From contig JAOTOM010005139.1 in the NCBI GenBank assembly GCA_034440615.1, positions 782,501-846,500 on the forward strand: a stretch of 64,000 nt of DNA, in the 5' to 3' direction. The position numbers and the translations under genes were made by a program. Positions within the stretch are counted from its first letter, which is position 1. The number at the start of each line of letters is the position of its first letter. Below, in pieces: positions 1 to 64,000 of this stretch. The DNA is from Ashinkailepas kermadecensis. Taxonomy: Eukaryota > Arthropoda > Thecostraca > Neolepadidae. The notes under the pieces are model-generated. The model searched no databases, was not told the DNA's origin, and saw only the letters and a program-made list of their open reading frames with translations.

Positions 1-258
1 TCCGACGTCCCTGCCGCTGGCCGGCGGGCGTCTCCGACGTCACCTGCCGTCGGGCCGGCGGGCGTTCCGACGTCACCGCCGTCGGGCCGGCGGGTGTCTC
101 CGACGTCCGCAGCTCGGCCGGCGGGCGTCTCCGACGTCACCTGCCGCTCGGGCCGACGGGTGTCTCCGACGTCACCTGCCGCTCGGGCCGGCGGGTGTCT
201 CCGACGTCACCTGCCGCTCAGGCCGGCGGGTGTCTCCGACGTCACCTGCCCTTCTGTT
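1..258. repeat. 35-bp GC-rich minisatellite, about 7 copies
   Basis: Head-to-tail units of about 35 bp built around TCTCCGACGTCACCTGCC followed by GGGCCGGCGGG run from the window edge to about 258. Some units have small deletions. The array probably continues to the left of the window. Open frames across it come from the repeat and are not called. Confidence 0.9.
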
Positions 259-611
259 GGTGCGACTCGGGCCGGCGCGTGCAGGCGAGCAGCGGAGCGT
301 GACCGTGACTCATCCGCACGACACACGGCGCGTCCGACCGGCCGGCACCGAGCCGGCCACGCCGTCCACTGGCACGCACCGCGCGCGGCCGGCTCGCCGT
401 CACGCACCACGTGCTCTCACACAGGGTGTCTGTCGCAGCACATCCACCAGCACCAAGTCGCACGGACAAGGGCTCGCTCGCACCTGCCGACGCGCTTGCC
501 CGCTCGCCAGGAACAAGCCATCACATCTCCGCACGCGTGATCGCCGCCCGCAGAACACCACCACCCGACGCCCAGAGGATGATCTCCAGTCAGCGCCGGC
601 CAGTGGAGCAA
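259..611. other. GC-rich spacer between two minisatellites
   Basis: Unique-looking, CpG-rich sequence joining two arrays. Several overlapping frames are open, as expected for stop-poor GC-rich DNA. No domain or RNA gene was recognised. Confidence 0.5.
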
Positions 612-892
612 ACCTGTCCGCTGACCTGGCCGTCGACACCACACTGCGGGGTGTGCAGCAGTGTGCCGGCTGACCTGACCTGGCCGTCGACACCACACTG
701 CGGGGTGTGCAGCAGTGTGCCGGCTGACCTGACCTGGCCGTCGACACCACACTGCGGGGTGTGCAGCAGTGTGCCGGCTGACCTGACCTGGCCGTCGACA
801 CCACACTGCGGGGTGTGCAGCAGTGTGCCGGCTGACCTGACCTGGCCGTCGACACCACACTGCGGGGTGTGCAGCAGTGTGCCGGCGCCGTG
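612..892. repeat. 54-bp minisatellite, 5 copies
   Basis: Five nearly identical 54-bp units, with CTGGCCGTCGA recurring at 626, 680, 734, 788 and 842. The unit is divisible by three and free of stops in several frames, so 18-residue peptide repeats appear on both strands. The very low divergence implies recent expansion. Confidence 0.95.
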
Positions 893-1047
893 GTCGCCAC
901 GCGCTGGTCTGGCGCCGCCACTGCCCCGCGCGGCTCAGCCAGTCGCAATGTGTGGCGGCGGCCGCCAGGGCGGCGGTTTTTCTGGCCGGCGAACCCGCAC
1001 GGCGCCGTCGCCAGGCGCCAGCACCGACACGACGAGTGGGGTCGGCG

Positions 1048-1522
1048 GTGACACATAATTCGTGAAATAGGGTGGGATATTCCACTTTCTGAGCACTGAA
1101 TAGACATATCAAAGACGGATAGACACCTTGATTATTGACGTGTGCCTATGAAGTGTCTATGACTTGTATCTAAGAGTATTTCATAAGTAGTATGCACATG
1201 CTCATCATTACGGATTATGCTACATAAGCGTCTCGTAGCACAATTACAGGTAGAGAGATTATATATGATGTGGTCTATTAAACAATTTCATCTGTCGATA
1301 CCATGGTATTGCAATCGTTATTGTCAGCAACCCCATATTAGGCGTCCCCCAAGATTAAATGAAAACATGCATCTATCACAGTACACTGTTGGCTCAAAAT
1401 TGAGTTTGAAGGACAGAAGCAATATTTCAATTGGCATGCTTCCATGGCCAATTTCGACATCCTACTGTACTCGTTTCGACATCTCTCACACAGAACGAAA
1501 AATTATTGTTTTTGTTTAAATA
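1048..1522 (+). repeat. Dispersed repeat family, copy A (~475 bp)
   Basis: Shares its 5' end (GGGATATTCCACTTTCTGAG, CTGAATAGAC) and 3' end (GGCTCAAAATTGAGTTTGAA, then a CATCCTACTGTACTCGTTTC block) with copies at 29862-30345 and 44636-46081. No TIR, tRNA head or coding domain is visible. It is an unclassified interspersed repeat. Confidence 0.8.
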
Positions 1523-1659
1523 AATTGAATCCGAGTTCTTGCTGGGGTGACTTTATGAACCAGGGTTATATTGCTAAGCAGTTTGTTGTGTGAACCCTGA
1601 CCACGCCACTCGATCCATGAATTCCAGTTCAGCGGCATAATTTTGACCGAAAGTTTAGA

Positions 1660-1849
1660 GGTGCTGTGAATGCACCGACACCGCCGCCCGGCAGCTCGCC
1701 CTCAGCCTTATCGGGCCAGCTGCCAACTGACCCTCCCAGCCGGGGGGGCTAAATGCGAGCGCGTGAAGCGACTCGAACCCTGTGTTGCCAGGACCGGGGA
1801 GACCAATGCAGGCCAGCGCTCTAACCACCTGAGCTACCTGGGCGGCTAA
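1660..1849 (-). mobile_element. tRNA-derived SINE, minus strand
   Basis: On the minus strand from about 1849 there is a tRNA-like head with an A-box-like GTAGCTCAGGTGGTTAGAGC and a B-box GGGTTCGAGTC, followed by about 100 bp of non-tRNA body. The anticodon arm and acceptor do not form a clean cloverleaf, so this is a SINE head and not a functional tRNA gene. Confidence 0.65.
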
Positions 1850-2461
1850 AATGTTATGATCTTAACACTGTGGGGCGGTGCGTCACGACCCCGCACGGGC
1901 GTGGCGGACGTGCCGTCGCCGGTCCGCACGCCGCATCGGCGCGTCGCTTGCGTTAGTCAGCTGGTTGTTTGGCGAATAGTTGGCGGCGCGGCCAAATTAC
2001 TTGCGACTCGTTCGAGACGAGTGCGACTCGCTGGGGCACGAGCAACGCTGACAGATCCACCGCGAAGGTGCAAAGCTAGCTCGCAGTTTGGACCGTCCAC
2101 ACACCACGTGTCGAGCAAACTGACAGTGCAGTACGTGAACTGCATCCATGTGAACATCGTGTGAACTAGTGAACATCGATTCACATTTGCGAGACAGTAA
2201 CTCCTTGAGTATTGTTTTGGTACTGCATGCGCTAGTTGATCGGCTTCGCCAGTTCATGTAGATTTGTTTCCGACAAGCTTTCACGTCTTCGGTCAGTTTT
2301 CAGGACGAGATGTGCATTGAGTATAGGAAGGGTATAGGAAACATCTTCAGTCATCTAGGCTGTAAGTTTAATTAAGTCCTGCTACGTCTGGAGATACAGC
2401 GAATACACATTGCAAACGAGTGCAAAGCTATTGAGTACGTGTCGCGGTAAACCAAGGGAAA
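1850..2461. other. No recognisable feature
   Basis: Mixed-composition sequence with short frames only. No domain, repeat partner inside the window or RNA gene was recognised. Confidence 0.4.
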
Positions 2462-2474
2462 AATACGAAATAAC

Positions 2475-2533
2475 TAGTTGGTTAGTTGGGCTTTGGGCGC
2501 ATCAACTGCATTGGTTATACAGTGCCCATAACG
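2475..2533 (-). mobile_element. 59-bp micro-retroposon with 13-bp TSD
   Basis: The 13-bp direct repeat AATACGAAATAAC lies at 2462-2474 and 2534-2546, bounding a 59-bp insert. Read on the minus strand the insert begins near ATGGGCACTGTATAACC, can fold into an outer GGGC/GCCC stem with an inner AT-rich stem, and ends in CCCAACTAACC. It has the same architecture as the inserts at 2720, 19834, 51784, 52785 and 58886. Confidence 0.8.
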
Positions 2534-2719
2534 AATACGAAATAACCAATATGGTGTTAAAACGGCGACATTCTGATTAATAGTGGGGGTAAACCAAAAC
2601 CATTTTTGGGATGCGTCCTTTGACGTACATTTCCCATTTCCCATCACACGAAGAACAAACGTCGAAGCAGTTTCCGGTGACGGCTTTCAAATCCCGCCGA
2701 CCAACAGCACAACCAAATA

Positions 2720-2775
2720 TTTGTTTGTTTGTAAATTTTGGCTTAAGGGCGCCTGAAGTGGTTATCTAGTGGCCA
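2720..2775 (-). mobile_element. 56-bp micro-retroposon with 12-bp TSD
   Basis: The perfect 12-bp repeat CACAACCAAATA lies at 2708-2719 and 2776-2787 and brackets a 56-bp insert. On the minus strand it starts TGGCCACTAGATAACC, carries the GGCGCCCTTAAGCC block and ends in ACAAACAAACAAA. It belongs to the same family as the insert at 2475-2533. Confidence 0.8.
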
Positions 2776-2859
2776 CACAACCAAATACAACCAAACGCTA
2801 AACTTCGACAATGCGTACACCTGGGGAAAAACTGATCCGACACCCACGCAAACTACCCG

Positions 2860-3725
2860 TGACTAACTGGGATGGGATGGGTCCGAGCGGGCCGGTGCTC
2901 GGGCGGCGGCTCCACACCGGAGACCGCCCGATCACCATCGGTGACGCTGAGGTCACCTGGCCGCGACAGCCGGTCACAGAACCGGGCCAGCTGGGCCCGC
3001 CGCCGGAGCCAGGCTGCCGGCGGCCGACCGGCCGGCCGGCGCGACGGAGCCGGCCCGACGATCGCGGGGGCCGCCGCCGCCGCCGACCAGGGGACAGACA
3101 GGCCAAACAGGACGTGGCCACCGCCCAGCCGTTTCCGTCGCACCTGGCGTGCGGCAGCGGCCTCGGCGCGCGCGCTCGCACGCCGAGCCGCCGCCGCGGA
3201 CGGGCGCGCGAATAAAAAAGCTCGCCGTGAAAAAGCGGCACAAAAAGCTTCGACGGGCCGGTCGTCGGCTGCGGTGTGTCGGCATCGATCTGCCGCCGTG
3301 GCACCGGCGATCGGTTGTCGTTCCGTTGATCTGCCGGACGTTCCCGTTGCACGGCCGTCAATCGGCGGCACGTGCATTCTCCGTCGTTGCTTTGGCGCGG
3401 TTTTCGTGCGATCAATAGGCATGCACCGGCCCGCCGAACGGCTTCACCGGAGTCGCTCCACCGCCGAGTCCGACAATTTCCTTCCTCGTCACTTCGCGCC
3501 GCCCTTTCAAGGACTTCGGACAAGGTGCAATACGCAGAGACACAACCATTCAAGTCCAGGTCTCCCCAGCGGAAGGCCCCGTTCAAAAGATCCGGCCATC
3601 TGCTCCGTCTGCCAGGTGCCGTCGGCGAACGCGGCACAGGCCGCTCCGCGGCCATCTTGTCGCCGCTCCCGCCCGGTGTTAGGCGAATTTCCGCGCGAAG
3701 TACGAGGCCCATCGATAGCTTAAAA
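2860..3725. other. CpG-rich segment, possible CpG island
   Basis: Dense in CpG, unlike the AT-richer flanks. A YY1-like CAAGATGGC motif occurs on the minus strand around 3651-3662. Long overlapping frames on both strands match no family and are explained by stop-poor GC-rich composition. It could be a promoter island of an unseen gene or the 5' region of a mobile element. Confidence 0.4.
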
Positions 3726-5178
3726 GACGGTATATGCCACTTTATAAGTACCTGGTAGCTTATTGCTATTGATAAATCAAGATTTGATTACTTACATGAC
3801 GCTTGAGGTTAGAAAACAGCTCACGAAAAACACGGCGTCAGGCACTACGCGGAACACGGGGGCCCACGCCGAGCGCTGAACGACGATGCATTTCACAGGC
3901 AGCAGCTGGCTTTGACTCACCTTTATGGAGGAATTCGAAGATTCAGTGCTTCAAAGAATTACTTGTGACAAGAACACACCATTACATTGCACCTAGATCA
4001 CGGACAAATCGTCCTACCGCACGCGCACACCACAAACGCGATCTCACCCGTCAGCAAACATGGCGGCCGCCGCGCACCTCTCGGCTCGGCCGCCAGTCGG
4101 TAGGGGCCGCTCTCTCCGCCAGGCGGGATAGCCAGCAGCGACCTCTATGAAAGGAAAACTAGTGAATCAGTACAGTATGTGGCACTTGACAGCTAAATTA
4201 GACAAGAAATTCATTAACAGCCGAAGGAAAGGATAAAAATAAATTTTTCAATCAACTGCAGCTAATAAATCCGCTCTCTAAGGAGGAATACTAAGCATAA
4301 ACGTGGGTAGTTTTTGCCATCGCGAAAGTTCTTTCAACCTTCATGTTGAGTGTTGTGATCTAACAAGCCTTGTGATTGGTGAACGGTATTTGGTTACAAA
4401 GGTGTCATTGGTTTATTTCCTGTCAACTGCTTGAAGCCAAACGTGTATTGATTTCAGGCGTTTAGACTGTTGGTTGTTGGCGGAAAACATGGGGAACTAA
4501 CTACCTAAACAGCGGTTGGGAGATATTGAGCAATGGAGAAACTCAACGCCCAATCGCTGCCCAGGAACCCGACGGGATCCCCCGACCATCCACAGCGCTT
4601 GGCGTGTCAAGGATGCTATTTGGATGCAACGGTCTGCAAGTGAGTAGCGATGAGGAATGCGAGGCGCAGCGGCGAGCCCAGGGTGTGACAGAGGGAGACC
4701 CATGAAGTTAAATTTATGGGCTTGCAATGCAGTGTTTTATGGTTTTCGATAGCTGTGCAACCAACTAATGAGGAAAGGGAAGATTGCCCGAACCATGTGC
4801 GGAATGCTTTGAGATCTATTGACCATCCATAAAAGCCAAGCTGTTCCTCGGGTTTTGCAATTTGTGACGGGCATGAGAAGTGTGCCTCATGGGACCAGGG
4901 GCGGATCCGGAGAAAGCGGTTAGAGTATAGGTGGAGTTCTCGATACCCTGTAGGGCTGAAGCCCCTCCAATCTTCGCTTGACCCCCACCTCCACAATAAC
5001 TTCTGATTTTAGTAAGGTTCCCCATGGGATGGCCCCAGAGTCGTAGGAACGTGGCTGAAAAAAAAACTCCACCATTGATGACAAGAACTGAAAAGCACGA
5101 TCGTCGATGAAAAAGACTGAAAAGCAACTATCTTAATCCATATGTCTAAAATCGCGAAATTGGCAGCCCAAGACCCAC
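3726..5178. other. Intergenic; small CpG patch and one TIR-like end
   Basis: A CpG-rich patch around 4010-4130 includes the YY1-type motif AACATGGCGGC at 4057-4067. A lone hAT-MITE-like left end, CAGGGGCGGATCCGG, begins near 4892, but no clean partner end was found. Nothing else was recognised. Confidence 0.35.
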
Positions 5179-5241
5179 TGGCACGTGGGGCACTAATGGG
5201 GCACGTGGGGAACTAATGGGGCACGTGGGGCACTAATGGGG
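5179..5241. repeat. 20-bp tandem repeat, 3 copies
   Basis: Three units of CACGTGGGG followed by (C/A)ACTAATGGGG, each containing a CACGTG palindrome. Confidence 0.85.
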
Positions 5242-5518
5242 TTACGCGTGTCGACAGTCCCCCAATGCTTTTTAACTCATTAGCATTGGCAGTGTCAACC
5301 GCGGATTTGTTTTTCAATGCAGTGCCGGTAGCTTACAGCAATATTGCGCGTGGACATTCTAGAAGCATCCACGGAGCTTATTCCAAGCGACCTGGCTTAC
5401 GAACGGATAATTGCAGGTATACATTTGGGTAGCTTCCATATGAGCCCTCTTATAAAATGAAACCATGTGCATTGTGTAGGAACCTGACTGGCTGACCCAG
5501 AAGACAACGAAGGGAGCA

Positions 5519-5600
5519 TGGCGCAGCCAGGATTTTCCTAAGGGGGTTGCCAGGGGCGCAACTGGAGTAATGCGACGGAGAGTCAAATATATTTTCATGG
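5519..5600 (+). mobile_element. MITE left-end fragment (TGGCGCAGCCAGGATTTTC)
   Basis: The TGGCGCAGCCAGGATTTTC terminus matches the ends of the MITEs at 10354-10541, 10586-10745 and 42041-42226. No right end or TSD was found, so this appears to be a truncated copy. Confidence 0.5.
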
Positions 5601-6381
5601 CCAGGGCCACATCAAATATTTAAAAGTCCTCGATTTTCGATTGTTATTTTTTCGCTGGCCCCCTTTTCAAGATTTTTCCTGTGGGACTTCTCTCTCCTGT
5701 TATCGGCCCCTGATTATAGGTTCCCATTGGTGGCTCCACTAGCCGATACCTGTGGGGAACGAGAACATGGGTGTAGGAACTAGGAATTTATTGGTATGGG
5801 AGAAATAGATAAAGGGCCCATTGTTCAAATTCATGCTCATTGATCTCACGTTTAAAGAGAAATGGTTGTTATGGATTATGTGGTATGTTAGCGATGGAGC
5901 AAATAAGTGGAAGCATCCATACCTACCCTATTGGTTCCTGCACTCATTGATGACATGCATTTTCGCTCGATCTTTTCATGCATCGCCATAGGTGTGATAT
6001 TAAGTATGATTAGATGTGCAGGGTAAGCTTCTCCCACGTTCCAAACAGCGGAGCCGTCCATGACGATTTCTACTAACAAGAACGGAACCTTGGGTTGATG
6101 CGGCATGGATTTGAGTTTTGCTCACCGATACCAATAACCCCCACCACCTCCAAAAAAAAAACACAATCGCATTGCACATTTACCATGAGCACCAATGAAA
6201 TATGGGCTGTGCCGGAGCGCAGCCTGGTCGCGAACTACCCACGTGACCTTCTGTCATAAATCCGACGGACAGCCAAAGATCTATATTGTCAGCAGTCGCG
6301 TAATATCTTTTTATCATGCAGAGAGTGATCAAAGGTAGTCACGTTTTAGTCTATATCCTCCTCCGTTACGTACCATGCACG
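5601..6381. other. No recognisable feature
   Basis: AT-rich sequence with short frames. A short A-run lies near 6150. No gene, RNA or repeat partner was identified in the window. Confidence 0.4.
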
Positions 6382-6389
6382 TGTGTCAC

Positions 6390-7076
6390 CACTAGCGGAT
6401 CCAGGGAGGGGCCATTCCGGCAATGCCCCCCCCCCTCCGAAGCGCTTAAAAGGGGGGCCATAGTGTCTTTCCCCCCGAAACCAACAGAAGTAAACTAAAA
6501 TTGGAGATTCTTTCATTCGGACGCTATTTTTTAACCTTGGCAAAGGTTACTGCATTTTAATTTAGTTTACTTGTTTAATTTAGTTTTAGTAAAGTATTTT
6601 TTATAATTGTTTGGAGGGCAATATAGTATCATAGTAGATTCTGACACACATCGATGGTTCCATGCTGCTCAAGTTCTGCTTACAGCAAGAGTTGGCAAAA
6701 TCGGATCCACCAGTATGTACACGTGCACGAACGTTGACGTGGTACAAGACGTTGAACGTGAACGTGAACGTTTTGGTAAACAAGAACAAAAGTCCGGTAA
6801 CTCAGAAACGGTGCAGGCAAGCTATGGCCCCTACACAGTAAATTATGTTTCCATTAATTATTATTTTAAAAAATGGGCCCCTTTGCCAAATAGTTGTCGA
6901 AATCCGGTGCTTTTAACCAAACATAGTGGGAGAATGGGCACCCTTCATATCCGTTCCACCCCTCCCCTGATGCAATTCCTAGGTACGGCACTGGGGGAGG
7001 GGGAGGGGGGAGGGGGCTGACGCCGAAAACCGAAAGTTTCCCCCCACCCCAAACCGGTGGGCTAGATCCGCCAGTG
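6390..7076. mobile_element. Non-autonomous hAT-like element, 687 bp, perfect 8-bp TSD
   Basis: The left terminus CACTAGCGGATCCAG (6390) and right terminus CTAGATCCGCCAGTG (ending 7076) are inverted repeats. The element is bracketed by a perfect 8-bp direct repeat TGTGTCAC at 6382-6389 and 7077-7084. An 8-bp TSD with a CAGTG-type terminus fits the hAT superfamily. No transposase frame is present. Its right half (about 6850-6995) resembles 19520-19665. Confidence 0.85.
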
Positions 7077-7084
7077 TGTGTCAC

Positions 7085-7436
7085 TTGTATGCTTCACTGC
7101 ACTGGTATACTTTTGGGGTTCTCAGCAGCAAGACAATGGCTACCGCAATGATTCATGGTAGTGATTGTAAACGCGTACGCCTCGTTCCAAATAAGGTATT
7201 GCCTGTCATGTACGGCAGCAGCAGCGACTTCTCTTGGCCAAGATACCGCATTAAAGTGATTCATTTCTCGGCCAGGGTAGGTATACAGTGATGGAAAGCA
7301 AAGATGTTCACTTAGTGATCCCCAAAATGTTTAAATGGCTTGAGCTATTTAATGCTATTCTAAAGACTGTTCGATGTGGATATAATGTGCAATGCCATTC
7401 CGTGGTTATCTTGCATACATCGGATAGGCAAACGTT
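7085..7436. other. No recognisable feature
   Basis: Short unique-looking spacer between the hAT-like element and the 41-bp array. Confidence 0.4.
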
Positions 7437-7437
7437 T

Positions 7438-9411
7438 TTATTGTCGTACAGATGAACACTGAGTGGCAAAGAGGGCGCGTATTGTCGTACAGCTGAACAC
7501 TGAGTGGCAAAGAGGGCGGGTATTGTCGTACAGCTGAACACTGGGTGGCAAAGAGGGTGGGTATTGTTGTACAGCTGAACACTGAGTGGCAAAGAGGGCG
7601 GGTATTGTTGCACAGCTGAACACTGAGTGGCAAAGAGGGCGGGTATTGTTGTACAGCTGAACACTGAGTGGCAAAGAGGGCGGGTATTGTTGTACAGCTG
7701 AACACTGAGCGGCAAAGAGAGCGAGTATTGTCGTACAGCTGAACACTGAGTGGCAAAGAGGGCGGGTATGGTTGTTCAGCTGAACACTGAGTGGCAAAGA
7801 GGGCGGATATTCACCAGAAGGTTGTTGTACAGCTGAACACTGCTTGGCAAAGAGGGCGGGTATTGTTGTACAGCTGAACACTGAGTGGCAAAGAGGGCGG
7901 GTATTTTTGTACAGCTGAACACTGAGTGGCAAAGAGGGCGGGTATTCACCAGAAGGTTGTTGTACAGCTGAACACTGAGTGGCAAAGAGGGCATGTATTG
8001 TTGTACAGCTGAACACTGAGTGGCAAAGAGGGCGGGTATTATTGTACAGCTGAACACTGAGTGGCAAAGAGGGCGGGTATTGTTGTACAGCTGAACACTG
8101 AGTGACAAAGAAGGCGGGTATTGTCGTACAGCTGAACACTGAGTGACAAAGAGGGCGGATATTGTCGTACAGCTGAACACGGAGTAGCAAAGAGGGCGGG
8201 TTTTTGAGTGAACACTGAGTGGAAAGAGGGCGGGTATTGTTGTACAGCTGAACACTGAGTGGCAAAGAGGGCGGATATTGTCGTACAGCAAAGAGGGCGG
8301 GTATTGTTGTACAGCTGAACACTGAGTGGCAAAGAGGGCGGGTATTGTTGTACAGCTGAACACTGAGAGGCAAAGAGGGCGGATATTGTCGTACAGCTGA
8401 ACACTGAGTAGCAAAGAGGGCGGATATTGTCGTACAGCTGAACACTGAGTGACAAAGAGGGCGGATATTGTGTACACTGAACACTGAGTGGCAAAGAGGG
8501 CGGGTATTGTTGTACAGCTGAACACTGAGTGGCAAAGAGGGCGGGTATTGTTGTACAGCTGAACACTGAGTGGCAAAGAAGGCAGGTATTGTCGTACAGC
8601 TGAACACTGAGTGACAAAGAGGGCGGATATTGTCGTACAGCTGAACACTGAGTAGCAAAGAGGGCGGGTATTGTTGTACAGCTGAACACTGAGTGGCAAA
8701 GAGGGCGGGTATTGTTGTACAGCTGAACACTGAGTGGCAAAGAGGGCGGGATATTGTTGTACAGCTGAACACTGAGTGGCAAAGAGGGCGGATATTGTTG
8801 TACAGCTGAACACTGAGTGGCAAAGAGGGCGGGTATTGTTGTACAGCTGAACACTGAGTGACAAAGAGGGCGGATATTGTCGTACAGCTGAACACTGAGT
8901 GGCAAAGAGGGCGGGTATTGTTGTACAGCTGAACACTGAGTGGCAAAGAGGGCGGGTATTGTTGTACAGCTGAACACTGAGTGGCAAAGAGGGCGGATAT
9001 TGTTGTACAGCTGAACACTGAGTGAAAAGGGGGGGGGATTTTTGGTAAAAAAAAAGAGTGGCAAAGAGGGCGGGTATTGTCGTACAGCTAACACTGAGTG
9101 AAAAGAGGGCAGAGAGGGGGGTATTGTTGTACAGGAACATGAGTGCAAAGAGGGCGGATATTGTTGTACAGCTGAACACTGAGTGGCAAAGAGGGCGGAT
9201 ATTGTTGTACAGCTGAACACTGAGTGGCAAAGAGGGCGGGTATTGTTGTACAGCTGAACACTGAGTGACAAAGAGGGCGGGTATTGTTGTACAGCTGAAC
9301 ACTGAGTGGCAAAGAGGGCGGGTATTGTTGTACAGCTGAACACTGAGTGGCAAAGAGGGCGGATATTGTTGTACAGCTGAACACTGAGTAGCAAAGAGGG
9401 CGGATATTCAC
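7438..9411. repeat. 41-bp minisatellite, about 48 copies
   Basis: Units of about 41 bp centred on GTACAGCTGAACACTGAGTGG and AAAGAGGGCGGGTATTG. On the minus strand the unit has no stop in any of the three frames, so three overlapping frames of more than 500 codons arise from one 41-residue periodicity. No protein family is recognised and no coding call is made. Units at 7808 and 7947 carry ATTCACCAGAAGG, which is also the right-flank junction near 9408. Stretches around 8205-8225 and 9020-9150 are damaged, including long G and A runs. Confidence 0.95.
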
Positions 9412-10049
9412 CAGAAGGTGCGGAGATGCAAACGCCCCTAACGTTTTTCGAGAATAACTTCTTTTTTTGCTTCTGCCACGGATGGCGGAGGGTTTGCGGA
9501 TAGCTCGTGGGGCATCCTTTCCGCGCCTTTTGGATATTTTTTTTCCTGAGGATATGTCTACTCACCGATTCTATGTCCATCACGCAATGAATGAAGTAAT
9601 CTCCGGAAAATTCTGTACAAAACCTCTACTTTTCACGGTTTCTGACGCTTTGTAGCACTGAGGGAACAATGTTTGGTCTTTTGGACCGCTGGGCGATTAT
9701 CCTAACAATATGACATTGACCATTGTTGTGTGTTGGCCTTTCTAAGATTATCCGAGGACATTGACCTAAGAAGACATCGGATGGCAATTATAGGGCTTGG
9801 AACCAGTCTGTTGTAATTTGTAGTGTTAAATTCGAACTCTGCGTCCATTTTTACCCAAGAGAAGTAAAAACTAAAAACCGAGCAAATTATCGAAAAGTTT
9901 TAAAATTGAGTTTAGTCTGGCCTGTTGGCATGTGGCAAGCCTCCTCATTTGACGTTCCTCGTGTGGAATAACCTCCCCATTTAACCTTCCTCATGTGGCA
10001 AAATGCCGGACGAGCCATACGACACTGGAATTACTCAAAGGAATATATC
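9412..10049. other. No recognisable gene
   Basis: Unique-looking AT-rich sequence with two imperfect copies of a ~45-bp block around 9930-10005 (CATGTGGCAA and CGTGTGGAAT starts). No domain was recognised. Confidence 0.4.
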
Positions 10050-10187
10050 GGTATGCAATTGGTGCGCTTCTCGCGCCGAAAGCTAGTGTTTTGCGTGGTG
10101 AGAATCTAAAAATGTCTCGTTTCACCTGGTGCATTTTTGGTTGCTGAGGGGATCCGGGCCCCTGGATCTTTGGCTGCGTCTCTAGAA
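10050..10187 (+). mobile_element. MITE fragment, 5'-truncated
   Basis: The GCGCTTCTCGCGCC core, the TTTCACCTGGTGCATTTTTG block and the GGCTGCGTCTCTAG right end align with the MITEs at 10354-10541 and 42041-42226. The left end is missing. Confidence 0.55.
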
Positions 10188-10353
10188 GGGGGCACACAAG
10201 TGTTGCAATATGTTAAGATCGCATGAATTTGGTCAGAAAAGATGAGAAAATGGTTATAACATTATCCTCCCAATCAAAATTTTAAGACATTGCAGATTTG
10301 CATTTATATCACTCCTTACTTCACCAATCAGGTCCCCTTAAGTCCCCTTAACC

Positions 10354-10541
10354 GCCAGTCAGGATTTTCGTAAGGGAGTCTGTCCGAAAAAGTCACCGTA
10401 GGGGAATGCTTTCAGCGCGCAAAGGGCGCCGACAATTTCTGGTTTGGCGCGGGCAATTCTCAAAATGTTGTGTTTGATCTAGTGTAGGTTTTTGTCAAGG
10501 TGCGGTCCTCCGCCCCCCCCCCCCTCTGGCTGCGCCTCTGA
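10354..10541 (+). mobile_element. MITE (CAGGATTTTC...GGCTGCGCCTCTG family)
   Basis: The left part CAGTCAGGATTTTCGTAAGG, a GCGCGCAAAGGGCGCC core, the TTTGATCTAGTGTAGG block and right end GGCTGCGCCTCTG match the 42041-42226 copy in order. No convincing TSD survives at the left end. Confidence 0.7.
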
Positions 10542-10585
10542 TTGCAGCCATTCATAACCCTTCCTTCTCCACTTAAATACGATCG

Positions 10586-10745
10586 TGAAGAGGCGCAGCG
10601 AATACAAATTGACTAGTTCAAACAAGAATTTGTTCACCACGTGAAACCAAATCTTTCGGCGCGCTACGCGCGCTAAAGGCGTTTTATATTTCTAAATATT
10701 TATTTTGTATCGGGTCCCCTTAAGAAAATCCTGGCTACGCCACTG
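10586..10745 (-). mobile_element. 160-bp MITE, minus orientation, degenerate 8-bp TSD
   Basis: Read on the minus strand it starts CAGTGGCGTAGCCAGGATTT, has the GCGCGCGTAGCGCGCC core and ends in GCTGCGCCTCTT. The flanks CGATCGTG (10578-10585) and CGCTCGTA (10746-10753) match at 6 of 8 positions, consistent with an aged hAT-type 8-bp TSD. Confidence 0.7.
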
Positions 10746-10753
10746 CGCTCGTA

Positions 10754-11483
10754 GAAGACCCGATCTATTCCATGATGGGATCTATTCCATGATCTATTCC
10801 AGGATGTCAAGGAGGCATAGGACATACACAGAAAATGTGTTTGTTTTTACCCAAATCAATCCTCATTTGAGCACAGTATTAACATGAGCTAATGATCTAC
10901 CTAAAAGTGCTACACAATTTTTCAATGATCTGAGCAACCGTCCAGTAGAGTCTGATACGGAGGGATCCGGGCATGTGTCGTCCCCCGCCCTCTCCCCACC
11001 TATGGAAAGATGGCGCTCCGCCGGCCCGGAAAAGGCACCCTTTCATGAAGGCTCGAGTGCATCCCCTCCCTCGTCCTCGATCAACGGATTTTTCAACCAG
11101 ACATGCAGAGGAAAATACGTTTTGTGTATGTTTTCGACGTTTTCGTTCAATGTAAGTTCCAGTGCACCCCCTCGCTCCCGCTCAACGAATTTTTCCGCCG
11201 AAAGCACCCCTCCGAGGTAATGTGTCTTCCCATCAAAATGTATGGATCCGTCCTATCAAATCCAGATCCCACCTAGTCAGGGGGAGTTTCAATGGAGAAA
11301 ACAATCAAAAATAGACTTTGTTATAGCTCTGTTAGCGAAAGTGATTTTTTCCTTGAAACGGTGCATTGTTTTCAAGAATAAAAATGGTAGCAAGCTGGCA
11401 GCACTTAAAGTCGCATTCGTGTACCCTCCGAATTCGTCCAAACCTGGACAGTAGCATTTCCGAGGAGGGAACAAGCATCTGTG
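10754..11483. other. Intergenic; possible decayed MITE at about 10960-11240
   Basis: GGAGGGATCCGGGC near 10962 and TATGGATCCGTCC near 11240 resemble degenerate inverted ends, but no TSD is visible. A short CTATTCCATGAT tandem lies around 10765-10803. No gene was recognised. Confidence 0.3.
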
Positions 11484-12297
11484 AACTCATTTGCTTGCCA
11501 CACTAAACCACTTGCACCCCAGAGGCGAAAATGGATCAGAAAAAGCACATCACACCGTAACCGATGCATTCAACAGACCAACATACATCTTATCATGGCA
11601 TACTCTGTCATTTACAGAATATTCACCTGACACCCACACATTTTACCACAATTTACGCACTTCATGGGGCTAGCGCCACCTTTGACAATACCGCCGATGT
11701 TAAGACCTTATTAATATAGCTAAATATATATAAGACATATGGCTTTAAATAGCGCCCCGAATCCCATCTTACGCCGCAGACCCGGAGAGCAGCCCAACAT
11801 ACACCTTGACTTGAAGCACCCTGCCGTTTTTAGAATATTAACCTGGTAACCACAGCTGTGGTACAGGGAGGCAACCACCATATGTGGCTAGTGCCACCTT
11901 TGACAATACCGCCGACATTCAGACGTTATTAACTTTAAATAGCGACCCGAATCCCATCTTACGCCGCAGTCCCAGAGAGCAGCCCAACATACACCTTACC
12001 CTTGAGTACCCTGCCATTTGTGCGACATTCAATTTCACAATATCATCGGGATTAAGACGATATTAGCATACAGTGGGCGGCTCCCTGTCTAAAAGTTATG
12101 GCTGCCTGGTGAATATTCTATACGTGGCAGGGCACGCAGGAGTAAGGTGTATGCTGGACTGTCCCTCAGCCAGTGGTGTAGGATGGGATTCGGATCGGTA
12201 TTTGAGGTTTAAAACGTCTTAATATTGGCAGTATTGTCAAAGGTGGTACTAGCCACAAATGGTGGGTGGCTCTCAGTGCAAAAGTTGTGGTTGCCAG
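11484..12297. repeat. ~200-bp repeat units in inverted arrangement (left part)
   Basis: Diverged units of 190-220 bp. Minus-oriented copies run from about 11484 to 12040 (CAACATACA recurs near 11578, 11797 and 11986), followed by plus-oriented copies from about 12050 onward. The second plus unit is broken at 12297 by the large element and resumes at 20714. Confidence 0.75.
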
Positions 12298-13395
12298 CAA
12301 GGGCGTCGCCACCGGGGGCAGGGGGGCAGTCGCCCCCCTGCCGTGAAACAGGGGGCGCCGCCCCTGAAATTTGAGGAGGCCCCTATCCGCAAATGCACAG
12401 CAAAAAAGGTGAGCAAGGAGGCCGACTGGACAGAATATCATGCTGTCAATGTGGCCTCAAAACTGACGAGGCCACAAGGAAATATAATCAGGTCTCTATA
12501 AGAGACGTAGAACAGAGATTGGGAGGAGGCCCCCAGGACGAAAAGGAGGCCCCATGACGAAAAGGAGGCCTCAAGACGTAGAACAGAGATTGGGAGGAGG
12601 CCCCCAGGACGAAAAGGAGGCCCCCAGGACGAAAAGGAGGCCCCCCGGGACGAAAAGGAGGCCCCCAGGACGAAAAAAGAGGCCCCAAGACGTAGAACAG
12701 AGATTGGGAGGAGGCCCCCATGACGAAAAGGAGGCCTCAAGACGTAGAACAGAGATTGGGAGGAGGCCCCCAGGACGAAAAGGAGGCCCCCGGGACGAAA
12801 AAGAGGCCCCCAGGATGAAAAAAGAGGCCCAAAGACGTAGAACAGAGATTGGAAGGAGGCCCTCATGACGAAAAGGAGGCCTCAAGACGTAGAACAGAGA
12901 TTGGGAGGAGGCCCCCAGGACGAAAAGGAGGCCCCCCAGGACGAAAAGGAGACCCCAGGACGAAAAGGAGACCCCATGACGAAAAGGATGCACCCAAGGA
13001 CGAAAAGGAGGCCCCAAGACGTAGAACAGAGATTGGAAGAAGGCCCCCCAGGACGAAAAGGAGGCCCCCCAGGATGAAAAGGAGGCCCCAGGACGAAAAG
13101 GAGGCACCAAGACGTAGAACAGAGATTGGGAGGAGGCCCCCAGGACGAAAAGGAGACCCCAGGACGAAAATGATGCACCCAAGGACGAAAAGGAGGCCCC
13201 AAGACGTAGAACAGAGATTGGGAGGAGGCCCCCAGGACGAAAATGAGGCCCCCGGGACGAAAAGGAGGCCCCAGGACGAAAAGGAAGGCACCAAGACGTA
13301 GAACAGAGATTGGGAGGAGGCCCCCAGGACGAAAAAGGAGGCCCCCAGGACGAAAAGGAAGCTCCCAGGACGAAAACGAGGCCCCCAGGACGAAA

Positions 13396-13431
13396 GACGC
13401 AGTCCATGCGCCCCTACAATCAACCAACCAA
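13396..13431 (+). mobile_element. Micro-retroposon tail amplified in the array, copy 1
   Basis: GACGCAGTCCATGCGCCCCT followed by an ATCAACCAACCAA tail interrupts an AGGACGAAA unit. The ATGCGCCCCTA block matches the 37-bp insert at 19834. It is 8 bp shorter than the later two copies. Confidence 0.6.
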
Positions 13432-14106
13432 CCCCATGACGAAAAGGATGCACCAAAGGACGAAAAGGATGCCCCAAAGACGTAGAACAGAGATTGGGAT
13501 GAGGTCCCCAGGACGAAAAGGGAGGCCCCAGGACGAAAAGGAGGCCCCCAGAACGAAAAAAGGAGGCCCCTAAGACGTAGAACAGATATTGTGAGGTGGC
13601 CCCCAGGACGAAAAGGAGGCCCCCAGGACGAAAAGGATGCCACATAACGCAAGGATGCCCCAAGACGTAGAACAGAGATTGGGAGGAGGCCCCCAGGACT
13701 AAAAGGAGGCCCCAGGACGAAAAGGAGGCCCCCAGGACGAAAAGGAAGCCTCCAGGACGAAAAGGAGGCCCCTAAGACGTAGAACAGAGATTGTGAGGTG
13801 GCCCCCAGGACGAAAAGGAGGCCCCCAGGACGAAAAGGATGCCCCATAACGCAAGGATGCCCCAAGACGTAGAACAGAGATTGGGAGGAGGCCCCCAGGA
13901 CTAAAAGGAGGCCCCAGGACAAAAAGGAGGCCCCTAGAACGAAAAGGATGCACCCAAGGACGAAAAGGACGTAGGACTAGACGTAGAACAGAGAACATAG
14001 ATAGGAAGGTAGCCCCCAGGACGAAAAGGAGGCCCCCAGGACGAAAAGGAGGCCCCCAGGACGAAAAGAAAGCTCCCAGGACGAAAAGGAGGCCCCCAGG
14101 ACGAAA

Positions 14107-14150
14107 GACACAGTCCATGCGCCCCTACACTCCAACAATCAACCAACCAA
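14107..14150 (+). mobile_element. Micro-retroposon tail amplified in the array, copy 2
   Basis: Same insert as at 13396 with an extra ACTCCAAC block, again interrupting an AGGACGAAA unit. The position within the unit is the same, so this is array amplification and not a new insertion. Confidence 0.6.
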
Positions 14151-14839
14151 CCCCAGGACGAAAAGGATGCACCAAAGGACGAAAAGGATGCCCCAAAGAC
14201 GTAGAACAGAGATTGGGATGAGGTCCCCAGGACGAAAAGGAGGCCCCCAGGACGAAAAGGAGGCCCCAGGACGAAAGGGAGGCCACCAGGACGAAAAGGA
14301 TGCCCCTAAGACGTAGAACAGAGAATGTGAGGTGGCCCCCAGGACGAAAAGGATGCCCCATAACGCAAAGGAAGCCCCCAAGACGTAGAACAGAGATTGG
14401 GAGGAGGCCCCCAGGACGAAAAGGAGGCCCCCAGGACGAAAAGGATGCCACATAACGCAAGGATGCCCCAAGACGTAGAACAGAGATTGGGAGGAGGCCC
14501 CCAGGACTAAAAAGGGAGGCCCCAGGACGAAAAGGAGGCCTCCAGGACGAAAAGGATGCCCCATAACGCAAAGGAAGCCCCCAAGACGTAGAACAGAGAT
14601 TGGGAGAAGGCCCCCAGGACGAGAAGGAGGCCCCCGGGACGAAAAGGAAGCCCCAGGACGAAAAAAGAGGCCCCAGGACGAAAAGGAAGGCACAAAGACG
14701 TAGAACAGAGATTGGGAGGAGGCCCCCAGGACGAAAGGAGGCCCCCCAGGACGAAAAGGAGGCCCCCAGGACGAAAAGGGGAGGCCCCCAGGACGAAAAG
14801 GAGGCTCCCAGGACGAAAAGGAGGCCCCCCAGGACGAAA

Positions 14840-14883
14840 GACGCAGTCCATGCGCCCCTACACTCCAACAATCAACTAACCAA
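14840..14883 (+). mobile_element. Micro-retroposon tail amplified in the array, copy 3
   Basis: Nearly identical to the copy at 14107, 733 bp downstream and in the same repeat phase. Confidence 0.6.
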
Positions 14884-15420
14884 CCCCAGGACGAAAAGGG
14901 TGCACCAAAGGACGAAAAGGATGCCCCAAAGACGTAGAAAAGAGATTGGGATGAGGTCCCCAGGACGAAAAGGAGGCCCCCAGGACGAAAAGGAGGCCCC
15001 CAGGACGACAACGAGGCCCCCAGGACGAAAAGGTGGCCCCCAGGACGAAAAGGAGGCCCCTAAGACGTAGAACAGAGATTGTGAGGTGGCCCCCAGGACG
15101 AAAAGGAGGCCCCCAGGACAAAAAGGAGGTCACCAGGACGAAAAGGAGGCCCCTAAGACGTAGAACAGAGATTGTGAGGTGGCCCCCAGGACGAAAAGGA
15201 GGCCCCCAGGACGAAAAGGATGCCCCATAACGCAAGGATGCCCCAAGACGTAGAACAGAGATTGGGAGGAGGCCCCAGGACTAAAAGGAGGCCCCAGGAC
15301 GAAAAGGAGGCCCCTAGAACGAAAAGGAGGCCCTCAGGACGGAAAGGATGCCACCGAGACGGGCAAGAAGCCACCCAGGTTAGACGAAAAGGCTTCCGAT
15401 GGGTGGCAGGATATTCTTAA

Positions 15421-17371
15421 GTTGGAAAACGAGGCCCCCAAGACGGAAGATGCCCCTGCAATATAAAATTAAGACCTGATAGGGGAGACTTCTCCGGACG
15501 CAATAGGGGCCCCAAGACGGGTAGGAAGGTTTCCGCAGGAATGAGAGAAGGCCACCGAGACCAGCCAGATGAGGCCCATATTTTGGAAGAGGAAGAACCT
15601 GGAAGAGAAGATCTAGGACTAGGACGCAAAAGCACCCTGCTAAGAGGATAATGAGGCTCCAGACACAGATGAGGAGGCCCCCATGACGTGAGAGGAGGCC
15701 CCCTAATTTGAAAAAGGAGTCACCTAGGAGAGGGTAGGAGTCCCCAGAAATCAAGAGAGTGTCAAAAATGGCACGGAGGCAACCAGGATTGCAAAAGAGG
15801 CTCCAACACCGGAAAGGAGGCCCCAGAATATGAGAGGAGGCCCTAAGACGGAAAAGGAAGGAAGATATGAGATGAGGTTTCGGAGACGCAAAAGCAGGCC
15901 CCAAACGGGTGAGGTTCCACCGAGATAGAAAAGGATGATCCAGAGACGTGGCAGGAGGCACCTAATTCGGAAGAGAACGACACAAGATTGGAAACGAGAC
16001 CCCATGATGAACGAGGAGGCCCCTAAAATAGGAGAGAAAGGCCATTGGATAAGAGAGATGGCTCCCAAGCGGAAAAAGAAGGCTCGAAGACGGCTAAGAA
16101 GGTCCCCGGGAAATAACAAGGCCACTAAGATAGGAAAGGTTGCCAGTGATTTATCAGAGGCGGCGCCTGGGAGAGAAGAGGAGTCCACCAGGAGATAAGA
16201 GACCACCCCTAAGATGGGTAAAGATCGAATCCAGAGCGGGAAAGCAGGAGAACGCAGAGCAGGAGGCCCGCAAGACGTGAGAGGAGGCCCCTAATTTGGC
16301 AGAAAATGCCCCTCGAAGATGAGAGGAAGCCCCATGCCATGTTAAAGGGGCCCCAGAATGCAAGAGGCCCTCCAAGATGGGAGAGGAGGACCATTGAATA
16401 TGGAGGAGGGTAGGACACACAAGGAGACATCGAAAACCGGCAAAAAGGCTCTAGGAAATGAGACGACGCGACAGGAGGCCTGTAATTTGCAAGAAGAACC
16501 ACCTAAGAAATAGTAAGAGTCGAGTCTGGGTATTTTAAAATCACGATATGGGCCCCAAAAGATCCGGCCGGGGCCCCGCAAATTACGCTGAGCCTGGGGT
16601 ACCGAAAATTGACGCCCGGACCACGAAAATCATGCCAGGGGCACGACAGGTCGTGCCGTGCCCCAAAAGTCTCATTGGGACCAAAACAAATGACGCCGGA
16701 GCAACGAAGAACAATCCGGACATGAATAATCACTCTGTGGGCCCAACAATGATGCCAAAAGCCTCCAAAACGCATTGGACCCCAAAAAGTGTCGAGGCCA
16801 CTATAGCTCGCGCTAGGGATCCAAGACAATGACGTCGGGGCCCAAAAGATCACATTGGACCCAAAGAAGTCGCGTCGCAGCCCTTGAAAATCACACTGGA
16901 GGCCCAGAAGGTCGCGCCGGGGCCCCAAAAGTTGCAGCTGCCCCCAAAATCAATTTTAACCGGAATGTCACTCTGGGACGGAAAAAACTCCTTCAGTGGC
17001 CGCAGTGCTATATCAAAGGGGCAAATGCCCCCTCCATCCTGAGAGGGATAAGCTCCCAAGAATCGTGTCGGGGGCCTCAAAAATCGCGCTGGGGCCACCA
17101 AAATTCGCGTCGGTCCACCAGAATTCGCGTGTGTCTCCAAATAAATACGGCGAGCCCCGGAAAACTCGCTCCGAGGCCCGAAAAATTGCGACAGGAACCG
17201 CCAAAATCGCGTTGGGGCCACAGCTAAATACAACGCATCGCACAAACTCGAACCGGGCCCCCAAATATCGCGCTTGGGACCCACAATTCCCATCGGTAGT
17301 CCCGTCGAGGCTGTACAAAATTGCCGTCTAGGGCCACACGTAAGCACAGTGTGACCACAAACACAAACACA
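15421..17371. repeat. Decayed GGCCCC-spaced quasi-repeat
   Basis: GGCCCC or GAGGCCCC recurs roughly every 25-30 bp with diverged A-rich spacers (AAGACGGAAAAGG-like up to about 16500, CCAAAA(A/T)CGCG-like after). It appears to be the aged continuation of the adjacent array. No genuine coding region was seen. Confidence 0.7.
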
Positions 17372-18110
17372 AATCAAGCTGGAGCCCTCCAAAATAAGGA
17401 TGGATTCCAACAATTAAATACCCAGGTAAAAAAATGGCTCTGGAGCACCGAACATATTATCAGATGCCTTCACAAACTGCGTACGGCACCGAAAAACAAA
17501 CCGGATCTCGAACAATCGAGGTGGGATACAAAAACATGGCGCCAAGTGCTCGAGAAATCAGGCCGGGATTCGGACTTTAAAAAAAATCAGAAAAGTTTCA
17601 CAAAATCGTATTGAGCCCAGAAAACTGGGGTTGGGTCTACGGAACCACGCGCCTGGGTGCGATAAGCCACTCTGGGACCTAGAAACATCGTACCGAAGCC
17701 CCAAAATTGTACTTGGGCCCCACAAGTGTGCGTCAGAAGCCCAAAATAAACACATCGGGACCCCAAGAGCACAACGGGGGCCGAAAATACAACTGACCCT
17801 CCAAAGCGCAGTCTCACAAAAAGCGACAGGGCCTTAACACAAGCGTTCCAGCCATAAATATACATACCGGGAGGTCTAAAAATACAACGGAAGCTCTCAA
17901 GGCACACAGGGGTCATGATAACGCACAATAGCCTGAAAAGGTGGCTGGGGCCGCAAAAGGCAACATGGTTCCAAAACAAACAAAAAGACCGGCGCTAAAT
18001 AAACACATTGGGATCTTCGAAAACGCCCTGACACGTCAAAATCCTCGGTGTGCAAAAATTCAACAAACCCTAAAACGAGCAGGGGGTTCGAAAATGCTTT
18101 AGGCCCCTAA
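17372..18110 (+). repeat. Left arm of a ~750-bp internal inverted repeat
   Basis: The arm begins AATCAAGCTGGAGCCCTCC and matches the reverse complement of 18583-19338 throughout, including CGAGGTGGGATACA, CAGGCCGGGATTCGGACTTT and CAACATGGTTCCAAAAC. Identity looks near 80% by eye. Confidence 0.9.
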
Positions 18111-18582
18111 CAAAAATGGATTGGAGCCATAATACACAATCATAGACCAAGAAAGACGCAACGGGTAAAAAAAACGCCGAGGATTGGCCTCGGTTCGGTA
18201 TCCAATCTGGGAGGATAGCAGCAAAGATATGAAGTGCATCAAAGCTCAGCGGAAACAGCATTTCATAGCTACCAGAAAATGTGGGAAGTAGGAAACTAAT
18301 GATCGAATTTAATCAATCGACTTTTCGAAGCGAACGCCCATGCGAATCATTCCATCACGCCAAATATGGTGCAAGTCTATCATGTGGCAGCAATTAGCAA
18401 AACGCAGAAGGCGTAGCAGAAACTATAGCATCGCACGAAGTGTGGCGAATGCACCGAATACGAAAAATGGGTGTGCACGTGCACTGACGTTGCCGTCGTG
18501 GCGACCGGGTGCTATGAACTGCAATGCCTGAAATTGTAAAATTTTGTATTTTAAAGTGGTGGGTAATACATTTTACTTTGAA
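18111..18582. other. Spacer of the inverted repeat
   Basis: About 470 bp of unique-looking sequence separating the arms of the internal palindrome. No coding or RNA feature was recognised. Confidence 0.6.
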
Positions 18583-19338
18583 GTTATGGGCCTAATACAT
18601 CTTCTAAACCCTGCTCGTTGTAGGGCTTTGTTGCGTTTTTTTTTGTGCACCGAGTATTTTTTACGTGTCGGGGCGTTTTCGAAGATCCCGATGTGTTTAT
18701 TTAGCTCCCGGTCGTTTTGTACGTTTTGGAACCATGTTGCCTTTCGTGGCCCCAGCCTCTTTTCCAGGCCCTTGTGCGTTCTCATGGCCCCTGTGCGCCT
18801 TGCGAGCTTGTAGTGTATTTTTCTTAGAGCTCCCGGTATGTTTATTTAGGGCTGCAACGCATGTTTTAAGGCCCTATCGCTTTTTGGGAGACTTTTGTGC
18901 GCTTTGGAGGGTTAGTTGTACTTTCTGGCAACGTTGTACTCTTAGGGTCCCGCTGTGTATATTTGGGGCTTCTGACACACATTTGTGGGGCCCCAGTATG
19001 ATTTTGGGGCTTCGGTGCGATTTTTTCTGGGTCCCAGCGCGACTTATCGCGCCCAGGCACGTGGTTCCGGAGACCCAACTCCAGCTTTCTGGGCTCAACG
19101 CGATTTTTGTGGATCTTTTCTGTTTTTTTTATTAAAAGTCCGAATCCCGGCCTGATTTTTCGAACCTCTGACGCCATGTATCCCACCTCGATTTTTCGAG
19201 ATCCGGTATGCTTTTCGAAGTCATACGCAATTTTTGAAGGCATCTTGAACAAAAATGTTCGGTGCAACAGAGCCATTTTCCTGACCCTGACATTTATTTG
19301 CTGGAATCTCTCCTTTTTTTGGAGGGCTCCGGCTTGAT
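18583..19338 (-). repeat. Right arm of a ~750-bp internal inverted repeat
   Basis: Reverse-complement partner of 17372-18110 and collinear over its whole length. Frames crossing this arm mirror those on the left arm and are not genes. Confidence 0.9.
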
Positions 19339-19819
19339 TTTTTTGGGATACCGATCCGGGTTTGTGGTATAGGTGTAATTTCAGCAGTGTGAGGTAACTT
19401 ATCAAGGGATACCAAAAGAAAACCTTAGAACTGAGTGGTGGGGTTAGGGTTGAAATCCGACCAATCAGAAATCATAGTGGTAGATTAGGCCCCTCCACAG
19501 GACAATTTCGTTGATGACTAATTATATTATTTCGAAATGTACCCTTTGACAAAATAGCGGTCGAAATCCAAGGACTTTTTAATGGGCGTAGGTGCCCTCC
19601 CCCCCCTGCAAATCCGTTTGCCCCCTCCTGCTTGACGCAAATATAGGTACTCCACTGGTCCCTCAATAATTTTCCGAAACATACGCCCATGGAGAAAAGC
19701 CAACATTGAGGGGACAAATTACCCCTCATAAGCATGCAATACAACATCCATGCCCCATATGAAATGGGATGAATGATGTTTTTAAATGCATTTTCTTCCA
19801 ACAAACTTCTTTTCTGTTA
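19339..19819. other. Giant-element interior; block shared with 6850-6995
   Basis: Positions 19520-19665 share an order of blocks with 6850-6995 (TCGAAATCC, a C-rich run, then a TAGGTAC(T/G)(C/G)CACTGG end), so a second TIR-type element end is probably nested here. No TSD could be found. Confidence 0.4.
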
Positions 19820-19833
19820 TTACAGCCTGCATG

Positions 19834-19870
19834 CGATGCGCCCCTAAACCACAATAACTAACTAACTAAC
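19834..19870 (+). mobile_element. 37-bp micro-retroposon with 14-bp TSD
   Basis: The perfect 14-bp repeat TTACAGCCTGCATG lies at 19820-19833 and 19871-19884. The insert between is only 37 bp: CGATGCGCCCCTAAACCAC, then an AATAACTAACTAACTAAC tail. The TSD and AAC-rich tail are hallmarks of target-primed reverse transcription. Confidence 0.85.
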
Positions 19871-19884
19871 TTACAGCCTGCATG

Positions 19885-20640
19885 ATTAGAGCTTCCCAGC
19901 TTCCATACCTTCTCAACGTCATTTACAAAACGGCACAGCACAGCGAAAACGATGGGCGTGACGGCGTGGAATGTGAAGGCTTGGATTATGTATGTACTGA
20001 CATTGTTGCATTGTTGCATTGTCAGTTATGCATTGGTGTTCAATGCTTGTTCTTGCCGTGAATTTATTCGCTGAGGATATATTTTAGCTCGTGTGACAGT
20101 TGCCTTGCAGCCAGCACCAAATGTTATAAAAAGAAACAACTTCCTAAGATGACGCTAAAAAAAACTAATGCAATCCACTTCTCGTTGTCACCTTTACGAA
20201 ATTGTCGTCCTTGGACTGAGAAATGGTCGTTCAAGCTTTGCTTATGACATCAAGCTGATGGGAATAAATAACAGTAGTGATGAATCTAGCTATATTCAGT
20301 TAGACTTGGAGGACTTAAAAGTGGGTTGATCAATGGCAGATATCTGTAAGATATGCTTAGCACCAGCCCCGCCAGCTCGCTGCAATCTAGAGGCCAGCGG
20401 GAAGATTCGAGAAAGCATTGAGACGATGGTTTGTTTTGTCACTTATGCATTTATCCAAATATTACTTATTTATACCCTGGTATGGCCCAGTTTTCAGTCA
20501 AAATGATTAGTGCTATTGCGTTTTGAGTAAATGATGCACCATGCCAAGAACAAACAAAAAACCAATATGAAATCATGTTCCCCATCCTCGAACCATAGTA
20601 TAAGAGCCTAAAAAACAATATGAGACCCTAACACAATGGA
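19885..20640. other. Giant-element interior, no gene recognised
   Basis: AT-rich sequence without repeats or recognisable domains. Confidence 0.4.
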
Positions 20641-20713
20641 GGCCCCCTTTCGGGTAACAGGAGGCCCCCTTTCGACCTTGCCCCCCTGGAAGAATTTCGT
20701 GGCGACGCCACTG

Positions 20714-20910
20714 GTTGCCAGATGAATATTCTGGAAATGGCAGAGTATGCCACGGTAAGATGTGTGCTGGGCTGCTCTTTGCGCCTGTGCCTTACTAGTG
20801 GATTCGGCTTGCTATTTGAAGTTGATAACTTCTTAACATCGGCGGTATTGTCAAAGGTGCCACATGCAGTGGGTGGCTCCCTATGTAAACATTTGTGGGT
20901 GCCGGGTTTC
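20714..20910 (+). repeat. ~200-bp repeat unit, right part of the interrupted copy
   Basis: ATGAATATTCTGG...TCAAAGGTGCCACATGCAG continues the unit that was broken at 12297. It aligns with the intact plus-oriented unit at about 12105-12290. Confidence 0.75.
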
Positions 20911-21290
20911 GAGCGCTTCTGTCACAGCCCTAGCAGCTGCAAGCCACTCCTATCAGTTTAATGCCATTCAGCACATTTAAATACCTATTCCCCAGCCCTA
21001 GCAGCAGAATGCCGGCAAAGAGAAGGAGGAACGCGACGGATGACTGCTACGATGTGTAAGAATTGTGGGTTCCATCCCGGCCCGTGGGATGCCTAAGCAT
21101 TGTCCTTCCTTTAGCTGCCTTTGTTTGCGGAAACGTGTGGACTGAGCCCGCGAGCTACGACATTGGTGCTGCCATCTCTGGCAGAGAATCGAAGCTGCAG
21201 CGACAGTCTGACTGAATTCCAATGCCTCTCAACTCTGCGTCCCTGCTGTTGTTCTGCACCAACTGTAAGCCCCTCTAGCGATAGAAAGAA
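20911..21290. other. No recognisable gene
   Basis: Mixed-composition sequence between the ~200-bp repeat and the (TA)n tract. No domain was recognised. Confidence 0.4.
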
Positions 21291-21412
<122 letters not shown>

Positions 21413-21512
21413 TGCAGTGTGTCACAATGTCAGAATGTCTGCTTTTGTCAGAATGTATGCAACATGTCACAATGTAAGAAGGTCAGTCAGAATGTCTGTG
21501 TTGTCAGAATGT
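21413..21512. repeat. TGTCAGAATGTCTG short tandem repeat, left of the LINE
   Basis: Irregular repeats of TGTCAGAATG and GTGTCACAATGT. A similar block lies on the other side of the LINE at 26604-26668, so the element may have inserted into it. Confidence 0.6.
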
Positions 21513-21515
21513 CCT

Positions 21516-22741
21516 GGATCATACATCGTGGTAAAGCCTGTCGAGGAGTCCGTCTCCGTTCGTCGTGTCAACGTTTTCTGGCCAACCAAACAACTCCTCG
21601 TCATTTGCTCCTTAGCCAATCTTGACATTGAAGCCCCAGCCAACGGAACCCTCGTCATCAAAACCCAATCCCGAGCCCAGACCAGAACCCTCCTCCGCAC
21701 CACTACATTTTGTGGGAAATCAGTCACAGTCACTCTACATTCCAACCGTAACACTACCAAGGGCACCATCTTCGCGCCGGAGCTCCGCTTCATGACTGAA
21801 GCAGACATCCAAGTGGAGCTCAGGCCGGAGGGGTGACCCACGTCCGCCGCATCACATCCTTCACAGATGGCCAGAAACGTGACACGAGTCTCCTAGTCCT
21901 TACCTTCAACTCTACAACTCTTCCCAAGACGCTCCTCGCCGGCTATCTTCGATACCCAGTCCGTGTCTTTATCCCCAATCTTCTCCGCTGTTTTAACTGT
22001 CAGCGCTTCGGCCATGGCAGTAAAACATGCCGCCAACCAGCCCGCTGCCCAAAGTGCGGCGAACCACCTCATCCAGAATCCACCTGCTCCAAACCTGCCC
22101 ACTGCCTCAACTGCAACACATCCGATCACCTGACCACATCACCCCTCTGCCCAGTTTGGCGCAAGGAGAAGGAGGTCTGCGCTGTCAAGGCCACGACCGG
22201 GGTGTCATACCCCCAGGCCCGACGGTCTGTCGAAGCCACCTCCCCGTCAACAAAAACTTATGCCCAGGCGGCCACCGTTGCTCCCCCCACACGTCGCGTC
22301 AACACTACTTCTGCCTCGATTCAAACAGACATGATTCCCGGTTTAGCTCCACTAAAAAAACTTACTCCACTGACCACACCGACACAAACCACCCTGGCTC
22401 CCAACACACAGACCACTCCGGCTCCCAACAAACGAACCACTCCAGGGAGGAGTGACAGGCCCCGCAGTCACTCCGCTGCGGGAGCAAATTCTCGTTCCCC
22501 ATCAGCGGGCCGCCGATCGAGCCCTGCATGTCCAGCGCCGGCCGGCACCCACGTGACCCGACCAACTTCCAGCCGGCGGACATCCCCCGCGGCAGTGACC
22601 GGTCGCCGTGACCTTGCCAAGGTCACCGGCCGGCCGGACGGCTCTGGCGGGTCCACCGCTGCCGTCGGCACCCAACCCACATGTCCGCCGGAATTACAAT
22701 GCTGGCTCCGACACGCACCGAAAGGTGCCGACAAATATTAA
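21516..22741 (+). pseudogene. LINE ORF1 (gag-like RNA-binding protein), broken
   Basis: This is the nucleic-acid-binding ORF1 of an I-group LINE, whose product normally coats the element RNA. The N-terminal part reads in one frame to about 21833, where a single indel moves the rest to another frame. The second part carries two CX2CX4HX4C zinc knuckles (CFNC...H...C and CPKC...H...C) and a third, looser CX2CX4HX6C, spanning about 21985-22150, followed by a Ser/Thr/Pro-rich tail. The N-terminus is missing because of 5' truncation. It lies just upstream of ORF2, as expected for the group. Confidence 0.85.
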
Positions 22742-22750
22742 TTTTCACAA

Positions 22751-25700
22751 ATGTCGATATTTCTACAATGGAACTGCCGCAGCTTGATTTCCAAATGGGC
22801 AGAAATGAAAGCCATTTTTAGCATCTTAACTCCGATTCTCATCGCACTTCAAGAAACCTGGTTTTTGCCTACCGATACATATAATTTCAATCTTTTCAAT
22901 TATTCGCTGTACCGCCACGACGAGGTCCCTGGACCACACCGCAGTGGCGGTACCACACTTTACATAAACAATGATTAGACACATGCACAAATTACACTCA
23001 ATTCACCATTACAAGCCGTAGCTTGTACTTTGCGTTTTCGTGGTAGGAACATAGATGTATGTTCATGATATATTCCACCATCTACAGACAACACAAACAT
23101 TTTGACAGAATTAGAAAACCTCATAGCGCAATTCAAAAACCATTTCATTTTACTTGGCGATTTTAACGCCCATAGCCCAGCGTGGGATAGAACACGCACA
23201 TTTCCAGACACTCGCGGACGCATAGTTGAACACATCCTAGACAGACACAATTTAGTATTACTCAACACCGGTGAGCCAACATTTTTCCACCTCGGTCACA
23301 ATACAGAAACTGCCATTGATTTAACAATTTGTTCTCCAGCCCTGACCAACGATTTTGATTGGACAATAGACACAGACATTCATGATAGCGATCACTACCC
23401 CATTAAATTACTACCGACCATTTCAACACCTGTCGATACCACACCAAGTTTTATCCCTCGCTGGAAACTTTTGAAGGCCGACTGGAACTTTCGTCGTTGC
23501 AGTACAACCCGGACATTTCTCCAGTACAAAACATTCATTGAATTAACAACACACTTTTACAAGCAGCGTCTGCAACAATTCCACTCACAAAACCCTTTAC
23601 AAAACGAACGCCAGTGCCTTGGTGGTGTCCCGAAATTTCACGTGCCATCGCGGTAAGAAAAAGAGCATTTATAAAATATTTACGTCACCCCGACCAACAA
23701 AATTTAATCAACCGGAACCATGAACGTGCGAGGACCCGCCGCATCATTCGTGAAGCTAGGCGCCGTTCATGGTCTTTATATTTACAGCAACTTACATTTC
23801 AAACACCTTTAAGCCAAATATGGGGATTAATCCGCCGTTTGAGAGGAAGATCCCCATTTAGATCACTACCGGCTCTCAAACTTCACAACATCACCATTAC
23901 CAAACCGCAAGCAATAGTAAACACCATAGCAGATACCATTGCCCACCATAGCTCGGACGAAAACTACAGACCGGGCTTCATAGAAAATGCACAACACACT
24001 TTTTACCTTGATCTCGCACAATTTGATTCTGACAACTCAGAAATATATAATACTCCTTTTCAAATTTCAGAACTTGAGACAGGCATTTCCTCCGCCGGCA
24101 ATACTTCAGTAGGGCCTGACAACTTACATTATTCTTTTGTCAGACATTTACCGGATCACACCAAACATTGCATTTTGCACACATTTAATACACTATGGAC
24201 AACTCATACCTTCCCCGAAACTTGGAAAGAATCTTTCATTATACCCATCCCAAAACCTGGCAAGGACCATAGTAACCCCACTAATTTTCGACCCATTGCA
24301 CTCACCAGTTGTTTAGGAAAACTTTTTGAACGTATAGTTATAAAAAAGACTGACCTGGCACCTGGATACAAATTCCCTTCTATCTCCCTTTCAATGTGGT
24401 TTTCGACGAGGACGCAGCACCATAGATCATCTTATTCGGTTAGAGACTGACATCCGTCAAGGCTATAAAAAAAACATGAACACACTATCGCAGTATTTTT
24501 AGACATAAGCAAAGCGTACGATATGGTTTTCAATCCCGCATTACTTTTTAAACTTCAACAACTCGGTATAAAAGGACATTTAGCACATTATTTAGTAGGT
24601 TTTTTTTATCTGGTTCTCGTCGATTCCACATCAGGTGCCGGTCAGCCATTTCCGATGCACATTGTCTTCAGAACGGCCTATCACAGGGAAGTTGTCTTTC
24701 ACCAGTATTATTTAACATTATCATTAATGATCTTTTCGATGACATGCCTACCAATATATCATTTTCACTATTTGCAGACGACAGCACAATTTGGTGCTCC
24801 GGGAAAAATTATGAACATTGTTTAATTCGCTTACAAAACACACTGGACAGAATACAAGAATGGTCCCTGAAGTATGGTTTCATTTTTTCGGCCGCAAAAT
24901 CTGCAACATTGATATTTAGTAAATCAACACCCTGCCCAAACCCAGATACACCGCTTCACCTCGGAAACAATGATATACGTGTTGTAAATTCGTTGAAATT
25001 TCTTGGTATTATTTTTCACCGTAGGCTTTCAATGCATAAACACATCAAACACATCCAGAACAAATGTGTTCACCGACTGAATTTATTTCGATGCATTACT
25101 TCTTCATCACTTGGAGCCGACCGTCATACACTTCTACTACTTTACAAATCTTTAGTTCTACCCATAATTGAATATGGATCCGTAGTATATACCGGTCCTA
25201 GCACATCTTCCTTACACATTTTAGACACCATTCAAAATACATTTCTCCGATCGCACTCGGTGCAATGACTACTTCACCCATCATTTCTTTAGAAGCCGAA
25301 TCGGGAATTTCTCCACTAGCTCTCCGTAGAATGCAGCAAACACCTAGGTACGCCTCCAAAATTAAATTTCACGCAAACCGCCCCACACACGCTTCATTAC
25401 AAATTCTCCCAAATTTACATCATGATTATTTAGGTCCAGCCGAAAAACGAACTGGTCTCACTATAGCTTCTTGAGTCAAAACATTTTCTGAACAACTTCA
25501 TTTCACTATTCCACGCATTACTTCTTTTTCTCCACCAACTACACCACCGTGGCAGATGGCCGAACGGCACATTTTTTATCTGACCACCACCCCAAAATCA
25601 CAACTTTGTCCAGAATATGCAAAACAAAAATTCCACCAATTTCATTCTCGTTATCGTCATGTTCTTTTTGTTTTTACCGACGGATCAAAAGACGCCAACC

Positions 25701-26525
25701 TCACTGGAAATGCCATTGTTTCGGATACACACACAAAACAGCATCGCTTGCCAAACGGAACCTCCATTTTCATCGCAGAATTGCACGCCATTCTCATTGC
25801 TCTTCGCTATGTCCGCAACCGTTCAATCTGTCACCCCATGCGCAGTGTTGTTGTTTGTTCCGACTCCAAATCTGTTCTTCAATCACTTTCTTCACTTTCT
25901 TTTTCGCACCATTGCCATATCTCCATTTACGATACCCTTGAAATACTTTATCTGATGGGCGTAAAGGTCCGTTTCCTGTGGGTGCCCAGCCACTGCGGCA
26001 TCCCAGGAAACGAAGAAGCCGACAAATTAGCCAAAGCATCATTACACCTCCAAAACATCACAGAAATTCCACCACATTTTGAAGGCATTAAATCATCAAT
26101 ACAACAGAGCATTCGACATTTTTGGAACCAAAACTGGACACAAAACACAAACCATACACAATTACGTTTCATCAAAACTGCCGTCGATACCTGGATCACA
26201 CCATATAAAAAACCGACACGGAAACAAAGTCCTATCACGTTCACCCATCGGCCATACCTTTCTTACCCATCGATATATATACACGGCTTCACCTCGACCT
26301 TCATGCCCATCATACAACACAAATCTTACAGTTCCACATGTTCTCCTTCATTGTCAGAAGTACCAAGGCCCACGAAAAACACTGACGGATTTTTGCCATA
26401 CACACAAAATTCCTTTTACTCTGCCTACACTATTAAGGGATGATCATCCCATTTCATCAAACTACTTTTCAATTTTCTCCGCAATACAAACCTGTTCCAA
26501 GATTTATAAACTTAATTATTTAGCA
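22751..26525 (+). pseudogene. LINE ORF2 (endonuclease-RT-RNase H polyprotein), broken
   Basis: ORF2 normally nicks the target and reverse-transcribes the element RNA. The endonuclease domain starts near 22751 (QWNCRSL, QETW) and includes GDFNAH at about 23156 and SDHYP near 23390. In-frame stops lie at 22976 and 23066. RT carries FRPIALTSCLGKLFERI near 24290 and the catalytic FADDS at 24771, but is split by frameshifts near 23620, 24345, 24460, 24610 and 25262. A further stop is at 25472. RNase H keeps its acidic residues (TDGS about 25679, AELHA about 25778, CSDSK about 25862, NEEAD about 26010). A last shift near 26150 precedes a C-terminal CX2C...HX4C-like motif. Confidence 0.88.
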
Positions 26526-26550
26526 TAACACAAGATACATTTTCTCAATT

Positions 26551-26600
26551 ATGGCACGAAATGGCCTGAGGAGGCCGAAGTGCCCAACCCAACAAGACTC
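26551..26600 (+). other. LINE 3'-terminal double stem-loop
   Basis: GGCAC pairs with GTGCC, and an inner GGCC pairs with GGCC, followed by CAACCCAACAAG. A similar stem-in-stem plus (C)CCAAA/AAC tail closes the tRNA SINEs and the micro-insertions in this window. Such 3' structures are known recognition sites for reverse transcriptases of some LINEs; that role is inferred here. Confidence 0.55.
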
Positions 26601-26603
26601 AAA

Positions 26604-26668
26604 CTGTAGCGTGTCACAATATCAGAATGTCTGTCAGAATGTCTGTTTTGTCAGAATGTCTGCAGCGT
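26604..26668. repeat. TGTCAGAATGTCTG short tandem repeat, right of the LINE
   Basis: Contains GTGTCACAATATCAGAATG and two more CAGAATGTCTG units, closely resembling 21413-21445. Confidence 0.6.
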
Positions 26669-26755
26669 GGAAAACAAGCTTGCCACCTTGGGTTCTCGTA
26701 CTGGTGAGCTGTCCACCTTTGACGTGGATGGGATCACCATACGTGTAGGTTTCTG

Positions 26756-26857
26756 GAGATTATTGTGAGGGCACAATGCATGAAGGTGATGGGTGGGCCT
26801 AAGTGGATTGGGGGGACATACCACACAGGGTCCCATGTTAAATATTGAAATTATTGG
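26756..26857 (+). repeat. Dispersed repeat (left part), host of the foldback element
   Basis: GCACAATGCATGAAGG..., GGATTGGGGG and GGTCCCATGTTAAA occur in the same order at 56114-56182. The copy continues after the foldback insertion at 28412. Confidence 0.75.
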
Positions 26858-28411
26858 TAACCGGACAAATGTACGTAAAATAAATGTACATATGGCAGAT
26901 GTACGTACGCAAATGTACGTAAGCAAATGTACGTAAGCGCACATGTACGTATGGCAATTGTACGTAAGCGCCGATGTACGTATGGCTAATGTACGTAAGC
27001 GCAAATGTACGAATGGCAAATGTACGTATGCGCAAAAGTACGTATGCGCAAATGTACGTAAGCGCAAATGTACGTGAGCGCAAATGTACGTATGCGCAAA
27101 AGTACGTATGCGCAAATGCACGTAAGCGCAAATGTACGTATGCGCAAGAATACGTAAACGCAAATGCACGTATGCGCAAAAGTGCGTATGCGCTTTTGCG
27201 CGTACGTAAGCGCAAATGTACGTATGCGCAAATGTACGTATGGCAATTATACGTAAGTGCAGATGTACGTATGCCAAATTTACTTCAGCGCAAATTTACG
27301 TATGGCAAATGTACGTAAGAGCAAATGTACGCATGGCATATGCACCTAACCAAATGTGCTTAAACGCAAAGGTACGCCTAAATGTACGTACATTGGCTGA
27401 TACGTACATTTGTTCTTGCATTCTTTTACGTTTGCGTACTGTTGCGCTTGGGTACATTTGCGCTTACGTACTTTTGCGCTTACGTACAATTGCGCTTACG
27501 TACATTTGCGCTTACGTACTTTTGCGTATACCTACATTTACACTTACGTACATTTGTGCTTACGTATATTTGTGCATACTTACATTTGCGCATACGTACA
27601 TTTGCGCATACGTACATTTGCGCTTACGTACATTTAATCATACGTATTTTTGCGCTTGCGTACATTTGCGCATACGTACTTTTGCGCTTGCGTACATTTG
27701 CGCATACGCACTTTTGCGCATACGTACTTTTACGCTTACGTACATTTGCGCTTTCGTACATTTGCGCATACGTACTTTTGCGCATACCTACATTTGCGCT
27801 TACGTACATTTGCGCATACGTAAATTTGCGCATACGTACATTTCCCATACGTACATTAGCCATGCGTACACCTGCGCTTACGTACAATTGCCATACGTAC
27901 ATCTGCGCTTGCGTACATTTGCTTACGTGCATTTGTCCGGTTACCGCAAAGGTACATATGGCGTATGTACCTAACCAAATGTACGTAAACCCAAAGGTAC
28001 GCATGCGTAAATCGACGTACATTTGCGCATACGTACAATTGCACATACGTACATTTGCGCATACGTACTTTTGCGCTGATGTACATTTGCGCTTACGTAC
28101 ATTTGCGTTTACGTACATTTGCGCTTACGTACTTTTGCGCATACGTACATTTGCGCTTACGTACATTTGCGCATGCGTACTTTTGTACATGCGTACATTT
28201 GCGCTTACGTACTTTTGCGCATACGTACATTTGCGCATACGTACATTTTCCATACGTACATTTACGCTTACGTACATTAGCCATACGTACATCTGCGCTT
28301 ACGTACAATTGCCATACATACATCTGCGCTTACGTACATTTGCTTACGTACATTTGCTTACGTGCATCTGCCATACGTACATTTGTCCTTACGTACATTT
28401 GTCCTAGAATC
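26858..28411. mobile_element. Foldback-like element of 16-bp repeats, 11-bp TSD
   Basis: The left portion consists of 16-bp GCGCAAATGTACGTAA-type units. From about 27400 the same unit runs in reverse complement (TGCGCTTACGTACATTT). The outer ends mirror each other: CCGGACAAATGTACGT at the start, ACGTACATTTGTCC at the end. A second inversion point lies near 27945-28010. The element is bracketed by GAAATTATTGG at 26847-26857 and 28412-28422. Long tandem-repeat-filled inverted arms are typical of foldback elements. Open frames are periodicity artefacts. Confidence 0.75.
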
Positions 28412-28475
28412 GAAATTATTGGGTGACAAAGCCAACATTTGGGATGGGCAAGTGCCATCTCAAAAGCATGCAAAG
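28412..28475 (+). repeat. Dispersed repeat (right part)
   Basis: GAAATTATTGGG...GGGCAAGTGCC(A)TCTCAAAAG continues the repeat broken at 26857. It matches the intact copy around 56190-56240 (GAAATTGGTGGG, ACACTTGCCCCCTCAAAAG). Confidence 0.65.
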
Positions 28476-28486
28476 CTACACCCCTG

Positions 28487-28690
28487 GGGATCACTGAAGC
28501 TCGGCCGGGGTCCCATGTGCTGGGCTTATCGAACCATGGGGATCACTGAAGCTTGGCTGGGGTCTCATGTGCTGGGCTTACCGAACCATGGGGATCACTG
28601 AAGCTTGACCGGGGTCTGATGTGCTGGACCTATCGAACCATAGGAATCACTGAAGCTTGGCCGGGGTCTCACGTGCTGGACTCTGGGCTG
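28487..28690. repeat. 52-bp tandem repeat, about 4 copies
   Basis: Units begin GATCACTGAAGCT(C/T)GG; starts at 28489 and 28541 define a 52-bp period. The final unit runs straight into a LINE endonuclease remnant. Confidence 0.85.
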
Positions 28691-28895
28691 CAGCTGGACT
28701 TCCCGAGCCACGTCCGGTTCAGGGAAGACAGAGACAACAGAGGTGGCGTAGCTTGCGCCGTCAAATGGACTAGGTCTTCGGCTCACCGATCACGCCTGGA
28801 GACCGACTGCCAGGTGGTAGTGGGCGTCCAGATCGGGCGGATTCCGTTCGCACTGCTGGCTATGCCTTATCGACCGCCTGACAGAGACCTGAGAC
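28660..28895 (+). pseudogene. LINE endonuclease-domain remnant
   Basis: One frame reads ITEAW near 28645, then REDRDNRGGVACAVK and, about 20 residues on, PFALLAMPYRPPDRD. This is the order of blocks in AP-type endonucleases of CR1/Jockey-like LINEs (GG(V/A), YRPPD). Only about 70 residues survive. Family placement within LINEs is uncertain. Confidence 0.5.
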
Positions 28896-28929
28896 GTCGC
28901 GAATGTTACTGCTTCATCCACACCCTCTC

Positions 28930-29830
28930 TCCGTAGCACCAATCTGCCGTTTTTCGTCGTTGGTGCACTTCAACCTGCCCGAGAACGTCTGGAAAGAGAA
29001 CAATCGATTTGTCCTTCGCCACCGCAAAGCCAGAGCCGCTCCTTTCTTGGACACGGGCCGAATGTGGAGCGGTGCAATCTGTGTCATCTCTGACCGGCGG
29101 TGGCAACCGTCTGGGGTTGACCTATCTCTATTGGTTAGTGCTTGTGTTTCACACGTCAGGAACAAGTTGGTCAATTTGGACCATCTTGCTGCAGCGACAT
29201 GTGTCTCGTTTAAATGTGGAGTAGCCCCACGCGCAGCTAGGTCTCGGGTTTATCACTAGAAGAGGGTGTGGTTTGAAGAGCTTCACAATGCCGTGAGGTT
29301 AATCTCATGGAATGTTCCACATCCTCTGGACACTGACAACGTGGCTGGTCTGTGTACGATCTGGTGTTTGCTGCCGTCGCAGATTACTACATGCCGATTG
29401 TTGAGCTCCGTGAGAGATGGCTGCCGTAGTTTGATAGTCTTTTCAGACGTTTGCTGCGCGAGAAGCAGACAGCTCACACGAATAGAAGGGAACCCACTGA
29501 TGAAAACATAGCCCGGCTCACGCCGCTGTCCGGCAAGACTTCAAACTTCACACGGGTTGAAAATACCGAGAGGGCCCGGCGGGTGTGGTCCGTGATTTCA
29601 AGCAGGACAACCCACAGCGTTCCTGGTCGTTTGCAAAAACCTCTCAAATCATCACAACAAATACCAACTCAAGCGGAGGGCCGCTCGAGAAAGACGAGGA
29701 ACAGTGCAAAAGCGACGTATAGCGTGCTAATTGTTTCAATTGCTGGTTTGCAGGTAAGCTTTGTGAGCCCTTCGTGGACTTGCTGCCTGACACAATGACT
29801 TCCGGTGTCCCTGGTGTGACCAGCGGCGTC
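28930..29830. other. No recognisable feature
   Basis: Mixed-composition sequence with only short overlapping frames on both strands and no domain. It may be further decayed mobile-element sequence. Confidence 0.4.
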
Positions 29831-29861
29831 GCAAGGTCGCATCCAGTCGGCACAGTGATAA

Positions 29862-30345
29862 ACTATTCGTGAAGTAGGCTGGGATATACCACCTTCTGAA
29901 CATCGAATCGACATCCTTATCAAAGAAGTATCGACCTCGCGCTTCTTACACCGTGCATTCTTTCACCGCTTCTTATCCCGTGTATAAGTATTATGCTTAT
30001 GCTCACCATAACTGATTGATATACATGAACATCCTTTAATGCAAGTCCAGGTGAAGGGATTACCCATGATGGGTTCTGTTATGCAATTCCGGCTTATAGC
30101 ATAGGTATTTATTGCTATCGTTGATACACGTATACCTAAATTAGATAAGTATATTTCACAAGAAATTGAAGGGGTACAGTCAAAAGTAAGTGGCTCAAAA
30201 GGGTACAGTCAAAAGCTGTTGGCTCAAAACTGAGCGTGAAAGACTTAAAAGTATTATCAATGACATTGTTTCCATAGCGAATTACGGCATCCAGCTGTAC
30301 TCGTTTCGACATCCCACACCTAACAAAAAATAACACTTTAACAAT
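29862..30345 (+). repeat. Dispersed repeat family, copy B (~480 bp)
   Basis: Collinear with copy A (1048-1522): ATTCGTGAAGTAGG at the 5' end, GGCTCAAAACTGAGCGTGAA and CAGCTGTACTCGTTTCGACA near the 3' end. Immediately left, at 29831-29857, is a single unit of the 40-bp minisatellite that starts immediately to its right. Confidence 0.8.
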
Positions 30346-31016
30346 GAGTCGTCACATCAAGGTCACAGTGTCACAAGGTCGCATCCAGTCGTCACATCAA
30401 GGTCACAGTGTCACAAGGTCACATCCAGTCGTCACATCAAGGTCACAGTGTCACAAGGTCGCATCCAGTCGTCACATCAAGGTCACAGTGTCACAAGGTC
30501 ACATCCAGTCGTCACATCAAGGTCACAGTGTCACAAGGTCGCATCCAGTCGTCACATCAAGGTCACAGTGTCACAATATCATCAGTGTCAATCAAGGTAC
30601 AGGTCCAGTCGTCATCATCAAGGTCCACAGTGTCACAAGGTCGCATCCAGTCGTCACATCAAGGTCACAGTGTCACAAGGTCGCATCCAGTCGTTCATAT
30701 CAAGGTCACAGTGTCACAAGGTCACATCCAGTCGTCACATCAAGGTCACAGTGTCACAATGTCGCATCCAGTCGTCATATCAAGGTCACATTGTCACAAG
30801 GTCGCATCCAGTCGTCATATCAAGGTCACAGTGTCACAAGGTCGCATCCAGTCGTCATATTAAGGTCACAGTGTACAAGGTCGCATCCAGTCGTCACAGC
30901 AATGTCACAGTGTCACAAGGTCACATAAAGGTTACAGTGTCACAAGGCCGCATTCCGCAGTTGCTGCGTGGACTCATCCAGTGTCACACAAGGTCACAGT
31001 GTCACAAGGTCACACG
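30344..31016. repeat. 40-bp minisatellite, about 16 copies
   Basis: Units of GTCACATCAAGGTCACAGTG plus TCACAAGGTC(G/A)CATCCA. Copies are near-identical up to about 30560, then increasingly variable toward 31016. Long frames follow the period. Confidence 0.95.
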
Positions 31017-32004
31017 TAAGTGAGGCAGCACAAGGACGGACAAGGACATGTCGTCAATAAGGCACAGGCCCGCATGTCCGGGCTTGGCTCCCGCATCTTA
31101 ACAGTGTGTATGGAGGAGCCGGCTGTTCCTGTGGAAATGTGTGCGCCGGCAGATCCAGGGGACAACTTGGGCAGGGGCGGCCGATTCAAGTTTGACATGG
31201 TGGTGAAGACAACACGGCGATAACGGTCCACCGGCGCTGCGCAAATGAACACCAGGCTACCAGTGCTCATTGCAGCATTACACAAAATGATGATTGACGG
31301 TTCTTGTTTTGTTGATCAGGTGTCCCATATGCATGTGTCTGAATCCTCTTAATTATTAACCATTTAAATTATCCCTGTATTGGTGGGCGTAAATTATCCC
31401 TGGGCTGGTGTCTTCCCAAACGTTACCACCCTTGTCAAAGACAGTTACCCCCAATCCACCGATTTTATTTTAGTGAGCTCTCTGTGACAGCCAAACATGC
31501 ACAGTTAGCATATCTGGTCAATGCCTACCATTAGCTTGTGGACACAATTAGCGATTCAGCGTAAAAATAAGTAAGTGCGCTTCGTTTGCAAACATTATAG
31601 TTCCAACAAAAAATTTAAAGTTACCATTGTTGGGTATTCATAGTCCGAAAAACATGCTCACCCGCAGTGATCAAGTTAAGCTGTATTTGTGAATTGAAAA
31701 CACACCTCCATGTGACCTATTGATACTTTTCCGAGCTGGAGTACTTACATTTCGTAATATCGTTATCAATAAAGAATAAAATCAGCGGAGTATTGCAAAG
31801 GGCTTAGTTTATGTTATGCATGCACATCGCAATTGGTAAACACGAAACGCGTCGCAGGGATGTATCTATCTTTAAAGACGAAAAACTAATAATCATTCTG
31901 GTCATGCGCGAACAGTTCGTCTTCTGGTTACGCATAGTGAACGAAAATTGTGATACTTATGATCACCAGCCAATCAGACAACGCGTGGCATGCGGAATTG
32001 CGGT
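31017..32004. other. No recognisable gene
   Basis: About 1 kb of unique-looking, partly AT-rich sequence. Short frames at 31010-31285 (minus) and 31811-32170 (plus) match no family. Confidence 0.4.
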
Positions 32005-32125
32005 TCGTCGCCGGGCTAGTTCAGTTGCTCAGGCGCTGATCTCAGGGATAGAGCCGACCCCGCCCTGGCGAGGCGGGTGGCCGGAAAGAGCCACCTTTAG
32101 CCGGGCGGCCGTGTCGGCCCGTCCA
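32005..32125 (+). mobile_element. tRNA-like SINE fragment (possible)
   Basis: GGGCTAGTTCAGTTGCTCAGGC resembles an A-box region, followed by a GC-rich body. No B-box is visible, so the call is tentative. Confidence 0.3.
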
Positions 32126-32221
32126 AGCATTGCCAGCACGTCGAACGTTGGTCATACAATTTCCAGTTGAATTGGGATTTAGCCAGCGGCGGAGTGTTTC
32201 TGATTTAGCTAGGACAGCCTG

Positions 32222-35200
32222 TCATGTTTTTGACAGGCTGTCCCGCACCAAGGCACGGGTGGAGACAGGTGCCCTGCTACTGACAGGCTGACCAAGGCAC
32301 GGGTGGAGACAGGTGCCCTCCTGTTACGACAGGCTGACCAGGCACGGTGGAGACAGGTGCCCTCCTGTTACTGACAGGCTGTCCTGCACCAAGGCACGGT
32401 GGAGACAGGTGCCCTCCTGTTACTAACAGGCTGACCAAGACACGGATGGAGACAGGTGTTCTCCTGTTACTGACAGGCTGCCCTGCACCAAGGCACGGGT
32501 GGAGACAGGTGTTCTCCTGTTACTGACAGGCTGACCAAGGCACGGGTGGAGACAGGTGTCTCCTGTTACTGACAGGCTGACCAAGGCACGGTGGAGACAG
32601 GTGCCCTCCTGTTACTGACAGGCTGACCCAGGCACGGGTGGAGACAGGTGTTCTCCTGTTACTGACAGGCTGTCCTGCACCAAGGCACGGGTGGAGACAG
32701 GTGCCCTCCTGTTACTAACAGGCTGACCAAGGCACGGATGGAGACAGGTGTTCTCCTGTTACTGACAGGCTGACCAAGGCACGGGTGGAGACAGGTGCCC
32801 TCCTGCTACTGACAGGCTGACCAAGGCACGGGTGGAGACAGGTGTTCTCCTGTTACTGACAGGCTGACCAAGGCACGAGTGGAGATAGGTGTTCTCCTGT
32901 TACTGACAGGCTGACAAGGCACGGGTGGAGACAGGTGCTCCTGTTACTGACAGGCTACCAGGCACGGTGGAGACAGGGCCCCTGTTACTGACAGGCTGAT
33001 CAGGCACGGATGGAGACGGTGTTCTCCTGTTACTGACAGGCTGACCAAGGACGGATGGAGACGGTGCCCCCTGATACTGACAGGCTGTCCGCACAAGGCA
33101 CGGTGGAGACGGTGTTCTCCTGTTACTGACATGCTGACCAAGGCACGGGTGGAGACAGGTGCCTCCTGTTACTGACAGACTGACCAAGGCACGGGTGGAG
33201 ACAGGTGCCTCCTGTTACTGACAGGCTGACCAGGCACGGGTGGAGACAGGTGCCTCCTGTTACTGACGGCTGATCAGGCACGGATGAGACGTGTTTCTGT
33301 TACCGACAGGCTGACCAAGGCACGGGTGGAGACATGTTTCCTGTTACTGACAGGCTGACCAAGGCACGGGTGGAAACAGATGTTCTCCTGTTACTGACAG
33401 GCTGTCTGTACCAAGGCACGGGTGGAGACAGGTGTCTCCTGTTACTGACAGGCTGTCCTGTACCAAGGCACGGGTGGGACAGTGTTTCCTGTTACTGACA
33501 GGCTGTCCGCCAAGGACGGGTGGAGACAGGTGCCCTCCTGCTACTGACAGGCTGTCCTGTACCAAGGCACGGGTGGAGACGGTGTCTCCTGTTACTGACA
33601 GGCTGTCCTGCACCAAGGCACGGGTGGAGACAGGTGTTCTCCTGTTACTGATAGGCTGACCAAGGCACGGGTGGAGACGGTGTTTCCTGTTACTGACAGG
33701 CTGACCGGGCACGGGTGGAGACAGGGCCCTCCTGTTACTGACAGGCTGACCAAGGCACGGGTGGGGACAGGTGCCCTTGTTACTGACAGGCTGACCAAGG
33801 CACGGGTGGAGACAGGTGTTCTCCTGTTACTGACAGGCTGACCAAGGCACGGGTGGAGACAGGTGCCCTGTTACTGACAGGCTGACCAAGGCACGGGTGG
33901 AGACAGGTGCCCTCCTGTTACTGACAGGCTGCACCAAGGCACGGGTGGAGACAGGTGCCCTGCTACTGACAGGCTGACCAAGGCACGGGTGGAGACAGGT
34001 GCCCTCCTGTTACTGACAGGCTGACCAAGGCACGGGTGGAGACAGGTGCCCTCCTGTTACTGACAGGCTGTCCTGCACCAAGGCACGGGTGGAGACAGGT
34101 GCCCTCCTGTTACTAACAGGCTGACCAAGACACGGATGGAGACAGGTGTTCTCCTGTTACTGACAGGCTGCCCTGCACCAAGGCACGGGTGGAGACAGGT
34201 GTTCTCCTGTTACTGACAGGCTGACCAAGGCACGGGTGGAGACAGGTGTTCTCCTGTTACTGACAGGCTGACCAAGGCACAGGTGGAGACAGGTGCCCTC
34301 CTGTTACTGACAGGCTGACCAAGGCACGGGTGGAGACAGGTGTTCTCCTGTTACTGACAGGCTGTCCTGCACCAAGGCACGGGTGGAGACAGGTGCCCTC
34401 CTGTTACTAACAGGCTGACCAAGGCACGGATGGAGACAGGTGTTCTCCTGTTACTGACAGGCTGACCAAGGCACGGGTGGAGACAGGTGCCCTCCTGCTA
34501 CTGACAGGCTGACCAAGGCACGGGTGGAGACAGGTGTTCTCCTGTTACTGACAGGCTGACCAAGGCACGAGTGGAGATAGGTGTTCTCCTGTTACTGACA
34601 GGCTGACCAAGGCACGGGTGGAGACAGGTGCCCTCCTGTTACTGACAGGCTGACCAAGGCACGGGTGGAGACAGGGCCCTCCTGTTACTGACAGGCTGAT
34701 CAAGGCACGGATGGAGACAGGTGTTCTCCTGTTACTGACAGGCTGACCAAGGCACGGATGGAGACAGGTGCCCTCCTGTTACTGACAGGCTGTCCCGCAC
34801 AAAGGCACGGGTGGAGACAGGTGTTCTCCTGTTACTGACATGCTGACCAAGGCACGGGTGGAGACAGGTGCCCTCCTGTTACTGACAGACTGACCAAGGC
34901 ACGGGTGGAGACAGGTGCCCTCCTGTTACTGACAGGCTGACCAAGGCACGGGTGGAGACAGGTGCCCTCCTGTTACTGACAGGCTGATCAAGGCACGGAT
35001 GGAGACAGGTGTTCTCCTGTTACTGACAGGCTGACCAAGGCACGGGTGGAGACAGGTGTTCTCCTGTTACTGACAGGCTGACCAAGGCACGGGTGGAAAC
35101 AGATGTTCTCCTGTTACTGACAGGCTGTCCGTACCAAGGCACGGGTGGAGACAGGTGTTCTCCTGTTACTGACAGGCTGTCCTGTACCAAGGCACGGGTG

Positions 35201-35880
35201 GAGACAGGTGTCTCCTGTTACTGACAGGCTGCCGCACCAAGGCACGGGTGGAGACAGGTGCCCTCCTGCTACTGACAGGCTGTCCTGTACCAAGGCACGG
35301 GTGGAGACAGGTGTTCTCCTGTTACTGACAGGCTGTCCTGCACCAAGGCACGGGTGGAGACAGGTGTTCTCCTGTTACTGATAGGCTGACCAAGGCACGG
35401 GTGGAGACAGGTGTTCTCCTGTTACTGACAGGCTGACCAGGGCACGGGTGGAGACAGGTGCCCTCCTGTTACTGACAGGCTGACCAAGGCACGGGTGGGG
35501 ACAGGTGCCCTCTTGTTACTGACAGGCTGACCAAGGCACGGGTGGAGACAGGTGTTCTCCTGTTACTGACAGGCTGACCAAGGCACGGGTGGAGACAGGT
35601 GTTCTCCTGTTACTGACAGGCTGGCCAGGGCACGGGTGGAGACAGGTGTTCTCCTGTTACTGACAGGCTGACCAAGGCACGGGTGGAAACAGATGTTCTC
35701 CTGTTACTGACAGGCTGACCAAGGCACGGGTGGAGACAGGTGTCCTGTTACTGACAGGCTATCCTGTTATTGACAGGCTATTCTGTACCAAGGCACGGGT
35801 GGAGACAGGTGTTCTCCTGTTACTGACAGGCTGACCAAGGCACGGGTGGAGACAGGCTTCCCTGGTACTGTTAGGCTGTC
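32222..35880. repeat. 47/52-bp minisatellite, about 75 copies, with 1.7-kb duplication
   Basis: The basic unit (GGCACGGGTGGAGACAGGTG, CCCTCCTGTTACTGACAGGC) is 47 bp, or 52 bp when it carries the GTCCTGCACC variant. The order of variant units in 32258-33850 repeats in 33944-35600. The first block carries many 1-2 bp deletions, mostly in G and C runs. Open frames are due to the repeat. Confidence 0.95.
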
Positions 35881-36189
35881 CTGCAAGGAGCAGATGGGCT
35901 GCTCTTGATCATGGGCGGCGCTACAGGGTGCGGGTGGGGATGGGGTGCACCTGTCTCCCCTTCCCCTCCAAAGATCGTGCAGTTCAACATTACGCCTGTG
36001 GACGTTGCGCGGAAAGAATGAACCCAACAACGATCGGGTGCCTTCCCCTATCCAAAGCCCGCAGCGCCGCTGATGCTCTTCAGCGATAAGCTTTTCATCT
36101 GACATGTGAAGAGGTCTGATGCAAGAGCATGACCAGCCAGCAGACGGTCGTGTCTTGTCGTCGACTGATGAAAGTTGACACCACTAGCT
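35881..36189. other. No recognisable feature
   Basis: Spacer of about 300 bp between two minisatellites. No domain was recognised. Confidence 0.4.
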
Positions 36190-36199
36190 GAGTGATAAC

Positions 36200-36455
36200 T
36201 GGTCGAATCTGATTAGGTATGGTGGGGAGAGTCTCGAGCACCAATTCCACGTGATGTGTTTAGATATGTTGGGGAGAATTTCAAGCACCAATGTCGGGTG
36301 ATCCGCTTAGGTATATTGGGAAGAATTTCCAGCACCAATATCACGTGATCTATTTACGTATGTTGGGGAGAATCTCCAACACCAATCTCACGTGATTTGC
36401 TTGGTATGTATGTTGAGGAGAATCTCCAACACCAATATGAGGTGCAACGGTCACG
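36200..36455. repeat. 47-bp tandem repeat with CACGTG core, 5 copies
   Basis: CACCAA recurs at 36239, 36286, 36333, 36380 and 36430. Most units include ATCACGTGAT, a palindrome with an E-box core, after GGGGAGAAT(C/T)TCC. Confidence 0.85.
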
Positions 36456-37010
36456 TGATGCAGATGGCCTTTGAATGGAGTATCAATCAGTCCAAGGTAA
36501 CTTAATCGACTTCTAAGTTTATCGACATGCACCTATACCTGCGTAGTGTAAATTATCCAGGATGAAAGGTATTCGAAATGTTGGCGGATTAGATGTTAAT
36601 CAATTGATTTAAGAGGATATTCAAAATATTTTGTGTCGTGATTCTGGCCCAAGTTATGATTATCTAGTGAAATATATTGCAAGTTGTAATTCAGTCCTGA
36701 AGAGGAAGTAGTTTCGCAATGACAAGCCGATGCGGTGTTTGCCCTTCGGCGTAAAACCGAGCGTTCAGCTTATAGCGCAGTGCATGCACTCTGATAAGCT
36801 GATCGTCCCTGCAAGGATGATCGGGACTTGCGTCAAGAAATTGGCAATCCTGAGTGCGATCTTTTTCGATAATTGGAGGAGTGCACCGCCTTTCGCTAAA
36901 GAGGGATATGATTGCCGATTGGATGAATTGCACTTCCCGTGCAATCCGTTTTGCAGCCCTTTTATCCCGGCGACCGCAATGATTCCCTTTACTGGCGGTG
37001 CTTCACTGGT
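36456..37010. other. No recognisable gene
   Basis: Unique-looking sequence. A 96-codon frame at 36730-37020 runs into the 9-bp array and matches nothing known to me. Confidence 0.4.
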
Positions 37011-39219
37011 GAACTGGTGAACTGGTGGACTGGTGGACTGGTGGACTGGTGGACTGGTGGACTGGTGGACTGGTGGACTGGTGGACTGGTGGACTGGTGG
37101 ACTGGTGGACTGGTGGACTGGTGGACTGGTGGACTGGTGGACTGGTGGACTGGTGGACTGGTGGACTGGTGGACTGGTGGACTGGTGGACTGTGGACTGG
37201 TGGACTGGTGGACTGGTGGACTGGTGGACTGGTGGACTGGTGGACTGGTGGACTGGTGGACTGGGTGGACTGGTGGACTGGTGGACTGGGACTGGTGGAC
37301 TGGGACTGGGTGGACTGGTGGACTGGTGGACTGGTGGACTGGGTGGACTGGGTGGACTGGTGGACTGGGTGGACTGGTGGACTGGGTGGACTGGTGGACT
37401 GGTGGACTGGTGGACTGGTGGACTGGTGGACTGGTGGACTGGTGGACTGGGTGGACTGGTGGACTGGTGGACTGGTGGACTGGTGGACTGGGTGGACGTG
37501 GTGGGACTGGTGGACTGGGTGGACTGGTGGACTGGTGGACTGGTGGACTGGTGGACTGGTGGACTGGTGGACTGGTGGACTGGTGGACTGGGTGGACTGG
37601 TGGACTGGTGGACTGGTGGACTGGTGGACTGGTGGACTGGACTGGGACTGGGTGGACTGGTGGACGGGTGGTGGACTGGGTGGACTGGGTGGACTGGTGG
37701 ACTGGTGGACTGGTGGACTGGTGGACTGGTGGACTGGGTGGACTGGTGGACTGGTGGACTGGTGGACTGGTGGACTGGTGGACTGGGTGGACTGGGTGGA
37801 CTGGTGGACTGGTGGACTGGGTGGACTGGTGGACTGGTGGACTGGGTGGACTGGGTGGACTGGTGGACTGGTGGACTGGTGGACTGGTGGACTGGTGGAC
37901 TGGACTGGTGGACTGGTGGACTGGTGGACTGGTGGACTGGTGGACTGGTGGACTGGTGGACTGGTGGACTGGTGCACTGGTGGACTGGGTGGACTGGTGG
38001 ACTGGTGGACTGGTGGACTGGTGGACTGGTGGACTGGTGGACTGGTGGACTGGTGGACTGGTGGACTGGTGGACTGGTGGACTGGGTGGACTGGTGGACT
38101 GGTGGACTGGTGGACTGGTGGACTGGTGGACTGGTGGACTGGGTGGACTGGTGGACTGGTGGACTGGTGGACTGGTGGACTGGTGGACTGGTGGACTGGT
38201 GGACTGGTGGACTGGTGGACTGGGTGGACTGGTGGACTGGTGGACTGGTGGACTGGTGGACTGGTGGACTGGTGGACTGGTGGACTGGTGGACTGGTGGA
38301 CTGGTGGACTGGTGGACTGGTGGACTGGTGGACTGGTGGACTGGTGGACTGGGTGGACTGGTGGACTGGTGGACTGGTGGACTGGTGGACTGGTGGACTG
38401 GTGGACTGGTGGACTGGTGGACTGGTGGACTGGTGGACTGGTGGACTGGTGGACTGGTGGACTGGTGGACTGGTGGACTGGTGGACTGGTGGACTGGTGG
38501 ACTGGTGGACTGGTGGACTGGTGGACTGGTGGACTGGTGGACTGGTGGACTGGTGGACTGGTGGACTGGTGGACTGGTGGACTGGTGGACTGGTGGACTG
38601 GTGGACTGGTGGACTGGTGGACTGGTGGACTGGTGGACTGGTGGACTGGTGGACTGGTGGACTGGTGGACTGGTGGACTGGTGGACTGGTGGACTGGTGG
38701 ACTGGTGGACTGGTGGACTGGTGGACTGGTGGACTGGTGGACTGGTGGACTGGTGGACTGGTGGACTGGTGGACTGGTGGACTGGTGGACTGGTGGACTG
38801 GTGGACTGGTGGACTGGTGGACTGGTGGACTGGGTGGACTGGTGGACTGGTGGACTGGTGGACTGGTGGACTGGTGGACTGGTGGACTGGTGGACTGGTG
38901 GACTGGTGGACTGGTGGACTTGGACTGGTGGACTGGTGGACTGGTGGACTGGTGGACTGGTGGACTGGTGGACTGTGGACTGGTGGACTGGGGACTGGTG
39001 GACTGGTGGACTGGTGGACTGGTGGACTGGTGGACTGGTGGACTGGTGGACTGGTGGACTGGGTGGACTGGTGGACTGGTGGACTGGGTGGACTGGTGGA
39101 CTGGTGGACTGGTGGACTGGTGGACTGGTGGACTGGTGGACTGGTGGACTGGTGGACTGGTGGACTGGTGGACTGGTGGACTGGTGGACTGGTGGACTGG
39201 TGGACTGGTGGACTGGCCA
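37011..39219. repeat. 9-bp minisatellite (GGTGGACTG)n, about 245 copies
   Basis: 2.2 kb of almost pure GGTGGACTG. Interruptions are mostly single G insertions (GGGTGGACTG) in 37260-37900, with occasional lost GGT. The period is a multiple of three and stop-free in several frames on both strands, which accounts for overlapping frames of more than 700 codons. None is called as a gene. Confidence 0.98.
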
Positions 39220-39816
39220 CTGGTACTGGTGGCGGCGTGCCGGCCTGGTGGCCCAGGTCATGTCACGTCAGGTCAAGGGTCCGGGCGTGGCTTACACATG
39301 CAACCTCAGTCCCAGGCACGTATCTGTCGATTAAGTCGATTAAGTTCAGTCAAGTCCGATTTGAAGACCGTAGGCTAGGTGAGAACAGAACGAGTGGTGG
39401 TTTATCGAATGGCGCTTGAGCTGCTGGCGCCAAATTATGCGAACCTCAGCGTGCGGTGGCCAGCCAGGACGCCGGCACCGGAACTACACCGACACCCGGC
39501 ATATGTATAATTTCCATATATATATATATATATATATATCATGAATATATGCTCCAGATGTTGGTTGTATTTGTGCCTGGGCGATGTTGATGCACCGGCG
39601 AAGGTCACGGCCCCTCGGATTTAATCGGGATTAACGCAACACAGTTTTGGCCCTATCTGGATCGGCCACATCCGCTGTTTCACTGGATAGTTTCAATCCA
39701 TAATAGTTATAATCCATAGTTTCCCTGCTTCCTTTGACGCTTCTGACATTGATTAGCTGCTGTCAGCGCCCATCGCACTTTTGACCTTTTCCATGGACAC
39801 CTTTTTCCGAGAGGCA
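39220..39816. other. No gene; short (AT)n at about 39518-39538
   Basis: Unique-looking sequence with a 20-bp TA run. No coding or RNA feature was recognised. Confidence 0.4.
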
Positions 39817-39997
39817 CGGTGTATTCAAGACTGTAGTGTTTCAGCAGGGTGTATTATAGACACGTGCATATAAGACGGTAGTGCTTCAGAAGGATGTATT
39901 ATAGGCGCGGTACATTGAGGACGGCAGTGCCTCAGCAAGGTGTGTTAGAGGCACAGCTTATTAAAGACGTTAGTGCTTCGGCTGGGTGTATTATAGT
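39817..39997. repeat. 45-bp tandem repeat, about 4 diverged copies
   Basis: GTATTATAG-type motifs recur at about 39851, 39896, 39942 and 39988, with GACGGTAGTGCTTCAG-like blocks between. Confidence 0.8.
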
Positions 39998-40479
39998 TTG
40001 CAGGAATGAGAGTGGTAAGCTTAACGCGAGGCGAACAAATTCGGTGTTCCATAAATATGGGAGTACAAATATTGAAAAAGCACGTCGTGTATTGAAATAT
40101 TGAGGGAAATGCATAAGTAGATATTCATTGTTTTATCCGGTAGTTCTTGAGCACCTCGTACGAACAGCTGAGCACCACGCGGCTCTTATAAATTTAACAT
40201 TAGGCCTATAGGAATAGGTGGAAAAGCATCAATTCGAATCCACGAGGCTATGCAAAAGCATTATCCGAAATTTTCCAAACACTGAAACACTTCACGAGTG
40301 GGGAACTTTATGTACAGCCAAGAACATTGGGCGACGTCTCCCACAGGCATCCCCACACTCCTGCCTCAGAGAACACGTCCACGGGCTGCAGTGGCGGCTG
40401 CAGACAGTTTGGCTGGGAGGGGTGCACTCGCCTGGAATGGTGCCATTTACCCGGAGAGACGTCACCCAATGATACAATC
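39998..40479. other. No recognisable feature
   Basis: Mixed sequence, without domain or repeat partner in the window. Confidence 0.4.
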
Positions 40480-41243
40480 CCAAGGGGATGGGTAGACTCC
40501 AGTATTCCTGGAGGACCGCCTTTTCTGCTCAGAGTGGCGTCTTCGGATGGGATATTCAGACGAGGCGGGCGGCGACTGGGTGGGGGAGGGACGCACTCGA
40601 GCGTCCTGGAGGGGGACGTTTTCCAGTCAGAGGGACGCTATATCTCCACGGGGGCACGTCCGTGCCCCCTTCTCAAGGACCGCACCAGAGTCCAGTAGTG
40701 TGTGTGGGTGCATCTGGGGGGGGGGGCGGATGTCACAGGGAGTCTCCTTGCGCTTTAGGAAAGCCCTCCTGAATTTCCAAGGGGTACTCCTCTCCCGTCT
40801 TGATGAAATGTTTCCCTTCTTGTGGGCCTCCGACGTCGTCTGGGGTTTCATCTTTTGTCTTGGCGGCTTCCTATTCCGTCCGAATAGGAAGCCGCCTATT
40901 CCGTATTCTATTCCGGATTATTTTCGCCTTAGGGGCCTCCTCTTCCGTCTTGGGGGCCTCCTATCTCGCCTTGAAGCCTCTCGCGCCGTTACAGGGGCCG
41001 CTTCTTCTGTTTAGGAGCCTTGCCTCCCTTGTCTTGGAGCCTTGTCTTGGGACCTCTTATCCCATGCTGGGGCTTCCTCTTCCGTTTCGGGGCTTCCCTT
41101 CCTTTCTTCGGGGCCCATTACTTCTTTTTCAAACCTTCACTTTTGTTTGAAGGACCAGCTTTGGCCTCCCGGTTGACAAGAGAAGGGCCTCCTGCAGTTT
41201 GGAAGGCCTTTGGCCTGGTGGTCCTCACCCTGTGTTGGAAGGG
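40480..41243 (-). repeat. Decayed GGCCTCC quasi-repeat, opposite in orientation to 15.4-16.5 kb
   Basis: GGGGCCTCCTCTTCCGTCTT-like blocks recur every 25-30 bp, the reverse complement of the AAGACGGAAAAGGAGGCCCC pattern in the giant element. A perfect hairpin (15-bp stem, 5-nt loop) lies at 40862-40896. This may be a remnant of a related element. Confidence 0.6.
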
Positions 41244-41251
41244 CCTCATGT

Positions 41252-41817
41252 CACTAGCGCAACCAGGGGGGCCAAGGGGCCATGGCCCCCCGAAATTTTT
41301 GGGGCCCGGTCCGAGCCAGGGGCCCGCGAAGCGGGCCCCTGGCTCGGAGTGGGCCACCCTACTCAGAGCCCTGGCTAGGGCCCGCGAAGCGGATCTGTGG
41401 CTCGAATCAGAGGCCCTTTGAACCAACTGAAAATCTGGGGGCCCGTTTTAACCAGGGCCCGCCTCGAACCGGGGCCCATTTTGATTCAGGGGCCCGCATT
41501 GAACCAATAGCCCGCTTAGAACCAGGGGCCCGCTTCAACCTGGGGCCCTGTCTTGAACCAGGGGCTCTCTGGAACCAGGGGCCCGCTTCGAACCGGGCCC
41601 ACTTTGATCCAGGGGCCCGCATTGAACCAATAGCCCGCTTAGAACCAGGGGCCCGCTTTTACCTGGGGCCCGCCTCGTTTTAGTTTTTACAAACATAGGG
41701 GCCCGCTCAAAAGTAAGTGCATGTTTTCCGCAGACTTTTAAAAACATGAGGGGGGCCCGCTTGCGAGGGGCCGCTCTCCAACCGTGCCCCCGAACTGAAA
41801 TCCTGGTTGCGCCACTG
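41252..41817. mobile_element. 566-bp hAT-like MITE with perfect 8-bp TSD
   Basis: The left end CACTAGCGCAACCAGG and right end CCTGGTTGCGCCACTG are inverted repeats. The 8-bp TSD CCTCATGT lies at 41244-41251 and 41818-41825. The interior is made of GGGGCCCGC-type repeats with a ~128-bp higher-order block (about 41470 and 41598) and a perfect hairpin of 17-bp stem and 3-nt loop at 41311-41347. No transposase. Confidence 0.9.
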
Positions 41818-42040
41818 CCTCATGTCATGCTTATAGGAACGCTTCTCTGGCGCTTTTGATTACGCATTTATGTGGTTATTTCTTCGTTTGCTAAAACGAT
41901 CTCCCGTTTCACAAACATTTCCAAAATTTATACGGATGCCATAGGTTCCTTCGGGCCCCATGACCTTCCCCACGTAGGAGAGCTTCATTGGCGAAAAGTA
42001 TTTGTGGGGGGGGGGACAAGTAACCGTCCCCCACAAAGTG

Positions 42041-42226
42041 GTGCAACCAGGATTTTCTTAAGTGGGAGGGCCGACGAGAATAATGTCATGAAACAAAGAT
42101 CGCATTTCGTGCGCTTCGCGCGACACTACTTTCTGGTTTTGGACGGTGAAAATCTCCAAATTTCTTGTTTGATCTAGTGCATATTTAGTTGCTATGCCCG
42201 GCCCCGTCCCACGTTGGCTTCGCCTC
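42041..42226 (+). mobile_element. MITE, same family as 10354-10541
   Basis: CAACCAGGATTTTCTTAAG at the left, GCGCTTCGCGCGAC core, TGTTTGATCTAGTGCA, and right end TGGCTTCGCCTCTG. Blocks are collinear with the 10354-10541 copy. The TSD is not clear. Confidence 0.7.
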
Positions 42227-42772
42227 TGCCTCTATCAATATACTCGTGGTTCCTGTCCCTTTGAATCTACTGATGGGCTGGAGCCATGCCTTTTATTTGA
42301 ATAGTTTGGAGGCTGGTTCCGCCCTCCAGCCACCCAGCCACCCTCAATGAGGGTGGCTGATTCCGCCATTGTTGGCTGATGAATCAAGTTTTCGTTTCAC
42401 TTTGTAAGGTCAGTTTTTTATATTGGAAAACTAAGTTGTTTGACTGCATCACAGTAAAAGAGAATGCTAATATTAACATTATATTAAGATTATTTTGTTT
42501 TTCTTCTGAATGAGCCTTGGGCCGATCTGACTTCACCATCACGCCACCAGAGTAAGAATAAGTCAGCTGATGCTCTAGTGATGCAAACTCATGAATCCAG
42601 TCTTCTTCCTTTTTTTAAGTCATACCCCATTAAATCGCCGCAATCACACCACATATGTCAAATACAAAAAACCTACATGTTATTACCGTCGCTTGCATCC
42701 TTTCGTTTCCATCCACTATTCAAAGCTATTTAGTTCATTGAGCTCACCCGGGGTGCTGGGCGGCGGTGGTGA
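42227..42772. other. Upstream region of GPD1
   Basis: About 550 bp before the GPD1 frame. It contains a perfect 12-bp-arm palindrome at 42335-42359 and a TTTTATATTGG stretch near 42415 that could serve as a TATA-like element, though neither is demonstrably regulatory. A 5' UTR intron cannot be excluded. Confidence 0.35.
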
Positions 42773-42877
42773 ATGTCAAGCAGCTGCTCTGTATTGGCCT
42801 TGAAAATAAGCTGTGCACGAGGACTCTTTACACCGAGGCTTGCAGCCCTGGTCTCAAACGGTCGACAGCTCTCTAAG
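42773..42877 (+). other. In-frame 35-codon N-terminal extension of GPD1
   Basis: An upstream ATG at 42773, directly preceded by an in-frame TGA (42770-42772), opens 35 codons that run into the canonical GPD1 Met. The segment has five Arg/Lys and no Asp or Glu and is rich in Ser, Ala and Leu, the composition of a mitochondrial presequence. The context of this ATG is weak (T at -3), so it may simply be 5' UTR. Confidence 0.4.
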
Positions 42878-43930
42878 ATGGGGGACGCGAAGCGTGTTAC
42901 CGTTGTGGGATCGGGGAATTGGGGTTCTGCGATCTGCAAGATCATCGGCACTAATGTTTCCAAGTTTAGTCAGTTTGAGAATGAGGTGAAAATGTGGGTG
43001 TTTGAGGAGATGGTTGACGGTAAGAAGCTAACCGAAATCATCAATACAACCCACGTGAATGTAAAATATCTCCCAAAGCACAAGCTTCCAGAGAATGTAG
43101 TTGCTGTACCGGATTTGGTTGAGGCTGCAAAGGATGCAGACATTTTGGTATTTGTAATCCCACACCAGTTTCTGGTCAGAACATTGAAGACTTTGAAGGG
43201 TAAGATCAAGCCATCTGCCATTGGTCTGTCTTTGATTAAAGGGTTTGACCTGAAGGAAGGAGGTGGCATTGAGCTGCTTTCCCACACCATACGTGATGTC
43301 CTGCAGATTGAAGTTAGTGTCCTGATGGGTGCAAATCTTGCTCCTGAAGTTGCTGATGAGAAGTTCTGTGAAACAACCATTGGCTGTAAAAACCCCACCC
43401 ACAAGGATATGCTGAAAGCTCTCATCCAGACCTCATACTTCCGGGTTATGGTTGTGGAAGATGCCAATGCTGTTGAACTGTGTGGTGCACTGAAAAACAT
43501 TGTAGCTTGTGGTGCAGGGTTTATTGATGGCCTTGGCCATGGTGACAACACCAAGGCTGCAATCATCCGACTTGGCCTGATGGAAATGATCAAGTTCGGA
43601 GAGGTGTTCTACCCTGGTTCTCTGCTCTCCACCTTCTTTGAGAGCTGTGGTGTGGCCGATCTCATCACCACCTGCTATGGTGGTCGCAATCGTCGCATCT
43701 CCGAGGCATTTGTGACAACAGGCAAGACCATAGAGGAGCTGGAGCGTGAGATGCTCAATGGCCAGTGTGCCCAGGGCCCAGAGACGGCCCGTGAGGTGTA
43801 CATCATGCTGGAGCGCAATGGCAGCCTGGACCAGTTCCCTCTGTTTGTGGCCATACACCGGATATGCGTCGGCAAGATCCCGCCAATGGCCATGATCGAC
43901 TGCATCAGGGAACACCCAGAGCACCTGTGA
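42878..43930 (+). CDS. GPD1: Cytosolic NAD-dependent glycerol-3-phosphate dehydrogenase, intronless
   Basis: The 350-residue protein interconverts dihydroxyacetone phosphate and sn-glycerol-3-phosphate with NADH, linking glycolysis to lipid synthesis and the glycerophosphate shuttle in the cytosol. The N-terminal Rossmann domain carries GSGNWG at residues 11-16. The family's active-site residues are in place: Lys121 (SLIKG), Lys206 (ALKN), Asp261 and Thr265 (ADLITT), Arg270. The C-terminus is the typical HPEHL. Length matches animal GPD1 (about 349). The start at 42878 was chosen for its AAGATGG context and homologous N-terminus; an upstream in-frame ATG is at 42773. The frame is uninterrupted, whereas animal GPD1 genes usually have several introns, so a retrocopy is likely. 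It has no stops or shifts, so it appears functional. It is the only convincing host protein gene here. Confidence 0.95.
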
Positions 43931-44541
43931 GCCAACCAGACCATGTCCAGTGTGTAGTGCTGCCTGGTAGCCAGACTGCCTGATAGCCAGACTGCCTGAT
44001 GTAAAAAGGTCAGCTTGGACAGCTGATCCACCTCAGGCTGGACCATCCCAGGATTGTGGATCAGGTGCTTGCTATCGTGCTGTCTGCTTGCCTGCACATA
44101 GTCTGAGCTGCTGCTAGTTGTGGTGTCTGCATGCTGTTTTGAGCTAGAGTAGAGCTGGGCCAGGATTTTACATTTTCTTTGTTAGCTGATGTGGTGTGGT
44201 ATTATAATCATGGTGGCTTGAGGCCTCCTAGTACCTCAAAACCTATGCCATGATTTGTCATGGTCCAAGGCAAGCACCAGACAGGTTTCAAACAATGGAT
44301 TGTATGATTGCCTTTTGGGTGATTTTGGTTATATTTTCAATTCCATATTAAGTAACCATTTTATCTTGCCGTAAGTTACAGGAAAGCAGCTTCAATATAT
44401 CCATGTTGCATGCACAGGTATCACTGAATTATTTCATTCTCAGGCATATATTTTGATTTTCATGTCATTTCATAGTGGAAGGTTGCAACTGTAAGGAGGA
44501 GTGATACATTTATCATGAAAATTAGTTAAATATACAATAAA
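43931..44541 (+). other. Probable GPD1 3' UTR
   Basis: About 600 bp without long frames, becoming AT-rich, and ending at an AATAAA. A 17-bp direct duplication (GTAGCCAGACTGCCTGAT-like) follows the stop near 43968-43999. No genomic poly(A) tract follows, so a retrocopy tail, if it ever existed, has been lost. Confidence 0.5.
44536..44541 (+). promoter_or_regulatory. Polyadenylation signal AATAAA
   Basis: A canonical AATAAA about 600 bp after the GPD1 stop, inside an AT-rich stretch. It is the best candidate 3' end signal. Usage is not shown. Confidence 0.5.
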
Positions 44542-44788
44542 TATAAATACTTAATTAGCATCCTTCCCCACCAAATTTCAACAACATGCTGATATATATG
44601 CATGTTAGGAAATCCAGGGACAAATTATTCATTAAATATGATGGAATATGCCACTTCCTAAACACTGAATAGACATCTCTCCCCAAAATATTGATATCAT
44701 GCCACTTCATGTGTATTTTGAGGTCTTCATTCCTCATTTCTAGCAGCATTTCATGGATACATATCATGATTATGTTCACTATTGCAAT

Positions 44789-45794
44789 CAGGGTTGGATT
44801 TATGCTTTGTAATCATGGATGTGGAGAGGAAAATCATTGGGTAATTGAATACATTAATTATATTTTTCCTCAAAACTGTGACACCAGAAGCTCAGTTTGC
44901 ACTTTCTAATGAATCTTGAGCACTTTCTCACAGAACAGCTCCTTGTCAAACAGCACCATTCAACTGCCAAATGAGAATAAATGAGATTATAATCTTGTGG
45001 AGAGGATAATGATTCTGGAGGACTGTTTCTGGATGCCAAACATAAAGACATAAAGACATAAAAGATCAATGCAACTATGAGCCACAAGGGCCCTTCTTGG
45101 TTGCACTCTGTACACTGAACCAGTTTTCCACCAAATGTGCCAATCAACTCTCCCTGGAATACAGAAAAAACAAGCCCCCTATTCTTATAATGATTGTCTA
45201 TGCTGTTTTAAAGATGTTCAATGTGTTGCTACTGACAATAGTTTCTGGCAGCTGGTTCCAGTGTTCTACTACCTTGTTGGTGAAGAAAGACTGTCTTAGC
45301 CTTGTCCTGCTGTGATTAACTTTAATTTTGAATTGATGACCTTTAATTGCATCATTTCTGTTAAATTAAAACAGTTCCCTGAGATAACCCTGTTCCTGAC
45401 CATGAACAAATTTAAAGACCTCGATGAGATCTCCTCTCAGCCTTCTATATCTAAGTGAAAACATATTCAGTTTCTTCAATCTTTCCTCATATGCCAGGTT
45501 GCCTATGCCATTCACCATTTTCGTTGCCCTCTTTTGTACTCTCTCTAAAAGCCAACAATCTTTTTCATAACTAGGGGACCAAGCTTGGACACAGTATTCC
45601 AAATGTGGCCTGACATATGCACAGTAAAGCTTCCTGATGACTTCCTCACTTTTGTATGATACATTCCTATTTATTTATTGCCCCAAGCATTCTTAGTGCC
45701 TTCTTCCTGGCTTCTTTGGTCTGTTCTGATGCCCCCAATTTTGTGTTCAAAATAAAATCCAGAAACATCCAGGAACAGTGCTTTTCCAACCCTG
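44789..45794. mobile_element. hAT-like element (CAGGGTTGG ends), 8-bp TSD, carrying a CR1-like fragment
   Basis: Ends CAGGGTTGG and CCAACCCTG form TIRs (13-bp complementarity if the adjoining CAAT/ATTG is counted). Flanks ATTGCAAT (44781-44788) and ATTGTGAT (45795-45802) match at 6 of 8, consistent with an old 8-bp TSD. The left terminal sequence recurs at 46279-46360. Most of the interior is a CR1-like LINE fragment on the minus strand. Confidence 0.75.
45040..45700 (-). pseudogene. CR1-like LINE, C-terminal RT fragment
   Basis: On the minus strand from about 45680, one frame reads LEYCVQAWSP, LLERVQKRATK, YEERLKKLN and RRLRGDLIEVFK, the C-terminal signature of CR1-like LINE polyproteins. 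A stop follows ELF (about 45366). The continuation has NKVVEHWNQLPETIV and another stop. The 3' end is a short CTTTATGT repeat at about 45040-45062. The 5' portion is missing. Confidence 0.8.
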
Positions 45795-46081
45795 ATTGTG
45801 ATACATAAATATCTTGTGCAATTCCAGGTAGCCATGTTGTGGTCTGTGATACAGTACCATTTGTTGATAGTATGATTGCATTATCATTAACATTGATATT
45901 CCTGTATTAGATGTCTCCAAAATGAATGGAAAGGTAAACTTATAAGAATGCAATGGGCTCAAAATTGACTTTGAAGAACTTGTACAATATTTTTAGAGAC
46001 ATCATTTCCATGGCAAATTTTGGCATCCTACTCTATTTGTTTTTACACCTCACCTAAAGTAAAATAACATTATTTTAACAC

Positions 46082-46829
46082 TGTTGAGGGGTGCTGATGG
46101 CAAAGGCAGAGCTCATTTGGAAGAGCCAAAAATTGGTTCCATGAGCCAAACAAGTTCAACACTTGTCTATTTTCAGAACACAGCATTTGAATTTGAATAC
46201 AACTGGACTAAGAGAACTGTTATGGTGCCATTTTCTAAAAGGAGAAGGATGAGAATTTACTTGGTGCCTGGCCATGATCAGGGCTTGATTTGTTCTTTGT
46301 AATCCTGGGTTTTCAGAGGATTTTTATTTTGGGTTGGGTAGTTGGGTAATATGGAGAGGATATTTGCATCCAAACCAATCACATACTAGATGTTTGGGCT
46401 CGGTACGGATTGACAAGATGTATAAGTCTGAGGTGACGTCCATCATTGTCTGCCCACAGTATGGATTGGCGAAGCATGCACGCGATATTTAGTGGAGCTG
46501 TTTACGTCAGCTGTGCTGGGAATCTTGATCCAATTGATCTGTCGTGCAGGCTGGCGGCTGCCATAGCCAGGGCCGTGTCCTGTGTGTCCGCGGTGCTCGT
46601 GTCCGCGCTGACTTGTCCGTTGATGGGGGTCCGTCCGTGGGTTGTGGCCAGTATAATACTACTAATACATTGCACCGTTCTCATGGCAATATACGGTCCG
46701 TCGGTCGCTGGTGGCGCCACCTGTTCAGGTTTCAGCCGTTTTTTGGGGGGAGGGTGGGGGAGATATGGTGCTGAAATACAGACTGTTTTAGTGCCGGTCC
46801 GTGTGATTTTTTCCTGGCATGGCGTCTTC
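46082..46829. other. Intergenic with second hAT left end (46279-46360)
   Basis: CAGGGCTTGATTTGTTCTTTG at 46279 copies the left end of the element at 44789. A 134-codon frame at 46446-46850 runs into the next MITE and resembles no known protein, so it is not called as a gene. Confidence 0.45.
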
Positions 46830-47091
46830 TGCAGGGACGGATCCAGATGAGCCGAAGGGGCCATGTCCCACCCCCGCCCCCCCCCTAGAGGTAGATTTTC
46901 GCCGAAATGTTGCACTAACATCGCATTTTCTTGAAATCTAAGAACATTTTGTGGGAAAATGGGTTTACGGGTTTGTTGGTTGGGATAACCGGTTTGTCTT
47001 ACGCGAACCCGACGAATGTTGAAATCTGGTGAGTTTTTTCCTCAAAATCTGATATTTTAGTCACGCAGATAGGCTTCTGTATCCGCCCCTT
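46830..47091. mobile_element. 262-bp hAT-type MITE
   Basis: The left end CAGGGACGGATCCAGA and right end, inward AAGGGGCGGATACAGA, match at 13 of 16. Flanks GTCTTCTG and GTGTTCTC match at 6 of 8. It shares the GCACTAA and CCCGACGAATGTT blocks with 52220-52480 and 50576-50690. Confidence 0.7.
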
Positions 47092-47119
47092 GTGTTCTCG
47101 GGTTCACGCTCAGTACGAT

Positions 47120-47680
47120 GCTGGCTGGGTGGGCGCGTTCGTCTCTGACCATGCAGCATACTGCCTCGCCTCCGACGCTGACCACGCAGTATATTTCCCC
47201 GCCTCAGATGCTGACCACGCAGTATACTGCCTCGCCTCCGATGCTGGGGTGTCCGTCTCTTACCACGCAGTATACTGCCTGGCCTCCGATGCTGGGGTGT
47301 CCGTCTCTGACCACGCAATATACTTCCCCGCCTCCGATGCTGGGGTGTCCGTCTCTAACCACGCAGTATACTGCCTCGCCTCCGATGCTGAGGTGTCCGT
47401 CTCTAACCACGCAGTATACTTCCCCGCCTCCGATGCTGGGGTGTCCGTCTCTAACCACGCAATATACTGCCTCGCCTCCGATGCTGGGGTGTCCGTCTCT
47501 GACCACACAGTATACTTCCCTGCCTCCGATGCTGGGGTGTCCGTCTCTGACCGCGCAGTATACTGCCTCGCCTCCGGTGCTGGGGTGTCCGTCTCTGACC
47601 ACGCAGTATACTGCCTCGCCTCCGATGCTGGGGTGTCCGTCTCTGACCACGCAGTACACTGCCTCGCCTCTGTTGACCTC
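47120..47680. repeat. 48-bp minisatellite, about 12 copies
   Basis: Units of GCCTCCGATGCTGGGGTGTC plus CGTCTCTGACCACGCAGTAT. The 48-bp period is divisible by three, giving a 16-residue peptide repeat in a 327-codon plus-strand frame and others on the minus strand. Substitutions fall without clear codon-position bias by eye, so coding is doubtful. Confidence 0.93.
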
Positions 47681-48820
47681 GGGGACAATTGTTGGCGCTC
47701 GCGCTACAAGCAGACACATGGCAGTTCGATCAGTGTCAACGGTGGACACGTGACGGCCATGCATGGCAGAACGGTCGCGCACGCACGCTGCACGGTGCAT
47801 GCGTTTGCCTTGCATCTCTACCGTGTGGCATGGATGCAAATGTGTCTCTGTTTAAAACCAACTTCAGGTGCGCAGAAAATTTGCGTAGCTATGCTGAATA
47901 AGCGGACTGCCAGGTCCTTGCCGGTGCTTTGTTTAATCTTTTATCTTTGCATCCGAACTGCAGGTGCAAAAATCCGTCTGGAAGAGTGTGCGGTCTTTTA
48001 CGACAGGCGACAAGTGATGGTGAAGGTTGGGAGGAATTTCCTTTGCGACGCCTCTCTACTGATGGGTTGCTGAACACTAGAGGTAGTGGGTGGTTGTAAG
48101 CGAGTCCAAATTCGGTGTCTGTTCGGCTTTGTATCCAAAGCTCTCAAGGATGCAAACAGGAAGCCAAATTTAAAGATGTGAATTGTGTGCAGCGGTGTAG
48201 TGTATATGGTATTTCAGTCGCGGCCAGAAACACTGCATAGTCCGAGGAGACTGAATATGTGTTGTATCGTATACAGCACGGAACTCTAGGATGCTCAGTA
48301 GGATATAGTGGCAGATGTAAATGAACGACAATTTTTAAGTTAAGGTGTAGATGCTTTTTCTTCTTAGCATGCCCACTCCCCCACAAGAAATCTGGACGCG
48401 CCGGGGGTTGTAAGGGTTTGCGTAAAATGTATAGTGCCTCCATTAAAAGCTCTCGACGAATCCTAAAGAGCGGAACGACATATTTTCTCGTTTTCGTCTC
48501 TGTCGTCGAGTGATGTAGACACGGCTGGTCCCTGGCAGTTTGCAGTGTGTGCCCAGTGTCCAGTGTGTGCTGGCGCTCCGCCACCAGGGGGGGGGGTCAC
48601 GGGGCGTAGATCCTCTGAACCACGATCGGCATTGCATGGAAGGAATGGACTTAAAAACCGTAATATCCCCCCGACCGTAAATTCAGTCAGCCCGCGCCCG
48701 AGGAGCGAACGCTTCTTCATTGGGTGGTTTACGACGCACTTTATGCACGATCACGACTAGTGGCTCCGCCCACACTGTTTCGCCGGTGGGCCGTGGGATT
48801 GGGAAATGTCACCGGTGGTG
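47681..48820. other. No recognisable gene
   Basis: Unique-looking sequence of 1.1 kb. Short overlapping frames only. A GTGTGTGCCCAGTGTCCA tandem-like patch lies near 48545. Confidence 0.4.
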
Positions 48821-48825
48821 CGAGT

Positions 48826-48890
48826 GTTAAGCCCGGGACCTTGGTATCCAGAGCTCAACACCTTAGCCACTCGGCCATTCCCGCCCCGGA
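48826..48890 (-). mobile_element. tRNA(Leu/Ser)-like SINE head, minus strand
   Basis: On the minus strand the sequence begins GGAATGGCCGAGTGGCTAAG, a type-II tRNA A-box, and ends CCCGGGCTTAACAC where a B-box GGTTCAAA would be expected. The B-box is mutated, so this is a decayed tRNA-derived sequence and not a working tRNA. Confidence 0.5.
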
Positions 48891-49142
48891 GGAACAAACG
48901 CATGTGCGATGTAGTTATTCTCTCTTCGGGTAGCTGAGCTACCATGGAGACTGGTTCATTCCTCACGCAATGTCCGTCGCCCGGGACTCGGTGGCTGAAC
49001 AGTGTTCAGCTTGCGGACGCTCGTCTGAGCCGACCGGCGTGCGAATGCGAGCACGACAGCTGTGGGTTCTGCTGGAAACAAGTCTGGATTCGTTCAGTAC
49101 GAAGCGGCTAGTTGTGCATGTAACTGTGTTGTGTAACTGTAA
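48891..49142. other. No recognisable feature
   Basis: Short spacer without domains. Confidence 0.35.
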
Positions 49143-49843
49143 CAGTGGCGTAGCCAGGGGCTGATGAGGGTTTGTCAATTGCCCCTTCCCACCCCATTAG
49201 CAGTAAATTGGGTTTTGGTTTTCCGACTGCGGGGTTTTGGATGAATCAGCCAAAAACTGATTAAGTTCGTGTATTGGACCCATTTCAGAGGCGCCTTTCT
49301 CAAATTTATGGGATGTGTTGGATGAACGGCTGGAGCTACTGACCAATACTAGTGGCACAGGAATATACAAATGGAAGTTGTGTCGTCTTGTGTCTGAACA
49401 TAATAACTCAACTTATCTTTTTTGACCAAGCCGTCACAAGTAAGGACTTCCGGCGTTAAGCCAACCAACGAGGAAACCCATTCATTCATTTCGGGGCACC
49501 ACCACTTGGATAGTTAATAGGTCTACAGTTTTCATATATAGTTTCATATATTTCATAGTTGTGATGGTATAATTGGCGTCACAAATAGCTTGGCGGTCAG
49601 ACTGGGCGTCCTGGCACCTGAATACCCTGCATAGTTACAGGTGTGGTGGGAAACAGTATATATATATGCAGGGTGTTCAGGTGCCAGGACGCCCAGCCTG
49701 ACTGCCATGCTACTTGTGACGCCAATAGTACATTATTCGTGTTGCCTCAACGATCGTTATTCGTGCACGGTCACTACGAAAAACGTGCAAAGATACAGCC
49801 GTGACCCCCCCCCGCCCCTCTCCACAGACCCTGGCTGCGCCAC
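49143..49843. mobile_element. Two hAT/MITE-type ends around a hairpin (composition unresolved)
   Basis: The left end CAGTGGCGTAGCCAGGGG begins at 49143, and a right end CCTGGCTGCGCCACTG closes at 49843. Their flanks (AACTGTAA and TGTGCCGG) are not a TSD, so they may belong to different elements. Confidence 0.4.
49572..49726. mobile_element. Hairpin MITE with 62-bp arms
   Basis: The arms at 49572-49633 and 49665-49726 are reverse complements with about five mismatches, separated by a 31-bp loop. Both outer ends begin ATTGGCGTCACAA. The flanking sequence is TA-rich, allowing a TA target site, but this is not certain. Confidence 0.8.
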
Positions 49844-50324
49844 TGTGTGCCGGTAAGGGCAGCCACTTGGGGTTGGGGATTTGCGTCTCGGAATCCTGTA
49901 TTTTGAAAAGAGGTTCTTCGGACTATCCAATTCGGAGGGGAAAGTGTTTCTATTTGTGACGTCGGAACCTCCCCATTGTGTACTTTCCAGTGAATGTTGA
50001 ACCCTGTCAAAGTGGGATAAGCTTGTAGTCATCGTCGAACGGCACCATTCAAGCTTCAAGCGAGAATAAGTATAGGTTAATTTTCCAGAGCGGATAGCGC
50101 TCTGGACGGCAGCAGTCCAGGCGCGGGCGGTCGTTCTAGCCGTGCTCGTGGCACGTGCCGTGGGGCCAGCCGGTGTGTGCCGACTACCTGCGACTCTGTG
50201 TGTATGTGACTCTGAATGTGACTCTGACTCCGCCTGCAGCAACCAGCCGGCCAGACTGTAGTGTCGCCGCCGGCGCACCGCCGGAACCCAACTGCCGCCG
50301 GCCTCCGCGGTGAGTTAGGTGACG
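49844..50324. other. No recognisable gene
   Basis: Mixed-composition spacer. No domain was recognised. Confidence 0.4.
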
Positions 50325-50575
50325 TCGCGTGCGTCGGCCAGGCACGCACGAACGCACAGCCGTTCGCACACTGTCGCACGAACGCGCAGCTGTTCGCACA
50401 CTGTCGCAAGAACGCGCAGCTGTTCGCACACTGTCGCACGAACGCACAGCCGTTCGCACACTGTCGCACGAACGCACAGCCGTTCGCACACTGTCGCACG
50501 AACGCACAGCCGTTCGCACACTGTCGCACGAACGCACAGCCGTTCGCACACTCGCACGAACGCGCAGCTGTCCAC
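50325..50575. repeat. 30-bp minisatellite, about 8 copies
   Basis: Units of CACACTGTCGCACGAACGC plus (A/G)CAG(C/T)(C/T)GTTCG. The period is a multiple of three and stop-free in several frames, hence overlapping frames on both strands. Confidence 0.95.
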
Positions 50576-50690
50576 ACGAACCTTTGCACCAAAATGCCGT
50601 ATTCTCAAAGTATAGCAGAACATTTTATTTGAAAAGTATTGTCATAGCGAGCCCGACGAATGGTAGCTATTCAGGCCTGAAAGGTTTTTA
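50576..50690. mobile_element. Partial copy of the 262-bp MITE
   Basis: CCTTTGCACCAAAAT, CATTTTATTTGAAAAGTATT and GAGCCCGACGAATGGTAGCT align with 52300-52390. Both termini are missing. Confidence 0.7.
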
Positions 50691-51155
50691 TAAATGGGAT
50701 TGCAGTTTATCGGTTTGCTGGATTGCTGATTGCTGTTGCTGTATTGTTTATTGCTTCATGCTTCGTGCTTCGTGCTGGCCCGTGTCCGATGGTCACACGG
50801 TGCCGGCCAGAGTCCGACGGACAGCCGGCGTCCATGCTCCCTCTGTCAGCAAACATGAGTGCTCTGAAAACGGAGACAATTTCTTGCACAACATCGTCAC
50901 CATGCACTATGCACTTGTTTCCGTTCAATTGTTTTGTGCGATCCCTTGACAGCTGTTAAAACAAGCTGGAGTATGCGAATGGGGGCACAACGGGGTAGCG
51001 GAGCAATATTGGATTTCACAATTACGCATTTATTAGTATTGAGATCTGGTGTCACTCGTGTCAATTGATAGCTGTCCAATTTGCCGTCCTTTTCTGTTGC
51101 AGTAGGCCCACCGAGAGGACGTGGAGTGGTTTATAGCACGTACTTTTAGTATTTT
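50691..51155. other. No recognisable feature
   Basis: Unique-looking sequence without domains. The right edge is the SINE target site. Confidence 0.4.
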
Positions 51156-51168
51156 CAGGGTCTGATGT

Positions 51169-51329
51169 CTGGGGACGAGTGGTCTAGGGGTAAGATGCTC
51201 GTCTCACAATCGAAAGGTTGTGGGTTCGAGTCTCATCTGTCGCTACTCTTCGCCCGCGACCAATCGGCGTGAGAGATTGGCGACGCTACATGACTCAACG
51301 GTCGACGTGTCGTAAAACCAATAACCAAC
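51169..51329 (+). mobile_element. tRNA-Val-derived SINE (161 bp) with 13-bp TSD
   Basis: CAGGGTCTGATGT flanks the element perfectly at 51156-51168 and 51330-51342. The tRNA-like head has an A-box-like TGGTCTAGGGGTAAGATGC, an anticodon loop CTCACAA (anticodon CAC, Val) and B-box GGGTTCGAGTC, but the acceptor arm does not pair. The body ends in a double stem (ACAT/GTGT around GAC/GTC) and a TAAAACCAATAACCAAC tail. A sister copy is at 59229-59391. Confidence 0.9.
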
Positions 51330-51342
51330 CAGGGTCTGATGT

Positions 51343-51766
51343 TATTTCGGCATCGATGCCTTTTGCGATCGGAGGCTTATAAGTTGCCCATTGCTTTGAG
51401 ACTGATATTGCTCTGGAAGCTGCTCTATTAGTCTTCCATATCGCAGCAAGATTTTCTCTGGTGTTCTGCTCCAGCATGACGGTATGCTCATCTAGCCAAA
51501 TTTGTCTGTTGGGGCATAACGGGGTGCGAAGGATGGGGCAAGGCAATGTACCCAGTTTCGTCCGTGCTTCACACCGCACAGCTGTAGTAACTGTTGCTTT
51601 CCACCACACTCGATTCCTGGCACCTGCGGCATGAATACCTTGCCAGTGGATGCAGATTATAGGCGGTTAATTTGTCAGCATCATCTTTTGCCCGCACTTT
51701 TGCCTGCATTTAGCCTACGTTTGGCCTATCATATTGCCTATCGTGTTGCCATCTTGTTGCCATCCC
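51343..51766. other. No recognisable feature
   Basis: Spacer between two retroposon insertions. A GTTGCCATC tandem patch lies around 51745. Confidence 0.4.
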
Positions 51767-51783
51767 GTTTCGATACCACCGTT

Positions 51784-51820
51784 GTTGTTGTTATTTGGGT
51801 TTAAGGGCGCTTCGACCAAA
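51784..51820 (-). mobile_element. 37-bp micro-retroposon with 17-bp TSD
   Basis: GTTTCGATACCACCGTT occurs perfectly at 51767-51783 and 51821-51837. The 37 bp between read, on the minus strand, TTTGGTCGAAGCGCCCTTAA then CCCAAATAACAAC. This is one of the clearest members of the family. Confidence 0.9.
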
Positions 51821-51837
51821 GTTTCGATACCACCGTT

Positions 51838-52219
51838 AATTTTGTATTGCATCCTGCAACCTTCCACTGTACGAAAAATGAATTCCAGTGTACTGATCTA
51901 CGTAGTCTTTTAGTACTTGGCTAACGAACAGTCACATTGTATGCTCCAGCACATGTGCTAGTTACCCGATATTGCTCCGTCCTCTGCCCCATTTTATCCC
52001 GTGGGTAGATAAAAATTGGAAAAAAGGTCTGCTTTGCATCAGTGCTGACCTTAATCATAATTATGTAGGTGGCTAAACGTGGTATGCGATGGGACTGGAC
52101 GTTCCGGAGTTCAGTTTGAAGGCAAAACCCTTTGAATAGCTTCCAATGTTTTTGTGTCCGAAGGCCCAGAATGTCAAGCTGATCGTATTTCCTCCCTTCC
52201 CTCACTGGCCTCATGCTAA
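51838..52219. other. No recognisable feature
   Basis: Mixed sequence without domains. Confidence 0.4.
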
Positions 52220-52480
52220 CACTGACGGATCTAGGGGAGTGGGAGCACGGGATCATGGACCTACATAAGACCTCCAAAAGCCGATCTTTCCGAACCTTTG
52301 CACTAAAACACCGTTTTCTCGAAGTATAGATAAAAAACATTTTATTCGAAAAGTTTTGTCATAGGAAGCCCGACGAATGTTAGCTGTTCAGACTGTTTCG
52401 AAATCGGATACATTTATTCTCCCGAAATTACTCCTCGCACATCAAACCGGCCGAAAGCCAGACTTCTGGATCCGCCACTG
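52220..52480. mobile_element. 261-bp hAT-type MITE
   Basis: The left end CACTGACGGATCTAGGGG and right end, inward CAGTGGCGGATCCAGAAG, are inverted. It shares the GCACTAAAACACCG and GCCCGACGAATGTTAGC blocks with 46830-47091 and is almost the same length. Flanks CATGCTAA and AATACAAA agree at only 5 of 8. Confidence 0.65.
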
Positions 52481-52784
52481 AATACAAATTAAGCACGGAA
52501 AAGTCATATTTCATGTCCAGTACTTTTGCAGCAGAATATCATTATCGGACACACCTGGTTCTATGTTCATAAGACATCGGAAATACTTTCTCATTTTCTC
52601 ATTACAGATTTATTCTATCTCAGTATCACTCACTCATTTATTCTATCATATCTCATCACACATTACACATTAAATTTCTCATTACATAGGGAAGGCTTTT
52701 TCACGGTGCAGGTGGAGGAAGCTGACCTTTCACACGGATGGGATTCTTCACTCCTGGCTATGTGCATACTTCATGCCGCTCTGT

Positions 52785-52844
52785 TGGCCGCGAATGATCA
52801 ACTCTGGTCGAAGCGCCCTAAAGCCCAAATAACTAACTAACGAA
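52785..52844 (+). mobile_element. 60-bp micro-retroposon, imperfect 13-bp TSD
   Basis: CATGCCGCTCTGT (52772-52784) and CATGCCGGTCCGT (52845-52857) match at 11 of 13. The insert begins TGGCCGCGAATGATCAAC, has GGTCGAAGCGCCCTAAAG and ends in AAATAACTAACTAACGAA. It resembles the LINE 3' hairpin most closely. Confidence 0.65.
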
Positions 52845-52857
52845 CATGCCGGTCCGT

Positions 52858-53445
52858 GCTCGATGGTCGCACGGCACGAGTTATACTACAAGTATTGGTA
52901 CCGACACAGGTGGTGCGATATGACTTCTTCAAAGAGTTGAATTTCTTTTTTCAACACAAGAAACCCCTGCTACGAAGCTTTGGATATTACTGCTACTAAG
53001 AAAAACGCTCAACATATTCACGGACGCATGCAAGCATTTTTTTAAGGTGACACGAGGCCAAATACTTCCAAAAACGGAAATCGCATGGAACTTTTTTCCG
53101 GTAGAAGCTTTAGTAGTGTAGAATAAACAATATACATGTGTATTTTTTTCGGTGGGTAGTTTACCGTCAACAAAGTCACGTGGTATAGTGTAGGTATAGT
53201 GGAATAGTGTGTCGTATGAATTCTTGCAATAAGTGTCTCATAGAAGTGGAGTCTGTGGAAGTCTGCAGTAGAAGTTAAGTCGGCTGGAAGTTTTTGGAGT
53301 AGAAGTTGCGTCGTGAAAGGTAATGTCATGTAGTATAATGTAGTAGATGGTAATGCCGCTTTGCAGTAGAAATCGTATCGCATGGAGGCGAAGCGTGTGG
53401 AAGCTTCTGCAGTAGAAGTAACGCCTCGTAGAAGTCCGTAGTAGC
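52858..53445. other. No gene; GTAGAAGT-rich patch at about 53250-53445
   Basis: The right half has irregular AGTAGAAGT repeats. No domain was recognised. Confidence 0.4.
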
Positions 53446-54134
53446 CAGTGGCATAGTCGGGGGGGGGGGGGCAGACGCCCACACTGGAGGGTCAGAGGGG
53501 CCCTCCAGGCGGCCGCCTTGAGTGGCCCGCAAGGCCCCTCAAGGCGTCGGTACAGTGAGCCCCTACGGGCCCCCTGGGCCGATGCACAGGGCCCCTGGAC
53601 CAGCGGAAGGGGCCCCGGGCTGACGGAAAGGGTCCTGGGCCAATGAAGAGGGCCCAGAGTCAACAGGGAGTGCCCTCAGGAAGATGCTCAAGACCATTGG
53701 CTGGGCTAACGTGAATGGCTTCTAGATCAACGTAGGGTGCCCTGGATGGTTGAAATGGCCCCCGGGCTGACCGAGAGGGCCCCGAGCCAATATTAAGGGC
53801 CCATGGACTGTCGGCGGAGCCCAAGCCGAAGAAAGGGTCCTTGCCATGATGGATGGGCCCAATCGTTTGAAATGGGCCTCCGGTTTGCCGGAAAAGGCCT
53901 TGGGTCGTCAAAGAGGACCCTGAGACGGCGGAGGGGATCCTAGTTGCCGGAGAGGACCTCGGGCCGTCAGAAAGGGCCCTTGTGTCGGCGGATCTGGCCC
54001 AAGCTGTACAACGGCCCCTGGCCTGTGGAAAAAAGTGACGAGAAATAAAAAAGAAAAGTGGGGGGAAGCCAACGGTAGGTATGTGGCCCTCTTCAGATGT
54101 TCGCCCCCTGGGCCAAATACTGGCTACGTCACTG
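53446..54134. mobile_element. 689-bp hAT-like element with GGGCCC quasi-repeats
   Basis: The left end CAGTGGCATAGTCGGG and right end, inward CAGTGACGTAGCCAGT, are inverted. Flanks GTAGTAGC (53438-53445) and GTAGCAAC (54135-54142) match at 6 of 8. The interior repeats GGGCCC about every 25 bp with GACGGAAAGG-like spacers, as in the giant element and the 41.25-kb MITE. Confidence 0.7.
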
Positions 54135-54142
54135 GTAGCAAC

Positions 54143-54994
54143 TTCTTTTTGAGCAGGGGCGGATCCAGTAATTTTGGTCAGGGAAACGTGTCTGGAGTGG
54201 CGCCATTCCTCGTGCTGGGGGTGGGGGGGCATCAGCTGCAAGAACACTCGTTGAGGTGGCGGCGGCGTCACTCGAGCGTCCTGAGGGGGGAGGGGCGATC
54301 CACACCTGCATACAGGTGCCGCCAGTTTGTCCCTGGACCCGCCGGCGGTCTGGGGCAGGTGTTGCAGCAGCTATCAGTTGCAGGTCTCCCGTGGATATCC
54401 AATATGTTGCGCCACCATTTCTGTCAGCGTTGCGCCGAGTATCCCATTACGCAGTGTTCTGTGGTGGTCTTGTGATGGACGCGTTTGACCTTGAATCGTA
54501 CGTTTTATTGTTGGAATGTGTCGGGGTATTGGGCGTGCGACCCAGTGGCCCAGAAGCGCAGCCGAGATGGTCCCAGAGGAAAACCAACGTTAAAGCAGGA
54601 ATGTGTTCGCTCCGGGAGCCTCCAGTAGAAGAAAGAGAAAAAACTACCTCATGAAGACAATCCCCTTGCACGCCCCATCCCCCACATCTGTGGATGCGTG
54701 ACTGGATTCGCAATCAGCCCGGCCGAGGATCCGGCGACACTACGTGACGCAGCATTCCAATGCGTGGCAATGTAGTCCAAGGTTCCGGTGTGCGTGTTGC
54801 GCTGTCAGTCTCGTCAGGTGGCGCCACGTCACCAGCTTCTCAAGGCGAGAGACAGAGCTGACTCGGCAGTGCCCCCGGCGCCACGGCCGTCGCCTGATGC
54901 GGCAGTCACGTGACCGTGCCGGCCGTCTGGCGCCGCGGTCACGTGACCAGCCGGCTGTGGCGCTCCTGGCGCGGTGCCACGGTCGACGCAGACT
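54143..54994. other. No gene; lone TIR-like end at about 54155
   Basis: CAGGGGCGGATCCAGTAAT near 54155 is a hAT-MITE-type left end without a visible partner. Frames here match no known family. Confidence 0.4.
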
Positions 54995-55685
54995 CAACAG
55001 ACGCCGGCGGGCTGGACGTCTGTCACCGTGCGAGCCTGACACCACGATCGGGAACAGTGCTGGCGGGCTTGACGTCTGTCACCGTGCCGTGCGAGCCTGA
55101 CACCACGATCGGGAACAGTGCCGGCGGGCTGGACGTCTGTCTCCGTGCGAGCCTGACACCACGATCGGGAACAGTGCCGGCGGGCTGGACGTCTGTCACC
55201 GTGCCGTGCGAGCCTGACACCACGATCGGGAACAGTGCTGGCGGGCTTGACGTCTGTCACCGTGCCGTGCGAGCCTGACACCACGATCGGGAACAGTGCT
55301 GGCGGGCTTGACGTCTGTCACCGTGCCGTGCGAGCCTGACACCACGATCGGGAACAGTGCCGGCGGGCTGGACGTCTGTCACCGTGCCGTGCGAGCCTGA
55401 CACCACGATCGGGAACAGTGCCGGCGGGCTGGACGTCTGTCTCCGTGCGAGCCTGACACCACGATCGGGAACAGTGCCGGCGGGCTTGACGTCTGTCACC
55501 GTGCGAGCCTGACACCACGATCGGGAACAGTGCTGGCGGGCTTGACGTCTGTCACCGTGCCGTGCGAGCCTGACACCACGATCGGGAACAGTGCCGGCGG
55601 GCTGGACGTCTGTCACCGTGCGAGCCTGACACCACGATCGGCAACAGTGGCGGCGGCGGCGGCGGCGACGGCGACGGCGACGGCG
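54995..55685. repeat. 56/61-bp minisatellite, about 11 copies, ending in (GGCGAC)n
   Basis: Units contain GAGCCTGACACCACGATCGG and GGCGGGCTGGACGTCTGTC; a 5-bp CGTGC block is present or absent, giving 61- and 56-bp forms. A GGC/GAC microsatellite follows at about 55648-55685. Confidence 0.93.
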
Positions 55686-56080
55686 TGTTTCGGTGTCACG
55701 GGTGGGGGGGCCGCTACCTCCCGCCCCCTGTTGGGTCCACCTGTTGGGGAAAACTTTCGACGCCCCCCCCCCCCTGTTGGATGTGTTTCTCGGACGACAA
55801 TGGGTTTGCAGACATTTTCGAACTTCATTCATCTTTTGGCAGGTGTGGATGCATTCACGGAGAGGGTAATGTTCTGGATGACCAACATCCAGGACAAAGC
55901 CATGTTTCCAGCCCTGGGTGAGGGATTCGGCTGCACGACATTCGCACACGACCTACGTAGTTTGACGCCACTGACACTCCTCGGACAACAGCCGTACGTG
56001 GCCGTGCACGTGATACGTAGCACGCGATGCCGGTCTCCTCTTTCCTGTTCGTGAGAAAAGTAAAAAAAGACTCGGTTGTT
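55686..56080. other. No recognisable gene
   Basis: Contains C- and G-homopolymer runs (55705, 55765) and unique-looking sequence. No domain was recognised. Confidence 0.4.
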
Positions 56081-56240
56081 GATTTCTGAAAATTATTGGG
56101 GGGGGGGGGGGAGCAAAATGCATGAAGGCAATGGGCAGGCCCAAATGGATTGGGGGCACACTTCATAAGGTCCCATGTTAAAAGTAGAAATTGGTGGGGG
56201 TGGGCAAAGAACATTGAGGGAACACTTGCCCCCTCAAAAG
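56081..56240 (+). repeat. Dispersed repeat, uninterrupted copy of the foldback target
   Basis: AATGCATGAAGGCAATGGGC, GGATTGGGGGCACA, GGTCCCATGTTAAAAG, GAAATTGGTGGG and ACACTTGCCCCCTC follow the order of 26756-26857 plus 28412-28475, but without the 1.55-kb insertion. Confidence 0.7.
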
Positions 56241-56372
56241 TACATTATAAAACAAGACCCTGTCCAAGAATGAAGGTTTCGTTGCGCCAAACCCTCGCTG
56301 GCGGAACCACTACCGCTGGTCGTGGGATTTCTGGTGACGAGGCCCTCCACGTGCTCTGGCGCAGCTTAAAAA

Positions 56373-56465
56373 GCAACTCATTACGAGGACCGATTTCCCG
56401 CCTACAACACACCTGCGACTCATTCCGAGGACCGATTTCCCGCCTACAACACACCTGCGACTCAT
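56373..56465. repeat. 44-bp direct duplication
   Basis: CGAGGACCGATTTCCCGCCT and the following CACCTGCGACTCAT occur twice in tandem with almost no change. Confidence 0.9.
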
Positions 56466-57307
56466 CAGACTCAGAGTACACCACACACTGGCAACTTCGC
56501 GCGTTTCCGGCTCTTGACGAGCGCGCGTGACTGACGCGAGCTTCAAGCATCAGACTATCAGACGTGCATCGTATTCGTGCATCTGCTCGGGGTATGCCGA
56601 GCGGTAGTTCATTACTGAAAGGCCATACCTGTTTTGAATTGAATTATTATGCACTGGCCGCTTTAATGCAAGTTACAGTATGTATTTAGAAGTTAAACAT
56701 GGAGTTAAATCCAATTCTTCTGCAACAAAGTAGACATCCCAACTGCGATGGGACATGCGTGAACTGACTCCAACTCTAGCTCTTTTGAGCGGAGAAGAGG
56801 GGCTCACATAGGCGTCGCCGCGGGGGCGGGGGATGGTGGTGGTGGTGATTGTTTTTGCGACGTGACGACTGCTTTTGGATCAGCTGGCGTCGTCAGTCTG
56901 CCGTCCCGATTGGTCGAGGGCCAAGAGTGGCGACAGGTGTGACGCTAACTACAATCTATCGATCGGGAGACGGCCACTCTATCCCCGACCACTCGCCCCT
57001 CGCCACGTGGGAGGGGGCACACTAGGGGAAGCCCCCCTACCTCAAAACAATGTGACCTAACCCACCCGTCTTTCCGGTCAGATCCTTACACCTCGTCTCG
57101 TGGCGGGAGGGGGAGGGCATTATAAGCCCCCTATAATCTCCTAGCTACTCCCCAACACCACTCACCAACACAGTCGGCCACTCACCAACCCCAATTTTCC
57201 GTCAGAGACCACTTTACAGGTTTTGAGAGTCTATAGTTCACCCCCCTGAGCGGGGGGAGGGGGTGTACGGACGCGGCATTACCGCACCGTGCCAATGGTG
57301 AGCCGAC
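56466..57307. other. No recognisable gene
   Basis: Unique-looking, partly GC-rich sequence without domains. Confidence 0.4.
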
Positions 57308-57540
57308 GTGGCGGCGGTGAGTGCGTCTCAGGCGGTCAGCCGCACCCACCGGCCACCGCGGTCCGTCCGTCCGTCAGGGGGCCACCTGGCCGCCGTGTCA
57401 ACAAGCCAGCCGATATCGGAGGCGGTGAGTGCGGCTCAGGCGGTCAGCCGCACCCACCGGCCACCCGGTCAGTCGGTCCGTCCGTCCGTCAGGGGGCCAC
57501 CTGGCCGCCGTGTCAACAAGCCAGCCGATATCGGAGTCGC
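57308..57540. repeat. 108-bp direct duplication
   Basis: GTGAGTGCG(T/G)CTCAGGCGG starts at 57317 and 57425. Both copies end in AAGCCAGCCGATATCGGAG. Confidence 0.9.
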
Positions 57541-57727
57541 GGCCAGGGTGGAGTGGGGCACACTCTGACCTCTGTCCGTCCTATTACAGTCATGGCTAAG
57601 GGCGTGCCCGGGGGAAGGGAGGAGGCTGTGTCCGTGTCGCCCCATGACAGCTCTGCAGCCATCCTGGGGTTGGCGTTCCCGAGTTGGCAGGCTTTCGAGA
57701 TGAGCCGGGTGTAGCTGAGCGCAACTT

Positions 57728-58150
57728 CATGGTACATTTTCGGAGATAGCCTCCTTGCGCCACTGGTCTCCCAGAGCCCCATGGTACATTTTCGGAGATA
57801 GCCTCCTTGCGCCACTGGTCTCCCAGAGCCCCATGGTACATTTTCTGAGATAGCCTCCTTGCGCCACTGGTCTCCCAGAGCCCCATGGTACATTTTCGGA
57901 GATAGCCTCCTTGCGCCACTGGTCTCCCAGAGCCCCATGGTACATTTTCTGAGTAGCTTCCTTGCGCCACTGGTCTCCCAGAGCCCCATGGTACATTTTC
58001 TGAGATAGCCTCCTTGCGCCACTGGTCTCCCAGAGCCCCATGGTACATTTTCGGAGATAGCCTCCTTGCGCCACTGGTCTCCCAGAGCCCCATGGTACAT
58101 TTTCTGAGATAGCTTCCTTGCGCCACTGGTCCACCAGAGCCCCATGGGAT
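57728..58150. repeat. 52-bp minisatellite, 8 copies
   Basis: Near-identical units of CATGGTACATTTTC(G/T)GAGAT, GCCTCCTTGCGCCACTGG and TCTCCCAGAGCCC, starting at 57728 and 57780 and so on. One unit lacks AT (57955). Confidence 0.97.
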
Positions 58151-58367
58151 ATTTTTGACTTGAGCATCTATAACGTCGAAGCTATTGACATGTACCGATG
58201 TCATGTATTGACATGACATGTGAAGCCATTGATGTACCGAGCTCGAATGCCATGAAATAGCAGAAAGAAGATTGGAAAACACCATGGAAATATAATAATT
58301 ATGTTATGATTTGTTAACAGTTCAAGCATGTAGTGGATAGTGGATTTCACAGTACAGGTGCCGACGG
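58151..58367. other. No recognisable feature
   Basis: Short AT-rich spacer containing repeated TTGACATG blocks. Confidence 0.35.
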
Positions 58368-58535
58368 AGTAGTGTATGGTGAGCCGCCATCGCCGTATCG
58401 AGACAAAGTAGTGTATGGTGAGTCGCCATCGCCGTATCGAGACAAAGTAGTGTATGGTGAGCCGCCATCGCCGTATCGAGACAGAGTAGGGTATCACCAT
58501 ACACCATACAGCCGCCATCGCCATATCGAGGCAGA
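58368..58535. repeat. 39-bp tandem repeat, about 4 copies
   Basis: GTGTATGGTGAG(C/T)CGCCATC and GCCGTATCGAGACA repeat at 39 bp. The last unit includes an inverted GGTAT...CACCATACACC junction near 58490-58510. Confidence 0.9.
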
Positions 58536-58871
58536 GTAGCATATGGTGTGACAGCTGTTGGCTGTGATTTATGCAAATCTGGCTCATTATCACAGGCGTG
58601 CCGAAGCGGTGTGGGGGGGGGGCACTAGGGAGGTACGCATCGTTCCCATAGCTGAATATAGTCTCACAACTTAATAGCTCGTTGAAAATTTGTCTTGCGG
58701 TAGAGATTAATCGCAGTGTTTTTGTTACGCGCAATATTTTTCCAAGAATCGCCCTGTGGATAACATCACTACCACCCGCCCCGCACCCCCGTTGGTGAAA
58801 TAATTCTTACTACTTTCCCCTGCCTTCCTTGCAAGACAAACTGCGTTGCATCGTATCCTTGGGAATCTATT
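58536..58871. other. No recognisable feature
   Basis: Unique-looking spacer with a G9 run near 58612. Confidence 0.35.
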
Positions 58872-58885
58872 CTCGCCTCCCTCTA

Positions 58886-58941
58886 ATGGGCGTCAAATGA
58901 CCCCGTAGTCGGCGCGCCCTTAAACACAAATAATCAATCAA
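58886..58941 (+). mobile_element. 56-bp micro-retroposon with 14-bp TSD
   Basis: CTCGCCTCCCTCTA (58872-58885) and CTCGCCTCCGTCTA (58942-58955) differ at one position. The insert starts ATGGGCGTCAAATGACC, pairs GGGCG with CGCCC and GAC with GTC, and ends CCTTAAACACAAATAATCAA. Confidence 0.85.
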
Positions 58942-59228
58942 CTCGCCTCCGTCTACAAGAGCCCTGAGTGCGTCCCGACTGGCCGCAAAGTCTGGACCGA
59001 ACAGTCGGCTAACGGTGAACTGCGTCGCGGCCGGTGGTCCGGGCCGCTGTTTTGTCAGGGAGTGGCGGAGATTACACTTTCTCAAACAAACGCCAAGCCA
59101 GCTTTTGCCGTACGGTGAATGTCTCGCACGCGGCCGGTTTTCTGCGAGCTCGGATGGCTTGTGGTCCGCTCGTCCGTCCGGCGGCCGCGATCTCCTGGGC
59201 TCACATCAAGCCAACCCGTTGGAGTGTC

Positions 59229-59391
59229 GCGGGGACGAGTAGTCTGGGGTGAGTTGCCCGTCTCACAATCGAAAGGTTGTGCGTTCGAGTCTCACCTGTC
59301 GTTACTCTTCACCGGCGGCTAATCGGCGTGAGAGATTGGCGACGCCACATGACAACGTCGATGTGTCGTAAAACCAATAACCAACCAACCA
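59229..59391 (+). mobile_element. tRNA-Val-derived SINE with 10-bp TSD
   Basis: TTGGAGTGTC lies at 59219-59228 and 59392-59401. The head GGGGACGAGTAGTCTGGGG, CTCACAA anticodon loop and B-box GCGTTCGAGTC match the copy at 51169. The 3' hairpin is perfect here: CACAT pairs with ATGTG around GAC/GTC. The tail is AAAACCAATAACCAACCAAC. Confidence 0.88.
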
Positions 59392-59434
59392 TTGGAGTGT
59401 CTCTCTCTCCCTCCTCAATCACTAGTCTGGTTTG

Positions 59435-59560
59435 GTTGTGGGCCCGCCGGGTCTGGTCTGGTCTAGCCTGGTCTGAACCCGGCGGGTCCGGTCTGGTTTG
59501 GTCTGGCCCGGTCTGGTCTCAGCCTGGCCTGAGCTCGGCGGGTCTGGTCTGGGCTTGTGC
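59435..59560. repeat. GGTCT-rich simple repeat
   Basis: Irregular GGTCTGGTCTGG-type repeats broken by CCCGGCGGGT blocks. Confidence 0.8.
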
Positions 59561-59599
59561 TCACTACCTGATGTACCGTAGGTCAGGCCGGTCTGAGCT

Positions 59600-59785
59600 T
59601 GTGTTCCAGTCGTGGTCAGTCTAAGCTTGTGGTGAGTCTGAAGCCTGTGTTCCAGTTGTGGTCAGTCTGAGCCTGTGTTCCAGTTGTGGCCAGTCTTAGC
59701 CTGTGTTCCAGTTGTGGTCATTCTGAGCCTGTGTTCCATTTGTGGTCTGTCTGAGCCTGTGTTCCATTTTTGGTCAGTCTAGACG
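59600..59785. repeat. 28-bp tandem repeat, about 6 copies
   Basis: Units of AGCCTGTGTTCCAGTTGTGG plus TCAGTCTG, with substitutions. Confidence 0.88.
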
Positions 59786-59857
59786 TATTTACTCACCTAA
59801 TTGTTTGAAGTGCAATTCAACACGGCATTCATCAGTTCGTGGCTCAAGCATTGAACA

Positions 59858-60325
59858 GTTTGAGGGTGTGGTCGGCATCGTTGGCACAGTTTGAGGGTGT
59901 GTTCTGTATTGTTGGCACAGTTTGAGGGTGTGTTCGGTATCGTTGCCACAGTTTGAGGGTGTGTTCGGTATCGTTGGCACAGTTTGAGGGTGTGTTCGGT
60001 ATCGTTGCCACAGTTTGAGGGTGTGTTCGGTATCGTTGGCACAGTTTGAGGGTGTGTTCGGTATCGTTGCCACAGTTTGAGGGTGTGTTTTGTATTGTTG
60101 GCACAGTTTGAGGGTGTGTTTTGTATCGTTGCCACAGTTTGAGGGTGTGTTCTGTATCGTTGGCACAGTTTGAGGGTGTGTTCGGTATTGTTGGCACAGT
60201 TTGAGGGTGTGTTCGGTATCGTTGCCACAGTTTGAGGGTGTGTTCTGTATTGTTGGCACAGTTTGAGGGTGTGTTTTGTATCGTTGGCACAGTTTGAGGG
60301 TGTGTTCTGTATCGTTGCCAGAGCA
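59858..60325. repeat. 31-bp minisatellite, about 15 copies
   Basis: Units of CAGTTTGAGGGTGTGTTCGG plus TAT(C/T)GTTG(G/C)CA. The minus-strand frames give HTLKLCQRY-like peptide repeats that are periodicity artefacts. Confidence 0.96.
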
Positions 60326-60337
60326 GCAGTTCAGTGT

Positions 60338-63300
60338 AGGGCGGTTATCACTGCTCACACATTATGGCGGTCATCACTGCTCACACATTATGGCGGTCAT
60401 CACTGCTCACACATTATGGCGGTCATCACTGCTCACACATTATGGCGGTCATCACTGCTCACACATGGTGGCGATCATCGCTGCTCACACATTATGGTGG
60501 TCATCACTGCTCACACATTATGGCGGTCATCGCTGCTCACACATTATGGCGGTCATCACTGCTCACACATTATGGCGGTCATCACTGCTCACACATTATG
60601 GCGGTCATCACTGCTCACACATTATGGCGGTCATCACTGCTCACACATTATGGCGGTCATCACTGCTCACACATTATGGCGGTCATCACTGCTCACACAT
60701 TATGGTCATCATGCTCCACATTATGGCGGTCATCACTGCTCACATTATGGCGGCATCACTGCTCACACATTATGGCGGTCATCACTGCTCACACATTATG
60801 GCGGTCATCGCTGCTCACACATTATGGCGGTCATCACTCTACACATTATGGCGGTCATCCTGTCACACTTATGGCGGTCATCACTGCTCACACATTATGG
60901 CGGTCATCACTGCTCACATTATGGCGGTCATCACTGCTCACATTATGGCGGTCATCACTGCTCACACATTATGGCGGCATCACTGCTCACACATTATGGC
61001 GGTCATCACTGCTCACACATTATGGCGGTCATCACTGCTCACACATTATGGCGGTCATCACTGCTCACAATTATGGCGGTCATCACTGCTCACACATTAT
61101 GGCGGTCATCACTGCTCACACATTATGGCGGTCATCACTGCTCACAATGGCGGTCATCACTGCTCACACATTATGGCGGTCATCACTGCTCACACATTAT
61201 GGCGGTCATCACTGCTCACACATTATGGCGGTCATCACTGCTCACACATTATGGCGGTCATCACTGCTCACATTATGGCGGTCATCACTGCTCACACATT
61301 ATGGCGGTCATCACTGCTCACACATTATGGCGGTCATCACTGCTCACACATTATGGCGGTCATCACTGCTCACACATTATGGCGGTCATCACTGCTCACA
61401 CATTATGGCGGTCATCACTGCTCACATTATGGCGGTCATCACTGCTACACATTATGGCGGTCATCACTGCTCACACATTATGGCGGTCATCACTGCTCAC
61501 ACATTATGGCGGTCATCACTGCTCACATTATGGCGGTCATCACTGCTCACATTATGGCGGTCATCACTGCTCACACATTATGGCGTCATCACTGCTCACA
61601 CATTATGGCGGTCATCGCTGCTCACATTATGGCGGTCATCACTGCTCACACATTATGGCGGTCATCACTGCTCACACATTATGGCGGTCATCACTGCTCA
61701 CACATTATGGCGGTCATCACTGCTCACACATTATGGCGGTCATCACTGCTCACACATTATGGCGGTCATCACATTATGGCGGTCATCACTGCGGATGCTC
61801 ACACATTATGGCGGTCATCACTGCTCACACATTATGGCGGTCATCACTGCTCACACATTATGGCGGTCATCACTGCTCACACATTTGGCGGTCATCACTG
61901 CTCACACATTATGGCGGTCATCACTGCTCACACATTATGGCGGTCATCACTGCTCACACATTATGGCGGTCATCACTGCTCACACATTATGGCGGTCATC
62001 ACTGCTCACACATTATGGCGGTCATCACTGCTCACACATTATGGCGGTCATCGCTCACACATTATGGCGGTCATCACTGCTCACACATTATGGCGGTCAT
62101 CACTGCTCACACATTATGGCGGTCATCACTGCTCACACATTATGGCGGTCATCACACATTATGGCGGTCATCACTGCTCCACATTATGGCGGTCATCACT
62201 GCTCACACATTATGGCGGTCATCACTGCTCACACATTATGGCGGTCATCACTGCTCACATTATGGCGGTCATCACTGCTCACATCACTGCTCACACATTA
62301 TGGCGGTCATCACTGCTCACACATTATGGCGGTCATCACTGCTCACACATTATGGCGGTCATCCTGCTCACATTATGGCGGTCATCCTGCTACACATTAT
62401 GGCGGTCATCTCTTGCTCATCATCACATTATGGCGTACTGCTCCATTATGGCGGTCATCACTGCTCACACATTATGGCGGTCATCACTGCTCCACATTAT
62501 GGCGGTCATCACTGCTCACACATTATGGCGGTCATCACTGCTCACACATTATGGCGGTCATCACTGCTCACACATTATGGCGGTCATCACTGCTCACACA
62601 TTATGGCGGTCATCACTGCTCACACATTATGGCGGTCATCACTGCTCACACATTATGGCGGTCATCACTGCTCACACATTATGGCGGTCATCACTGCTCA
62701 CACATTATGGCGGTCATCACTGCTCACACATTATGGCGGTCATCACTGCTCACATATTAGGGGGTCATGCTCACATTATGGCGGTCATCACTGCTCACAC
62801 ATTATGGCGGTCATCCTGCTCCACATTATGGCGGTCATCACTGCTCACACATTATGGCGGTCATCACTGCTCACACATTATGGCGGTCATCACTGCTCAC
62901 ACATTATGGCGGTCATCACTGCTCACACATTATGGCGGTCATCACTGCTCACACATTATGGCGGTCATCACTGCTCACACATTATGGCGGTCATCACTGC
63001 TCACACATTATGGCGGTCATCACTGCTCACACATTATGGCGGTCATCACTGCTCACACATTATGGCGGTCATCACTGCTCACACATTATGGCGGTCATCA
63101 CTGCTCACACATTATGGCGGTCATCACTGCTCACACATTATGGCGGTCATCACTGCTCACACATTATGGCGGTCATCACTGCTCACACATTATGGCGGTC
63201 ATCACTGCTCACACATTATGGCGGTCATCACTGCTCACACATTATGGCGGTCATCACTGCTCACACATTATGGCGGTCATCACTGCTCACACATTATGGC

Positions 63301-63415
63301 GGTCATCACTGCTCACACATTATGGCGGTCATCACTGCTCACACATTATGGCGGGCATCACTGCTCACACATTATGGCGGTCATCACTGCTCACACATTA
63401 TGGCGGGCATCACTG
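60338..63415. repeat. 26-bp minisatellite, about 118 copies
   Basis: Units of CGGTCATCACTGCTCACACA plus TTATGG. None of the three plus-strand frames has a stop, so frames of more than 1000 codons overlap one another. Units are nearly perfect at both edges; most indels lie between about 60700 and 62850, worst at 62360-62450. Not called as coding. Confidence 0.98.
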
Positions 63416-64000
63416 CTCCCGGCCATTTGCGACTTTCTCTATGCGACCTAGGGCGGGCGTCGCTGCTTCCGTTTTTTTTAACAACCTCGACAGAACTAAC
63501 ATGTAGAACGCGGCCGTATGCGCCCTGCTCGGGCTACATGTCGGGCAGGTGCAGTAGCTCGCGCTCAGTGCGGCGCTTATCAGTACGATCTAATTAGCCG
63601 AGCCACACCTGGCTGACTACGGTCCGGACCAGTTGAAACCGGTCCGTCCGCCCGGCCTCCACTTGAGCCCGGGCAGCCGAGGTCGCCGGCTCGACCTCGG
63701 TCGCCATGGCGACCCGCCTGCCGGCCTCCGTCTGTCGCTACACACAGCTCGGCCGCACAATGGCAGGTGTGAGTTTTCTGTGCCACGGTCACCGGCCCGG
63801 GTGTGACCGGTGCCGCCGGTACGGTACGCTGGGTGGTGGCCGGTGTGGAAATGCCCCCGGGCGCGGCCGAGCCTCGAACCCGGGCTGGTCGGCGGTGGGG
63901 TGGCTGGTCAGCCGATGTGGCTCCGGTGGGAAGGCGGGTTGGAAGTGGGCTGGCCAGCCTGCCGCTCCGGCGTTGTTGGTGCGGACAGGCGGGCGTGCCT
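63416..64000. other. GC-rich right edge with a B-box-like SINE remnant
   Basis: On the minus strand CCCGGGTTCGAGGC at about 63868-63881 resembles a tRNA B-box, followed by GGGGGCATTTCCACACCGGC. No A-box was found. The rest is GC-rich and unrecognised. Confidence 0.35.

Follow-up and report, generated by a model that had tools for sequence, protein, structure and literature searches.

Six inserts of only 37-60 bp lie in a 64,000-nt stretch of the Ashinkailepas kermadecensis genome (GCA_034440615.1, contig JAOTOM010005139.1, 782,501-846,500, forward strand; hereafter the window), and they raise the question of what RNA was copied to make them and why the copies stop where they do. On rechecking, all six were located together with the 12-17 bp TSDs described in the original prediction, in both orientations and with the TSD quality claimed. 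Insert 1 (2475..2533, minus strand), a micro copy of the 56-60 bp class, consists of the family-1 hairpin and tail between copies of a perfect 13-mer (tail side 2462..2474, 5′ side 2534..2546; 13/13). Insert 2 (2720..2775, minus strand) carries a diverged hairpin and tail, scores 33.5 bits with the covariance model and is bounded by a perfect 12-mer (tail side 2708..2719, 5′ side 2776..2787; 12/12). Two inserts belong to the 37-bp class: insert 3 (19834..19870, plus strand), which begins within the hairpin and holds only the 3′ arm and tail, lies between perfect 14-mers (5′ side 19820..19833, tail side 19871..19884; 14/14), and the family-3-like insert 4 (51784..51820, minus strand), with its 5′ end at the inner stem, between perfect 17-mers (tail side 51767..51783, 5′ side 51821..51837; 17/17). 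Insert 5 (52785..52844, plus strand), a family-3 hairpin and tail with the C variant, begins 1 nt 5′ of the stem and has TSDs matching at 11/13 positions (5′ side 52772..52784, tail side 52845..52857). Finally, the hairpin and tail of insert 6 (58886..58941, plus strand) are flanked by TSDs matching at 13/14 positions (5′ side 58872..58885, tail side 58942..58955); similar hairpins occur at L013:8717-, a micro copy, and at L018:7371+, a LINE end. Each TSD pair is given on the strand of its insert.

A regular expression for the common core, run over the window, returned exactly these six inserts and nothing else. The covariance model, whose training set contained four of the six, returned the same inserts plus two copies of a tRNA-headed SINE; the two 37-bp inserts received weak scores (E 0.02-0.03). 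The density of micro-inserts is patchy: four random 10-kb regions (40 kb read) contained zero copies.

The six inserts are the terminal 37-60 bp of non-LTR retrotransposons, that is, a stem-loop followed by a repeat tail, and they derive from several LINE families, not from one. Identical ends close off LINEs found elsewhere in the genome. The family-1 end belongs to elements encoding endonuclease, RT and RNase H; L021, a parent LINE, gave Pfam matches for AP endonuclease, RT and RNase H. Of 12 further hairpin contexts tested, 11 had an RT-RNase H match ending 62-137 nt 5′ of the hairpin. In an exact census of one 56-mer, 29 places comprised 21 micro and 8 LINE copies; one of the micro copies is a duplicated locus and two were assigned by eye. 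Among 40 family-1 places, 25 were called TSD-bounded micro copies (insert 1 included) and 15 LINE 3′ ends. These upstream matches showed 43-59% amino acid identity to family 1; upstream of the hairpin at L009:3657 no RT match was found. For family 3, LINE bodies were seen over just ~60-150 nt upstream of the hairpin. The parent LINEs may belong with the I / Nimb group, whose members carry endonuclease, RT and RNase H, as does the parent element here. An interrupted LINE broadly grouped with these parent LINEs also lies in the window (21800..26443, plus strand; RT 24552-25268, RNase H 25475-26443). A 3′ stem-loop of this LINE, recognised by eye only (26553..26584, plus strand; GGCAC/GTGCC with inner GGCC/GGCC), is followed by CAACCCAACAA. 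A related hairpin (51279-51329) belongs to a tRNA-Val-headed SINE (51169..51329, plus strand; TSDs 51156-51168 and 51330-51342), a second copy of which lies at 59229..59391 (plus strand; TSDs 59219-59228 and 59392-59401).

When the 3′ stem-loop sequences were compared, 85.8% of cells were paired, against 32-44% when the sequences were slid. Of 22 sequences, 13 have G-C and 7 have A-U at one inner stem pair, both sides having changed in those 7, and the innermost pair was unpaired in 14/22; two of five covariation measures did not rise above shuffled letters (119/500 and 499/500 shuffles as high). A conserved 3′ stem-loop with compensatory change, as in stringent-type LINE 3′ ends, is present, and the parent LINEs look like stringent-type LINEs. 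The two length classes are two end points on one hairpin: the 56-60-bp inserts end at its 5′ base and the 37-bp inserts inside it, keeping only the 3′ half of the stem-loop plus the tail. Both the discrete length classes and the 3′ hairpin as controlling feature, as originally proposed, withstood the analysis. The repeat tail and the variable TSDs of 10-19 bp do not fit a MITE or DNA transposon, which would show terminal inverted repeats and a TSD of fixed length.

Retroposition with a separate TSD for each copy held for all six inserts in the window and, in two families with many relatives, for 57 of the 66 non-LINE copies, while pairings of unrelated flanks gave a TSD in 20 of 781 cases. Under a harsher null, random positions in the tandem-repeat-rich window reached a score of at least 8 at 17/99 and at least 10 at 11/99. 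In the two families TSD length peaked at 13-15 bp. The 5′ ends were concentrated as well: 26/34 family-1 copies begin 8-9 nt before the stem and 20/23 family-3 copies 0-3 nt before it. Two family-3 copies, L113 and L114, begin 8 nt out, so the family-3 end point is not single. Among the remaining copies, 7/10 TSD calls fell 0-2 nt before the stem; the flanks of L009:5404, L011 and L019 are repeated, and these three are not counted. The smooth truncation spectrum named beforehand as the refuting result was sought in two families and was absent.

We consider it about an even bet that the micro-inserts are single-event, target-primed copies of the 3′ ends of related LINEs, made from a template RNA that ended at the hairpin. 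The LINE's own protein would bind the stem-loop, prime from the nicked target and copy the tail and hairpin; the cDNA would end at the hairpin since the template itself ends there, being a ~60-nt 3′ fragment cleaved at, or eroded down to, the hairpin held by the protein. On such a template the enzyme would run off, and the end would be joined like that of a full-length copy. Hairpin plus tail alone appears to be a sufficient template in vivo for several LINE families.

A possible though less probable explanation is that RT starts on full-length LINE RNA and drops off, after the hairpin in the 56-60 bp inserts or at the inner stem in the 37 bp ones, for instance with its RNA-binding part not yet released from the hairpin, or with the nascent cDNA folding back on itself. 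Both length classes fall on landmarks of one hairpin and family 3 has two end points, as such a stop would produce; in particular, the 37-bp class looks as if the enzyme had stopped at the inner stem, a point for drop-off and against a short template. However, families 1 and 3 have similar hairpins but different end points, 8-9 nt out in family 1 and mostly 0-3 nt in family 3, and none of the seven listed tRNA-headed SINE hairpins is a micro copy despite belonging to the same hairpin class. The junctions speak on both sides. Among 33 scored in family 1, 13 were direct, 12 had non-LINE nucleotides and 8 showed 1-3 nt of microhomology; the extra nucleotide was a single A in 8/12 (two of these eight being one duplicated locus), and 2/12 were substitutions within the flank. 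Direct or single-A junctions (21/33) speak against drop-off. Microhomology of 1-3 nt to the LINE was present at 12 of the 25 family-3 junctions scored, in line with drop-off. In a report on Nimb, 82% of full-length inserts were joined directly and 95% of truncated inserts via microhomology or extra nucleotides (PMC4245944). Measured against those figures, the family-1 proportion of direct junctions (13/33) is only intermediate between the two patterns, and the family-3 microhomology resembles that of truncated inserts; both count against a short template (PMC4245944). On balance, we infer that a short template is somewhat more likely than enzyme drop-off.

As to how a template ending at the hairpin might arise, one tentative reading, to which we give rather less than even chances, is that LINE protein stays bound to the 3′ hairpin as the remaining RNA decays from its 5′ side, and that the protected footprint of ~60 nt is then reverse-transcribed at the nick. 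Each micro-insert would then be a trace, left in the genome, of RNA decaying up to the LINE protein bound to it, and we would know of no smaller natural substrate for target-primed reverse transcription.

It is improbable that the inserts represent a micro-SINE, a discrete family of ~60-nt RNA genes amplifying itself by means of LINE enzymes. Such a family would account for 5′ ends common to dozens of insertions and for the excess of micro over LINE copies (21 to 8) in the single exact-match census. An apparent set of micro-only diagnostic substitutions (p = 0.0008 and 0.0004) was retracted: the hits had been selected by score, which biased the test, and a direct pattern search found both variants in LINE copies, which made up 8 of 20 newly fetched places for the T variant and 14 of 18 places for the C variant preceded by GTTAT. 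Thus the originally suggested micro-SINE family was not borne out, the two candidate changes defining no lineage apart from the LINE. Since variants track LINE subfamilies, a separate micro-SINE gene is unnecessary. The inserts lack a Pol III head (tRNA, 7SL or 5S), being too short to hold one, and inspection by eye revealed no promoter or Pol III box. With Rfam at its own thresholds the inserts were unmatched, the only match in the window being the separate tRNA-Val SINE; at E up to 5 there was no match in the end of L021, in the micro copy L057, or in L061, L066 and L093. A ribozyme or tRNA-like processing signal was unsupported on inspection by eye.

Ordinary random 5′ truncation, with the inserts as the short end of a smooth LINE spectrum noticed by chance, is very improbable: although TSD-like matches selected by hand lie 480, 1648 and 2641 nt upstream, shared LINE bodies break near 700, 770 and 1810 nt and the L030 body breaks ~64 nt 5′ of the hairpin, two families peak sharply at the hairpin in place of scattered end points, and, among the copies outside these two families, the sole TSD calls lying 8 to 98 nt upstream (L011:8196, L019:1513 and L009:5404) all have repeated flanks, the latter two each with a second TSD match near the hairpin base. 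An extended helix pairing the tail with bases before the stem, present in the predicted family-1 fold, was also considered as the cause of the family-1 end point; it was dropped because the family-3 LINE end forms one too, yet family-3 copies end elsewhere.

Taken as copies of a template ending at the hairpin, or of one abandoned there, the micro-inserts serve as a natural experiment on how small a template target-primed reverse transcription can use, and their 5′ ends mark the exact positions where a short LINE RNA, or a stop by the enzyme, could be sought. Inserts this small may lie under the length cut-off of repeat finders and hence escape annotation. Our literature search, which covered mainly open-access papers, found no report of hairpin-only retroposons so short.

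RIME, SIDER and NARTc are non-autonomous elements, hundreds of bases long, that derive from LINE ends and depend on LINE enzymes for their movement, and R2/R1 hybrids are reportedly also non-autonomous retroposons derived from LINE ends. By comparison with RIME, SIDER and NARTc, the micro-inserts measure only 37-60 bp. UnaL2/UnaSINE1, ZfL2-1/2 and SART1 likewise carry short tail repeats after a 3′ stem-loop (PMC5135761, PMC4176376). Such stringent-type LINE/SINE pairs share a 3′ stem-loop, as the tRNA-Val-headed SINE here carries a hairpin of the same class; unlike those pairs, many copies here are stem-loop and tail alone (PMC5135761, PMC4176376). The 5′-truncated L1, L2 and Nimb copies likewise have a LINE 3′ end, a TSD and a missing 5′ part, whereas in the micro-inserts the break falls at one or two hairpin positions and is not scattered (PMC4245944).

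The six inserts of the window (2475-2533, 2720-2775, 19834-19870, 51784-51820, 52785-52844 and 58886-58941), described in the original prediction as bounded by target site duplications (TSDs), were borne out on re-check of the window sequence in their existence, their coordinates and the duplications described for each. A simple expression for the shared core matched these six inserts and nothing else in the window, and a covariance model trained on an alignment of 22 hairpins that includes four of the window inserts returned at E up to 0.05 the six inserts plus two tRNA-Val-headed SINE copies of 161 bp (51169-51329) and 163 bp (59229-59391) that carry a hairpin of the same class. At another locus of the genome, L017, a tRNA-Val-headed SINE and a family-1 micro copy (a TSD-bounded hairpin and repeat tail resembling insert 1) share one target, where TATTGTGACGA(TT) is now present three times.

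In the hairpin, a six-pair outer stem is separated by an internal loop from an inner stem with three to five pairs, and a short A/C-rich spacer leads on to the repeat tail. Across the 22 sequences, pairing was found in 85.8% of cells, compared with 32-44% when one side was slid; one inner pair was G-C in 13 sequences and A-U in 7, and the fourth inner pair was unpaired in 14. Three measures were higher than in every one of 500 letter shuffles (the percentage paired, the covariation score and the number of cells with changes on both sides), while the numbers of doubly changed pairs and of further pair types were not (119 and 499 of the 500 shuffles, respectively, were as high). Since the sequences are relatives and the structure was proposed from those same sequences, the case for the structure rests on the compensatory changes and on the control with one side slid.

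A search of the genome (908 Mb, 4,689 contigs) with insert 1 and its flanks gave at least 42 matches, that is, the window, 39 strong and 2 weak places (40 of 563 candidates scored). All 39 strong places were examined: in 15 the hairpin terminates a long element (LINE copies), and in 24, plus the window, a TSD was called close before the hairpin, with L045 and L047 being a single duplicated locus and L040 atypical. The long element encodes endonuclease, reverse transcriptase (RT) and RNase H, as seen in 10-kb loci with Pfam applied to L021 only, and its copies break off at many lengths. TSD-like matches, chosen by hand, were noted 480 nt upstream in L025 and, for members of other families, at distances of 1648 and 2641 nt. 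Of 12 further hairpin contexts tested, 11 have an RT-RNase H match with 43-59% identity to family 1 that ends 62-137 nt before the hairpin, L009:3657 being the sole exception; at L027:6578 the nearest such match comprised 42 residues only. The window has a LINE of its own, whose RT and RNase H lie within 24552-26443 and whose end is a comparable stem-loop, recognised by eye (26553-26584).

Several loci showed complex arrangements. In L018 (near 4260-4320), L024 (near 4217-4275) and L030 (near 253-320), a family-1 LINE with a broken 5′ end directly adjoins the tail of one LINE family, and two of the breaks lie about 8 nt from each other; template jumping or insertion into a tail may account for this. 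In L110, a short inverted segment lies within a family-1 LINE end, immediately upstream of the hairpin, resembling the outcome of a switch of the cDNA to its own strand. Similar micro copies at L011:8196 and L011:8563 have identical flanks within a tandem array and are probably a single insertion duplicated afterwards.

The elements look clustered: many, though not all, of 20 hit regions held several copies, and none was present in four random 10-kb regions (L048-L051, 40 kb in total). The window also contains an uninterrupted 385-codon glycerol-3-phosphate dehydrogenase frame (42773-43930), which may be a retrocopy or a gene without introns. Its closest matches are unnamed proteins, with 81-84% identity for three of the top six, and arthropods come next, including decapods and an isopod at 67-73%; this places the host among the arthropods, probably among crustaceans. 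Long repetitive arrays at 7.4-9.6, 12.5-15, 36.8-39.3 and 60.3-63.5 kb give open reading frames, in some cases on both strands.

The 5′ ends of the copies fell into few classes. In a survey of the window and 200 kb around hits (73 matches with E of 0.05 or less, including the 20 query hits), the 5′ ends marked by convincing TSDs lay near the hairpin base, within the hairpin, or about 99-110 nt upstream; copies of this third kind are full-length tRNA-headed SINEs; other TSD scores, arising from repeats or shared element sequence, were excluded by eye. Of 60 family-1 copies that differ in context, 23 stand in a LINE and 37 do not; a TSD ended within 30 nt of the stem in 34 of the 37, and 26 of these 34 started 8 or 9 nt before it. 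Family 3, to which insert 5 belongs, gave 41 copies (12 LINE, 29 non-LINE), the LINE bodies being viewed over about 60-150 nt upstream; 23 of the 29 had a near-stem TSD, with 20 starting 0-3 nt before the stem. Such TSDs occurred in 0 of 23 and 0 of 12 LINE copies, which, because this class is defined by LINE sequence directly upstream, means that breaks between that stretch and 30 nt are absent, and nothing more. Randomly paired unrelated flanks scored a TSD in 20 of 781 cases. In the 37-bp class the 5′ end falls at the inner stem's 3′ arm; two members lie in the window and three outside (L009:9812, L026:7594 and L037:190, the last two with ambiguous starts).

TSD lengths peaked at 13-15 bp. 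Family-1 junctions were direct in 13 cases, carried non-LINE nucleotides in 12 (eight single A, two of them from one duplicated locus, a lone T, a stretch of five T and two flank substitutions) and showed microhomology in 8. Those of family 3 numbered 9, 4 (one an artefact of the array in L011) and 12, respectively. At the 5′ junction of L097, five extra T, possibly untemplated, separate TSD and micro copy. Judged from sequence, the sharp ends, the TSD peak and the single extra nucleotide look like run-off from a short RNA, in which the enzyme would reach the end of its template; we give this reading roughly even chances. That the enzyme instead stops at the hairpin seems somewhat less probable, a tentative alternative closer to what is seen in the 37-bp class, and in family 3 in the microhomologies and the second end point.

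An independent, self-propagating micro-SINE was not supported, as both variants that had seemed confined to micro copies, which would have implied one, are present in LINE copies. In the initial sets, a family-1 tail variant had been seen in about half of the micro copies and 0 of 15 LINE copies, and a family-3 loop variant in 16 of 27 and 0 of 12. A genome-wide exact search located the former in at least 29 places, nine seen before and 20 new, the new ones being 8 LINE and 12 micro copies (two by eye); the latter occurred 18 times in LINE-like context, 14 of them LINE ends of related subfamilies. The variants thus follow LINE subfamilies. The 29-place census (8 LINE and 21 micro copies, with one duplicated locus) is the sole count without score ranking and the one in which the micro:LINE proportion is usable, since copies of families 1 and 3 were otherwise collected by their similarity. 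The simplest view of these sequences is that each LINE subfamily would generate its own micro copies.

In known systems, two papers describe stringent-type LINE proteins as binding a 3′ stem-loop essential for movement (PMC4176376; PMC5135761). Another study reports that full-length inserts tend toward direct joining and truncated ones toward microhomology or extra nucleotides, with Nimb joined directly in 82% of full-length cases and not directly in 95% of truncated ones (PMC4245944).
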